41,238 nucleotides of DNA from an uncultured Bacteroidia bacterium (lineage in GTDB: Bacteria > Bacteroidota > Bacteroidia > Bacteroidales > UBA932), in NCBI GenBank assembly GCA_902791945.1, contig CADAXR010000008.1, positions 1 to 41,238 of the forward strand, in the 5' to 3' direction. The notes below the pieces were generated by a model. The model did not search any database. It was given only the letters and a program-made list of their open reading frames with translations, and had not been told where the DNA came from. Made by a program: the position numbers and the translations under genes. Below are positions 1 through 41,238 of the stretch, in pieces (the stretch's first letter is position 1; each line of letters opens with the position of its first letter).

Positions 1-195
1 GGCCGCTGGCTCTCTTTCGAGCCTCTCACCCTCTGCCATTTTGACACGGAAGCAATAATCCCGGATCTTATGACCCGGGATGAGATAGAGTGGCTTAACG
101 CCTATAATGCTCTGGTGGCCGAGACGCTCTGTCCGCTGCTGCCTGATGCCATAGCGCAGTGGCTGCAGCTGAAGTGCACGCCGCTTAGACCGTAA
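1..195 (+). CDS. Xaa-Pro aminopeptidase (M24B), C-terminal fragment
   Basis: The window opens inside a reading frame that encodes 64 residues and stops at 193-195. The residues fit the C-terminal extension of aminopeptidase P-type M24B metallopeptidases: a segment reading LSFEPLTLCHFDT, then IIPDLMTRDEIEWLNAYN, then a short helix and a final WLQLKCTPLRP. That extension follows the catalytic pita-bread domain, so none of the metal ligands are visible. The family removes N-terminal residues that precede proline from cytosolic peptides. The gene converges on frr and the two coding ends overlap by 11 bases. The family call is firm for so short a piece, because the PLT.C.FDT...LT..E..WLN pattern is characteristic. 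Confidence 0.82.
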   Translation, partial: GRWLSFEPLTLCHFDTEAIIPDLMTRDEIEWLNAYNALVAETLCPLLPDAIAQWLQLKCTPLRP

Positions 196-751
196 GGATT
201 TCTTTCTCCTTTGCTTCGATGAGGGCGTCGATGGCCTTGACGTTCTTGTCGGTGACTTTCTGGAGCTCATCCTCGCCTTCTTTCTCGCCGTCCTCGGAGA
301 GGCCTTCGTTCTTCTGGGCCTTCTTGAGGAGGTCGATGCCGTCGCGGCGTACGTTACGGACGGTTACCTTGGAGGTCTCGCCTGCGGCGCGGGCCTTCTT
401 GATGAGCTCGCGGCGGCGCTCCTCAGTCAGGGCCGGGACGACGCAACGGATGATTTCGCCGTTGTTGGAGGGCGTGAGACCGAGGTTGGCGTCGATGATG
501 GCTTTCTCGATCTTGCCGATGAGGTTGCGCTCCCAGGGCTGGATTGCGATGGTCTTGGCGTCAGGGGTCGTGATGGAGGCTACCTGCATGAGTGGAGTAG
601 GGCTGCCGTAGTAGTCTACGGTCACGCCGTTGAAGATTAAGGGGGTGGCTTTGCCGACCCTGTAGGTCTTGAGGTCTTCCTCCAGATAATTCACTGCATC
701 CTTCATTTTAAGGTCAGATGCATCTACGATTTCTTTTGCTTTCGGTAACAT
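185..751 (-). CDS. frr: ribosome recycling factor
   Basis: Encodes 188 residues, the usual length for RRF, which works with EF-G to split the post-termination ribosome. The pattern is typical throughout: YRVGKATPLIFNGVTVDYYG near residue 30, then PLMQVASITTPDAKTIAIQPW, NNGEIIRCVVPALTEERRREL and a C-terminal helix of mixed charge. The whole sequence is compatible with the long three-helix bundle plus the small alpha/beta domain. It lies 10 bases downstream of pyrH on the same strand, the common pyrH-frr pairing, so the two are very likely co-transcribed. The start at 751 gives the canonical N-terminus. Confidence 0.97.
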   Translation of the reverse strand: MLPKAKEIVDASDLKMKDAVNYLEEDLKTYRVGKATPLIFNGVTVDYYGSPTPLMQVASITTPDAKTIAIQPWERNLIGKIEKAIIDANLGLTPSNNGEIIRCVVPALTEERRRELIKKARAAGETSKVTVRNVRRDGIDLLKKAQKNEGLSEDGEKEGEDELQKVTDKNVKAIDALIEAKEKEILTV

Positions 752-761
752 ATGGATTGTA

Positions 762-1472
762 TTATTTATGAACTACTGTGCCGACGGGGTCGCCGTGGAG
801 GAGGCGGGTGAGGTTGCCCTTGACCGTCATGTTGAAGACGACGATGGGGACGTCGCCCTGCTCGCAGAGGGCGAAGGCGGTGCGGTCCATCACCTTGAGG
901 CCGTCGTCGAGGGCTTTGTCGAAGGTCAGTTCGTCGTAGCGGACGGCGGAAGGGTCCTTTTCGGGGTCGGCGGTGTAGACACCGTCGACGCGGGTCCCCT
1001 TGAGGAGGGCGTCAGCGCCGATCTCGAGGGCGCGGAGGGCCGCGCCGGAATCAGTCGTGAAAAACGGGTGTCCTGTGCCGCCTGCAAGAATCGCGACGCC
1101 TCCTTTTTCGAGGAACCTGACGACTTTGTCTCTCATATAATATGGTGCCACGGGCTCCATCGGGGTCGAGGTGAAGACTTCGGCGCTAACGCCTTCGGCT
1201 TTGATGAACATCTTGAGGGCGAGGGCGTTGATGATAGTCGCCAGCATGCCCATGCGGTCGCCGTCGACGCGGTCGAAGCCGCGGTCGACGCCCTGGAGGC
1301 CGCGGAAGATGTTTCCGCCGCCGTTGACAAGGCCGATCTGCAGGCCGGCCTTCGCCGCTGCGGCAATCTCTTTCGCTATCGCTTCGAGGCTTGCGGTGTC
1401 AAGACCCTTGCCGGCGCTGCCGCCCAGGCTCTCGCCGCTTATTTTGAGAAGAACTCTTTTGTATGCTGCCAT
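762..1472 (-). CDS. pyrH: UMP kinase
   Basis: Encodes a 236-residue uridylate kinase of the amino-acid-kinase fold, which phosphorylates UMP to UDP in pyrimidine nucleotide synthesis. Landmarks are the N-terminal KRVLLKISGESLGG phosphate-binding segment, GLVNGGGNIFRG, DRMGMLATIINALALK, the GGTGHPFFTTDSGAALRA stretch, and LLKGTRVDGVYTADP. The frame stays open upstream to 1523, but I chose the ATG at 1472 because the family starts just before KRVLLKISGE. The 17 extra residues have no family counterpart. It heads a pyrH-frr operon. Confidence 0.96.
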   Translation of the reverse strand: MAAYKRVLLKISGESLGGSAGKGLDTASLEAIAKEIAAAAKAGLQIGLVNGGGNIFRGLQGVDRGFDRVDGDRMGMLATIINALALKMFIKAEGVSAEVFTSTPMEPVAPYYMRDKVVRFLEKGGVAILAGGTGHPFFTTDSGAALRALEIGADALLKGTRVDGVYTADPEKDPSAVRYDELTFDKALDDGLKVMDRTAFALCEQGDVPIVVFNMTVKGNLTRLLHGDPVGTVVHK

Positions 1473-1553
1473 AACTCTGTGGTTAATCCTAACAAATTTC
1501 GCGTAAAAATACGAAACTTGCAAGAAAGTGGCTTTTTTTTGAGAACTGTTTTG

Positions 1554-1561
1554 TATATTTG
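1554..1561 (+). promoter_or_regulatory. Bacteroidota -7 element for sdhC
   Basis: TATATTTG matches the Bacteroidota -7 consensus TAnnTTTG exactly and lies 18 bases before the ATG at 1580. I see no TTTG at the expected 19-20 base spacing upstream, so the -33 half is weak or absent. Confidence 0.5.
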
Positions 1562-1579
1562 TCAGTCAATAATTGAAAA

Positions 1580-2326
1580 ATGGCTAATTTTCTTACATCA
1601 TCCATAGGGAAGAAATTCATCCAGAGCATCAGCGGTGCCTTCCTTATCATCTTCCTTCTCCTCCACGCGACTATCAACTTCTTCTCTGTAATAGATTCCT
1701 TTACGGGCAAGTTCGGCGCAGCCGCCGCAGACGACAAGCTATTCTCGGCAGGAGACGGACTCTTCAAGCTGGGCTGCGACTTTATGTCAACTCCCGTGAT
1801 CACGATAATGGTCCCCATCCTCGCTCTCGGTTTTGTGATCCACATCCTCTATGGCTGCTACCTTACCTGGTGCAACATCAAGGCCCGCGGAGGCATCAAG
1901 CGCTATGAGGTCGCTTCGAAGGCCGCTTCCGATTCCTGGAGCGCGAACAATATGCTCGTCCTCGGCATCGTAGTCCTGGGCGTTCTCTGCTTCCACATGA
2001 CCCATTTCTGGGCCAAGATGCAGCTTCTCGAGTTCATGGGTGAAGAGGCGGCAAACAATCCGTATGTCCTCCTTGTCGCGACCTTCAAGCACTGGTGGGT
2101 CCTTGCTTTTTACCTTATCTGGTTCGCCGCAATCTGGCTTCACCTCTGCCACGGCTTCTGGAGCATGTTCCAGACCGTCGGCTGGAACAATAAGATCTGG
2201 CTCAAGCGCCTTCGCATCATCGGCATCGTCGTCGCAAGCATCATCGTCCTGATGTTTGTGGCCGTGGCGGTCAACTCCTTCATAGAAGCCTGGTGGTGGC
2301 ACCCCGAACTGGTCGCCGCTTTGTAG
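1580..2326 (+). CDS. sdhC: succinate dehydrogenase/fumarate reductase cytochrome b subunit (b558 family)
   Basis: Encodes a 248-residue membrane protein of about five hydrophobic helices, the size of the single di-heme cytochrome b anchor used by Bacteroidota succinate dehydrogenase/fumarate reductase. The N-terminus (FLTSSIGKKFIQSISGAFL), the HATINFF helix, a conserved histidine in a later helix (CFHMTHFW) and LHLCHGFWSMFQTVGWNN are typical, and several histidines could ligate heme. In this family it passes electrons between quinone and the flavoprotein/iron-sulfur subunits. Those subunits (sdhA, sdhB) normally follow directly in this phylum. Here a hairpin and then trpB follow instead, so this copy stands alone within the window. 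Confidence 0.9.
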   Translation: MANFLTSSIGKKFIQSISGAFLIIFLLLHATINFFSVIDSFTGKFGAAAADDKLFSAGDGLFKLGCDFMSTPVITIMVPILALGFVIHILYGCYLTWCNIKARGGIKRYEVASKAASDSWSANNMLVLGIVVLGVLCFHMTHFWAKMQLLEFMGEEAANNPYVLLVATFKHWWVLAFYLIWFAAIWLHLCHGFWSMFQTVGWNNKIWLKRLRIIGIVVASIIVLMFVAVAVNSFIEAWWWHPELVAAL

Positions 2327-2348
2327 ATATATCGTAGAAATTTGCATG

Positions 2349-2381
2349 GAGGCGCACTTTAAAACGGTACGCCTCTTTTTT
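2349..2381 (+). terminator. intrinsic terminator after sdhC
   Basis: GAGGCG (2349-2354) can pair with CGCCTC (2370-2375) across a 15-base loop, followed directly by a run of six T (2376-2381). The stem is short but GC-rich and sits 22 bases past the sdhC stop, which fits sdhC being a one-gene transcript. Confidence 0.55.
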
Positions 2382-2382
2382 G

Positions 2383-2390
2383 TAACTTAG
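2383..2390 (+). promoter_or_regulatory. possible -7 element very close to trpB
   Basis: TAACTTAG resembles TAnnTTTG with one mismatch and ends 5 bases before the trpB ATG. No clear -33 TTTG is present. If real, the transcript would be leaderless or nearly so. The divergently located pheA gene has the same TAnnTTAG form at a similar distance. Confidence 0.25.
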
Positions 2391-2395
2391 TTATT

Positions 2396-3760
2396 ATGAG
2401 ACAGAAAAAATTCCTGCTCCCCGAGAGCGAAATCCCTACGTCATGGTTCAATATCCAGGCCGTGATGCCCAACAAGCCCCTCCCTATCCTCAACCCGGCG
2501 ACCCGCGAGCCGCTGAAGGCCGAGGACCTCTACCCCATCTTCTGCGAGGAGTGCGCCAACCAGGAACTCAACACGACCGACGAGTGGATCCCCATCCCCG
2601 AGGAAGTCCGCGAGCAGTACACTTACTATCGTTCGACCCCCCTCGTGAGGGCCTACGAACTGGAAGCCGCGCTCGGGACTCCGGCCCACATCTACTTCAA
2701 GAACGAGAGCGTCTCCCCGGCGGGTTCCCACAAGCTCAATTCCGCCCTCGCCCAAGCCTACTACGCCAAGAAGCAGGGGATTACCAACATCACGACGGAG
2801 ACCGGCGCCGGCCAGTGGGGCGGTGCGCTGTCCTATGCCGCGAAGAAGTTCGGGCTCGAGTGCGCCGTTTACATGGTGAAGATAAGCTACAACCAGAAGC
2901 CCTACCGCCGCTCCATCATGCAGACCTTCGGCGCCGCCATTACCCCGTCGCCGTCTATGTCCACCCGCGCCGGCAAGGACATCATCACTGCCAATCCCAA
3001 CGACAACGGCTCCCTCGGCTGCGCGATTTCGGAAGCTATCGAGCTCGCCGTGACGACACCGGGCTGTCGTTACACCCTCGGCTCCGTGCTCAACCACGTC
3101 TGCCTCCACCAGACCGTCATCGGACTTGAGGCCGAGAAGCAGATGGCCCTCGCAGGGGAGTATCCCGACATCGTCATCGCCTGCTTCGGCGGCGGCTCCA
3201 ATTTCAGCGGCATCGCCTATCCGTTCATGAGACACAACATCTCCGGCGAGAAGAAGACACGCTTCATCGCCGCCGAGCCTGCCGCCTGTCCGAAACTCAC
3301 CAGGGGCAAGTTCGAGTACGATTTCGGCGACGAGGCCGGCCTCACCCCGCTCCTTCCCATGTACACTCTCGGCCACGGCTTCAAGCCGGCCAACATCCAC
3401 GCCGGCGGCCTCCGTTATCACGGTGCCGGCGTCATCATGTCCCAGCTGCTGAAGGACGGTTTCATGGAGGCTGTCGATATCCAGCAGAACGAGTCGTTCA
3501 AGGCCGGCGTGCTCTTCGCACGTACTGAGGGCATCATCCCCGCTCCGGAGTCCTGCCACGCCATCGCGGCTACGGTCCGTGAGGCCCTGAAGTGCAAGGA
3601 GACCGGTGAGGCCAAGACCATCCTTTTCAACCTTTCCGGCCACGGATTGGTCGATATGGCGGCCTACGACCAGTATCTCGAGGGCAACCTCCAGGACTAC
3701 ACGGTTTCCGACGAGGACATCGCCCGTTTCATTGCCGATGCCGACGCTTTGAATAAATAA
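2396..3760 (+). CDS. trpB: tryptophan synthase beta chain-like protein, TrpB2 type
   Basis: Encodes 454 residues, the longer TrpB2 class of PLP enzymes that join indole and serine to make tryptophan, rather than the roughly 400-residue TrpB1. The PLP-binding lysine is K113 in GSHKLN, the catalytic glutamate is E135 in TETGAGQWG, and the phosphate-binding glycine loop is FGGGSNFSG near residue 265. The N-terminal 80 residues with IPEEVREQY are typical of TrpB2. No trpA or other trp genes lie nearby. It is followed 5 bases later by tyrA, so it probably leads a trpB-tyrA-DAHP synthase operon, which links it to aromatic amino acid supply. A role in indole salvage independent of TrpA is possible. 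Confidence 0.93.
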   Translation: MRQKKFLLPESEIPTSWFNIQAVMPNKPLPILNPATREPLKAEDLYPIFCEECANQELNTTDEWIPIPEEVREQYTYYRSTPLVRAYELEAALGTPAHIYFKNESVSPAGSHKLNSALAQAYYAKKQGITNITTETGAGQWGGALSYAAKKFGLECAVYMVKISYNQKPYRRSIMQTFGAAITPSPSMSTRAGKDIITANPNDNGSLGCAISEAIELAVTTPGCRYTLGSVLNHVCLHQTVIGLEAEKQMALAGEYPDIVIACFGGGSNFSGIAYPFMRHNISGEKKTRFIAAEPAACPKLTRGKFEYDFGDEAGLTPLLPMYTLGHGFKPANIHAGGLRYHGAGVIMSQLLKDGFMEAVDIQQNESFKAGVLFARTEGIIPAPESCHAIAATVREALKCKETGEAKTILFNLSGHGLVDMAAYDQYLEGNLQDYTVSDEDIARFIADADALNK

Positions 3761-3765
3761 AGAAT

Positions 3766-4620
3766 ATGACGATAGGAGTAATAGGACTTGGACTCATCGG
3801 AGGGTCGATGGCCATCGACCTCCGGAGGAGGGGATTCGCAGACAGGGTTCTCGGAGTCGAGGGGGATCCTGTCGCGGCCGAGGCCGCCGCGAGGATGGGG
3901 CTTGCCGACGAGATTGTCGGATTCGACCGCTGTGTCGCCGAGAGCGACATTGTCGTCGTCGCCGTACCCGTCGGGACGGCCGTCAGGATGGTGCCGGAGA
4001 TACTTGACGCCTTCAGGGACTCCGGCGCGGCGGACAAGGTGGTGATGGACGTCTGCTCGACGAAGGAGAAAATCTGCCTTGCAGCAAAGTACCATCCCTG
4101 CCGGAAGCAGTTCGTCTCGTCGCACCCAATGGCCGGCACTGAGTATTCCGGGCCTTGGGCTGCGATGCCGAACCTCTTCGACGGGCGCGCCTGCATCATC
4201 GCCGACGCCTCGGAGTCTTCTCCGGCCGCGGTTAAAAAGGTCGAGGACCTCTACGGAGTGCTCAATATGAGGATGCTCTACATGGACTCGTCGTCCCACG
4301 ACGTCCACACGGCTTATGTGTCCCACATATCCCATATTACATCAGTTGCGCTCGCCCTTACAGTGCTTGACAAGGAGAAGGACGAAAAGCACATATTCGA
4401 CCTTGCCTCCGGCGGTTTCTCCTCGACCGTGCGCCTCGCGAAGTCCAATCCTGACATGTGGGTGCCTATCCTGACCCAGAACAGGGAAAATATACTCCAT
4501 GTCGTCGATACCTATATCCAGAAGATGAACCTCTTCCGCGAAGCAATCGATTCCTTCGACGAGGAGACAGTACGTTCCCTTATCGAAGAAGCCAACAAAA
4601 TCAAAAAAATCATCCGTTGA
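3766..4620 (+). CDS. tyrA: prephenate dehydrogenase
   Basis: Encodes 284 residues with an N-terminal NAD(P)-binding Rossmann fold (GLGLIG at residues 7-12) and the substrate-side motif SSHPMAGTEYSG near residue 120. A helical dimerisation domain follows, containing HTAYVSHISH and LASGGFSSTVRLAKSNP. The family oxidatively decarboxylates prephenate to 4-hydroxyphenylpyruvate for tyrosine. It is a short, single-domain form: no chorismate mutase or ACT domain is attached, and the mutase activity is supplied by the next gene. Its stop codon overlaps the start of that gene (TGATG), so translation of the two is likely coupled. Confidence 0.94.
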   Translation: MTIGVIGLGLIGGSMAIDLRRRGFADRVLGVEGDPVAAEAAARMGLADEIVGFDRCVAESDIVVVAVPVGTAVRMVPEILDAFRDSGAADKVVMDVCSTKEKICLAAKYHPCRKQFVSSHPMAGTEYSGPWAAMPNLFDGRACIIADASESSPAAVKKVEDLYGVLNMRMLYMDSSSHDVHTAYVSHISHITSVALALTVLDKEKDEKHIFDLASGGFSSTVRLAKSNPDMWVPILTQNRENILHVVDTYIQKMNLFREAIDSFDEETVRSLIEEANKIKKIIR

Positions 4621-5735
4621 TGGCTGCACGCAATCTCAATATCACGCCCATAGGCGAATGGGGACTGTTCCAACTGCCCCCGAGGCCGTGCGTTATCGCC
4701 GGCCCCTGCAGTGCCGAGACCGAAGAGCAGATGCTCTCGACAGCACGTGGCCTCAGGGCCTTTGGCATCAATGTGTTCCGCGCCGGTATCTGGAAGCCCC
4801 GGACGCACCCGGGCTCCTTCGAGGGCCTCGGCACGGCAGGCCTCAAGCTCTTGAAGAAGGTAAAGGAAGAGACCGGCATGCACGTCTGTACCGAAGTGGC
4901 TGGGGCGAAACACGTCTATGAGTGCCTCAAATACGGCGTGGACCTCCTCTGGATAGGTGCCCGCACGAGCGCGAACCCCTTCCTTATGCAGGAAATCGCA
5001 GACGCCCTTCAGGACACTGACATCCCCGTCCTCGTCAAAAACCCTGTCAATCCTGACATCGACCTCTGGATCGGTGCTCTCGAGCGCCTCAACAGGGCCG
5101 GCGTGACAAAGATAGGCGTCATCCACCGCGGTTTCTCGACCTCGGCGCCGATTCCCTACCGCAACGATCCGGGCTGGAGGATAGCGATCGAGCTGAGGAC
5201 CATGTATCCGTCCCTTCCTTTCTTCGCCGACCCTTCTCACATGGGCGGTGATAGGAAATACCTCGTGGAGCTATCCCAAAGGGCTATGGACCTCGGCCTC
5301 GAGGGGCTTATGATAGAGTCCCACTGCGATCCTTCCTGCGCCCTTTCGGACGCGAAGCAGCAGCTGACTCCGGCCGCCTTGCAGAAGCTTCTGGAAGAGG
5401 AGATTACCGTCAGGGACAGCAGCTCCGACGACGCGACCTACAACGAAGGCCTTCACCAGCTCCGAGCCAAGATCGACATTATTGACGAGAACATCCTGGA
5501 TGTCTTCTCTTCCAGGATGAAAGTCAGCCGGGAGATCGGCCTCTACAAGAAGGAGCACAATGTGGCAATCCTGCAGGCCTCGCGCTGGGATGAGGTGCTT
5601 GAAAAAATGAAGGAGGAAGGCCGCAGTCGCGGGCTTTCGGATGAATTTATCGTGAAGGTCTTTACGGCGCTCCACGAGGAGTCGATCCGCGCCCAGGACG
5701 AGGTCCTATCCGATAGAGCCAAGCAGGGCCTCTGA
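4620..5735 (+). CDS. bifunctional DAHP synthase / chorismate mutase
   Basis: Encodes 371 residues in two domains. Residues 1 to about 265 are a type I-beta DAHP synthase (PRPCVIAGPCSAET, GIWKPRTHPGSFEG, VLVKNPVNPD, GVIHRGFST, FADPSHMGG), which condenses phosphoenolpyruvate with erythrose 4-phosphate. Residues from about 278 form an AroQ-type chorismate mutase (LHQLRAKIDIIDENIL, SRMKVSREIGLYKKEHN). The order synthase then mutase is the common Bacteroidota arrangement and may allow prephenate to feed back on the synthase. I chose the ATG at 4620, which overlaps the tyrA stop, although the frame is open to 4458. The 3' end overlaps the convergent lpxK by 30 bases. Confidence 0.93.
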   Translation: MAARNLNITPIGEWGLFQLPPRPCVIAGPCSAETEEQMLSTARGLRAFGINVFRAGIWKPRTHPGSFEGLGTAGLKLLKKVKEETGMHVCTEVAGAKHVYECLKYGVDLLWIGARTSANPFLMQEIADALQDTDIPVLVKNPVNPDIDLWIGALERLNRAGVTKIGVIHRGFSTSAPIPYRNDPGWRIAIELRTMYPSLPFFADPSHMGGDRKYLVELSQRAMDLGLEGLMIESHCDPSCALSDAKQQLTPAALQKLLEEEITVRDSSSDDATYNEGLHQLRAKIDIIDENILDVFSSRMKVSREIGLYKKEHNVAILQASRWDEVLEKMKEEGRSRGLSDEFIVKVFTALHEESIRAQDEVLSDRAKQGL

Positions 5736-6803
5736 GAAAGCTTTCTTCTCTTCGTCCGAAAGGAACTCCACTTCAATCGGAATCTTGAAAAGACGTTCCC
5801 GCAGCGAATCGGGGACGTCTTTTGCGTCCACGATCCTCTGGGCGTCCTTTTCTGTCGTAATGACCACTGCGGTAGGGTTCGATTTGACGGCGGCCATGAT
5901 GGCGGCGACGTCCGCCCTGGAGTAGCGGTGGTGATCCGGGAAGGAGAAGCGGCGGACTATCTTGTATTTGTCGGAGATGTAGTCCCTGAGTGGCTCGTCC
6001 TTGGCTATGCCGGAGAACAGGATGGCCCTGGGGGAATAGGTGAAGCGGGAATCGGCCGTCTCATAGACCGGCTCCATGCCGGAGTAGGCTATCGTGGAGA
6101 AAAGGAGGAGCTGATTCTTGCCGCGGGCACTGCGGCCCCGGCAGCTGGCCGTGCTGTAGGAGGATATTCCGAGATAGTCGGCCCATTTGCCTCTCTCCCA
6201 TTCGTCCAGGTAGGACGGGCATTTCGTCACGATGACAATGTCCGCGTCCGCGATGCGCGACGGCAGGTCCCTGAGGCCGCCGAAGGGAAGAAGCCTGTCT
6301 TTGTGGATGGGACGGGAGTAATCGACGAGGACTATCGACAGGGTAGGCCTCAGCTTCCTGTACTGGAACGCGTCGTCAAGGATTATGACGTCGGAAGGCG
6401 GGAGTTCCGCCACCCCTTCCGGATGGACCAGGAGACGGCAGCCCTCGACCCTGTCCTTGTCCACGGCCACCGTGACGGAGGGAAACTTTTTCGCTATCTG
6501 GAGCGGCTCGTCGCCGAAATTGGCGGCGGTGCCGTCACGGAGGACTTTGCGGAAGCCTTTAGTCTTCCTTTTGTAGCCTCTGGAGAGGACGGCGATGTTG
6601 CTGTAGCCCCATCTGTCGGAGTCGAGGAGGAGGCGGAGGATCATCTCGGTGTGGGGGGTCTTTCCGGTGCCGCCGACGGTAATGTTTCCGACGGAGATCG
6701 TCGGCACTTCGGCGCTCACGCTTTTAAGCTTCCCCTCGCGGTAGAGCCGGTCTCTCAGCGCCAGCGTAATTGTGTATGGGAAGAGGAGTATCCTGTCTAT
6801 CAT
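5706..6803 (-). CDS. lpxK: tetraacyldisaccharide 4'-kinase
   Basis: Encodes 365 residues of LpxK, the inner-membrane-associated kinase that phosphorylates the lipid A precursor at the 4' position. The P-loop SVGNITVGGTGKTP is at residues 37-50, after an N-terminal amphipathic helix (RILLFPYTITLALRDRLY). LSRGYKRKTKG, GDEPLQIAKKFP and DDAFQYRKL follow in family order. A C-terminal TTEKDAQRI segment is also typical. The start codon overlaps the stop of the upstream aminotransferase gene by 4 bases, so lipid A synthesis is transcriptionally tied here to the phenylalanine branch genes. Confidence 0.94.
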   Translation of the reverse strand: MIDRILLFPYTITLALRDRLYREGKLKSVSAEVPTISVGNITVGGTGKTPHTEMILRLLLDSDRWGYSNIAVLSRGYKRKTKGFRKVLRDGTAANFGDEPLQIAKKFPSVTVAVDKDRVEGCRLLVHPEGVAELPPSDVIILDDAFQYRKLRPTLSIVLVDYSRPIHKDRLLPFGGLRDLPSRIADADIVIVTKCPSYLDEWERGKWADYLGISSYSTASCRGRSARGKNQLLLFSTIAYSGMEPVYETADSRFTYSPRAILFSGIAKDEPLRDYISDKYKIVRRFSFPDHHRYSRADVAAIMAAVKSNPTAVVITTEKDAQRIVDAKDVPDSLRERLFKIPIEVEFLSDEEKKAFSEALLGSIG

Positions 6804-8005
6804 AGGGCTTTGATTTTCATCAGGGCTTGTTCGAGGGTGGGGACGTCGGCGCAGAGGGAGCAGCGGATGTAATTACTGCCGTTGCGCCCGAACACCGCGC
6901 CCGGTGCCATGAAAACTCCCGTATCGTAGAGAAGCCTGTCCGAGAGACGCTCGCCGAGGGATTTGCCGGCGGCGTAGTCCTTAATGAGCGGATGGTCCGC
7001 GGGAATTCCGCCCCAGACGAAAAGCCCGGCGGAGTCCGGGTTGTACCTTAGGTCCAGAGCATCGTAGATGGCGTGGACCACGTCGCGGCGGCGGCGGTAT
7101 TCGGCGTTGAGCTCCGCGAACCACTCCGGTCCGGCGGAGAGGGCCTCCACCGCAGCCATCTGCAGGGGCCGGAACATGCCGGAGTCCATCTGGCTCTTGA
7201 CCTTGAGCACCTGGGCTATCAGGGAGGAATCGCCGGCTATCATCCCGACTCTCCAGCCGGCCATGTTGTGGGCCTTGGAAAGGGAGTTGAGCTCCAGGCA
7301 GCATTCGCGTGCGCCCTCGAAGGAGAGTATGGAGAGGGGCTTGTCGTTGAGGATGAAGGAATAGGGATTGTCGTTGATGACAAGGATGTTGTGCCTGAGG
7401 GCGAACTCCACGGTCTTGCGGTAAAGCTCCTCAGTCGGCTTCGCCCCGGTAGGCATGTTGGGATAGTTGATCCACATCATCTTGACGCTGTCCGGATCCG
7501 CCGATTCTAGCGCATCGAAATCCGGCATCCAGCCGTTCTCTTCTTTCAGATCGTAGGTCACGATCTCCGCTTCGACAAGTCGGGAGGCGGACGAGTAGGT
7601 CGGATACCCCGGGTCCGGGATCAGGACTTTGTCTCCTGCGTTGAGGAAGGCGAGGCTGGCAAGGAGGATGCCCTCCTTCGATCCCACGAGAGGCTGGATC
7701 TCGACTGCGGGATCCAGCGTCACGCCATAGTAGCGCGCGTACCATGAGGCGAAGGCGCCGCGAAGCTCCGGGCTGCCGGTGTAGCTCTGGTAGGCGTGCT
7801 GGCCGGGGAGGGGAGCGGTCGAGACAAGCTTTCCGATCGCGGCCGCCGGGGGCATCCCGTTCGGCGACCCGATGCCGAGGTTTATTATACGGTCTTCCCC
7901 GCGGCTTGCCCTTTCCTCGTTGAGGCGGGCCATCTCCTTGTTTTTAAGGGAAAAATAGTATTCCCGGACTCCTTCCGTCCTCCGGGCCGGTCTGATGTCT
8001 ATCAT
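6800..8005 (-). CDS. class I/II PLP-dependent aminotransferase, probably aromatic
   Basis: Encodes 401 residues of fold-type I aminotransferase. Visible are NLGIGSPNG near residue 43, YTGSPELRGAFASWY, PGYPTYSS, the NYPNMPTG segment near 180, the PLP lysine K244 in SLSKAHNMAGWRVG, and a C-terminal arginine in NYIRCSLC. The sequence resembles the aspartate/LL-diaminopimelate type of the family. Its position between pheA and lpxK, with 4-base overlaps on both sides, suggests it aminates phenylpyruvate and 4-hydroxyphenylpyruvate as the last step of phenylalanine and tyrosine synthesis. Substrate cannot be fixed from sequence alone. Confidence 0.88.
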   Translation of the reverse strand: MIDIRPARRTEGVREYYFSLKNKEMARLNEERASRGEDRIINLGIGSPNGMPPAAAIGKLVSTAPLPGQHAYQSYTGSPELRGAFASWYARYYGVTLDPAVEIQPLVGSKEGILLASLAFLNAGDKVLIPDPGYPTYSSASRLVEAEIVTYDLKEENGWMPDFDALESADPDSVKMMWINYPNMPTGAKPTEELYRKTVEFALRHNILVINDNPYSFILNDKPLSILSFEGARECCLELNSLSKAHNMAGWRVGMIAGDSSLIAQVLKVKSQMDSGMFRPLQMAAVEALSAGPEWFAELNAEYRRRRDVVHAIYDALDLRYNPDSAGLFVWGGIPADHPLIKDYAAGKSLGERLSDRLLYDTGVFMAPGAVFGRNGSNYIRCSLCADVPTLEQALMKIKAL

Positions 8006-8835
8006 ATAGCAGATTTATATTCTCCAAGTATCTTGAGGCCTTCCACGAGGGGCATTATGGCCGAAAGAGCCTGCGAGTAGCGGGCATAGCTTCCGAACTT
8101 GATGTCGGCGTAGAAGAAGTACTGCCACTGCTTCCCGGGGATGGGGAGCGACTGGATCCTCGTGAGGTTCATCCCGTAGAACGAAAGTATGGTTAGAATC
8201 GCGGAGAGGGACCCCACTTCGTGGGCCAGGGTGAAGCATATCGAGGCCTTGTCAATCTCGTCTTTCGGAATGGAGAGCGCCGGGTCCAGGATTACGAAAC
8301 GGGTGAAATTCTCCTTGTAGGTCTCGATGCTCTCGCGGAGGATTTCCAGGCCGTAGAGGCCGGCGGCGAGGGCTGAACCGACGGCGCCGATGCCCATGAG
8401 CCCTTCGCGGGCGATTTCGGCGGCGCTTTTTGCCGTGTCCTCCGACTCCACCACCTTTATCCACGGACACTCTTTCTCGAAGAAATCGCGGGTCTGGTTG
8501 ATGGCCATGTAGTGGGTCCTGACCTCGCGGATGTCTTCAAACGTCTGCCCCGGAAGGGCCATCAGGTTCTGCTGTATGCGCAGATAGACTTCTCCCTTGA
8601 TCCTGGCGTCGTGGCGCTCGAGGAGTTCGAAATTGCGGATAAGACCGCCGGAGACGGTGTTCTCGATGGCCATCACTGCGGCGTCGGCTTCCCCGGACTC
8701 CATCGCCCGGTAGAGGTCGTCGAAGGTGTTGCATTCGACGACCTCCGGCATCTCGCCGGGGGCTGCCGGGTAGAACAATCTTGCGGCCTCCTCGTGGAAG
8801 CTGCCCCTGTATCCCTGAATTGCTACTTTTTTCAT
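8002..8835 (-). CDS. pheA: prephenate dehydratase with ACT domain
   Basis: Encodes 277 residues. The catalytic domain covers residues 1 to about 185, with VAIQGYRGSFHEEAA at the start, MAIENTVSGGL, and the active-site FTRFVIL (TRF) motif near its end. A regulatory ACT domain follows (LAHEVGSLSAILTILSFYGMN, then TRIQSLPIPGKQWQYFFYAD). The usual ESRP of the ACT domain reads IQSLP here, a change I recall as common in Bacteroidota. The enzyme converts prephenate to phenylpyruvate and the ACT domain normally senses phenylalanine. The frame is open much further upstream, but the MKKVAIQGY start at 8835 is the family start. It leads the pheA-aminotransferase-lpxK operon. Confidence 0.94.
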   Translation of the reverse strand: MKKVAIQGYRGSFHEEAARLFYPAAPGEMPEVVECNTFDDLYRAMESGEADAAVMAIENTVSGGLIRNFELLERHDARIKGEVYLRIQQNLMALPGQTFEDIREVRTHYMAINQTRDFFEKECPWIKVVESEDTAKSAAEIAREGLMGIGAVGSALAAGLYGLEILRESIETYKENFTRFVILDPALSIPKDEIDKASICFTLAHEVGSLSAILTILSFYGMNLTRIQSLPIPGKQWQYFFYADIKFGSYARYSQALSAIMPLVEGLKILGEYKSAI

Positions 8836-8843
8836 ACGAACCG

Positions 8844-8874
8844 CTAATTTACTCTTTTTCGGGAGAATGGCAAA
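8844..8874 (-). promoter_or_regulatory. promoter of pheA operon
   Basis: On the minus strand TTTG (8874-8871) and TAAATTAG (8851-8844) are separated by exactly 19 bases, which is the Bacteroidota layout with one mismatch in the -7 box. The box ends only 8 bases before the pheA ATG, so the message would be leaderless or nearly so. Confidence 0.55.
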
Positions 8875-8897
8875 GAGTAATTTAGTGTAGAAAATAT

Positions 8898-8905
8898 TAT
8901 ATTTG
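8898..8905 (+). promoter_or_regulatory. -7 element for the rhamnosidase gene
   Basis: TATATTTG is an exact TAnnTTTG match 29 bases before the ATG at 8935, in the 99-base divergent region shared with pheA. No TTTG is found at the usual distance upstream, so the promoter may be weak or need an activator. Confidence 0.5.
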
Positions 8906-8934
8906 CATTTCGTGACAAGAAAACATACTATCAT

Positions 8935-11517
8935 ATGAAAAGAATGCTCTTCATGGCAGCCATGGCTGCTTTTGTTTTCGCCTGCTCCGTACCGAAAGGG
9001 CCTGCAGGAAAAAGGGTTGACGCCCTCGACGACTCCGCGTGGGAAAGCTCCGAGTGGATTTCCGTCGCCGACGCCCCGGTTGTGATGGGCACTGTCCAGG
9101 CAAATGAAAATTGCCGTGCGGCAGACGGCTCCAACTGGTTCGTCTCCGACTTCGAAAATGAAAAACCGGTCCTCAAGGCCGTCTGGATGACGACCGGCCT
9201 CGGTGTCTACGAGCTGTTCATCAACGGAAGGATGGTGGGCGAGGAAGTTCTGAAGCCCGGCTTCACCCACTTCGGCAAGACCAAGCTTTCCTTTACATAT
9301 GACATTACCGACGCCTTCAAGACTGGCGCCGGCGCGAAGAACACCCTTGCCGCCCAGGTGACCCCCGGCTGGTGGGCCGACAAGATCATAACCCCTCCCG
9401 GATTCAACGGCATGAGGGGAGAGAAATGCGCTTTCCGCGGTGTGCTGGAAGTGACCTATAAGGACAGCACTACCGTTCTTTTCGGTACGGACACAAAGCG
9501 CTGGCAGGCCGGCATCGCCGGTCCTGTCAAGCATGCGGCGATCTTCGACGGTGAGGAGTATGACGCCCGCGAGCTTCCGGGATACGAGACCCGCGAGAAG
9601 CTTTCAACCCCTGTAGTCAACAGTGAGTTCCACGGAGAAATCTTTCCTTCCGATGGCGCAGAGGTCTATCAGAGATGGGACCTTGCCCTCAAGCCGGTCA
9701 GCGCCTACATCTGGAAAGATGTGGCTGACAGCACGGAGGAGCAGTACGGCAAGGTGGTCATTCTGAAAGAGTTCGCGCCCGGGGCGCCCATGATCCTTTC
9801 CGAAGGCGAGACTCTTGTCATCGACTTCGGTCAGAATGCGGCCGCAGTGCCGTCGTTCGAATTCAAGGCGGAGGAAGGCACCGAGCTGACCTTCCTCGGC
9901 GGCGAGCTCCTCAACGACGGAGCCGGCGCAAAGAGCCGCGGCATGGACGGCCCCGAGGGTTCCGTCCACAGACTCAACCTTCGTTCCCCCGACGAGGCCT
10001 TCCGCATGGTTTACACTTTCGGTCCTGAAAGGGGCTACGTCAGCTACACTCCGAGATACACCTTCTTCGGCTACCGTTACGGCTCCGTCACCGCGACCGG
10101 CAAAGTCGAGATCCGCAAGGTCGAATCGATACCCGTAACCTCCATCGCCGCGAATCTCGAGACCGGTACTCTCAAGACTGGCGACGAGAGCATCAACAAA
10201 CTCATATCCAACACCGTCTGGGGCCAGCTTTCCAATTATCTCTCGGTCCCTACGGACTGCCCCCAGCGCAACGAGCGCCTTGGCTGGACGGCCGACACCC
10301 AGGTCTTTACCGAGACCGGCACTTTCTTCGCCAACACCGATCCCTTCTTCCACAAATGGATGCGCGACATGCGCAACTCCGTGTCGGAGACCGGCTCCTT
10401 CCCCGGAGTCGCCCCGACGGCGCAGTACGGCGGCAGCATGATGCGGCTCGGCTGGGCCGATGCCGGTATCATCGTGCCCTGGACTGTCTGGAAGCAGTTC
10501 GGCGACAAATCCATCATCGATGAGAACTGGGATGCCATGGACCGCTATTTCGGCCACATCACCGAGACCAGCTTCTCCCACGAGGCCATCAAGGAGGAGA
10601 ACGGCAACTACCAGTGGGCCGACTGGCTCAGCTACGAGCCCCTCGAGAGCTGCAGCCACAGGGCTCAGTACAAGGATGAGAACGGAAAATGGCAGCCCCT
10701 GCCCGAGTCCATTATCTACTGGAATTATCTCGCCGGAAGCTACTGGGCCATGGATGCCGGGATGATGGCGGACATGGCCGCTGCGACCGGCCGTGACGCC
10801 GCTTCATTCGTGATGATCGAAGAACTTGCCAAGGATTACCTCAGGAGGGAATTCCTGAACGAGGACGGCACTTTCAAGCTCGAAATCCTCAACACGATGC
10901 AGACCCCGGCCCTCTTCGCCCTCAAGCTCGGACTTGTCGAAGGGGAGGCGAAAGAGGCCGTCAAGGCCCGTCTCCGCGCCAATTTCGCGGAGCATGACGG
11001 CTGCCTCCAGACCGGCTTCCTCGGGACTTCCATCCTCATGTCCACCCTCACTGAAAACGGCATGTCCGACATTGCCTGGGACCTTCTCTTCCAGCGCAAG
11101 AACCCGAGCTGGCTCTACTCCGTGGACAACGGCGCGACCACCATTTGGGAGCGCTGGAACAGCTACACCATCGAGTCCGGCATGGGCCCGAAGGGCATGA
11201 ACAGTTTCAACCACTACGCCTACGGCTGTGTCTGCCAGTGGATCTGGGAGACCGCCGCCGGCATCAATGCCGACAAGGCCGAGCCCGGCTTCAAGCATAT
11301 AATCCTGAAGCCCGTTCCGGACAAGAGGCTCGGTAGCATCGACGCCTCCTTCAACTCCGCTTCCGGACTTATCAAGAGTGCCTGGAAGTACGAAGGCGAC
11401 AACTGGACCTGGGATTTCACCATTCCCGAAGGTGCAACCGCATCTGTTTTCCTCCCCGGAGAGGATTCTGCGAAGGAGTACGAGGCGGGTTCCTACACTC
11501 TTTCGAAGCAGTTGTAG
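8935..11517 (+). CDS. alpha-L-rhamnosidase (GH78), lipoprotein
   Basis: Encodes 860 residues. A signal peptide with a cysteine at VFACS indicates a lipoprotein, followed by beta-sandwich domains (VYELFINGRMVGEEVLKPG is the typical accessory-domain signature). The GH78 (alpha/alpha)6 barrel carries SVPTDCPQRNERLGWTAD near residues 437-454, with the acidic residues expected of the inverting catalytic site, and TTIWERWNSY with its glutamate near 738. GH78 enzymes release terminal alpha-L-rhamnose from pectins, plant glycosides or bacterial polysaccharides. The gene stands alone with its own promoter: no susCD, sulfatase or other glycosidase adjoins it, so its substrate is not indicated by context. 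It is separated from the large central operon by a tRNA and a regulator gene. Confidence 0.92.
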   Translation: MKRMLFMAAMAAFVFACSVPKGPAGKRVDALDDSAWESSEWISVADAPVVMGTVQANENCRAADGSNWFVSDFENEKPVLKAVWMTTGLGVYELFINGRMVGEEVLKPGFTHFGKTKLSFTYDITDAFKTGAGAKNTLAAQVTPGWWADKIITPPGFNGMRGEKCAFRGVLEVTYKDSTTVLFGTDTKRWQAGIAGPVKHAAIFDGEEYDARELPGYETREKLSTPVVNSEFHGEIFPSDGAEVYQRWDLALKPVSAYIWKDVADSTEEQYGKVVILKEFAPGAPMILSEGETLVIDFGQNAAAVPSFEFKAEEGTELTFLGGELLNDGAGAKSRGMDGPEGSVHRLNLRSPDEAFRMVYTFGPERGYVSYTPRYTFFGYRYGSVTATGKVEIRKVESIPVTSIAANLETGTLKTGDESINKLISNTVWGQLSNYLSVPTDCPQRNERLGWTADTQVFTETGTFFANTDPFFHKWMRDMRNSVSETGSFPGVAPTAQYGGSMMRLGWADAGIIVPWTVWKQFGDKSIIDENWDAMDRYFGHITETSFSHEAIKEENGNYQWADWLSYEPLESCSHRAQYKDENGKWQPLPESIIYWNYLAGSYWAMDAGMMADMAAATGRDAASFVMIEELAKDYLRREFLNEDGTFKLEILNTMQTPALFALKLGLVEGEAKEAVKARLRANFAEHDGCLQTGFLGTSILMSTLTENGMSDIAWDLLFQRKNPSWLYSVDNGATTIWERWNSYTIESGMGPKGMNSFNHYAYGCVCQWIWETAAGINADKAEPGFKHIILKPVPDKRLGSIDASFNSASGLIKSAWKYEGDNWTWDFTIPEGATASVFLPGEDSAKEYEAGSYTLSKQL

Positions 11518-11526
11518 AAAAATATT

Positions 11527-11557
11527 TTTGGAAATTAAAAAAAGTTATCTACCTTTG
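11527..11557 (+). promoter_or_regulatory. promoter of tRNA-Val
   Basis: TTTG (11527-11530), exactly 19 bases, then TACCTTTG (11550-11557): a perfect match to the Bacteroidota TTTG-N19-TAnnTTTG promoter, placed 27 bases before the tRNA 5' end. It is the best promoter in the window and a useful internal standard for the others. Confidence 0.85.
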
Positions 11558-11584
11558 CATCCCCGTTCCCCACGGGGAGACAAT

Positions 11585-11659
11585 GAGGGCTTAGCTCAGT
11601 TGGTTTAGAGCGCCTGCTTGACAGGCAGGAGGTCAGCAGTTCAAGTCTGCTAGTCCTCA
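11585..11659 (+). tRNA. tRNA-Val (anticodon GAC)
   Basis: A 75-base cloverleaf folds fully: acceptor GAGGGCT pairs with AGTCCTC with one G-T wobble, the D stem is GCTC/GAGC, the anticodon stem CCTGC/GCAGG holds the loop TTGACAG with anticodon GAC, and the T stem AGCAG/CTGCT holds TTCAAGT. The discriminator is A, and CCA is not encoded. GAC reads valine codons GTC and GTT. Confidence 0.96.
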
Positions 11660-11668
11660 CAGGAGGGG

Positions 11669-11713
11669 AGAGGCTGGATTTTGGCAGCAATGCCATTTTC
11701 CAGCCTCTTTTTT
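11669..11713 (+). terminator. intrinsic terminator after tRNA-Val
   Basis: AGAGGCTGGA (11669-11678) pairs perfectly with TCCAGCCTCT (11699-11708). A second small stem TGGCA/TGCCA lies inside the loop, and a T run follows (to 11713). It starts 9 bases past the tRNA end and its T tract touches the stop of the convergent regulator gene. Confidence 0.85.
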
Positions 11714-13256
11714 ATAGCCCGATCTTCTGAATATGGGCGTCGAATTCCTCAGCGGTGCAGAGAGCGCCATGACGCATCCGGTAGCGGTAGGAGTATGTCG
11801 TGCCTACGGAGATATTGAGTGCCTTGGCAATCTTCGCGCTGTCGGTAATTCCCATCCGTATGATGGCAAGGATTCTCAGTTCAGTGCTGAACGATCCATT
11901 CTTCGTCAGGGAAAGTTGATGCGAGGGATCCATGATCTGATTGACTTGTTCAACAAAATCCGGGAAGAGCCGCAGGATTCCATCGTCGAATTCCTGAAGG
12001 TAGCGCTTGAACTCGGCGTCTGAAGACCCAGGGCTTCGGAGCATCCGGAGGAGTGATTCTTCCCCCTCGGAACGGTAGGTCCGGCGCATTTCGCTTTTCA
12101 TTTCATCCACTTTGCCTATGTAGTAGGCTGATTTTTCCATATAGTCGGATAGGATGTTATCACGGATTTTATTGCCGTCTTCAAGTCTGGCGTTGATTTG
12201 GCGAATCTGCTCGTGAGCTCTCCTCTCACGGGTGGAATATATTTGCCTGAAAACCAGCATCAGTGCCGTCAGGGCAAGGAGGAGGCCAAGGATGAAGATT
12301 AGTTCTATCTGTTGCCTTGTCCTGGCTTCGGATGTCCTGAGAAACGCCTGATGAATCAGGAGCGCGGCTTCGGAGCTCCTTATATAGTGGGACTTGTAGT
12401 TGCAGAAGACAGCATCGTTCATTGTCTTTATGATGTAGCGGCAGGCCCTTTTGTTGTCGTGTCCGCGGTGGAGATACCTGGCAAGGGAGAAGAGGGAATT
12501 GTACTCCTTGGTCGCGGTAGTCAGGTCCAGAATGGCTGCGTTTATGTAATGATCTACTGCTTCTTCTGTGTGTCCGGCGTTCATCAGACCCCTTGCCAGA
12601 TTGTATTCGTTGATAGCACGGTAGCGGACGGGAAGACTGTCTGTCTTCAGGAGTGATGCCGCTGTACTGATGGCCTCATCTTCCTGCCCGAAATACCTTT
12701 TTTCATGAAAAAGGTAGGTACGTGCGAAATAAGAGGTGGAGTCGTGCTGAAGCAGTCTTTGCCTTATCCTGTGTCGTTCTGCAGCGCAGGAATCCCTTTT
12801 TTCGGGATTAAGTTCGGACATCACCAGGAATAAGTGATGGGCGCTCTCATAATAAATCTGCATCTGTTCGTCGTATGGGAAGACTTCGGGAAGACTTTGA
12901 TATAGTTTCAGCGCGTCTTCTTCTTCTCCCAGACTTGCGAGTGCATAGATCATTGCGGAGGTGGCTATGATTGATTCCTTTTCGTTTCTTGCCAGCCTTT
13001 GCATCTCGCGTGTGTAGGTAAGGCAGGTGTCGATGTTGTAAGTCTTGTATTTCTCGCTCAGGGCCCAGGTCAGGTTGAATCTGACCGAGTCGTTGTCGGC
13101 CTGGCGCCGACGCTCTTCCAGACTGTCGACCTGCATGCGGAAACGCTGTTCGTAGACGGCTTCGTTGTCTAGTATTTCGTCTATTTTTTCAAGCCCGTTC
13201 CTGTCCGCACATGAAACGAAAAGCAGTGAAAAAAAGAATAAAAAGGACTTTTTCAT
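11712..13256 (-). CDS. membrane-anchored TPR / helix-turn-helix regulator (DUF6377-like)
   Basis: Encodes 514 residues. An N-terminal signal ends in FVSCAD, so it is probably lipidated. Residues about 30-310 are helical with TPR-like repeats (AINEYNLARGLMNAGHTEEAV). One transmembrane helix lies at about 315-337, then a charged coiled-coil stretch (RAHEQIRQINARLEDGNKI), and near the C-terminus a LuxR-like helix-turn-helix (TDSAKIAKALNISVGTTYSYRYRMR). The layout places the TPRs in the periplasm and the DNA-binding part in the cytosol, as in the DUF6377-type regulators I recall near Bacteroidota polysaccharide loci. It starts 189 bases from, and transcribes away from, the large operon, so it is the obvious candidate regulator. 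No kinase or sigma domain is present. Confidence 0.8.
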   Translation of the reverse strand: MKKSFLFFFSLLFVSCADRNGLEKIDEILDNEAVYEQRFRMQVDSLEERRRQADNDSVRFNLTWALSEKYKTYNIDTCLTYTREMQRLARNEKESIIATSAMIYALASLGEEEDALKLYQSLPEVFPYDEQMQIYYESAHHLFLVMSELNPEKRDSCAAERHRIRQRLLQHDSTSYFARTYLFHEKRYFGQEDEAISTAASLLKTDSLPVRYRAINEYNLARGLMNAGHTEEAVDHYINAAILDLTTATKEYNSLFSLARYLHRGHDNKRACRYIIKTMNDAVFCNYKSHYIRSSEAALLIHQAFLRTSEARTRQQIELIFILGLLLALTALMLVFRQIYSTRERRAHEQIRQINARLEDGNKIRDNILSDYMEKSAYYIGKVDEMKSEMRRTYRSEGEESLLRMLRSPGSSDAEFKRYLQEFDDGILRLFPDFVEQVNQIMDPSHQLSLTKNGSFSTELRILAIIRMGITDSAKIAKALNISVGTTYSYRYRMRHGALCTAEEFDAHIQKIGL

Positions 13257-13275
13257 GCTGTAAAGATATGAATTT

Positions 13276-13376
13276 ATTTGAATTTTTCAATGGGTTTGTA
13301 AATGGGGTAAATGCCATTTTATGATTCTGTATTCATGTTATACTGTTTGAAAATATATAAAATGATTTGAATTTTT
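13276..13376. repeat. pair of 12-base direct repeats in the divergent regulatory region
   Basis: ATTTGAATTTTT occurs at 13276-13287 and again at 13365-13376, 89 bases apart, in the 189-base gap between the regulator and the operon. The first copy extends into an inverted repeat TTGAA-TTT-TTCAA (13278-13290). The second copy ends 10 bases before the operon -33 box, where an activator would bind. The region is AT-rich, so chance cannot be excluded. A weak minus-strand -7 box (TATCTTTA, 13268-13261, with ATTG 19 bases upstream) may serve the regulator itself. Confidence 0.45.
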
Positions 13377-13386
13377 GACTCGCGGT

Positions 13387-13418
13387 ATTGTTTAGCCCTT
13401 CCACGTAATATAATTTTG
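13387..13418 (+). promoter_or_regulatory. promoter of the large operon
   Basis: ATTG (13387-13390), 20 bases, then TAATTTTG (13411-13418), an exact TAnnTTTG. Initiation would fall about 20 bases before the ATG at 13446. The imperfect -33 box and one-base-longer spacing are compatible with an activated promoter. Confidence 0.6.
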
Positions 13419-13445
13419 TAAAAGAATAACCGCACAGTTAAGAAC

Positions 13446-15755
13446 ATGAACTCCTCAGATAAGTTTTTTTCTTTTCTTGCCGCTGCATTCCTGCTGGTAT
13501 GTTGCACTGACAAGACTGAGAACGTGATTCCTGAGGAGGAGACCAATCCTGATGAACCCTCCCTTGCGGAAGGTATGAAGCGTTTATACCTGCGGGTTTG
13601 CTCTTATGCGGATTTTATTCCTGAAGATATAAGTTCCAGGACCGTTGTTGTCAATGGCAAGACCAGCACTCCTAAATGGAATCCGGCCCGAAGGGCCTGG
13701 TATGTCGACGTTGTAATGTCTTCATTCGACGTTTACGGTGCCGAGATGAGGGGCGAAGGATCATCGGTCTGGTATGCCGACAGTCAGTTCTCTGATATTT
13801 CCATCCCTTCGGTTCAGTTCATTCACAGGGCAAAGGATCTTACAGAAATTCCACTTATTGCGGAGTATGACCCGGAGAAAGGTAATTTTCTTGATTTCTA
13901 CCCTCCTTATGCCGTCCTTGATTTTCAAATTTCCGGGATGGAGGACATAGTTTCACTGAAGTTATGTTCTTCGGCTCCGGTCTGCGGTACTGCTACCTGG
14001 AGCAGGACGAACAGGATGTTCGTATTCAAAGGCAACTCCATGGAGGCGATACTTAACTGTACGGCCTCGGTGAACCCGGAGCATTTCCCACTGATTGTGT
14101 TTGGACATAATCTCCCTTCAGCCGTTCTCAGGGTTTGCAACGCATCTCACAAGATGGCTGAAATCCCTCTCGGTGACCTGCTTCTTGAGCCTGGTACTGT
14201 GCTCACTAAGTCCGTCACTGCCACTCCTGATGCAGGTCTGGTATGGTTCGAAGGATTCGACCGGCTCGTGTGGGGCGGAGATATTGTCGGAGAGAAGTCG
14301 GGTGTCGCCCCTTCCACCATTGTCCCGACCTTGGACGGAGATTCTGAACTCACTGGATACGAATACGCTCTTGCCCGGGTACCCTCATCGGCGCCCGGCT
14401 CCGGCTTTGTCCAAAAGTCCTTTGCATCGCAGCAGCTTCCTGTTGCTCAATTGCACCAGATGTCGGATTCATATATCAGGAGCAGGGGATTCGCTGATAT
14501 GCGCTATATGCTCCGCTGTCGGGAATACCCCGGTTATATTTCGGTCGGTACGGGCGATACAAAGCGTGGCTGGTATGCAATGTTCCCTATGAAGCAGCAT
14601 ATCGGGAAAGTCAAGAATCTTGAGATAACGTTTGATATTTGCCTGGAGCCGGCGACGAGGAATGATATCTCTTTTCTAGTCCAGGGCGGAGAAAGCGCGA
14701 TAATAAAGTGGTATGTCGACGGCGTCGAGGGATCTTGCGATGCGGTCGCCCAGAGGGGAGTGACCGATTCGCTCCGTCTTTCCCCAAGCCTGCTTGGCAC
14801 AGGCGTCTGGCGGAAGGTACGGGTTCTTGTCGATAACTGCACCGACCTCACTGCGCTTCACTGGCAGGGAATCTCCCCCGACGAAGGGGCCTACGGATTC
14901 TATCTTGACGAGATTTCGGTGAAAGAAATACCGGAGGGATGGGATAAGAAGGACAAGATCCGCCTTCTCTACTGGAATATCCAGAACGGCATGTGGGGAG
15001 ACCAGGGCAATAATTACGACAATTTCGTGACGTTCGTGAGAAAATACAACCCTGACATCTGCGTCTGGTGTGAGGCGAAAACAAACCACGAGACAGGTTC
15101 TGATGCAAGCATATCCGGAACGCCATATCTTCCGGGCCACTGGGGTGACCTGGCCTCCCGCTACGGCCATGCCTATGTCGCAAAAGCTGAGCTCGATAAG
15201 TTCCCCCAGGTCGTTACTTCCCGCTATCCCGTCACTCTCATAAAGCAGTTGGGATCACCGCTGAAGCATGGGGCCGGTATCTTCAAGGTGGAGACTTCCC
15301 GCGGGCCTGTTTATCCGCTGGCACTTCACCTCAGGCCGGATGTCAACGGCACCAGCACCGAGACCGAGAGGGTTGCCGAGATGCTCTATATTATCCAAAA
15401 CAGCGTGAACGATACCTCTCTCGGCATAAGCGGCTGGATGCTTATCGGTGACTATAACTCCACTTCCAGGGCAGATGCGCCATTCTACGGGTCGGACGCC
15501 ATCTTCCAGGTCCACGATTATCTTGCCGCCTCCACTTCCCTGATAGATTTATTCGCGTCCCGATATCCGGGCTCTTTTATGTACACGACCGGATCACGCA
15601 GACGAATCGATTATATATATATGGATAAAAGTGCATATGCACGAGTCTGCGACGCATGCGTCCTTACGGAGGAATGGACCAGCCCCGTAAGCGCCGGCAT
15701 CGCCAAATTCTACTATCCTTCAGACCATCGGCCAATGCTTGTGGACCTTAAATAA
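13446..15755 (+). CDS. EEP-family phosphodiesterase lipoprotein with N-terminal accessory domains
   Basis: Encodes 769 residues. The signal peptide ends in a lipobox (LLVCC), and an acidic stretch follows, as for surface-exported Bacteroidota lipoproteins. Residues about 40-260 look like beta-rich carbohydrate-module material, and 260-490 a jelly-roll-like domain (WFEGFDRLVWGGD). The C-terminal 270 residues form an endonuclease/exonuclease/phosphatase domain with its catalytic set intact: N511 in YWNIQNG, E543 in VWCEA, H628 in LHLRP, D669 and N671 in GDYNS, D760 and H761 in SDHRP. The fold cleaves phosphoester bonds with a divalent metal (DNase I, sphingomyelinase and inositol phosphatase are relatives). 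First gene of the operon. Substrate not identifiable, but two paralogues lie in the same operon. Confidence 0.88.
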   Translation: MNSSDKFFSFLAAAFLLVCCTDKTENVIPEEETNPDEPSLAEGMKRLYLRVCSYADFIPEDISSRTVVVNGKTSTPKWNPARRAWYVDVVMSSFDVYGAEMRGEGSSVWYADSQFSDISIPSVQFIHRAKDLTEIPLIAEYDPEKGNFLDFYPPYAVLDFQISGMEDIVSLKLCSSAPVCGTATWSRTNRMFVFKGNSMEAILNCTASVNPEHFPLIVFGHNLPSAVLRVCNASHKMAEIPLGDLLLEPGTVLTKSVTATPDAGLVWFEGFDRLVWGGDIVGEKSGVAPSTIVPTLDGDSELTGYEYALARVPSSAPGSGFVQKSFASQQLPVAQLHQMSDSYIRSRGFADMRYMLRCREYPGYISVGTGDTKRGWYAMFPMKQHIGKVKNLEITFDICLEPATRNDISFLVQGGESAIIKWYVDGVEGSCDAVAQRGVTDSLRLSPSLLGTGVWRKVRVLVDNCTDLTALHWQGISPDEGAYGFYLDEISVKEIPEGWDKKDKIRLLYWNIQNGMWGDQGNNYDNFVTFVRKYNPDICVWCEAKTNHETGSDASISGTPYLPGHWGDLASRYGHAYVAKAELDKFPQVVTSRYPVTLIKQLGSPLKHGAGIFKVETSRGPVYPLALHLRPDVNGTSTETERVAEMLYIIQNSVNDTSLGISGWMLIGDYNSTSRADAPFYGSDAIFQVHDYLAASTSLIDLFASRYPGSFMYTTGSRRRIDYIYMDKSAYARVCDACVLTEEWTSPVSAGIAKFYYPSDHRPMLVDLK

Positions 15756-15763
15756 GAAAAACT

Positions 15764-16738
15764 GTGAAAAGATTCTTTAAATTCCTTCCTGTTCTGCTGC
15801 TTATTGTCCCGGTTGTCATTTTCCTGTCCGGAAAAAAACCCGAGAATAAAATCCGTCTCCTCTACTGGAATATCCAGATGGGAATGTGGGACGGTCAGAG
15901 TGACAACTACGACCGTTTTGTCGAATGGGTCAAAAGCAAGAACCCCGACATCTGTGTCTGGTGCGAGGGCGCATCCCTCCTCAAAACAGACTCTGACGCT
16001 ACAGCTCCGAAATCCGAACGCTATTTCCCGGCCGGCTGGCCTGAGGTGGCCCGCCGCTATGGTCACGACCATGTTTATGTCGGTGGAATGAGGGACCCCT
16101 TCCCTCAGATTATTACATCCAGGTTCCCCATAGATACAATGGGGAGGTTCATCGGGACATCTCCGGATTCGATTGTGGTCCATGGAGCCGGTTGGGCAAA
16201 GGTGTCTGCAGGAGATAAGGATATCAATATAGTGACTCTCCATCTGCAGCCTTATTCCTACTGGCGTTACCTCCCCGATGATCAGAGAGAGGAGTCATCC
16301 CGTAACTACGGCGGTGAGAAATACCGCAGGATGGAGGTGGAGTGGATATTCAACCATACTGTAAGGACCAGGGAGAACCCTGAAAATGAGCTTTGGATGG
16401 TGCTCGGCGATTTTAACTCCCGTTCCAGGAGAGATAATTTCTATTACAAGTGGTCACAGGCCAGCCAGGATTTCCTGGTCCATAATTACATTGAGGAGAC
16501 GGAGCCCTGGCTTTACGATGTCGTCGCCGAGACGTTCCCCGGGACTTTCTGCCCCAGCCACGGAAAAAAACGTATAGACTATGTCTACGTCAGCAGACCG
16601 CTTTTCAAAGCTGTAAAAAATGTCGTGACGGAACCGGACGCATTCTCCAAACCGAAGCCTACCGAACTGAAAAACATGAAACGTCCTTCCGACCATCACC
16701 CCATACTTGTCGATTTCAATCTTGACAGAATAAAATGA
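15764..16738 (+). CDS. EEP-family phosphodiesterase, membrane-anchored or exported
   Basis: Encodes 324 residues starting with GTG, 8 bases after the previous stop. The hydrophobic N-terminus (FLPVLLLIVPVVIFLSG) has no lipobox cysteine, so it is either a transmembrane anchor or a cleaved signal, placing the enzyme in the periplasm. From residue 28 on the whole protein is an EEP domain with all key residues: N36 in YWNIQMG, E68 in VWCEG, H160 in LHLQP, D216 and N218 in GDFNS, D310 and H311 in SDHHP. It is clearly paralogous to the C-terminal half of the preceding gene (the YWNIQ.GMW, NPDICVWCE and FPQ..TSR.P segments are shared). It could act on fragments imported by SusCD. Confidence 0.87.
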   Translation: MKRFFKFLPVLLLIVPVVIFLSGKKPENKIRLLYWNIQMGMWDGQSDNYDRFVEWVKSKNPDICVWCEGASLLKTDSDATAPKSERYFPAGWPEVARRYGHDHVYVGGMRDPFPQIITSRFPIDTMGRFIGTSPDSIVVHGAGWAKVSAGDKDINIVTLHLQPYSYWRYLPDDQREESSRNYGGEKYRRMEVEWIFNHTVRTRENPENELWMVLGDFNSRSRRDNFYYKWSQASQDFLVHNYIEETEPWLYDVVAETFPGTFCPSHGKKRIDYVYVSRPLFKAVKNVVTEPDAFSKPKPTELKNMKRPSDHHPILVDFNLDRIK

Positions 16739-17580
16739 AAAGATTTGGTTTAATCTGTTCTTTCATGGTGCTTGGAGCGCTGGTTTCCTGCTCCAAGAGG
16801 GACACCGGGCCCCGCCTGGAAGTGCTTACGCAAGACAACAAATCCTTGTTGAAGACATTCGCCGTGCCTGTTGAGGGGGGGACATTCACTCTCACTGCCA
16901 GGTCAAAGTCAACTCTGGATATTTTCTATGAAGAGTCCCCGGATGCCGAGACCGGATGGTTCAGGCTCCTGGATGTCTCGACCGCATCTGCCGGGACATA
17001 TATTGTCAAATTTTCCGTATCCCCTTTGGAGAGCACCCTGGATATCCGTAGCGGTATGCTGGGCTTCTCGGCCCCGGCTGATAATCTCGGAAAATTTCTT
17101 GAAGTTAGGCAGGGGTATAAAAGAATCTGGCAGCAGACTTTCTCCGGAATGCCGGACGGGGTCCTGGTCCTTGCCCCTGGAGAGTCATGGTCAAGCGGCT
17201 TTATCCCCGGCATCAGTTCGTTGAAGAATGCATATGTCTCCTTTCTGGCAAGGGTTGAGCCTGATCCGTCCGGGGAGGAGTTTGAAAGCGAGCCTCTCCG
17301 CGTGGATATTCTCGGCGGCGGAAGATTCCCCGAAATTGAGAGACAGTCCTATGTTATGGATATTGACAGGGGCGCGTCCTTCGGACCGCAATGTTTCCAC
17401 AAACTGAATATTTATAATTCAGGCCTTGTGTTCAGCTCTGAGAGTTCCTTTGTCCTCTCAGTCCCGGACCGGGCCGTCACACCAGTAATAGTCGATAACC
17501 TCAGTGTATATGAGCTTCCGGCCGAAGGCTCTGATATCGATGCAATCTCTGAAGATGACGATTACGATGAAGAAAATTAA
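16735..17580 (+). CDS. surface lipoprotein with BACON-like domain
   Basis: Encodes 281 residues and starts inside the previous stop (ATGA). A lipobox (ALVSCS) marks it as a lipoprotein. Residues about 28-130 resemble a BACON-type beta-sandwich: alternating hydrophobic strands, an R.G.LGF segment and ending FLEVRQGYK. The rest is beta-rich, possibly a jelly roll (QQTFSGMPDGVLVL). The C-terminus is strongly acidic (SEDDDYDEEN). BACON domains in this phylum usually space or bind glycans on the cell surface. No catalytic motif is visible, so an outer-membrane binding or spacer role next to SusC is likely but unproven. Confidence 0.7.
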   Translation: MKRFGLICSFMVLGALVSCSKRDTGPRLEVLTQDNKSLLKTFAVPVEGGTFTLTARSKSTLDIFYEESPDAETGWFRLLDVSTASAGTYIVKFSVSPLESTLDIRSGMLGFSAPADNLGKFLEVRQGYKRIWQQTFSGMPDGVLVLAPGESWSSGFIPGISSLKNAYVSFLARVEPDPSGEEFESEPLRVDILGGGRFPEIERQSYVMDIDRGASFGPQCFHKLNIYNSGLVFSSESSFVLSVPDRAVTPVIVDNLSVYELPAEGSDIDAISEDDDYDEEN

Positions 17581-20500
17581 TCAAATATTTGTATTTGCGA
17601 CGGTCCTGTTGCTATTTTCGGCAGTCAGGATGGCGGCTGCTCCCGTAACCGTAAAAGGGATTGTGCTGGATGAAAAGGGAGAAGTGCTCGCAGGGGCCAT
17701 TGTCGTAGCAAAGCCAGGGCCGGACGGCGCAGTCCGTGCCACCTCCACTACTGACGTCAACGGCATTTTTTCTATAAAATGCGAGTCGGAGGATGTCCTT
17801 GTTGCGATCTTTATGGGATATGACGATGTCATTGTGCCGGTCCCCTCAAACGGCGAGGTCGAAGTCGTGATGCATCCCAATGCCTCTTCGGTCCTTAATG
17901 AGTCGGTAGTTGTCGGATACGGAAGCGTCAGCCGTTCCGACCTTACAGGCAGTGTTACCAATGTCAATATGGGCGATATCCGTACCGCGGCTGTCACAAG
18001 TATCGACCAGGCACTTCAAGGGCGTGTGGCCGGAGCTGACATTATGAGTACCTCGGGCGACCCTGATGCTTCCACGTCCATCAGAGTCAGGGGCACGAGG
18101 AGTATCAATGCTTCCAATGACCCGCTGATTGTCGTGGACGGAGTGCTTGACGCCGTGTCGGACCTCAATGACATTAATCCGTCCGACATTGAATCGATCT
18201 CGGTGCTGAAGGACGCTTCATCCACGGCCATCTATGGTGCCCGAGGAGCAAACGGCGTCATCCTTATCACCACCAAGGAAACCACGACCAGCGGCAATGT
18301 AAGCATCACCGCCAAAATTACCGGCGGCGTCTCCATGCTTCCTGCCAAACTCGATATTATGGACGGGACGCAGTACGCCAACTATATGAACGAAACGGCC
18401 CAGCTGTCGAGCATCTGGCCGAACATCACGACTGAGACACCGGTGTCCGAAGGCCGCATCAAGGATCCTCTGTCAAAGGGGAAGGGGACTGACTGGATAG
18501 GTGAAATCATAAGAGTCGCCCCGTACCACAGCGAACAGATTACGGCAAGTGGTTCCATCTCCTCCGTCAAGTACTATGCTTCGTTCAATCACTATGACAA
18601 CCGCGGCATCATCAAAAACAGCGGGGTGCGCAACATGGTGGCACGGTTTAATGCTTCCGCCAATGTTTTCAAGTGGCTCAATATGGGGGTCAAGATCAAC
18701 TATACCTATAGGAACACCGATGAGAACCTTGCCCAGATAGGGGGTACGAACATCTACCACTCCGCCATCTATCTCTCGCCTCTGATTCCGGCGGACGCAA
18801 TAACCAATCCATTGAGTACCTCCGGAGCAAAGGTTACCCTGCCGACTTACCAGATAAGCGAGAATATCAGCAATACCCGCAGGAGCATTTTAAATATTGT
18901 CGGTTTCGGCGACTTCAAGATCGGTAAGGAATTAAAATTCCACACACAGGTGGCCTACTACCGCCTCGACCGTAACAAATATCAGTACAATCCCTCCACC
19001 CTTCCTTCCAGGATGGACGGCCAGGGGGGAAAAGCCAACCGCCTGTATTATCTTGAGAAGAAACTCAACTGGGATGCTACCCTGACCTGGAACAAGAAAT
19101 TCGGGAAGTCGCATTCCCTGAACGTAATGGGGGGAAGCGCATACTATGACTTCAAGAATGAGGGCTTCACTCTTGCCGGCCAGGGATATCTGGTAGATGA
19201 GGTGAAATGGAAGGATATGGACGCTGTGCAGGACAAAAACACGTACGTGGCGTCAACCGCGGCGCAGGACAGGCACACACTTTCATTCTTTGCCCGCATA
19301 AATTACGATTACGCCAAGCGTTATTATCTTACGTTCACGGCCAGGGCGGATGGCGCCTCCAATTTCGCTGCTAACAACAAGTGGGGATTTTTCCCTTCCG
19401 CCGCCGTTCGCTGGAATATTCACAACGAGCCGTTCATGAGGAACGCCGAAAAAATTGACGAGCTCTCCATAAAACTCAGTTACGGGCGGTCCGGCAACGA
19501 TGCTATTTCTACCTACCGGTCTTTGCCGGCCATGACATCAACCTCAACGGGCTATCTCTTCTCAGGTACACAGCCCGTGGCATATTATCCTTCCCGCCTG
19601 GCGTCGCCTGATTTGCGCTGGGAAAAGACGGATCTTATGAATCTCGCCCTTACCGGTGTATTTTTCAATAATCGCCTCAATATCACAGCTGAAGCTTATT
19701 ATGCCAGAACATCAGATCTCCTGCTGGATGTCCAGGTGGCCAATCAAACTGGTTATTCAAGCCGTCTCACCAACATAGGCGTCACTACAAACAAAGGTCT
19801 TGAACTGTCCATAGAGTCGCGAAATATCGTCAGGAACGGTTTTGTCTGGACCTCGGCGTTCACCATTTCCCATAACACGCAGAAGGTGGTGGATATCGGC
19901 GGTGAGAACTATATTGTAGCATACGCCGGACCTACTCCGGGATACATGATGTACGGCTACGTGAAAGGATACCCTCTCAATGCCCTTTGGGGCTTCCAGT
20001 CCGCCGGTGTATGGCATAACGAGGAAGAGATAGAGAGGAATAAGACCACTCACGCCGTGGCTACGATAAACGGAAGCACGCAACTTGGTTACCCCATTTA
20101 TGTCGACAGGAACCACGACGGGACGCTTGACAGCGAGGACCTGACCTATCTCGGCAACGCCGACCCTTACATATATGGAGGATTGCAGAATACCTTCCGT
20201 ATAGGCAAATTCACGCTTGGTGTTTATCTGGTCTATTCCATCGGCGGCAAGATATTCAATTACAGCGAGCTGTGGATGTCCGGTTCAAGACGCACCAACC
20301 AGTACACCTATATGGTCAATTCCTGGAGCCCCGTAAAGAACCCTGACTCCAACCTGCCCAGGGCGGGAATCCTAAGCGACGGCGATGTCCAGAGCACCAG
20401 GCAGCTTCACGATGCATCCTATCTCCGTCTCAAAACTGTCTCGCTTTCATATGTCTGGAACATAAAGAAGAAGTTCATGCGCGACATTACTTTCACGGTG

Positions 20501-20650
20501 TCCGGAGAGAATCTATGGCTTTGGAAAAAGTACAACGGTTTCGACCCCGACGTGTCTACTTCTTCCGAGGGCTCTACCATACGCAGGATGGACCTCGGCG
20601 CCTATCCGAAGGCTCGCACCATTATGGCTTCAATCCAATTCAGATATTGA
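17567..20650 (+). CDS. SusC-like TonB-dependent outer-membrane transporter
   Basis: Encodes 1027 residues. I chose the ATG at 17567, which gives a normal signal peptide (INQIFVFATVLLLFSAV) and overlaps the previous gene by 14 bases. The longer frame from 17504 lacks a signal at its start. Order of domains: carboxypeptidase-regulatory-like N-terminal domain (about 27-105, VTVKGIVLDEKGEVLAGA), TonB-box region with SVVVGYGS, plug (about 115-225, with IRVRGTRSINASNDPLIVVDG and DASSTAIYGARGANGVI) and a 22-strand-type barrel ending in the aromatic MASIQFRY. It imports oligomers too large for porins, together with the SusD-like protein encoded 6 bases downstream. The presence of SusC/D shows that the locus is for nutrient capture. 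Confidence 0.96.
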   Translation: MKKINQIFVFATVLLLFSAVRMAAAPVTVKGIVLDEKGEVLAGAIVVAKPGPDGAVRATSTTDVNGIFSIKCESEDVLVAIFMGYDDVIVPVPSNGEVEVVMHPNASSVLNESVVVGYGSVSRSDLTGSVTNVNMGDIRTAAVTSIDQALQGRVAGADIMSTSGDPDASTSIRVRGTRSINASNDPLIVVDGVLDAVSDLNDINPSDIESISVLKDASSTAIYGARGANGVILITTKETTTSGNVSITAKITGGVSMLPAKLDIMDGTQYANYMNETAQLSSIWPNITTETPVSEGRIKDPLSKGKGTDWIGEIIRVAPYHSEQITASGSISSVKYYASFNHYDNRGIIKNSGVRNMVARFNASANVFKWLNMGVKINYTYRNTDENLAQIGGTNIYHSAIYLSPLIPADAITNPLSTSGAKVTLPTYQISENISNTRRSILNIVGFGDFKIGKELKFHTQVAYYRLDRNKYQYNPSTLPSRMDGQGGKANRLYYLEKKLNWDATLTWNKKFGKSHSLNVMGGSAYYDFKNEGFTLAGQGYLVDEVKWKDMDAVQDKNTYVASTAAQDRHTLSFFARINYDYAKRYYLTFTARADGASNFAANNKWGFFPSAAVRWNIHNEPFMRNAEKIDELSIKLSYGRSGNDAISTYRSLPAMTSTSTGYLFSGTQPVAYYPSRLASPDLRWEKTDLMNLALTGVFFNNRLNITAEAYYARTSDLLLDVQVANQTGYSSRLTNIGVTTNKGLELSIESRNIVRNGFVWTSAFTISHNTQKVVDIGGENYIVAYAGPTPGYMMYGYVKGYPLNALWGFQSAGVWHNEEEIERNKTTHAVATINGSTQLGYPIYVDRNHDGTLDSEDLTYLGNADPYIYGGLQNTFRIGKFTLGVYLVYSIGGKIFNYSELWMSGSRRTNQYTYMVNSWSPVKNPDSNLPRAGILSDGDVQSTRQLHDASYLRLKTVSLSYVWNIKKKFMRDITFTVSGENLWLWKKYNGFDPDVSTSSEGSTIRRMDLGAYPKARTIMASIQFRY

Positions 20651-20656
20651 TCGTCT

Positions 20657-22138
20657 ATGTTGAATATGTATAAAATATCAGCTCTGATTCTCTCGGGCAC
20701 ACTTCTCTGCTCCTGTCTCAAGGAAGATTCCAGCGGGGTCGTGTCCCAGGACAACTTCTATGACACCGTGGAGCAGTGCCAGGCGTCGGTCAATTCCGCC
20801 TATATCCCTCTCAAATCAATATTTGCTTTTCGGTACTTGATTGCTACAGAGGGCGTTACGGATCTTGCGTCCGCAAACAACAATGCTCAGCCTGATGCCC
20901 GCCTGTTCATCACTCCGGCAAGCCCCGGCATCGGGGAGACGGTGTGGAAACAATGCTATATAGGCGTCAGAAATTCAACGTGCGCCGTATTCGGCATCGA
21001 AAACTCACAGCTTGAGTATTCGAGTACCTTCAGCCAGCTATGTGAAGCGAAAATACTCAGGGCGTTCTACTACTATATCCTTACGAGCTTTTTCGGCGAT
21101 GTCCCTTACTACAAGGATTACGTAAGGACGGTTGACGATCTTCAAAGGGTGGCGGCACTTCCCAGGATGAGCGCATTCGAAACCAGGAAGGACCTGTGCG
21201 AAGAGCTCCTTGAAATCGCCCCGAAAATGAAGCAGATCCGCACGTGTGAAGAAAAAGACAACCGTGTCGGTGCTGCCATGGCGTGGATGCTGATTGCAAA
21301 GATGTCGATGTGGAACGAGGATTGGGAGACGGCTCTTGAGGCCCTTTCCCATCTCAGGGAAATATATGGAGAGCTGTCCAGCTACCCTATTGAGGATATA
21401 ATGTTCCGCAACAAGAACACCGCGGAATCCATTTTCGAAGTCCAGCATGCCTATGAAAAAGGGGGAATCAGCTATGCCTCTAACTGCGCAAGTGCGTGTA
21501 TGCCTTATCCAAGGGCTTCGGGGACATATACCTATGATGGTGTGGATATACCCGAACTTGGGAACGAGGCTACGGCGTGGTCTCCCATCCGGCCGACAAC
21601 CTATATGAAAAAGACCGTCATGCCTTCATCGGTGGAAGACGGCCGGAGAGCGATCAATATGGTCAGCAGCTGGAATGGGAAAAACTTCTCCAACACCTGG
21701 ATGGGGCCCAAATTCTGGTGTCCGGGGATGTACAACACATCGGATTCCAACAATTATAAGGTCTTCCGCTTTGCGGATGCAGTCCTTATGATGTCAGAGT
21801 GCTACTGTGAACTCGGTGACTACCCGGCCTCCATCGCGTGCCTCGACGAGGTGCGCTCCAGGGCCGGACTTCCGGGTTACGGAGCGTTCAAGAACGTCTC
21901 CAAACTGCGCGACGAAATCAGAAAGGAACGCGGCAGGGAGCTTTTCGGTGAATTCCAGAGAAAATATGACCTGGTGCGATGGGGAATATGGTTCTCGTTT
22001 ACCGCCCAGTACAACACCTATTACATGGTTCAGGAAAACATCAAGCCATGTCACGAATATTATCCCATCCCGGACCAGCAGGTAATCGCTTCCGGATATA
22101 ATCTCGACAATAATGCTTACAAGGAATATGGACTGTAA
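20657..22138 (+). CDS. SusD/RagB-like substrate-binding lipoprotein
   Basis: Encodes 493 residues (the second in-frame ATG at 20666 is an equally good start). The lipobox is LLCSCL, followed by KEDSSG. The SusD pattern is clear: SQDNFYDTVEQCQASVNSAY at the N-terminus, AKILRAFYYYILTSFFGDVPYY near residue 140 (TPR-type helices), FRFADAVLMMSECYCELGD, and the C-terminal VRSRAGLP, RKERGRELFGEFQRKYDLVRWG and YYPIPDQQV. It forms the lid over the SusC barrel and determines ligand preference. The binding face cannot be interpreted without a structure. Confidence 0.96.
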   Translation: MLNMYKISALILSGTLLCSCLKEDSSGVVSQDNFYDTVEQCQASVNSAYIPLKSIFAFRYLIATEGVTDLASANNNAQPDARLFITPASPGIGETVWKQCYIGVRNSTCAVFGIENSQLEYSSTFSQLCEAKILRAFYYYILTSFFGDVPYYKDYVRTVDDLQRVAALPRMSAFETRKDLCEELLEIAPKMKQIRTCEEKDNRVGAAMAWMLIAKMSMWNEDWETALEALSHLREIYGELSSYPIEDIMFRNKNTAESIFEVQHAYEKGGISYASNCASACMPYPRASGTYTYDGVDIPELGNEATAWSPIRPTTYMKKTVMPSSVEDGRRAINMVSSWNGKNFSNTWMGPKFWCPGMYNTSDSNNYKVFRFADAVLMMSECYCELGDYPASIACLDEVRSRAGLPGYGAFKNVSKLRDEIRKERGRELFGEFQRKYDLVRWGIWFSFTAQYNTYYMVQENIKPCHEYYPIPDQQVIASGYNLDNNAYKEYGL

Positions 22139-22775
22139 AATAATTTGTCTGTGGACTGTAGTGCTGCTGCTCGCAATCCCCGGATGCCGCAAGGCGGATC
22201 CTTTTGAGAAAGCGCTTGGCTTGCAGTCCAGACGCGTTGTCCTGTCCGCTGAGACGGGAATAACCTCGGTTACGGTGTACAGCAACACCTCCTGGACCGT
22301 GCACTTCTTCCCCGAGGTCTCCTGGGCCGGCCTTGACCGGCTCAGCGGCAGGAATACTTCCGGAGTTTATTTCTCCTATGCGGCCAATTACAATCTTGCA
22401 CGCAAGGTCGCCCTGGCCTTCGAGGCCGGTGGTGTCCGCGACACAGTGTGGATGGTGCAGAAGGGCGGGCTTGCCAATCCTTCAATCGCCCTTTCGCCGC
22501 AGACCCTGTCGCTCGGTGCCGGTGAAACTTCCGGCAGCGCCGCAGTTACGACCAATCTCAGGTCCGACTGGAAGGACGTGGTTTGGAAAATTGACTATAT
22601 CGATGGCAATCCTGACTGGATAACGGAAGTCCGGCTGAGCGAAACGACGCTTTCATTCGACCTTTTGCCCAACACCGGCGACTCCGTCCGCAAGGCGGTG
22701 ATTACACTGAGCCACACCGATGCCGAGGACAACGAAATCAAGGCTATGCTCACTATAAATCAAAATCCCGCATAA
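22128..22775 (+). CDS. BACON-domain lipoprotein
   Basis: Encodes 215 residues from the ATG at 22128, which directly precedes MDCKIICLWTVVLLL and a lipobox (AIPGC). It overlaps the SusD gene by 11 bases. Two successive beta-sandwich repeats are visible. The first has SWTVHFFPEVSWAGLDRLSG and closes with TVWMVQKGG. The second has WKDVVWKIDYIDG and closes with LTINQNP, the usual BACON ending. No enzyme motif is seen. By position after susD it occupies the place of a surface glycan-binding protein (SGBP) in polysaccharide loci, here presumably binding the substrate of this operon. Confidence 0.78.
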   Translation: MDCKIICLWTVVLLLAIPGCRKADPFEKALGLQSRRVVLSAETGITSVTVYSNTSWTVHFFPEVSWAGLDRLSGRNTSGVYFSYAANYNLARKVALAFEAGGVRDTVWMVQKGGLANPSIALSPQTLSLGAGETSGSAAVTTNLRSDWKDVVWKIDYIDGNPDWITEVRLSETTLSFDLLPNTGDSVRKAVITLSHTDAEDNEIKAMLTINQNPA

Positions 22776-24964
22776 TGAGACCGTCTTTAAAATATACCGT
22801 TTATATTTTTCTGCTTATCCTTGCCGCGTCGTGCTCCGTTGACGATGCGAAATATCTTCAACGGGATGAACTTGGCGCAACACGGCGGGAGTTCTACGTG
22901 GACGCCAATTCCGGCAGCGTCTCCTTCGACGTGTACGCCAACAAGAGTGGCAGCATAAACGTCGTGGCCGGCGACGGGTGGCTTCACACGGATATTTCTT
23001 CATTTGCCGGAGACGCTACGGTAACCGTGGAGTATCTCTACAACGAAGGCCTGCCAAGACAAGGCATGATACTCCTCGAGACAGAGAGCCGTAAGGATAC
23101 CGTCCGGGTCATGCAGGAGGGACTTCAGAGCGAACTCTTCGAGTTTCCCCAGACCAGCGTGGTAGTCTACAACGGGCTCGGCGACACCGAGGTTCCGGTC
23201 GAGTGCAACGTTCCTCAGGAGGAGGTAGAGATTTCCGTGCAGTACATGGATGGAAGCGGATGGATCCGCTCAGTCACGCTTCTTGAGGACAAACTCGTGC
23301 TCTCTACCGAAGACAATGCAGATCCTTCGATGAGAAGGATTGCGTACATCCACCTTTCTCACACCGACAGCTGGGGACGCGTCAAGCCTGTCCTCATCCG
23401 GGTCACCCAGACTCCTTCCGACAATTCCCTCGGAGATGAAGTCAGCTTTGCAGAACTCAGGGCTCTTTACGGAGAGGATGGAAGCAGTATCATCGAGGAC
23501 GACTACTGCATCACCGGCTATGTCGTCAGCCGTACCGAATCAGGCAATATGGGAGAGAACGAAGTCTTTACAATCAACTATATTGACTATGCGGCCGACA
23601 CCCAGACCGTATATGTAGAAAGCGAAGACGGTGCTTATGGCTTCCGTATACGTACGGCTACATCGGAAGACAATGTGTTTCATCCGGACACTAAAGTGAA
23701 GATGCTGCTTAACGGCGCGTCTATCCGCAGGGAATCTGATCCTGAGAGGTACATGCTCGAGGATGTGACCTCGGCGATGGTATTGGAATCCGCCGCCGTC
23801 GCCGAAGGGGAAATCCCGGTCAAACAGATGCATATCGGAGATATAAAGGACTCCGATATCTACACCTACGTAACGCTCCTTGACTGTGAGATCCCGGTGC
23901 GCAAAGGCTGTCTTACCCCGATCAACGAAGGCTATACCAGACTCTTTAACAGCAACAGGGTGAGTAAATTCCCCATCATTGTCCGGGATATACAGGGCGG
24001 AAGCCTTTATATGTACACCAACACGACCTGCCCTTACCGTCGGACCGGAGCCAGGCTGCCGTACGGCAAAGGCTCGGTGTCGGGCATAGTCGTGCACGAA
24101 AAATACCGCAGTTTCATTGACAAAGACAATCCTGATGAGGACCTTTGCGGCAACATAGGAAGGTATCAGATCCGTCATACCCGCTACGAGGATATTGCTC
24201 TTGAGGATGATTTCGAGAACAGTTTCTCCGCGCTTCTCACCGAATACCGCTATATGAATGTGCCGGACCCGAATCCCGACGGTGTATGGCTCCCGACCTA
24301 TGGCGACAACGGCTATTTCACCCACACCAAATCCTCGGACTGCTACCCTGCGACCGAGTATTCCTATCTGGGTCCGTGCGGGAGTACGAACAAGGGTAAT
24401 GTAAACGGCTTCGGCATCATCCTTCCCGACGGGACAGACTACGGCAAGGCGGAATTCCCCAATGCCAACAGTGACGGGAAGGGCGCTTCCGCTTACAATA
24501 TGAAACTCAGCTGGAGGACCAACAAGTGGTGGGACACAACCACCGACCGGCCTGAGTACTGGATAATAGAGTTCTCGACAGCCGGAGTCAGCTCTGACCG
24601 TGTCTCTATGCAGCTTGCCACCCACAACCGGTCCCAGGACCTCCGCGATCCCCGTTACTGGGCGGCCGAATGGTCGTTCCAGGGAGATGTGTCCGCTGAT
24701 GCTGACGCTCAGTGGCACCTGATAGGGGAATACGTCGTCCCGGATGTCGGCATTGACGCCAACACTCTGATCAACCAGTGTCTCGGTTTCAAGCAGATGG
24801 ATTTCCCCCTCCCGACTGAGATACTAGGCCACGACAAGGTCTATATACGCCTCCACCCCGTAAGCAAGGCTGCCGGCTCCGGCTACGATTATGACGAATC
24901 CACCATCAAACAGAGCGGCAACGGCAACGCAATCTCCTACTTTGCGATACGATACAACAAATAA
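22775..24964 (+). CDS. BACON and DUF5689-like multidomain lipoprotein
   Basis: Encodes 729 residues, overlapping the previous stop by one base. The lipobox is LAASCS. Two BACON-like repeats occupy about 30-215 (closing with VRVMQEG and IRVTQTP). Residues about 220-470 resemble DUF5689, an OB-fold-like domain of Bacteroidota surface proteins (FAELRALYGEDGSSIIEDDY, ITGYVVSRTESGNMGENEVF, GFRIRT, KVKMLLNGASI). The last 250 residues are a jelly-roll-like domain (YWIIEFSTAGVSSDRVSMQL). I recall DUF5689 proteins beside EEP nucleases and TonB receptors in other Bacteroidota, which fits here. It may bind a nucleic-acid-like or other anionic phosphodiester polymer. No catalytic site is recognised. Confidence 0.75.
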   Translation: MRPSLKYTVYIFLLILAASCSVDDAKYLQRDELGATRREFYVDANSGSVSFDVYANKSGSINVVAGDGWLHTDISSFAGDATVTVEYLYNEGLPRQGMILLETESRKDTVRVMQEGLQSELFEFPQTSVVVYNGLGDTEVPVECNVPQEEVEISVQYMDGSGWIRSVTLLEDKLVLSTEDNADPSMRRIAYIHLSHTDSWGRVKPVLIRVTQTPSDNSLGDEVSFAELRALYGEDGSSIIEDDYCITGYVVSRTESGNMGENEVFTINYIDYAADTQTVYVESEDGAYGFRIRTATSEDNVFHPDTKVKMLLNGASIRRESDPERYMLEDVTSAMVLESAAVAEGEIPVKQMHIGDIKDSDIYTYVTLLDCEIPVRKGCLTPINEGYTRLFNSNRVSKFPIIVRDIQGGSLYMYTNTTCPYRRTGARLPYGKGSVSGIVVHEKYRSFIDKDNPDEDLCGNIGRYQIRHTRYEDIALEDDFENSFSALLTEYRYMNVPDPNPDGVWLPTYGDNGYFTHTKSSDCYPATEYSYLGPCGSTNKGNVNGFGIILPDGTDYGKAEFPNANSDGKGASAYNMKLSWRTNKWWDTTTDRPEYWIIEFSTAGVSSDRVSMQLATHNRSQDLRDPRYWAAEWSFQGDVSADADAQWHLIGEYVVPDVGIDANTLINQCLGFKQMDFPLPTEILGHDKVYIRLHPVSKAAGSGYDYDESTIKQSGNGNAISYFAIRYNK

Positions 24965-24976
24965 ACTCTAAATGAT

Positions 24977-25135
24977 ATGAAAAAAAGACAGAAAACATTC
25001 TCTTGCAAGAGAAAGGGGTATTTTACCCCTGAAATCACCTGGCATGGTTCAGTCATGACTTGTGATATCTGCGCTTCCCAGCAGACCTCGACAAATGAGG
25101 AATTTGTCGAGGAGGACTACAGTAATCAATGGTAA
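24977..25135 (+). CDS. small operon peptide, 52 residues
   Basis: A short frame starting ATG AAA AAA AGA, 12 bases after the previous stop and 15 before the next start, fills what would otherwise be the only gap in this part of the operon. It has a basic N-terminus (MKKRQKTFSCKRKGYFTPEI), a middle with two cysteines (MTCDICASQQ) and an acidic tail ending EEFVEEDYSNQW. There is no signal peptide or membrane helix. The Y-x-x-P-E opening and aromatic, acidic tail recall small Bacteroidales proteins of unknown function that I remember from surface-protein operons. A second peptide of the same kind lies at 31072. Function unknown. Confidence 0.65.
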   Translation: MKKRQKTFSCKRKGYFTPEITWHGSVMTCDICASQQTSTNEEFVEEDYSNQW

Positions 25136-25150
25136 AAAAAGAACATCGAT

Positions 25151-27520
25151 ATGAAAACACACCTTTTCTTTGCAATCGCAGCAGGAACTTTAATCGCTGC
25201 ATTTTCCGCCTGCCAGAAGGCAGAACCAGTCCAGGAAGAAAAAACAGTTGAGGTCGGACAGATTTCCGGCGAACTGGTCAAATTCACCGCCTCCCTCGAG
25301 GCTCCTGTCTCCCCGGATACCAAGATGACCATCGTCGAAGGCGAGGGCACTTCCCGCATTCCTACCTGGGAAGAAGGTGACAAGATCAAGATCTTCTACA
25401 AGGATCCTGCGACCCAGGAGATGACCTTTGTCGAAGGCACGGCCGATGCCGCAGGCTCGGAGACGACCTTCACCGCCGCCGTCCCCGCCGGAGTTGATGT
25501 CTTCTATGCTGTCCATCCCGCTACGCTTGAATCCTCGGTGGATGCAGAAGGAAATTTCTCCGTCCCCACCAGGGTGGGAGATTCGGATGAAACTTCCTTT
25601 GCTAATGCATGCATCAGCATTGCCAAATGCGGCAGCGACAAAAGTTTCCAGTTCAAGAACCTCTGTTCTGTGCTGAAATTTACCGTCGCGGAGAGAGGAA
25701 ATGTTATGAAACTGTTGAGCCTTAATGCCACACCGGTCACCGGTACGGTTCACGCTTCTCTTGACGCGAACAACGATGTGGTCTATGCAGCCGAGCCCTA
25801 CACCTCGACCAACTATACGCGCGTTTTCAAGGCTCTCCCTTCGGGTGCGACGAACACGGTGTGCTATATGCCTGTCCTCGTCGGGACCCAGGCGGCCGGT
25901 GTCGCCATAGACTGCAAGGGCGAGTACAGCAAGCCGGCGGTTTTTGCCCAGATCAGCCTTCCTTTCGAACGCTCCCATATCTACAATCTCGGGGAAGTGG
26001 ACGGCAAGATGGTTACAGACTACTACATTACGGCAACGGGCTCCGGAACCAAGGACGGAAAGTCCATTGAGAATGCCGGAGATGTAGAGACCTTCAAAAG
26101 CCTCGTGGGCATCGTAGCCGGGGATCCTTCGGAAGACAGCAGTGTCAAGTGCGCCCGCTATGCGCAGATCTTGAGATTCAAGGGAACAACCTTCCATTTC
26201 GGTGCAGGAACCTATGTTTTCGGCGATGCGACCAACGAACGTCTCACAATTGACTTCAACGGCGCCAATGGCTCGCTCTATGCTCCTTTCACCATCCAGG
26301 GCGCAGATCTGGACGCCGATGGCAATCCCACTACCATCTTCTCCGGCAACGGCACCTACGGCATCCTCAACGTATTCGACAGGGCCAGGGTCCACATCAA
26401 TAACGTGTTATTTGCACGCGCCTATAACAGTGTGGCTACTGCCGATGCTACGAAGCCGGATGAAACCAATCTTGGCGCGGCCCTTTACCTCAAGGCAAAA
26501 GGATATTCCAGCATAAAAGCATCTCCCAGGGTTTGGCTTTCCCATTGCGTTTTTGACGCCAACAAGACGGATCATTCTGCGTCAACCCACATTTTCGAGG
26601 GCGGTTCCGCCATCAATCTGGTACACGGTGCGGTCTATGCCGACCACTGTGTCTTCAAGAACAATGTGGATACAAAGCGAAGCGGCCCGATCAAGTTGTC
26701 AGGTAAAGAAGGTTATGTGAATTACCCCGCCTATGCATTCTTCAATGCCTGCCTTTTCACAGGGAATGATGTCCAGACAGCCAACTCCGGCCAGATGTCC
26801 GGCGTTATCCGACAGAACCGCAAGGGAGGACTGCTCGGCCTTTACAACTGTACATTCTATGGGAATGCCGGAAGCAATAAAGCCAGACATATTCTCAATC
26901 TGGACAATGCTACCATTGTTGCGAACTGTACGTTTGTTGAAGAATTCAACGGTAATACAGCATATCCGATCAGGCTTCGTGGGGATGCGGTGGATGGAAA
27001 GAATCATTTTATCCTTGCCAACAACATCTTTATGCATACCGAAGCCACTACAGTAGCAAATAATGTTAGTATTGCACTGGCAAAACCTAGTTCGGGCTCA
27101 AGGAGTATTTTCAAGTTGTATATGGAAGGCGGGAATCTCTTCGGCGCCACGACAGGTACTTACTATACTGACGGGACCCACACAGTCAAGACAGATAATA
27201 ATGAATTCTCCGGGTTTGTCTATGGCGATATCGATAACGGTTCTTTCGCGGACAATGTGTTCAAGTGGGATGGCACGCTAAGTTCCAATAACGTTACTCC
27301 GGCCTTTATGTCCAAGGATATTATGGTCAATAACGTGCTGAAGTCTTCACACATCAATGAAGACGGGTCCGACTTTTTCTCCACTACAGGAAACGAAGGT
27401 GCGGAATCCTATGCCGGCTTCTACACCTGGCTGAATTCCATCGGGGCCATTGATGTGGACGCTATGGGCAATCCCCGTCCCGACACAGGCTGGACCCCGG
27501 GAGCTTATCAGGCACAATAA
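25151..27520 (+). CDS. lipoprotein with fimbrillin-like N-terminus and right-handed beta-helix
   Basis: Encodes 789 residues. A lipobox (AFSACQ) is followed by a fimbrillin/Mfa-like beta-sandwich of about 250 residues (VKFTASLEAP, WEEGDKIKIFYKD, FQFKNLCSVLKFTV). Residues about 290-770 show the irregular short repeats of a pectate-lyase-like parallel beta-helix (INNVLFARAYN, LSHCVFDANK, ADHCVFKNN, FNACLFTGND, LYNCTFYGN, VANCTFVEE, LANNIFMH). The final DVDAMGNPRPDTGWTPGAYQ closes such proteins, where it marks the last coil. Beta-helices bind or cleave long acidic polymers, but no lyase catalytic residues can be assigned. A surface adhesin or polymer-binding role is most likely. Confidence 0.78.
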   Translation: MKTHLFFAIAAGTLIAAFSACQKAEPVQEEKTVEVGQISGELVKFTASLEAPVSPDTKMTIVEGEGTSRIPTWEEGDKIKIFYKDPATQEMTFVEGTADAAGSETTFTAAVPAGVDVFYAVHPATLESSVDAEGNFSVPTRVGDSDETSFANACISIAKCGSDKSFQFKNLCSVLKFTVAERGNVMKLLSLNATPVTGTVHASLDANNDVVYAAEPYTSTNYTRVFKALPSGATNTVCYMPVLVGTQAAGVAIDCKGEYSKPAVFAQISLPFERSHIYNLGEVDGKMVTDYYITATGSGTKDGKSIENAGDVETFKSLVGIVAGDPSEDSSVKCARYAQILRFKGTTFHFGAGTYVFGDATNERLTIDFNGANGSLYAPFTIQGADLDADGNPTTIFSGNGTYGILNVFDRARVHINNVLFARAYNSVATADATKPDETNLGAALYLKAKGYSSIKASPRVWLSHCVFDANKTDHSASTHIFEGGSAINLVHGAVYADHCVFKNNVDTKRSGPIKLSGKEGYVNYPAYAFFNACLFTGNDVQTANSGQMSGVIRQNRKGGLLGLYNCTFYGNAGSNKARHILNLDNATIVANCTFVEEFNGNTAYPIRLRGDAVDGKNHFILANNIFMHTEATTVANNVSIALAKPSSGSRSIFKLYMEGGNLFGATTGTYYTDGTHTVKTDNNEFSGFVYGDIDNGSFADNVFKWDGTLSSNNVTPAFMSKDIMVNNVLKSSHINEDGSDFFSTTGNEGAESYAGFYTWLNSIGAIDVDAMGNPRPDTGWTPGAYQAQ

Positions 27521-27530
27521 CAATGATTGT

Positions 27531-28496
27531 ATGCGCTTTCTATGCTTGAAATGGGCGGCGGTTGCCGCTGCCGCCCTTTGTCTTGCGTCAGCCTGCGATA
27601 AGAAGGGAGGCGGAGACGATGTGCTGCCGAAGGACATTTCGCTCAGCGAGATGGAACTTTCCATGCTTGTGGGCGAGACGGCCCGGCTGGAAGCGACCGT
27701 GTTCCCTTCCTCCGCATCCGACAAGACAGTGAGATGGTCTTCCACCAACACCGACCGTGCGACGGTGGATGCAGAAGGTCTCGTAAGAGCTGTTTCCCAG
27801 GGGTCTGCATACATCCTGGCCGAGACGGTCAACGGCATCAGAACGTCATGTCTTGTTACGGTAGGGGCGAAGGCGAAGTATAAAGTCACGATCACCCTGG
27901 ATGGCGAACCTGTCCCGTCGATGCTTTATGGATGGCCCGGCATGGAACTTCAGCTCGCGGCAGACTCCAATGACGGCGAGGTCCACACCTATCAATGGAG
28001 TGCTTCGACCGGAGCGGCCTCGGTCACTGATGCCGGCCTGGTCACGTTCGCCCTAGGCAATCCGGCAGGAGTTGAAGGCTATGCCTGGTGGGGTGAATCC
28101 GTAATCCGCGCTGTCACTCCCGACGGTTGCAGCGCTGCGGTTACGGCAGTGAGCGCAGTATCCGGCACTTTCCGTCTCGGATCCTCGGTGGCGGCGGTGG
28201 GTGGTACGGGGGTTATGGCCACCGGATCGAGTGCTGAGATTACACTTTACGGTTTTGATGGTAGCGACTCAATTCTCATCCCGCAGACGGCCTTCTCTTT
28301 GAGGTCTTCCGACAGCTCGGTCCTGGCCGTTTCCGGTAAAACCGTCTCTGCCGGCGAGACCGAAGGAAATGCAACCTTGTTCGTGCAGTTCCCCGGCAGT
28401 GAAGAGTCTGTCCTCTGTAATCTGACGGTTCAGAAGCAGTCGTCTTCCTCATCTTCTTCCGTTGAGGTTTATCAGGAGGAACTCCCGGAGTGGTAG
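27531..28496 (+). CDS. Ig-like (BIG2) domain lipoprotein
   Basis: Encodes 321 residues from the ATG at 27531, which gives a signal peptide with lipobox LASAC. The open frame begins earlier inside the preceding gene, but that part has no signal. Residues about 35-110 form a bacterial Ig-like domain of group 2 (LSMLVGETARLEATVFPSSA, VRWSSTNTDRATVDAEGLVRAVSQG). Further beta-sandwich material follows, with a second weaker Ig-like repeat near 230-305. A run of seven serines leads to the tail VEVYQEELPEW. The poly-serine linker suggests a flexible surface stalk. No enzymatic motif. Confidence 0.72.
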   Translation: MRFLCLKWAAVAAAALCLASACDKKGGGDDVLPKDISLSEMELSMLVGETARLEATVFPSSASDKTVRWSSTNTDRATVDAEGLVRAVSQGSAYILAETVNGIRTSCLVTVGAKAKYKVTITLDGEPVPSMLYGWPGMELQLAADSNDGEVHTYQWSASTGAASVTDAGLVTFALGNPAGVEGYAWWGESVIRAVTPDGCSAAVTAVSAVSGTFRLGSSVAAVGGTGVMATGSSAEITLYGFDGSDSILIPQTAFSLRSSDSSVLAVSGKTVSAGETEGNATLFVQFPGSEESVLCNLTVQKQSSSSSSSVEVYQEELPEW

Positions 28497-28497
28497 T

Positions 28498-29364
28498 ATG
28501 AAGATTGTCACGGCATTTCATAGCCTTGTCGTTCTGGCAGCCCTGTCTTTTCTCATGACGGGCTGCCGGGCCGACGAAGTTTTGGAATCAGTGGGGATGA
28601 CTACCATGACTGCAGGGATCGAGGAGGTGACGAAGGCCTCGGTGAATGACACCGGTGTTGTCGTATGGAATGCCGGGGATGCTGTCTCTGTGTTCAACGG
28701 CATCGGTTTCGACACTTTAACCCTTGTCGGGACAGGAGGTTCTGCGACCGGAGTGTTTCAAGGCAGTACTTACGGCCCTGCCCAGTCGGTAGCTCTTTAT
28801 CCCGCGTCTGCGGAGCATTCCTGCGACGGGGGCAGTGTCAGTTTTCATCTGCCGTCGAGTTACACTTATGCTGAGAACGGCAATGCAAGGATGCCTATGA
28901 TGGCTCTTGTCTCCGGGACCGGCACCATCAAGTTCCGTCATCTCGGCGGGGTTATGAAGGTGACATATGGCGGGATTCCTCCAACTGCCGACCGCTTCAT
29001 CTTCAGGACTGTGAACCGGAGGGTGACAGGTAATTTTACGGTGCCGATAAGCAAGAGCGCCATACTTGAAGCCGAATCGGATTCTTCTGGCGACTCGGTC
29101 ACGGTCACATTCTCCCCGTCTTCTGTTGTTACAACCCGTACATTCTATATTCCGCTCCCAACCGGGGAATACGGTAATTTCTATGTTACAATGTATGCGG
29201 GAAATACTCTCATTGATCAGCATCACGCTTGCAGTGAGGCCAACGTAATAGAAAAGCGTACGCTTCTGATAATGCCGGATATAAACGTTTCCGGCGCCGG
29301 CATCTCCTCCGGAGAGGCTTTTGTCGAGGAGGATTTCTCTTTGCAATGGGGGGAACGGCAATGA
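28498..29364 (+). CDS. fimbrillin-like lipoprotein
   Basis: Encodes 288 residues from the ATG at 28498, one base after the previous stop. The lipobox is LMTGC. It follows the fimbrillin/Mfa-like plan: TKASVNDTGVVVWNAGDAVS, a central MPMMALVSGTGTIKFRHLGG, VMKVTYGGIP, and FYIPLPTGEYGNF. It is the same fold as the N-terminal half of the next gene and of the beta-helix protein at 25151. The C-terminus GEAFVEEDFSLQWGERQ closely repeats the tail of the 52-residue peptide at 24977. Whether it polymerises as a pilus subunit or simply coats the cell is unknown. No fimbrial chaperone-like or anchor genes are nearby. Confidence 0.75.
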   Translation: MKIVTAFHSLVVLAALSFLMTGCRADEVLESVGMTTMTAGIEEVTKASVNDTGVVVWNAGDAVSVFNGIGFDTLTLVGTGGSATGVFQGSTYGPAQSVALYPASAEHSCDGGSVSFHLPSSYTYAENGNARMPMMALVSGTGTIKFRHLGGVMKVTYGGIPPTADRFIFRTVNRRVTGNFTVPISKSAILEAESDSSGDSVTVTFSPSSVVTTRTFYIPLPTGEYGNFYVTMYAGNTLIDQHHACSEANVIEKRTLLIMPDINVSGAGISSGEAFVEEDFSLQWGERQ

Positions 29365-31070
29365 TCAAACGTCTGTTAATATTAGTCGTGCTGTTTGCGG
29401 CTGCCGGCTGTTCAAAGGTGGCGGAATCAGGAGAGGACACTCCCCGCTCTCCTCAGATGCGTACTGTCACTTTGACGGCCTGTATCGATAAGAGAGAGGA
29501 GGAGACGGCTTCCGGAAAAGCTGCCGTCAGCGACGCAGGCGCTCTGACCTGGCATACTGAAGACAAGATAGCAGTCCTGGACGACGGTGGCACGTTCCGT
29601 GAGTTTACGCTTGCTTCAGGAGCAGGGACAGGCATAGCAACTTTTGAAGGTTCCATTCCGGTCGGTCATTCGGCCACCACGGTAGCGGTTTTCCCGTGGA
29701 GAAACGGTCACTCGTGGTCTGCATCGGAAGGACTTAGTCTCTCTCTTCCGTCGGAATATTCCGTGGCGGAATCCGCAAAAGCACTGATGCCTATGATTGC
29801 GGATTTCGAAAACGAGGGTGACGACCTGCATTTCCGGCACGTCGGCGGACTTATAAGACTGACACTTCAGGATATCCCTTCCGGCGCTTCGAGCGTCAGG
29901 TTGTCTTCATATCACAACCGGCTCAGCGGCAGTTTCCCTATGACTGATATCTCTTCTCCGGAGACCTCTGCCGCGTCGGTTCCGACCATCGAACAGGATA
30001 CAACGGTCACTGTCAACTTCTCCCGCAGTGCATCGGAAATGGACTTTTACATTCCGCTTCCCGCAGTCGTCCTTAATGGATTCACTGTAGACCTCTATGA
30101 CTCTTCCGGCACACTCATTGGCCGCAAACGGGCTCCTGCGACAATGGATATCCCCCGTGGGTGCTATCTCCGGATGCCGCCCGTCTCCCTGACTCCGGTA
30201 ACCGAGTACCAGAAGATAAAGTTCATAGAGTATAACGTTCTGCAGGGGATGATAAACGATTATCCCCAAAATATGGACAATTTCGTGGCCTGGGTAAAAT
30301 GGAGGGCCCCTGATATCCTGGTAATTTGTGAAGGGAAGACTTTTGGGAACGGCCAGAGCATCTATGATGCAAGCCGGCCGATGCCGAACAATATCTCCAA
30401 CCTGGCCGCCCGATGGGGTCATCCTTATTATATGGTCGGTGCACAGCAGGATAATTTCCCCGTACTGATAACTTCCCGTTATCCAATTGAACTTTTACAA
30501 AGACTGCAGGGAGCGGTATATACCCATGGAGGACTTCATGTGAGGATCGCCGGATTTGATCTGGCAGCTATCCACCTGTTCCCTGATCATACAGCCGCTT
30601 CGGATGAGGAGATAAGGCTTGGGGAGATAACGGCGGCGACCGGATCGACAATACATAATGCGGCATATTCATCAGTCAGCAAATGGATTCTTACGGGTGA
30701 CATGAATTCCTACTACAGGGGAGACAATCATGGATCTTCCACTCCGAAAGAGCACAATCTGGCAGTTCAGGATTACATCCATTCCAATTGGGATCATGAT
30801 GTGCTGTATGAAAAAAACGGTGGTCAGTGGATGCCTACAATGTATCATGGCGGCACCAGGATAGATTACTTTTATGTGTCTGACGCGGTGTACCCTTATA
30901 TAAGGGAGGCCAGGGTGTTGCATGACAGTTTCACCGATTTATATACGGCCGAAAACAAGGCAGGTTCGTCGGATCATCGCCCGCTGCAGGTCGTGTATGA
31001 GCGTGCGGTATTCTCGGAAAGTCAGAATGCGGGTGTCTGGGATATGATACCGGTTAACGGGGCATGGTAG
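29361..31070 (+). CDS. fimbrillin-like / EEP phosphodiesterase fusion lipoprotein
   Basis: Encodes 569 residues, its ATG overlapping the previous stop. The lipobox is AAAGC17. Residues about 30-275 are a fimbrillin-like module (WHTEDKIAVLDDGG, LMPMIADFENEGDDLHFRH, MDFYIPLPAVVLNGF). Residues about 285-548 are an EEP domain with intact residues N292 in EYNVLQG, E324 in VICEG, H405 in AIHLF, D447 and N449 in GDMNS, D538 and H539 in SDHRP. It is the third EEP enzyme of the operon and more divergent than the other two. The C-terminus ends VWDMIPVNGAW. The fusion presents a phosphodiesterase on a module normally used for adhesion, so it probably faces outward. Confidence 0.86.
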   Translation: MIKRLLILVVLFAAAGCSKVAESGEDTPRSPQMRTVTLTACIDKREEETASGKAAVSDAGALTWHTEDKIAVLDDGGTFREFTLASGAGTGIATFEGSIPVGHSATTVAVFPWRNGHSWSASEGLSLSLPSEYSVAESAKALMPMIADFENEGDDLHFRHVGGLIRLTLQDIPSGASSVRLSSYHNRLSGSFPMTDISSPETSAASVPTIEQDTTVTVNFSRSASEMDFYIPLPAVVLNGFTVDLYDSSGTLIGRKRAPATMDIPRGCYLRMPPVSLTPVTEYQKIKFIEYNVLQGMINDYPQNMDNFVAWVKWRAPDILVICEGKTFGNGQSIYDASRPMPNNISNLAARWGHPYYMVGAQQDNFPVLITSRYPIELLQRLQGAVYTHGGLHVRIAGFDLAAIHLFPDHTAASDEEIRLGEITAATGSTIHNAAYSSVSKWILTGDMNSYYRGDNHGSSTPKEHNLAVQDYIHSNWDHDVLYEKNGGQWMPTMYHGGTRIDYFYVSDAVYPYIREARVLHDSFTDLYTAENKAGSSDHRPLQVVYERAVFSESQNAGVWDMIPVNGAW

Positions 31071-31071
31071 T

Positions 31072-31218
31072 ATGGGAGGAAAGTCGTTTTATATGGCACC
31101 TGAAGTATCGGCTATAGAAGTTGACTGTCGAGACGGTGTGCTTGCCCAGGGGAGTGCAGAAAATATGAATCCCGGTGACGGGTCCTGGGGACTTGTCGAT
31201 GATGATGACGAGCCGTAG
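31072..31218 (+). CDS. small operon peptide, 48 residues
   Basis: A 48-residue frame begins one base after the stop of the EEP fusion gene and ends two bases before the GH31 start, exactly filling the space. It reads MGGKSFYMAPEVSAIEVD, then CRDGVLAQGS, then a glycine-, asparagine- and aspartate-rich tail ending in GLVDDDDEP. There is no signal peptide. The Y.(A/T)PE opening, the central cysteine, the (C/L)AxxS segment and the acidic tail match the peptide at 24977 in plan though not in detail. Function unknown. The exact fit in the operon argues for real translation. Confidence 0.65.
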   Translation: MGGKSFYMAPEVSAIEVDCRDGVLAQGSAENMNPGDGSWGLVDDDDEP

Positions 31219-31220
31219 AT

Positions 31221-34064
31221 ATGATGATAAAGAAACTTATATTGTTTGTGATTTTTTCTGTCGTGGCGGTCAATGCCGTGATGGCTCGGACGTCCACGAC
31301 AAATCCCGTCGCTGCACCGGAGGCCGTGGTGGTCTGCGGGAATGCTCGTTTTACTGTTCTTACTTCGCGCCTTATCCGTATGGAATGGGCTGAGGACGGA
31401 GTTTTCGAAGACAACGGGACTCTCGGTATTATCAATCGTCGCCTGGAGGTTCCGGTGTTTAAAAAAACAACCGGTCGCAACGGGGCGACTATCCGTACGG
31501 ACGACCTGACTCTGGTCTATAAGGGCCCCGGACGCTTCGACTCCGGCAATCTGTCCGTTGAGTTTTCCATGCCGGATGCCGCCGCTCCAAAAGGAGTGCG
31601 TAAGGTAAGGTGGACCCCGGGGGCCGACGACGGAGCAAATCTTTTAGGTACTTTCCGGACTCTGGACGGCTGCAAAGGGTTTGATCAGATTAATTTCCGG
31701 GGCGATCCTTACGAGAAAGGATTGCTTTCCCGTGACGGGTGGGCCGTTGTGGATGAAAGCGGACGTCACCTGCTGGTCGAAGATGATTCTTCCTGGGGAG
31801 CCTGGGTGGCTCCGAGGCTGTCCGGCGACCGCATCGACTGGTATATCTTCGCTTATGGGCACGACTACAAGCAGGCATTGTCAGATTTTACCAGGATTGC
31901 CGGCCGCATACCCTTACCCCCGAAATATGTTTTCGGCTACTGGTGGAGCCGTTACTGGCAGTACAGCGACTTCGAATTTATAAATCTGGGCAAGGAGATC
32001 CGTTCCAGAGGGATTCCGATAGACGTGATGGTCATTGACATGGACTGGCACGACATCCGGACGCTCCGCAGTTCGAAAAATTCTCCGAAGGACGAATTCG
32101 GAGAGCCGGTAGGGTGGACCGGCTACACATGGCAGAAGGAGCTGTTTCCTGATCCGGAAAACACCTTGAAGCAGCTGCACAGGATGAATCTGAGGACTTC
32201 CCTCAACCTTCATCCCGCTTCCGGCATCCAGCCTTATGAGGACTGCTACGACAGATTCGTGAAGGACTATCTTTCACGTACTTCCAACTATGACGGCCCG
32301 AATGGTTATGTCTATGAAAAAGGAGATTCGCTGATATACCGGCGCGGCGATCCTTCGACACGCTCGGACAGCCTCGCATCCGGAGGGGAGAAATGCCCTG
32401 TTCCCTTCCGTATGGACCAGAAGGAATGGGCGGATGCATATTTCAATTCGGTAATACATCCTCTCGAAAAACAGGGCGTGGATTTTTGGTGGATCGACTG
32501 GCAACAGTGGAAACTCAGCGAATATGTGCCCGGGCTCAGCAATACCTTCTGGCTCAACTACACATTCTTCAACGACAAAGTACGTCAGAGCAAGAGCCTC
32601 GGCTTGTCTGCGGACAGGCCTCTGATCTATCACCGCTGGGGAGGGGTAGGGAGCCACCGCTATCAGATCGGATTCTCGGGAGACTGTTACGACACCTGGG
32701 AAGTGCTTCGTTTCCTGCCTTATTTTACCGCGACATCGTCGAATGTCGGTTACGGCTACTGGGGGCACGACATCGGTGGTCATATCCATTTCAAGGAAGC
32801 TGACCCTTACCAGCCGGAACTGTATACAAGATGGCTGCAGTACGGAGTGTTCACTCCTGTTTTCAAAACACACTGTTCCAAGAACGCCCTTCAGGAGCGC
32901 CGGGTATGGGCATATCCTCCGGAGTATTCCGAGCCTATGCAAAAGGCTATCCGTTTACGTTACGATCTGTCCTGTTACATATATGACGCGGCTCGGGAGG
33001 CTTACGACACAGGAGTGTCGATCTGCCGTCCTATGTACTATGACTGGCCCGAGTGTGATGAGTCCTACTCCATGAAAGAACAGTATATGTTCGGAGACCT
33101 TATTCTGGCAACGGCCGTTTGTTCGCCCGTTTCACCGGACACCGGTCTTGCCACGCGTGAAATATGGTTCCCCGAAGGCTGCGACTGGTATGATATGGCT
33201 ACTGGAATGGTCTACAGAGGCGGTCAGAAGCTTTTTTTACAGTACACAATCAATGAAAATCCATGGTATGTGAAGGCAGGATCCATCTTGCCTCTTGCTG
33301 ACGAGACCATTAATTCCCTCCAGGAGAGAAGCAATGTGCTGAGGCTCCTGGTCGTGCCCGGCGACGGTGAAAGCGAATATCTCCACTATGAAGACGACGG
33401 CGTTTCCCAGGCCTATTATAGAGACTGTGCGACAACACTTTTCCGAAAAAAGTCCTCACCAGGGTACTGTCAGGTTGTGTTGGGAGCAAGGCAGGGTTCT
33501 TATGCGGGGATGGACCTGAACAGGCGCGTCAGCATTATACTGGAAGGAGTGTCGGTGCCGGAAAAGGTATCGGTGGATGGAAATGTTATTCCATACTTGC
33601 GTTTCCCGGAAGACAATCCGTCGAAGCCGTCCTGGCGCTATGTCGGGGAGAACCTCTCCGTAGTCGTCACCATCCCGGAACAACCGGCATCAAAAGCGGT
33701 CAATGTTGAATGCTACTATCCGGAGGAAGGGCCTTCCACGGATCTTCTGCGCGGGAAGAAGGGACTTTTCCTCCGGATGATGCAATTGACTCCTGAAGTA
33801 AAGGATATGTTCAATACAAGTGTCAACAGTTTTCAGATCATTTCCCGACCGTTCCTTAAAGCCGCTCAATGTGCAAGCCGGATCAATGCCGATCCGGGCG
33901 GTCTGGCTGAATATATCGGAGAGGTAGATATGCTGGCTGTCGAGGAAGATCTTCTGCGTGAAGCGCAGATAATCCGCGATTCTAACGCCCCGGCTGTGAA
34001 AAAACAGAGAAAGATATCGGCAATCATGGGCTGCCTTGAGCACATCAAGGCCCAGAAACTATAA
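31221..34064 (+). CDS. GH31 family alpha-glycosidase, exported
   Basis: Encodes 947 residues. A cleavable signal peptide (LILFVIFSVVAVNAVMA) without lipobox suggests the periplasm. An N-terminal beta-sandwich is followed by the (beta/alpha)8 barrel: YVFGYWWSRYWQYSD near 235, IPIDVMVIDMDWH, the presumed nucleophile aspartate in GVDFWWIDWQQW near 430, the presumed acid/base aspartate in FSGDCYDTW near 490, and GYGYWGHDIGGH. Then come C-terminal beta domains and a 100-residue helical extension (MMQLTPEVKDMFNT). GH31 members include alpha-glucosidases, alpha-xylosidases, alpha-galactosidases and alpha-N-acetylgalactosaminidases; the specificity is not readable here. In this operon it would trim alpha-linked sugars from a phosphodiester-containing substrate. 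Confidence 0.9.
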   Translation: MMIKKLILFVIFSVVAVNAVMARTSTTNPVAAPEAVVVCGNARFTVLTSRLIRMEWAEDGVFEDNGTLGIINRRLEVPVFKKTTGRNGATIRTDDLTLVYKGPGRFDSGNLSVEFSMPDAAAPKGVRKVRWTPGADDGANLLGTFRTLDGCKGFDQINFRGDPYEKGLLSRDGWAVVDESGRHLLVEDDSSWGAWVAPRLSGDRIDWYIFAYGHDYKQALSDFTRIAGRIPLPPKYVFGYWWSRYWQYSDFEFINLGKEIRSRGIPIDVMVIDMDWHDIRTLRSSKNSPKDEFGEPVGWTGYTWQKELFPDPENTLKQLHRMNLRTSLNLHPASGIQPYEDCYDRFVKDYLSRTSNYDGPNGYVYEKGDSLIYRRGDPSTRSDSLASGGEKCPVPFRMDQKEWADAYFNSVIHPLEKQGVDFWWIDWQQWKLSEYVPGLSNTFWLNYTFFNDKVRQSKSLGLSADRPLIYHRWGGVGSHRYQIGFSGDCYDTWEVLRFLPYFTATSSNVGYGYWGHDIGGHIHFKEADPYQPELYTRWLQYGVFTPVFKTHCSKNALQERRVWAYPPEYSEPMQKAIRLRYDLSCYIYDAAREAYDTGVSICRPMYYDWPECDESYSMKEQYMFGDLILATAVCSPVSPDTGLATREIWFPEGCDWYDMATGMVYRGGQKLFLQYTINENPWYVKAGSILPLADETINSLQERSNVLRLLVVPGDGESEYLHYEDDGVSQAYYRDCATTLFRKKSSPGYCQVVLGARQGSYAGMDLNRRVSIILEGVSVPEKVSVDGNVIPYLRFPEDNPSKPSWRYVGENLSVVVTIPEQPASKAVNVECYYPEEGPSTDLLRGKKGLFLRMMQLTPEVKDMFNTSVNSFQIISRPFLKAAQCASRINADPGGLAEYIGEVDMLAVEEDLLREAQIIRDSNAPAVKKQRKISAIMGCLEHIKAQKL

Positions 34065-35475
34065 CACTGCGTTGGACTCAAAGACTCTAAAACTCTACAA
34101 GGGACTCCAGTGGAGAACGCTCATTATTCTGATGGTGGGCTATATCTGTTATTATTTCCTTCGGAAGAATTTCAGTGCGGCCATTCCTGCAATGGAGGCC
34201 TCGCTCGGACTCTCAAAGGTTCAACTGGGTACTTTCCTTACCCTTAACGGTATAGTTTACGGCCTTTCCAGGATGGTGAACGGCGTGCTCGCTGACCGCT
34301 ATTCCAAGAAGCTGATCATGTCACTGGGGCTTCTCCTTTCGTGTGTAATTAATCTTGTCATCTGCTTCTCCCCGAAGATGAACGGTTTTATGAACCTTCT
34401 GGACGCGGAGGGGAAGGCGACTCTTGGGCTTGTCTATCTGATTGGCTCTCTATGGGTGGTGAACGGATATGTCCACGGGATGGGCTATCCCCCATGCGCT
34501 TCGCTGATGGCCCACTGGTTCCGTCCGTCAGAACTTGCGACAAAGCAGAGTATATGGAACGCTTCTCATTCGATCGGGGCCGGAATCGTAATCGCCCTTT
34601 GCGGATGGATGCTGTCAAGGTGGGGATATGGTGCGTGGAGCCTTTGTTTCATCGTGCCTGCGATAATCTCGCTTTTCGGTGCTGCCCTTGTTTTCTTCGG
34701 CCTGAAGGACGATCCGTCGGAGTATGGCCTGCCTTCAGCAGAGGTGTTGGAAAAGGAAATCGCCGGTCATGCCGGTCCGGTGAGCAGTGACAGCCCGGAA
34801 GGAAGTGACGGAAGGCAGTACAAGAAGTTCATATCGCGGATGGTGTTCCGCAATCCCGTGATATGGGTGATATCGGTCTCCAATTTCTGCGTGTATGTCA
34901 TTCGCTTCACTATCCTGGAGTGGGGAACTTCGTTCCTGACGCAATATAAGGGTATGGAAATAGCTCTTGCAGCGTCAATCGTCGCGGCTTCCGAGCTGAT
35001 CGGGGGAGTGCTGGGAACTATCGCATCCGGCTGGCTGACCGACCGGTTCCTTCAATCCAAGACTCTTCGTACCAGTGCAATATTCACTCTCGGAGCAACA
35101 CTCAGCTTTACCGGGTTCTGGCTGGTGCCCTCCGGCGCCCATTGGATTTGGAGCTCTACTCTCATAGTCTCTTCCGCATTCTTTATATATGGTCCTCAGG
35201 CCCTCCTGGGAGTGAGTTGCTCGCAATATGCCACCAAACGAGCGGCAGGCTCTGCCAATGGTTTCTGCGGCATTTTCGGCTATGCGGCTACTGCAATTTC
35301 CGGTATTGGTTTCGGCTATCTTGCCGACCATCCCGGTTTCGGCTGGAATGCCGTGTTCTTGGTGGCCATCGCTTTCGGATTTGTCGGAGTCGCGCTCCTG
35401 TTCTCTTACTGGAAGGCTCCGGCAAACGGTTATGCCAAAGCCGCAAAAGTTCTTGAAGAAATCGGGGAGCAATGA
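34036..35475 (+). CDS. organophosphate:phosphate antiporter family (GlpT/UhpT-like) MFS permease
   Basis: Encodes up to 479 residues with twelve predicted membrane helices. YICYYFLRKNFSAAIPAM near residue 36 matches the first-helix signature of glycerol-3-phosphate and hexose-6-phosphate permeases, including the arginine that binds phosphate. A second arginine lies in helix VYVIRFTILEWGTSFL near 290, a region that contacts phosphate in GlpT. The family exchanges an organophosphate for inorganic phosphate across the inner membrane. No ATG lies before the conserved part: translation must start at TTG, either at 34036 (overlapping GH31 by 29 bases) or at 34072. Specificity (glycerol phosphate, hexose phosphate or related) cannot be decided from sequence. 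Confidence 0.88.
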   Translation: MSTSRPRNYNTALDSKTLKLYKGLQWRTLIILMVGYICYYFLRKNFSAAIPAMEASLGLSKVQLGTFLTLNGIVYGLSRMVNGVLADRYSKKLIMSLGLLLSCVINLVICFSPKMNGFMNLLDAEGKATLGLVYLIGSLWVVNGYVHGMGYPPCASLMAHWFRPSELATKQSIWNASHSIGAGIVIALCGWMLSRWGYGAWSLCFIVPAIISLFGAALVFFGLKDDPSEYGLPSAEVLEKEIAGHAGPVSSDSPEGSDGRQYKKFISRMVFRNPVIWVISVSNFCVYVIRFTILEWGTSFLTQYKGMEIALAASIVAASELIGGVLGTIASGWLTDRFLQSKTLRTSAIFTLGATLSFTGFWLVPSGAHWIWSSTLIVSSAFFIYGPQALLGVSCSQYATKRAAGSANGFCGIFGYAATAISGIGFGYLADHPGFGWNAVFLVAIAFGFVGVALLFSYWKAPANGYAKAAKVLEEIGEQ

Positions 35476-36518
35476 GAAGGATCGCTGTCGTTTTGTCATT
35501 GCTCCTTGCTTTGGGAATCCGGCCCTCTTTCGCGGGGGAGCGGGCCGACACAGTGCGTATCCTCGGGGTAGGCAACAGCTGGACACGTGACTCGATGAGG
35601 TGGCTGTCTGCAATCGCCGCCAGTGCAGGAAGGACAGTGATTGTTGGACATGCATATCTCGGAGGAAGTACCCTTGAGGACCAGTGGCGTGGCATTTACG
35701 ACACAAGTTATACCTACACTCATGCAGGGCAGCAGCAAAAAGTGCATTCAACCTATCAGTATTGGAAATATACCGCTTCGGCCAATCCGGAGAAGACCCC
35801 TTCGAGCGGTTATAAAAACGGTCTGGCAGGATGCGGAGTGACGCTTAAAAAAGCGGTTGCCGATGAGCCTTGGGACTGGATCGTCTTCCAGCCAGAAGCG
35901 ACTCTTGGCGGTGACTGGAAGCGTCACCTCGGAAAAGGTGCGGACGGATACAGCCTGCCGGCGTTGATCGCCGCCGTAAAAGGGATGATGCAGCCTGCAG
36001 CAGCAGCCGGAGTCCGTGTAGCGCTTATGGTGCCGTTTTCATACCCGAAGGGATGCACAGACTATCGCCCGAGGTTCCTTGCTGCCTATAACAGGGGCAG
36101 GACTCCGGAGAATCAGGCAGGATGGGATAAGTTGTATAGGAAACAATACCGCCTGATCCAGAAGGCGGCGGTGAGACTTTGTCGTGTCCTGAAGACGGAC
36201 GCGTGCATCAATGTCGGTAAGGTCATCGAGGCAGGTCGGTCGGACGCCGATTTTTCCAGGTGCGGATATCTCCTGCTGCGTCGTAGGGACAACACACACC
36301 TGGCGGAGGGGCTTCCCATGTATCTGGCTTCGCTTTGTTATGCTTATGCCCTTCTTGGCCTTAAGCCCGAGGATATATCGTTTTATCCATCCATGACATC
36401 CGATTCTATTATAACCGGTGATGTCGGCGCTAGTGCCGGCGGAACTTTTGTCCTGACTGAAGATTTGGCGGCCAAGGCTCGTTATTTAACATATAACTGT
36501 CTGTATGAAAAAAATTAA
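35472..36518 (+). CDS. DUF4886 / SGNH-hydrolase-like exported protein
   Basis: Encodes 348 residues, its ATG overlapping the previous stop. A cleavable signal peptide (VLSLLLALGIRPSFA) sends it to the periplasm. The mature part begins RILGVGNSWTRDS, with the serine S36 placed like the block I nucleophile of SGNH hydrolases. WDWIVFQPEA follows near 135, and D273/H276 in RDNTHLAEG resemble the catalytic Asp-His block V. This matches the DUF4886 family of Bacteroidota. Members are thought to be esterase-like but are mostly uncharacterised. Between the organophosphate permease and the symporter it could remove an acyl or aminoacyl ester substituent from the substrate; this is inference. Confidence 0.78.
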   Translation: MRRIAVVLSLLLALGIRPSFAGERADTVRILGVGNSWTRDSMRWLSAIAASAGRTVIVGHAYLGGSTLEDQWRGIYDTSYTYTHAGQQQKVHSTYQYWKYTASANPEKTPSSGYKNGLAGCGVTLKKAVADEPWDWIVFQPEATLGGDWKRHLGKGADGYSLPALIAAVKGMMQPAAAAGVRVALMVPFSYPKGCTDYRPRFLAAYNRGRTPENQAGWDKLYRKQYRLIQKAAVRLCRVLKTDACINVGKVIEAGRSDADFSRCGYLLLRRRDNTHLAEGLPMYLASLCYAYALLGLKPEDISFYPSMTSDSIITGDVGASAGGTFVLTEDLAAKARYLTYNCLYEKN

Positions 36519-37713
36519 GATATCCCTTTTCGCCAAGGTCCTGATAGCAATAGTAATCGGTTCGTTGCTGGGACTGCTGTTCAAGTGGGTTTTCGCTGCT
36601 TGTCCGGAGGGCGGGCTCGGTTACGGCCTGTGCAATTTTCTGGTACGTTTTTTCAAAACGTTCAATGTCCTCTTTGCCCAGTTGCTTAAGTTTATAGTAC
36701 CTCTTCTGGTACTTGGCCTTGTGACCCCTGCCATCTATGGCCTCGGGAAGGGGGTCGGGAAGATGCTGCTTGCAGTGATAGGAATAGCTTACCTTTCGAC
36801 TGTCTGTGCAGGATTGTTTGCATATGGCTGCTCCACGGCATTTTTCCCTCATATTCTCAAAGCAGGAGGCCTTTCCGCCGATGCGGCGGGAGCCGTGGTG
36901 TTTGAACCTTATATCGATCTCCAGATTAAGCCGCTTTGCGATATCCTTACGGCTCTTTGCATATCATTTATGGTCGGAGTCTGCTGTATTTATATCGATG
37001 GCAACGCCCTCCGGGGATGGTTCACGGAGTTCGGCGAGGTCGTTAAGATGACAATAGAAAAGGCGGTTATCCCTCTTATGCCGATGTATATTTTTACGAT
37101 GATGTGTGAGATGAGCGCCTCCGGCAAACTCGCCGTAGTGGTCGGCACCGGAGCCAAGGTCATCGGAACCGGCGTGGCCCTCAGTATCCTGTACCTTGTG
37201 GTACAATATCTAATCGCTGGCGGCATTGCCGGCAGGAATCCTTTCCGCTGTCTCTGGAATATGGTCCCCGCTTATCTGACAGGATTCTCGGTCTGCTCGT
37301 CTTCGGCCGTTATTCCTGTAACCCAGAAGTGTACGCTTCGCAACGGAGTATCTGAGGAAGTGACCAATTTCGTCGTGCCGCTTTGTTCCAATGTCCACAT
37401 GTGCGGCTCGGTCATAAAACTTACCACGACGGCCGTTGCAGTGGCATTTATGATGGGAGTGCCCGTCAGCTTCCCTCTTTTCATGAATTTCGTCTTCCTG
37501 CTTGCCGTTGCGACCGTCGCTTCGCCGGGCGTAATGAGCGGGGTCCTTATGGCTTCTGTCGGCCTCCTGGAATCTATGCTCGGCTTTACGCCGGAGATGA
37601 CGGCTTTGCTTATGGCAATATACCTCGCCCTGGATGGTTACGGCCCTGCCTGTAATGTCACGGGCGATGGTGCAATAGCTCTTGGAGTTGACAAGTTTTT
37701 CCGTAAGAAATAA
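36505..37713 (+). CDS. dicarboxylate/amino acid:cation symporter (SDF/DAACS family)
   Basis: Encodes 402 residues, overlapping the previous gene by 14 bases. It is a polytopic inner-membrane protein with the family features: a first helix KISLFAKVLIAIVIGSLLG, FKTFNVLFAQLLKFIVPLL, a serine-rich re-entrant hairpin (GFSVCSSSAVIPVTQKC), and in the C-terminal helices PLCSNVHMCGS and NVTGDGAIALGVDKFF, where the aspartate and asparagine coordinate cation and substrate. Relatives carry glutamate, aspartate, C4-dicarboxylates or small neutral amino acids with sodium or protons. Within this operon it would import an acidic or amino-acid moiety released from the substrate. The exact cargo is not predictable. 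Confidence 0.92.
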   Translation: MKKIKISLFAKVLIAIVIGSLLGLLFKWVFAACPEGGLGYGLCNFLVRFFKTFNVLFAQLLKFIVPLLVLGLVTPAIYGLGKGVGKMLLAVIGIAYLSTVCAGLFAYGCSTAFFPHILKAGGLSADAAGAVVFEPYIDLQIKPLCDILTALCISFMVGVCCIYIDGNALRGWFTEFGEVVKMTIEKAVIPLMPMYIFTMMCEMSASGKLAVVVGTGAKVIGTGVALSILYLVVQYLIAGGIAGRNPFRCLWNMVPAYLTGFSVCSSSAVIPVTQKCTLRNGVSEEVTNFVVPLCSNVHMCGSVIKLTTTAVAVAFMMGVPVSFPLFMNFVFLLAVATVASPGVMSGVLMASVGLLESMLGFTPEMTALLMAIYLALDGYGPACNVTGDGAIALGVDKFFRKK

Positions 37714-38525
37714 TGATGAACAGTCTGATAAGTGTCGTTCTTCTCCTTTTTGCCTGCCTTCATGGCCAGGCGGGCGACAGGCATCCCGTCGCCATCGTGG
37801 CTCACCGTGGTTATTGGACGGCGCCGGGACTCAATGAGGCCCAGAATTCAGTCGCCGCCCTCCGTGAGGCACAGGCTTTCGGCTGCTGGGGCAGCGAATT
37901 CGACGTCCACCTGACGGCCGACAACATTGTCGTAGTCAACCATGATCCTACCCGAGAGGGCAAGGAGATCCAGACTACGGCCTACAAAGAACTCCGGAAT
38001 CTTTCGCTTTCCAACGGGGAGCCTCTCCCTACACTCTGTGAATATCTCGCACAAGGCGTGGTCTGCGAAAAAACGATGCTTGTCCTCGAACTAAAGCCCC
38101 AGTACAGCCGGGAAAGGGAGGATATTCTGATAGAAAAGGCATTCGACGCCCTCCGGCTTTATAATCTTTTTGATCCGGGGCGTGTCACCTTCATTTCCTT
38201 CAGCCATTACATCTGTCAGCGCCTTGCCGAGCTGGCTCCTGGCTTCAATAACCAGTATCTTAACGGGGATATCCCCCCGGAAGAATTGCACCTGGAGGGG
38301 GTTAATGGCATCGACTACAAATACAAAGTCTTGTATCAGCATCCGGAATGGATCAGGGATGCCCACCGTTGCGGCATGTCTGTCAATGTCTGGGTTGTCA
38401 ATAAGGAAGAGGATATCCGCCGGATGATAGAAATGGGAGTGGACTTCATAACCACTAACGACCCTCCCTTCGTCCGTCAAATCCTCGGCGATCTGGAACT
38501 GTTCCCGCCGGGAGCTCCCCGTTAA
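37713..38525 (+). CDS. exported glycerophosphodiester phosphodiesterase
   Basis: Encodes 270 residues. The ATG at 37713 shares a base with the previous stop; a second ATG at 37716 is equally possible. A signal peptide (LISVVLLLFACLHGQAG) places it in the periplasm, perhaps lipidated at the cysteine. It is a TIM-barrel GDPD: AHRGYW at 30-35, N45 with the following EAQNSVAAL, SEFDVHLTADN with the metal-binding acidic pair, VVNHDPT with the catalytic histidine, ELKPQY, and the C-terminal VNVWVVNKEEDIRRMIEMGVDFITTNDP. Such enzymes split glycerophosphodiesters to glycerol 3-phosphate plus an alcohol. That product is the classical cargo of GlpT-type permeases, one of which is encoded three genes upstream. 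It is the last gene of the operon. Confidence 0.93.
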   Translation: MMNSLISVVLLLFACLHGQAGDRHPVAIVAHRGYWTAPGLNEAQNSVAALREAQAFGCWGSEFDVHLTADNIVVVNHDPTREGKEIQTTAYKELRNLSLSNGEPLPTLCEYLAQGVVCEKTMLVLELKPQYSREREDILIEKAFDALRLYNLFDPGRVTFISFSHYICQRLAELAPGFNNQYLNGDIPPEELHLEGVNGIDYKYKVLYQHPEWIRDAHRCGMSVNVWVVNKEEDIRRMIEMGVDFITTNDPPFVRQILGDLELFPPGAPR

Positions 38526-38553
38526 CCCGACATTCCTTTTTGTCATCACTCCT

Positions 38554-38584
38554 CTTGAAAAACGAATATTTATAGTTATATTTG
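38554..38584 (+). promoter_or_regulatory. promoter of the deoxynucleoside kinase genes
   Basis: CTTG (38554-38557), exactly 19 bases, then TATATTTG (38577-38584), the full -7 consensus with a one-mismatch -33 box. The ATG at 38605 is preceded by an AGAGG sequence. This separates the kinases from the large operon. Confidence 0.7.
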
Positions 38585-38604
38585 TTGCTTACAAGAGGTA
38601 AAAG

Positions 38605-39216
38605 ATGCACATAGGCGTAGCTGGAAATATCGGGAGCGGAAAGACAACCCTCACGGGGATGCTCTCGGCCCACTATGGATGGACTCCGAAGTTCGAGTCC
38701 GTGACCTTCAACCCCTATCTCGAAGACTACTACAAGGACATCCCGCGCTGGTCGTTCGCGCTGGAGACCTATTTCCTTACGCAGAGATTCCGCGACGTCC
38801 TCGAGATCGCATCTTCCGACAAGGTCATTATCCAGGACAGGACCCTCGCGGAGGGCGTCGAGATTTTCGTCGCGAACAATTACGCCCTCGGGAACCTCAC
38901 GGAAAGGGACTACAACACCTTCATGGACCTCTTCCACCTCATGATGTCGATGGTCCGCCCGCCGGATCTTCTCATTTACCTCAAGAGCAGCATCCCCCAC
39001 CTGGTCGCCCAGATCCAGAAGCGGGGGCGCGACTACGAGCAGTCGATCAGCCTCGAGTACCTCAAGGGCCTCAATGACCGCTACGATGAGTGGATAGCCC
39101 GTTACACGGGCCCCCTCCTCATTATCGACGCGGATAACCTTGATTTCAAGGCCCGCCCCGAGGACTTCCAGCTCATTACGGACAAGATCGACGCTGAACT
39201 TTACGGATTATTTTAA
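38605..39216 (+). CDS. deoxynucleoside kinase (first of tandem pair)
   Basis: Encodes 203 residues of the dNK/dGK-type P-loop kinase that phosphorylates deoxynucleosides to monophosphates in salvage. The P-loop is GNIGSGKTT at 7-15. D78-R79 in IIQDRTLAEG forms the DR-type catalytic motif, and KRGRDYE near 142 is the arginine-containing lid. LLIIDADNLDF near 175 is also typical. It lies 12 bases before a close paralogue. Tandem, divergent pairs of this family are known to form heterodimers with different base preferences (dAK/dGK of lactobacilli), and a similar split is plausible here. Confidence 0.93.
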   Translation: MHIGVAGNIGSGKTTLTGMLSAHYGWTPKFESVTFNPYLEDYYKDIPRWSFALETYFLTQRFRDVLEIASSDKVIIQDRTLAEGVEIFVANNYALGNLTERDYNTFMDLFHLMMSMVRPPDLLIYLKSSIPHLVAQIQKRGRDYEQSISLEYLKGLNDRYDEWIARYTGPLLIIDADNLDFKARPEDFQLITDKIDAELYGLF

Positions 39217-39228
39217 AACATCAACGAT

Positions 39229-39852
39229 ATGCACATCGCGATAGCAGGAAACATCGGAAGCGGCAAGACGACGCTCACCAAGATGCTGGCAGCCCACTAC
39301 GGCTGGACACCGAGATTCGAATCGGTCGATTACAACCCCTACCTCGCCGACTTCTACGAGGACATGGAGCGCTGGTCATTCAACCTCCAGATCTACTTCC
39401 TCAACAAGCGTTTCGCCGACGTCGTCGAGATCTCCAAGCAGAAGGAAGTCATCATCCAGGACAGGACCATCTATGAGGACGCGCGGATTTTCGCCCCGAA
39501 CCTCCACGCGATGGGCCTCATGTCCAGCCGCGACTTCGAGAACTATTCGGACCTCTTCGACCTGATGATGTCCCTGGTGAACCCGCCGGATCTGATGATC
39601 TACCTCCGTTCTTCGATTCCGAACCTCATCGCCCAGATCCAGAAGAGGGGCCGCGAGTACGAAAAGAGCATCCGTATAGACTACATCACAGGCCTTAACA
39701 AGCGCTATGAGGACTGGATCCAGGACTACAAGGGCCGTCTTCTCATCATCGACGTCGACAACATCAAGTTCGAGAACCGTCCCGAGGATTTCCAGACCAT
39801 CACCGACCGCATCGACGCCGAACTCTTCGGCCTGTTCCCCAATGAAAAATAA
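39229..39852 (+). CDS. deoxynucleoside kinase (second of tandem pair)
   Basis: Encodes 207 residues and is clearly a duplicate of the preceding gene: the P-loop GNIGSGKTT, HYGWTPRFESV, the IIQDRTIYEDA motif, PPDLMIYLRSSIPNLIAQIQ and KRGREYEKSI lid all align without gaps. Differences cluster around the base-binding region (DIPRWSFALETYF in the first, DMERWSFNLQIYF here) and after the DR motif. That is where specificity would be expected to diverge. No promoter lies in the 12-base gap, so the pair is co-transcribed. Confidence 0.93.
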   Translation: MHIAIAGNIGSGKTTLTKMLAAHYGWTPRFESVDYNPYLADFYEDMERWSFNLQIYFLNKRFADVVEISKQKEVIIQDRTIYEDARIFAPNLHAMGLMSSRDFENYSDLFDLMMSLVNPPDLMIYLRSSIPNLIAQIQKRGREYEKSIRIDYITGLNKRYEDWIQDYKGRLLIIDVDNIKFENRPEDFQTITDRIDAELFGLFPNEK

Positions 39853-39883
39853 CCTTTGAAACTACTATCATAAACACTAAGAC

Positions 39884-41238
39884 ATGAGCGAGAGAATTAC
39901 CATTATTGATTTTATTGAAAAGTACACTGAGCAGTTCGCTTCGATGACATATCTTCGGGAGAAGATGGACGGGGAGTGGAAGGAGATCACGTTTGCGCAG
40001 ACGAGGGAGAGGGTCCACCGCATAGGCGCGGGACTGATGTCCCTCGGCGTTGCGAAAGGCGACAAGGTCGCCCTGCTCTCCGAGAGCCGTTCGATGTGGA
40101 TGCTCTCGGAGATGGGCGCGCTGTATGCAGGCGCCGTCGACGTGCCGCTGTCGGTCAATCTCGGCGACGGCAGCGACCTCGTTTTCCGCATCGTCCACTC
40201 GGAGGCCAAGTGGGTGCTCGTCTCCCAGAACCAGCTCCCCAAGATCCGCAAGATACTTCCCGAGTGCCCTGAGGTCAAGAAGGTCATAATTTTCGATGAC
40301 ACGGCGTTCGATCTCGAAGAACTTCAGCCCTCGGAGATCCGCATCTCTGCCATCGAGAAGGCCGGCGAGGAGTTCCTCGGAGCCCATAAGGAGGAGTTCG
40401 TCGCCCGCTACAGTTCCGTCGGTCCGGACGATTACGCCAACATCAGCTACACTTCCGGCACGACGGCGGACCCCAAGGGCATCCTCCTGACGCACCGTAA
40501 CTACACGGCCAACGTCGAGCAGGCCCGCTCCGTCATCGGCGTCGAGGCCGGTGCCGTGATGCTCATCATCCTCCCCCTCGACCACTGCTTCGCCCACGTG
40601 GCCGGCATGTACACGATGATGTCCTACGGCGGCTCGATCGCCACGGTCCCCATCGGGAAGACCCCTCAGGCGACCCTCCGCAACATCCCGGCCGCCATCA
40701 AGGAGACCCGCCCCGCCGTCATGCTTTCCGTGCCGGCGCTCGCGCGCAATTTCCGCAAGAACATTGAAGCAGGCATCAAGGCCAAAGGCCCGAAGGTGGA
40801 GAAACTCTTCAACTTCGCCCTTGACAACGCCATCAAGTACAATAAAGAATACTACAACCGCGGCACCGGCGGCACCTGGTGGAGAAAGCCGCTCGTGGCT
40901 CTCTTCGACAGGCTCATATTCAAGGCCGTCCGCGAGAACTTCGGCGGCAGGATGCAGTTCTTCGTCGGCGGAGGCGCCCTCCTCGACATCGAGCTCCAGC
41001 GCTTCTTCTGCGCCGTCGGCATGCCGATGTTCCAGGGCTACGGCCTCTCCGAGGCGACGCCGATCATCTGCGCCAACGCGCCCGGCCACGCCATCTTCGG
41101 TTCCTCCGGCCGTATCGTTAAGCCCATGGACTGCAAGATATGCGATGCCGAAGGCAACGAAGTCCCCGACGGGACCCGCGGCGAGATCGTCATCCGCGGC
41201 GAGAACGTGATGGCCGGCTACTGGAAGAACCCCAAGGC
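39884..41238 (+). CDS. AMP-dependent long-chain acyl-CoA synthetase, 5' part
   Basis: The frame opens with ATG at 39884 and runs off the window after 451 codons, so the C-terminal domain is missing. It is an ANL-superfamily adenylating enzyme: the P-loop-like signature ISYTSGTTADPKGILLTHRN lies near residue 187, FVGGGALLDIELQRFF near 355, the YGLSEATP motif near 386, and GEIVIRGENVMAGYW before the edge. The order and spacing fit FadD/long-chain acyl-CoA synthetases that activate fatty acids with ATP and CoA at the membrane. It follows the kinase pair by 31 bases and may be co-transcribed or separately started. A TAACCTTTG just upstream has the wrong spacing for a -7 box. Confidence 0.92.
   Translation, partial: MSERITIIDFIEKYTEQFASMTYLREKMDGEWKEITFAQTRERVHRIGAGLMSLGVAKGDKVALLSESRSMWMLSEMGALYAGAVDVPLSVNLGDGSDLVFRIVHSEAKWVLVSQNQLPKIRKILPECPEVKKVIIFDDTAFDLEELQPSEIRISAIEKAGEEFLGAHKEEFVARYSSVGPDDYANISYTSGTTADPKGILLTHRNYTANVEQARSVIGVEAGAVMLIILPLDHCFAHVAGMYTMMSYGGSIATVPIGKTPQATLRNIPAAIKETRPAVMLSVPALARNFRKNIEAGIKAKGPKVEKLFNFALDNAIKYNKEYYNRGTGGTWWRKPLVALFDRLIFKAVRENFGGRMQFFVGGGALLDIELQRFFCAVGMPMFQGYGLSEATPIICANAPGHAIFGSSGRIVKPMDCKICDAEGNEVPDGTRGEIVIRGENVMAGYWKNPK

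What the first reader, a model, noticed from the sequence alone, without database searches (positions are those of the whole stretch)
13446..38525. A 25-kb, 18-gene operon that looks like a phosphodiester-polymer utilisation locus
Seen: all 18 genes are plus-strand with overlaps or gaps of 15 bases or less, and they combine SusC/SusD with three EEP phosphoesterases, a GDPD, an organophosphate permease, GH31, an SGNH-like protein and an SDF symporter. Known: SusCD loci are usually read as glycan loci defined by glycosidases or lyases, and GDPD plus GlpT-type permease is the classic glycerophosphodiester route. Inference: here phosphodiesterases, not glycosidases, are the main depolymerising enzymes, which would make this a distinct class of utilisation locus that I do not recognise as described.
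Basis: partly seen in the sequence, partly recalled or inferred. Interest (0 to 1): 0.9.

Follow-up and report, generated by a model that had tools for sequence, protein, structure and literature searches.

The report
Gut-bacterium locus for eating phosphodiester polymers

Summary
In detail: 18 plus-strand ORFs (16 large, two of about 50 codons), gaps of at most 15 bases, three EEP phosphoesterase domains, SusCD, GDPD, GlpT-like OPA permease, GH31, DUF4886 and SDF.

An EEP-SusC-SusD-BACON-DUF5689 core is conserved: 66 of 80 SusD-profile loci (five are the profile's seeds) carry a window-type EEP within flanks of up to 10 kb, 73 of 80 counting another EEP type. The downstream half varies between genomes.

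New evidence bears on the product. One rumen relative has GDPD-OPA permease-EEP-SusC-SusD-DUF5689 as an uninterrupted run. A second locus in the same genome adds a type I phosphodiesterase, a GpsA-like dehydrogenase and a 75%-identical permease. Over 61 genomes 26 of 98 related permeases lie within 5 kb of a polyol-phosphate dehydrogenase, about 1.5 expected.

Best reading: surface EEPs cut a glycosylated, ester-substituted glycerol-phosphate polymer (teichoic-acid type); SusCD imports fragments; GH31, an esterase and GDPD trim them; the permease takes up glycerol phosphate. Nucleic acid, lipid headgroups and phospho-decorated glycan remain rivals. SusCD loci with phosphodiesterases are described (PUS, Flavobacterium), so this is a new variant, not a new class. 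No substrate was tested.

The parts
11712..13256 (-). DUF6377 protein, divergent from the operon; candidate regulator (role inferred)
   Evidence: PF19904 E 1e-49; homologue in 16 of 80 SusD-profile loci, 595 bits in L082
13446..15755 (+). EEP1: lipoprotein-like N-terminal half, C-terminal EEP phosphoesterase domain
   Evidence: PF03372 E 4e-9, residues 508-761; motifs in A4
15764..16738 (+). EEP2: single-domain EEP phosphoesterase with N-terminal signal or anchor (GTG start)
   Evidence: PF03372 E 5e-12; AlphaFold model pLDDT 92, Foldseek to the APE1/ExoIII fold
16735..17580 (+). LP3: putative lipoprotein of unknown family
   Evidence: no significant Pfam hit; homologue in 29 of 80 loci
17504..20650 (+). 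SusC/RagA TonB-dependent outer-membrane transporter
   Evidence: TIGR04056 758 bits, cut-off 368
20657..22138 (+). SusD-like outer-membrane lipoprotein
   Evidence: PF07980 E 1e-24; first row of alignment A1
22113..22775 (+). BACON-domain lipoprotein
   Evidence: PF13004 E 1e-10
22775..24964 (+). DUF5689 lipoprotein, probable surface-binding protein
   Evidence: PF18942 E 5e-12; model pLDDT 88; the 50 Foldseek matches listed are mostly Ig- or cadherin-like beta-sandwiches
24977..25135 (+). small ORF, 52 codons from its ATG
   Evidence: positional counterpart in L082 ending in a similar acidic tail
25151..27520 (+). large lipoprotein, beta-helix-like by eye
   Evidence: no significant Pfam hit; homologues over 600 bits in L082-L085 and L091
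27450..28496 (+). Big_2 (bacterial Ig-like) protein; true start probably downstream of the listed TTG
   Evidence: PF02368 E 1e-14
28462..29364 (+). fimbrillin-like lipoprotein (by eye)
   Evidence: no Pfam hit; its homologue in L082 also matches the N-terminus of EEP3
29346..31070 (+). EEP3: fimbrillin-like N-terminus, C-terminal EEP domain, lipoprotein signal
   Evidence: PF03372 E 0.004; 32% identical to EEP2; motifs in A4
31072..31218 (+). small ORF, 48 codons
   Evidence: positional counterpart in L162
31221..34064 (+). GH31 glycoside hydrolase, nearest solved relative the GH31_u1 alpha-1,3-glucosidase of Lactococcus
   Evidence: PF01055 E 8e-58; 7wj9 E 2e-123; 7WJ9 is named once in PMC9061262
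34036..35475 (+). OPA-family (GlpT-like) MFS permease
   Evidence: 1pw4 E 9e-54; below NCBIfam cut-offs
35472..36518 (+).
   Evidence: PF16227 E 5e-16
36505..37713 (+). SDF-family symporter (SstT-like, below cut-off)
   Evidence: PF00375 E 5e-69; SstT model 66 bits, cut-off 308
37713..38525 (+). GDPD, glycerophosphodiester phosphodiesterase with signal peptide (by eye)
   Evidence: PF03009 E 2e-24; 3no3 E 8e-57

Best explanation
The operon is a SusCD-based utilisation locus for a phosphodiester polymer built on glycerol phosphate or a similar polyol phosphate, most likely a glycosylated and ester-substituted teichoic-acid-type polymer. Proposed working: surface lipoproteins (SusD, BACON, DUF5689, Big_2, fimbrillin-like) bind the polymer; the surface EEPs (EEP1, EEP3) cut internal phosphodiester bonds; SusC imports the fragments with TonB energy; in the periplasm EEP2 cuts further, GH31 removes alpha-glucosyl groups and the DUF4886 protein removes ester groups, both of which would otherwise block an exo-acting GDPD; GDPD releases glycerol phosphate, which the OPA permease imports; the SDF symporter takes up a released small amino acid or acid (for example alanine from D-alanyl esters). 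Shown: the gene content, the enzyme families and motifs, the conserved core, the recurrence of GDPD, OPA permease, EEP and SusCD in one run elsewhere, and the non-random partnership of the permease family with GDPD and with polyol-phosphate dehydrogenases. Inferred: cellular places (N-terminal signals read by eye), the direction of each step, the substrate, and the roles of DUF4886 and SDF.
For: Core conserved: the SusD-profile search confirmed 261 stretches and returned 80 loci; 66 of 80 have an EEP of the window's types within flanks of up to 10 kb, DUF5689 79, BACON 80, SusC 78. Five of the 80 are seeds of the profile; without them 61 of 75. Own genome: 7 of 26 SusD places have an EEP within 10 kb; the four places that the SusD profile finds are all among the seven (checked by hand), the other 22 give three. 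Whole combination elsewhere: L156 (assembly RGIG5043, titled roe deer rumen) has GDPD (PF03009 E 4e-23)-OPA permease-EEP-LP3-SusC-SusD-two DUF5689 relatives, each gene overlapping or within 20 bases of the next; L157 looks alike with the first gene cut. Product: paralogous locus G000:C1 has SusCD, three DUF5689 relatives, two EEPs, a type I phosphodiesterase, a GpsA-like dehydrogenase, a 75%-identical OPA permease, then a GDPD-GH2 fusion; G062:C42 repeats its second half, with a truncated permease frame. RUG12515 has SDF, then GlpA-GlpB-GlpC (all over curated cut-offs), a 1.25-kb gap, OPA permease-DUF6377-EEP-LP3-SusC-SusD-BACON. G032:C31 has SusC, mannitol-1-phosphate 5-dehydrogenase, GDPD, OPA permease, GH31 (54%), GH2. 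Over 61 genomes 26 of 98 OPA-permease places lie within 5 kb of a polyol-phosphate dehydrogenase, about 1.5 expected, and 15 of 98 within 2 kb of a GDPD, about 1.1 expected. The own genome has GlpA elsewhere (G000:C3). GlpQ of Bacillus is exolytic and is stopped by glucosyl and D-alanyl groups (PMC7086022, passages incl. parts of the abstract), which gives GH31 and an esterase a job. GH31_u1 enzymes are alpha-glucosidases (PMC9061262, passages).
Against: The window's own operon has no polyol-phosphate dehydrogenase. In the 80 SusD loci an OPA permease is seen in 5, GH31 in 4 and a GDPD by BLAST in 2, Pfam adding L156 (the flanks often stop short of that region), so the core does not by itself say glycerol phosphate. 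The downstream block is not conserved: L085's continuation (L169) has no match to EEP3's EEP domain, GH31, permease or GDPD; L083 has GH31 straight after Big2. The 98 permeases are mostly not near an EEP: of 41 EEP places 5 lie within 5 kb of a permease and 3 of a GDPD, so the dehydrogenase count speaks for the permease family, not directly for the EEP loci. The EEP2 fold matches nucleases best (APE1, ExoIII; TM to the query about 0.5-0.6), although the PDB is full of them. DUF5689 occurs in a protein needed for DNA transformation in Riemerella. The OPA family also carries hexose phosphates. EEPs are not known to me as teichoic-acid hydrolases.
Confidence: 0.5

Rival explanations
1. Nucleic-acid scavenging locus: EEPs are DNase I/ExoIII-like nucleases, DUF5689 binds DNA or RNA, SusCD imports oligonucleotides.
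For: EEP profile and model match LINE-1 endonuclease, AP endonuclease and ExoIII best. A DUF5689/DUF5017 protein and an outer-membrane partner are reported as essential for natural transformation of Riemerella anatipestifer, and SusC mutants are reduced (PMC8459023, passages). The SusD-profile loci of Sphingobacterium and kin carry SusCD, DUF5689 relatives and an EEP and, in a cluster of eight loci that includes L137, L139 and the Dysgonomonas locus L117, a second EEP-like protein (representative L117:17150, 23.4 bits, cut-off 24.5); no glycosidase was named there among the few genes scanned. Two deoxynucleoside kinase genes follow the operon.
Against: No nucleotidase or nucleoside transporter among the genes scanned in the operon and the paralogue; GDPD, OPA permease, GpsA, GlpABC and mannitol-1-phosphate dehydrogenase have no place in it. 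No homologue of the kinase follows the GDPD in RUG12515 within the 11 kb fetched (L162), so the kinase pair is probably only a neighbour.
Confidence: 0.15
2. Membrane-lipid headgroup locus: EEPs act as phospholipase C- or sphingomyelinase-like enzymes and GDPD on glycerophospho-headgroups, the glycerol phosphate going to the permease.
For: EEP contains sphingomyelinases (PMC10704324, section 5); beta-hemolysin is among the weak profile hits (E about 0.001; that it is a sphingomyelinase is recalled). GDPD plus GlpT is the classic glycerophosphodiester route (family knowledge). SDF is SstT-like, which could take serine from phosphatidylserine.
Against: Glycosidases recur in these loci (GH31, GH2, GH3, GH43) and a mannitol-1-phosphate dehydrogenase in one; SusCD with many surface-binding lipoproteins suits a polymer better than a small headgroup.
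Confidence: 0.15
3. Ordinary glycan locus in which EEPs strip phosphodiester decorations (phosphocholine, phosphoethanolamine, glycerol phosphate) from a polysaccharide and other enzymes eat the sugar chain.
For: An EEP from a gut metagenome removes phosphocholine from GlcNAc-6-PC (PMC10704324, abstract and section 5). NAGPA phosphodiester glycosidases occur in related loci.
Against: Only one glycosidase family and no polysaccharide lyase family was found in the window operon (some of its genes have no Pfam family); three EEPs plus GDPD is much for a decoration; the dehydrogenases beside the permease family point to a polyol phosphate as food, not waste.
Confidence: 0.15

Closest known systems
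Phosphate utilisation systems (PUS, PusCD) of Flavobacterium (PMC8115612)
   Same: SusCD pair co-localised with phosphodiesterases or phosphatases, some with an inner-membrane transporter
   Different: PUS were defined by induction at low phosphate and are read as phosphorus scavenging; this operon has EEPs, GDPD, GH31 and DUF4886, and related loci carry polyol-phosphate dehydrogenases, which suggests carbon use as well. Homology of the SusD proteins was not tested
Polysaccharide utilisation loci (Sus-type PUL)
   Same: SusCD, surface lipoproteins, periplasmic enzymes, inner-membrane transporter, adjacent regulator candidate
   Different: main hydrolases are phosphodiesterases; one glycosidase
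GlpQ-GlpT glycerophosphodiester route; GlpQ digestion of wall teichoic acid (PMC7086022)
   Same: GDPD with signal peptide and GlpT-like permease; GlpA in the genome
   Different: joined to SusCD and EEPs; permease below the GlpT equivalog cut-off
GH31_u1 alpha-1,3-glucosidases (PMC9061262)
   Same: best solved-structure match by far, over two long stretches that include the regions of the catalytic Asp
   Different: here with a signal peptide, absent in the two enzymes of that paper; specificity untested
GlcNAc-PDase group of EEP sugar phosphodiesterases (PMC10704324)
   Same: EEP superfamily, secreted, gut bacteria
   Different: that group's own subcluster is mostly clostridial; membership of these EEPs was not tested

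Membership tests
Sus-type PUL | tandem SusC and SusD genes | tested here: met
Sus-type PUL | several carbohydrate-active enzymes for one glycan | tested here: not met
   one GH31 only among genes with a Pfam family
Sus-type PUL | adjacent dedicated regulator | tested here: inconclusive
   divergent DUF6377 protein, homologue in 16 of 80 loci; function not shown
Phosphate utilisation system (PUS) | SusCD co-localised with phosphodiesterase or phosphatase genes | tested here: met
Phosphate utilisation system (PUS) | induction by phosphate depletion | not testable with these tools
   needs a culture or transcript data
EEP superfamily (PF03372) | Glu, Asp-x-Asn, Asp and Ser-Asp-His motif residues | tested here: met
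   EEP2 in A2: E68, H160, D216, N218, D272, S309-D310-H311 invariant in 31 sequences; EEP1 and EEP3 in A4; roles of the residues recalled
GDPD (PF03009) | score over Pfam cut-off and aligned motif region | tested here: met
   87.7 bits, cut-off 23.6; 3no3 alignment
GlpT glycerol-3-phosphate transporter | score over the curated equivalog cut-off | tested here: not met
   TIGR00712 249 bits, cut-off 633; yet the two Arg and one His that I recall as GlpT's substrate residues are kept in the 1pw4 alignment
GH31_u1 | closest relative in that clade, catalytic Asp regions aligned | tested here: met
   7wj9 417 bits against 143 for the next enzyme; alignment; no tree was built
Teichoic-acid degrading system | hydrolysis of teichoic acid by the encoded enzymes | not testable with these tools
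   needs enzymes
DUF5689 natural-transformation system of Riemerella | DUF5689 protein beside its outer-membrane carboxypeptidase-regulatory-like partner | not tested
   only the shared domain is known

The most novel reading that the evidence does not exclude
A widespread family of Bacteroidota SusCD loci, marked by EEP phosphodiesterases, DUF5689 and BACON lipoproteins, lets gut and rumen bacteria feed on polyol-phosphate polymers (glycerol-3-phosphate, glycerol-1-phosphate or mannitol-phosphate types, i.e. teichoic acids of Gram-positive neighbours), with accessory glycosidases, esterases and a matching polyol-phosphate dehydrogenase swapped according to the polymer.
Probability: 0.35. Interest if true: 0.82.

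Novelty: new variant of a known kind. Interest (0 to 1): 0.62.

Why it matters
If right, it gives a concrete gene set, with a testable order of steps, for the consumption of teichoic-acid-type polymers by gut Bacteroidota; the searches made here (open-licence papers only) listed no paper on a SusCD locus for such polymers. It would also give a function to EEP-SusCD-DUF5689 loci seen in dozens of assemblies and to EEP proteins that are known only by their fold family.

Tried and rejected
Tried without result: single-sequence PDB search with EEP2 (no hit at E 0.01); specificity of EEP from fold comparison (only the general fold); fold of the DUF5689 protein (mostly Ig-like matches); the second structural aligner (not available); Rfam at gathering threshold (only the tRNA); literature searches for teichoic acid or glycerophosphate with SusD, Bacteroides or GlpQ, for phosphodiester with SusC, for DNA uptake or extracellular DNA with SusCD: apart from the papers cited, nothing on such a locus in that library. 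Continuations of L083 and L084 were not obtained: one request named a contig too short, the other fetched a contig of another length (L168). Rejected: the downstream deoxynucleoside kinases as part of the operon (79-base gap; no kinase homologue after the GDPD in L162). Rejected: the permease as a proven GlpT.

Rows dropped before counts: GpsA-like hits under 60 bits (11 rows), GlpA hits under the curated cut-off, two MtlD-like hits of 134-142 bits, and six fragments and two 31%-identity hits of the G1PDH-like search; hits reported in two pieces were merged (98 permease places; 41 EEP places). Expected numbers there assume 2.2 Mb per genome and even placement. The 20 EEP places are the 17 (two under Pfam's cut-off) plus three; one of the 26 SusD places is under the cut-off. 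In one search the genome fraction near SusD ignores contig ends, so expectations are upper bounds; at 20 kb the excess of EEP clusters near SusD is not significant (7 of 15, P 0.16), at 10 kb it is (P 0.012; single genes 10 of 20, P 0.0014). The SusD profile A1 was seeded from loci found through EEP, a bias for the own-genome comparison; the 80-locus count is less affected but holds near-duplicate loci (for example L103/L104, L143-L145).


Full report
The window is the contig G000:C8, bases 1-41238, of a 2.57-Mb draft genome in 187 contigs. Named relatives of its SusD are mostly metagenome-assembled Bacteroidales, many titled with rumen, caecum or faeces, with Alistipes, Dysgonomonas, Sphingobacterium, Parapedobacter and Desertivirga among them. 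The nearest, 82% identical in SusD, is the assembly RUG12515 (L082).

Observation. ORF lists and gap counts confirm 18 plus-strand ORFs from 13446 to 38525 with gaps of 15 bases or less, provided that two ORFs of 52 and 48 codons are counted. Those two have positional counterparts in the closest relative, with similar tails. Pfam and NCBIfam give EEP, SusC, SusD, BACON, DUF5689, Big_2, GH31, MFS, DUF4886, SDF and GDPD. The third EEP domain is under Pfam's cut-off but aligns with the first two at the motif residues. A DUF6377 protein lies divergently upstream.

Cell layout (inference from N-termini read by eye). EEP1, EEP3, SusD, BACON, DUF5689 and the 28462 protein have lipoprotein-type signals; EEP2 has an N-terminal hydrophobic stretch; GH31, DUF4886 and GDPD have signal peptides; the MFS and SDF proteins belong to inner-membrane transporter families. 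This is the usual Sus order: surface, outer-membrane import, periplasm, inner membrane.

Is the combination more than chance? A SusD profile (A1) run against named genomes confirmed 261 stretches and returned the best 80 loci. Within the flanks (up to 10 kb where the contig allows) 66 of 80 carry an EEP related to those of the window, 79 DUF5689, 80 BACON, 78 SusC, 29 LP3, 19 Big2, 16 DUF6377. Seven of the 14 loci without such an EEP match another EEP-containing protein (C1_EEPbnr) over its EEP domain (one relative of this type, L115:18337, is EEP by Pfam), giving 73 of 80. Of the last seven, six have a short flank on at least one side (L089, L091, L101, L123, L124, L133) and one, L100, has not. 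In the own genome 10 of 20 EEP places lie within 10 kb of one of 26 SusD places, against an expected fraction of at most 0.185 (P 0.0014; by clusters 7 of 15, P 0.012); at 20 kb the cluster test is not significant (P 0.16).

What is conserved and what is not. The closest full relative, RUG12515, has DUF6377-EEP1-EEP2-LP3-SusC-SusD-BACON-DUF5689-helix-Big2-Fim300-EEP3-GH31 (90%)-permease (77%)-DUF4886 with GDPD in one 595-codon frame. An SDF homologue (77%) lies elsewhere, upstream of a second EEP-SusCD locus (L172). L083, L084 and L085 share the first half; L083 then goes straight to a GH31; L085's continuation (L169) shows no GH31, permease or GDPD; L091's continuation (L165) has SDF and an 80%-identical permease. 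The continuations of L083 and L084 were not obtained. So the first half is a conserved unit and the second half a changing accessory set, as in ordinary PULs.

In L156 (assembly RGIG5043, titled roe deer rumen) GDPD, OPA permease, EEP, LP3, SusC, SusD and two DUF5689 relatives follow each other on one strand, overlapping or within 20 bases (GDPD by Pfam E 4e-23; order). L157 has permease-EEP-SusCD-DUF5689 behind a cut gene of the same cluster, and L159 EEP-SusCD-DUF5689 with a GDPD-like gene (42 bits) further down.

What the product is. The same genome holds a second locus (G000:C1): GH43, SusC, SusD, three DUF5689 relatives, a BNR+EEP protein, two large Glug-motif proteins, a type I phosphodiesterase, an EEP3-like protein, a GpsA-like dehydrogenase, a permease 75% identical to the window's, a GDPD fused to GH2, and an esterase. 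G062:C42 repeats its second half, with a truncated permease frame. In RUG12515's second locus anaerobic glycerol-3-phosphate dehydrogenase GlpA, GlpB and GlpC, all over curated cut-offs, are followed after 1.25 kb by an OPA permease, DUF6377, EEP, LP3, SusC, SusD and BACON on the same strand. In G032:C31 a mannitol-1-phosphate 5-dehydrogenase (502 bits, cut-off 368) stands with GDPD, OPA permease, a GH31 54% identical to the window's, GH2 and SusC. In G004:C61 and G066:C17 a GpsA-like enzyme, the permease and a relative of glycerol-1-phosphate dehydrogenase (145 bits, below its cut-off of 413, tested on the former) stand together. Elsewhere NAGPA phosphodiester glycosidases join in (G005:C17, G070:C49).

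Counts over the same 61 genomes (own plus 60 relatives): 98 OPA-permease places (E 1e-30 or better); 15 are within 2 kb of a GDPD where about 1.1 are expected; within 5 kb, 6 have a GpsA-like gene, 8 GlpA, 3 MtlD-like and 11 a G1PDH-like gene, 26 permeases in all with at least one, where the expected numbers sum to about 1.5. Few of these permease places are near an EEP: of 41 EEP places, 5 lie within 5 kb and 9 within 20 kb of a permease, and 3 and 7 of a GDPD. The dehydrogenase evidence therefore speaks to the permease family's substrate; the link to EEP and SusCD rests on the individual loci above.

Mechanism. GlpQ-type GDPD is exolytic and is stopped by glucosyl and D-alanyl groups on glycerol-phosphate chains; wall teichoic acid is sn-glycerol-3-phosphate, lipoteichoic acid sn-glycerol-1-phosphate (PMC7086022, passages incl. 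parts of the abstract). The window operon has what such a substrate would need: endo-acting phosphodiesterases (EEP, inferred), an alpha-glucosidase-type GH31 (GH31_u1 enzymes prefer nigerose, then kojibiose; PMC9061262, passages), a DUF4886 candidate esterase, an exo-GDPD, a GlpT-like permease and a symporter of the SstT kind. This coherence is the argument; no step has been shown for these proteins.

Against it. The operon has no dehydrogenase of its own (GlpA is elsewhere, G000:C3). EEP2's model, pLDDT 92, matches nucleases best. The one paper found with DUF5689 makes it part of DNA uptake in Riemerella (PMC8459023, passages). The core unit in Sphingobacterium and kin has EEPs and, among the genes scanned, no glycosidase. 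The nucleic-acid, lipid and decorated-glycan readings are therefore kept as rivals.

Known or new. SusCD pairs with phosphodiesterases were described in Flavobacterium as phosphate utilisation systems (PMC8115612, passages and section 16). The present loci differ in enzymes and in the dehydrogenases found in related loci, which suggest carbon use. I call it a new variant of a known kind. The searches listed no paper on a SusCD locus for teichoic acid, within an open-licence library only.

Noticed in passing
window 24977-25135 and 31072-31218; L082:14271-14462; L162:2766-2918: Small ORFs of about 50 codons inside the operon, with acidic, tryptophan-ended or EP-ended tails, kept at the same place in the closest relative; function unknown.
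   Followed up: partly
G042:C137, G054:C130, G013:C1, G009:C55, G011:C30 and others: Relatives of glycerol-1-phosphate dehydrogenase within 5 kb of OPA permeases in 11 of 26 places, in three bacterial families, some with GDPD: possible use of sn-glycerol-1-phosphate, the unit of lipoteichoic acid.
   Followed up: partly
L137, L139, L142, L146, L149, L151, L152, L155 (Sphingobacterium, Parapedobacter, Desertivirga): Compact SusC-SusD-EEP-DUF5689-DUF5689 loci; a cluster of eight loci (L117, L137, L139 named) has a second EEP-like gene and a cluster of nine (L137 among them) a FecR-type gene upstream.
   Followed up: partly
window 38605-39852: Two adjacent deoxynucleoside kinase genes just downstream of the operon, no homologue seen after the GDPD in RUG12515.
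   Followed up: yes
window 8935-11517: Large plus-strand protein that looks like an alpha-L-rhamnosidase by eye, near a tRNA-Val, with aromatic-amino-acid genes further upstream (by eye).
   Followed up: no
L079:5853-8471 (G000:C1): GDPD domain fused to a GH2 glycosidase; a GH2 relative without GDPD in L190 and a 643-codon relative in L164.
   Followed up: partly
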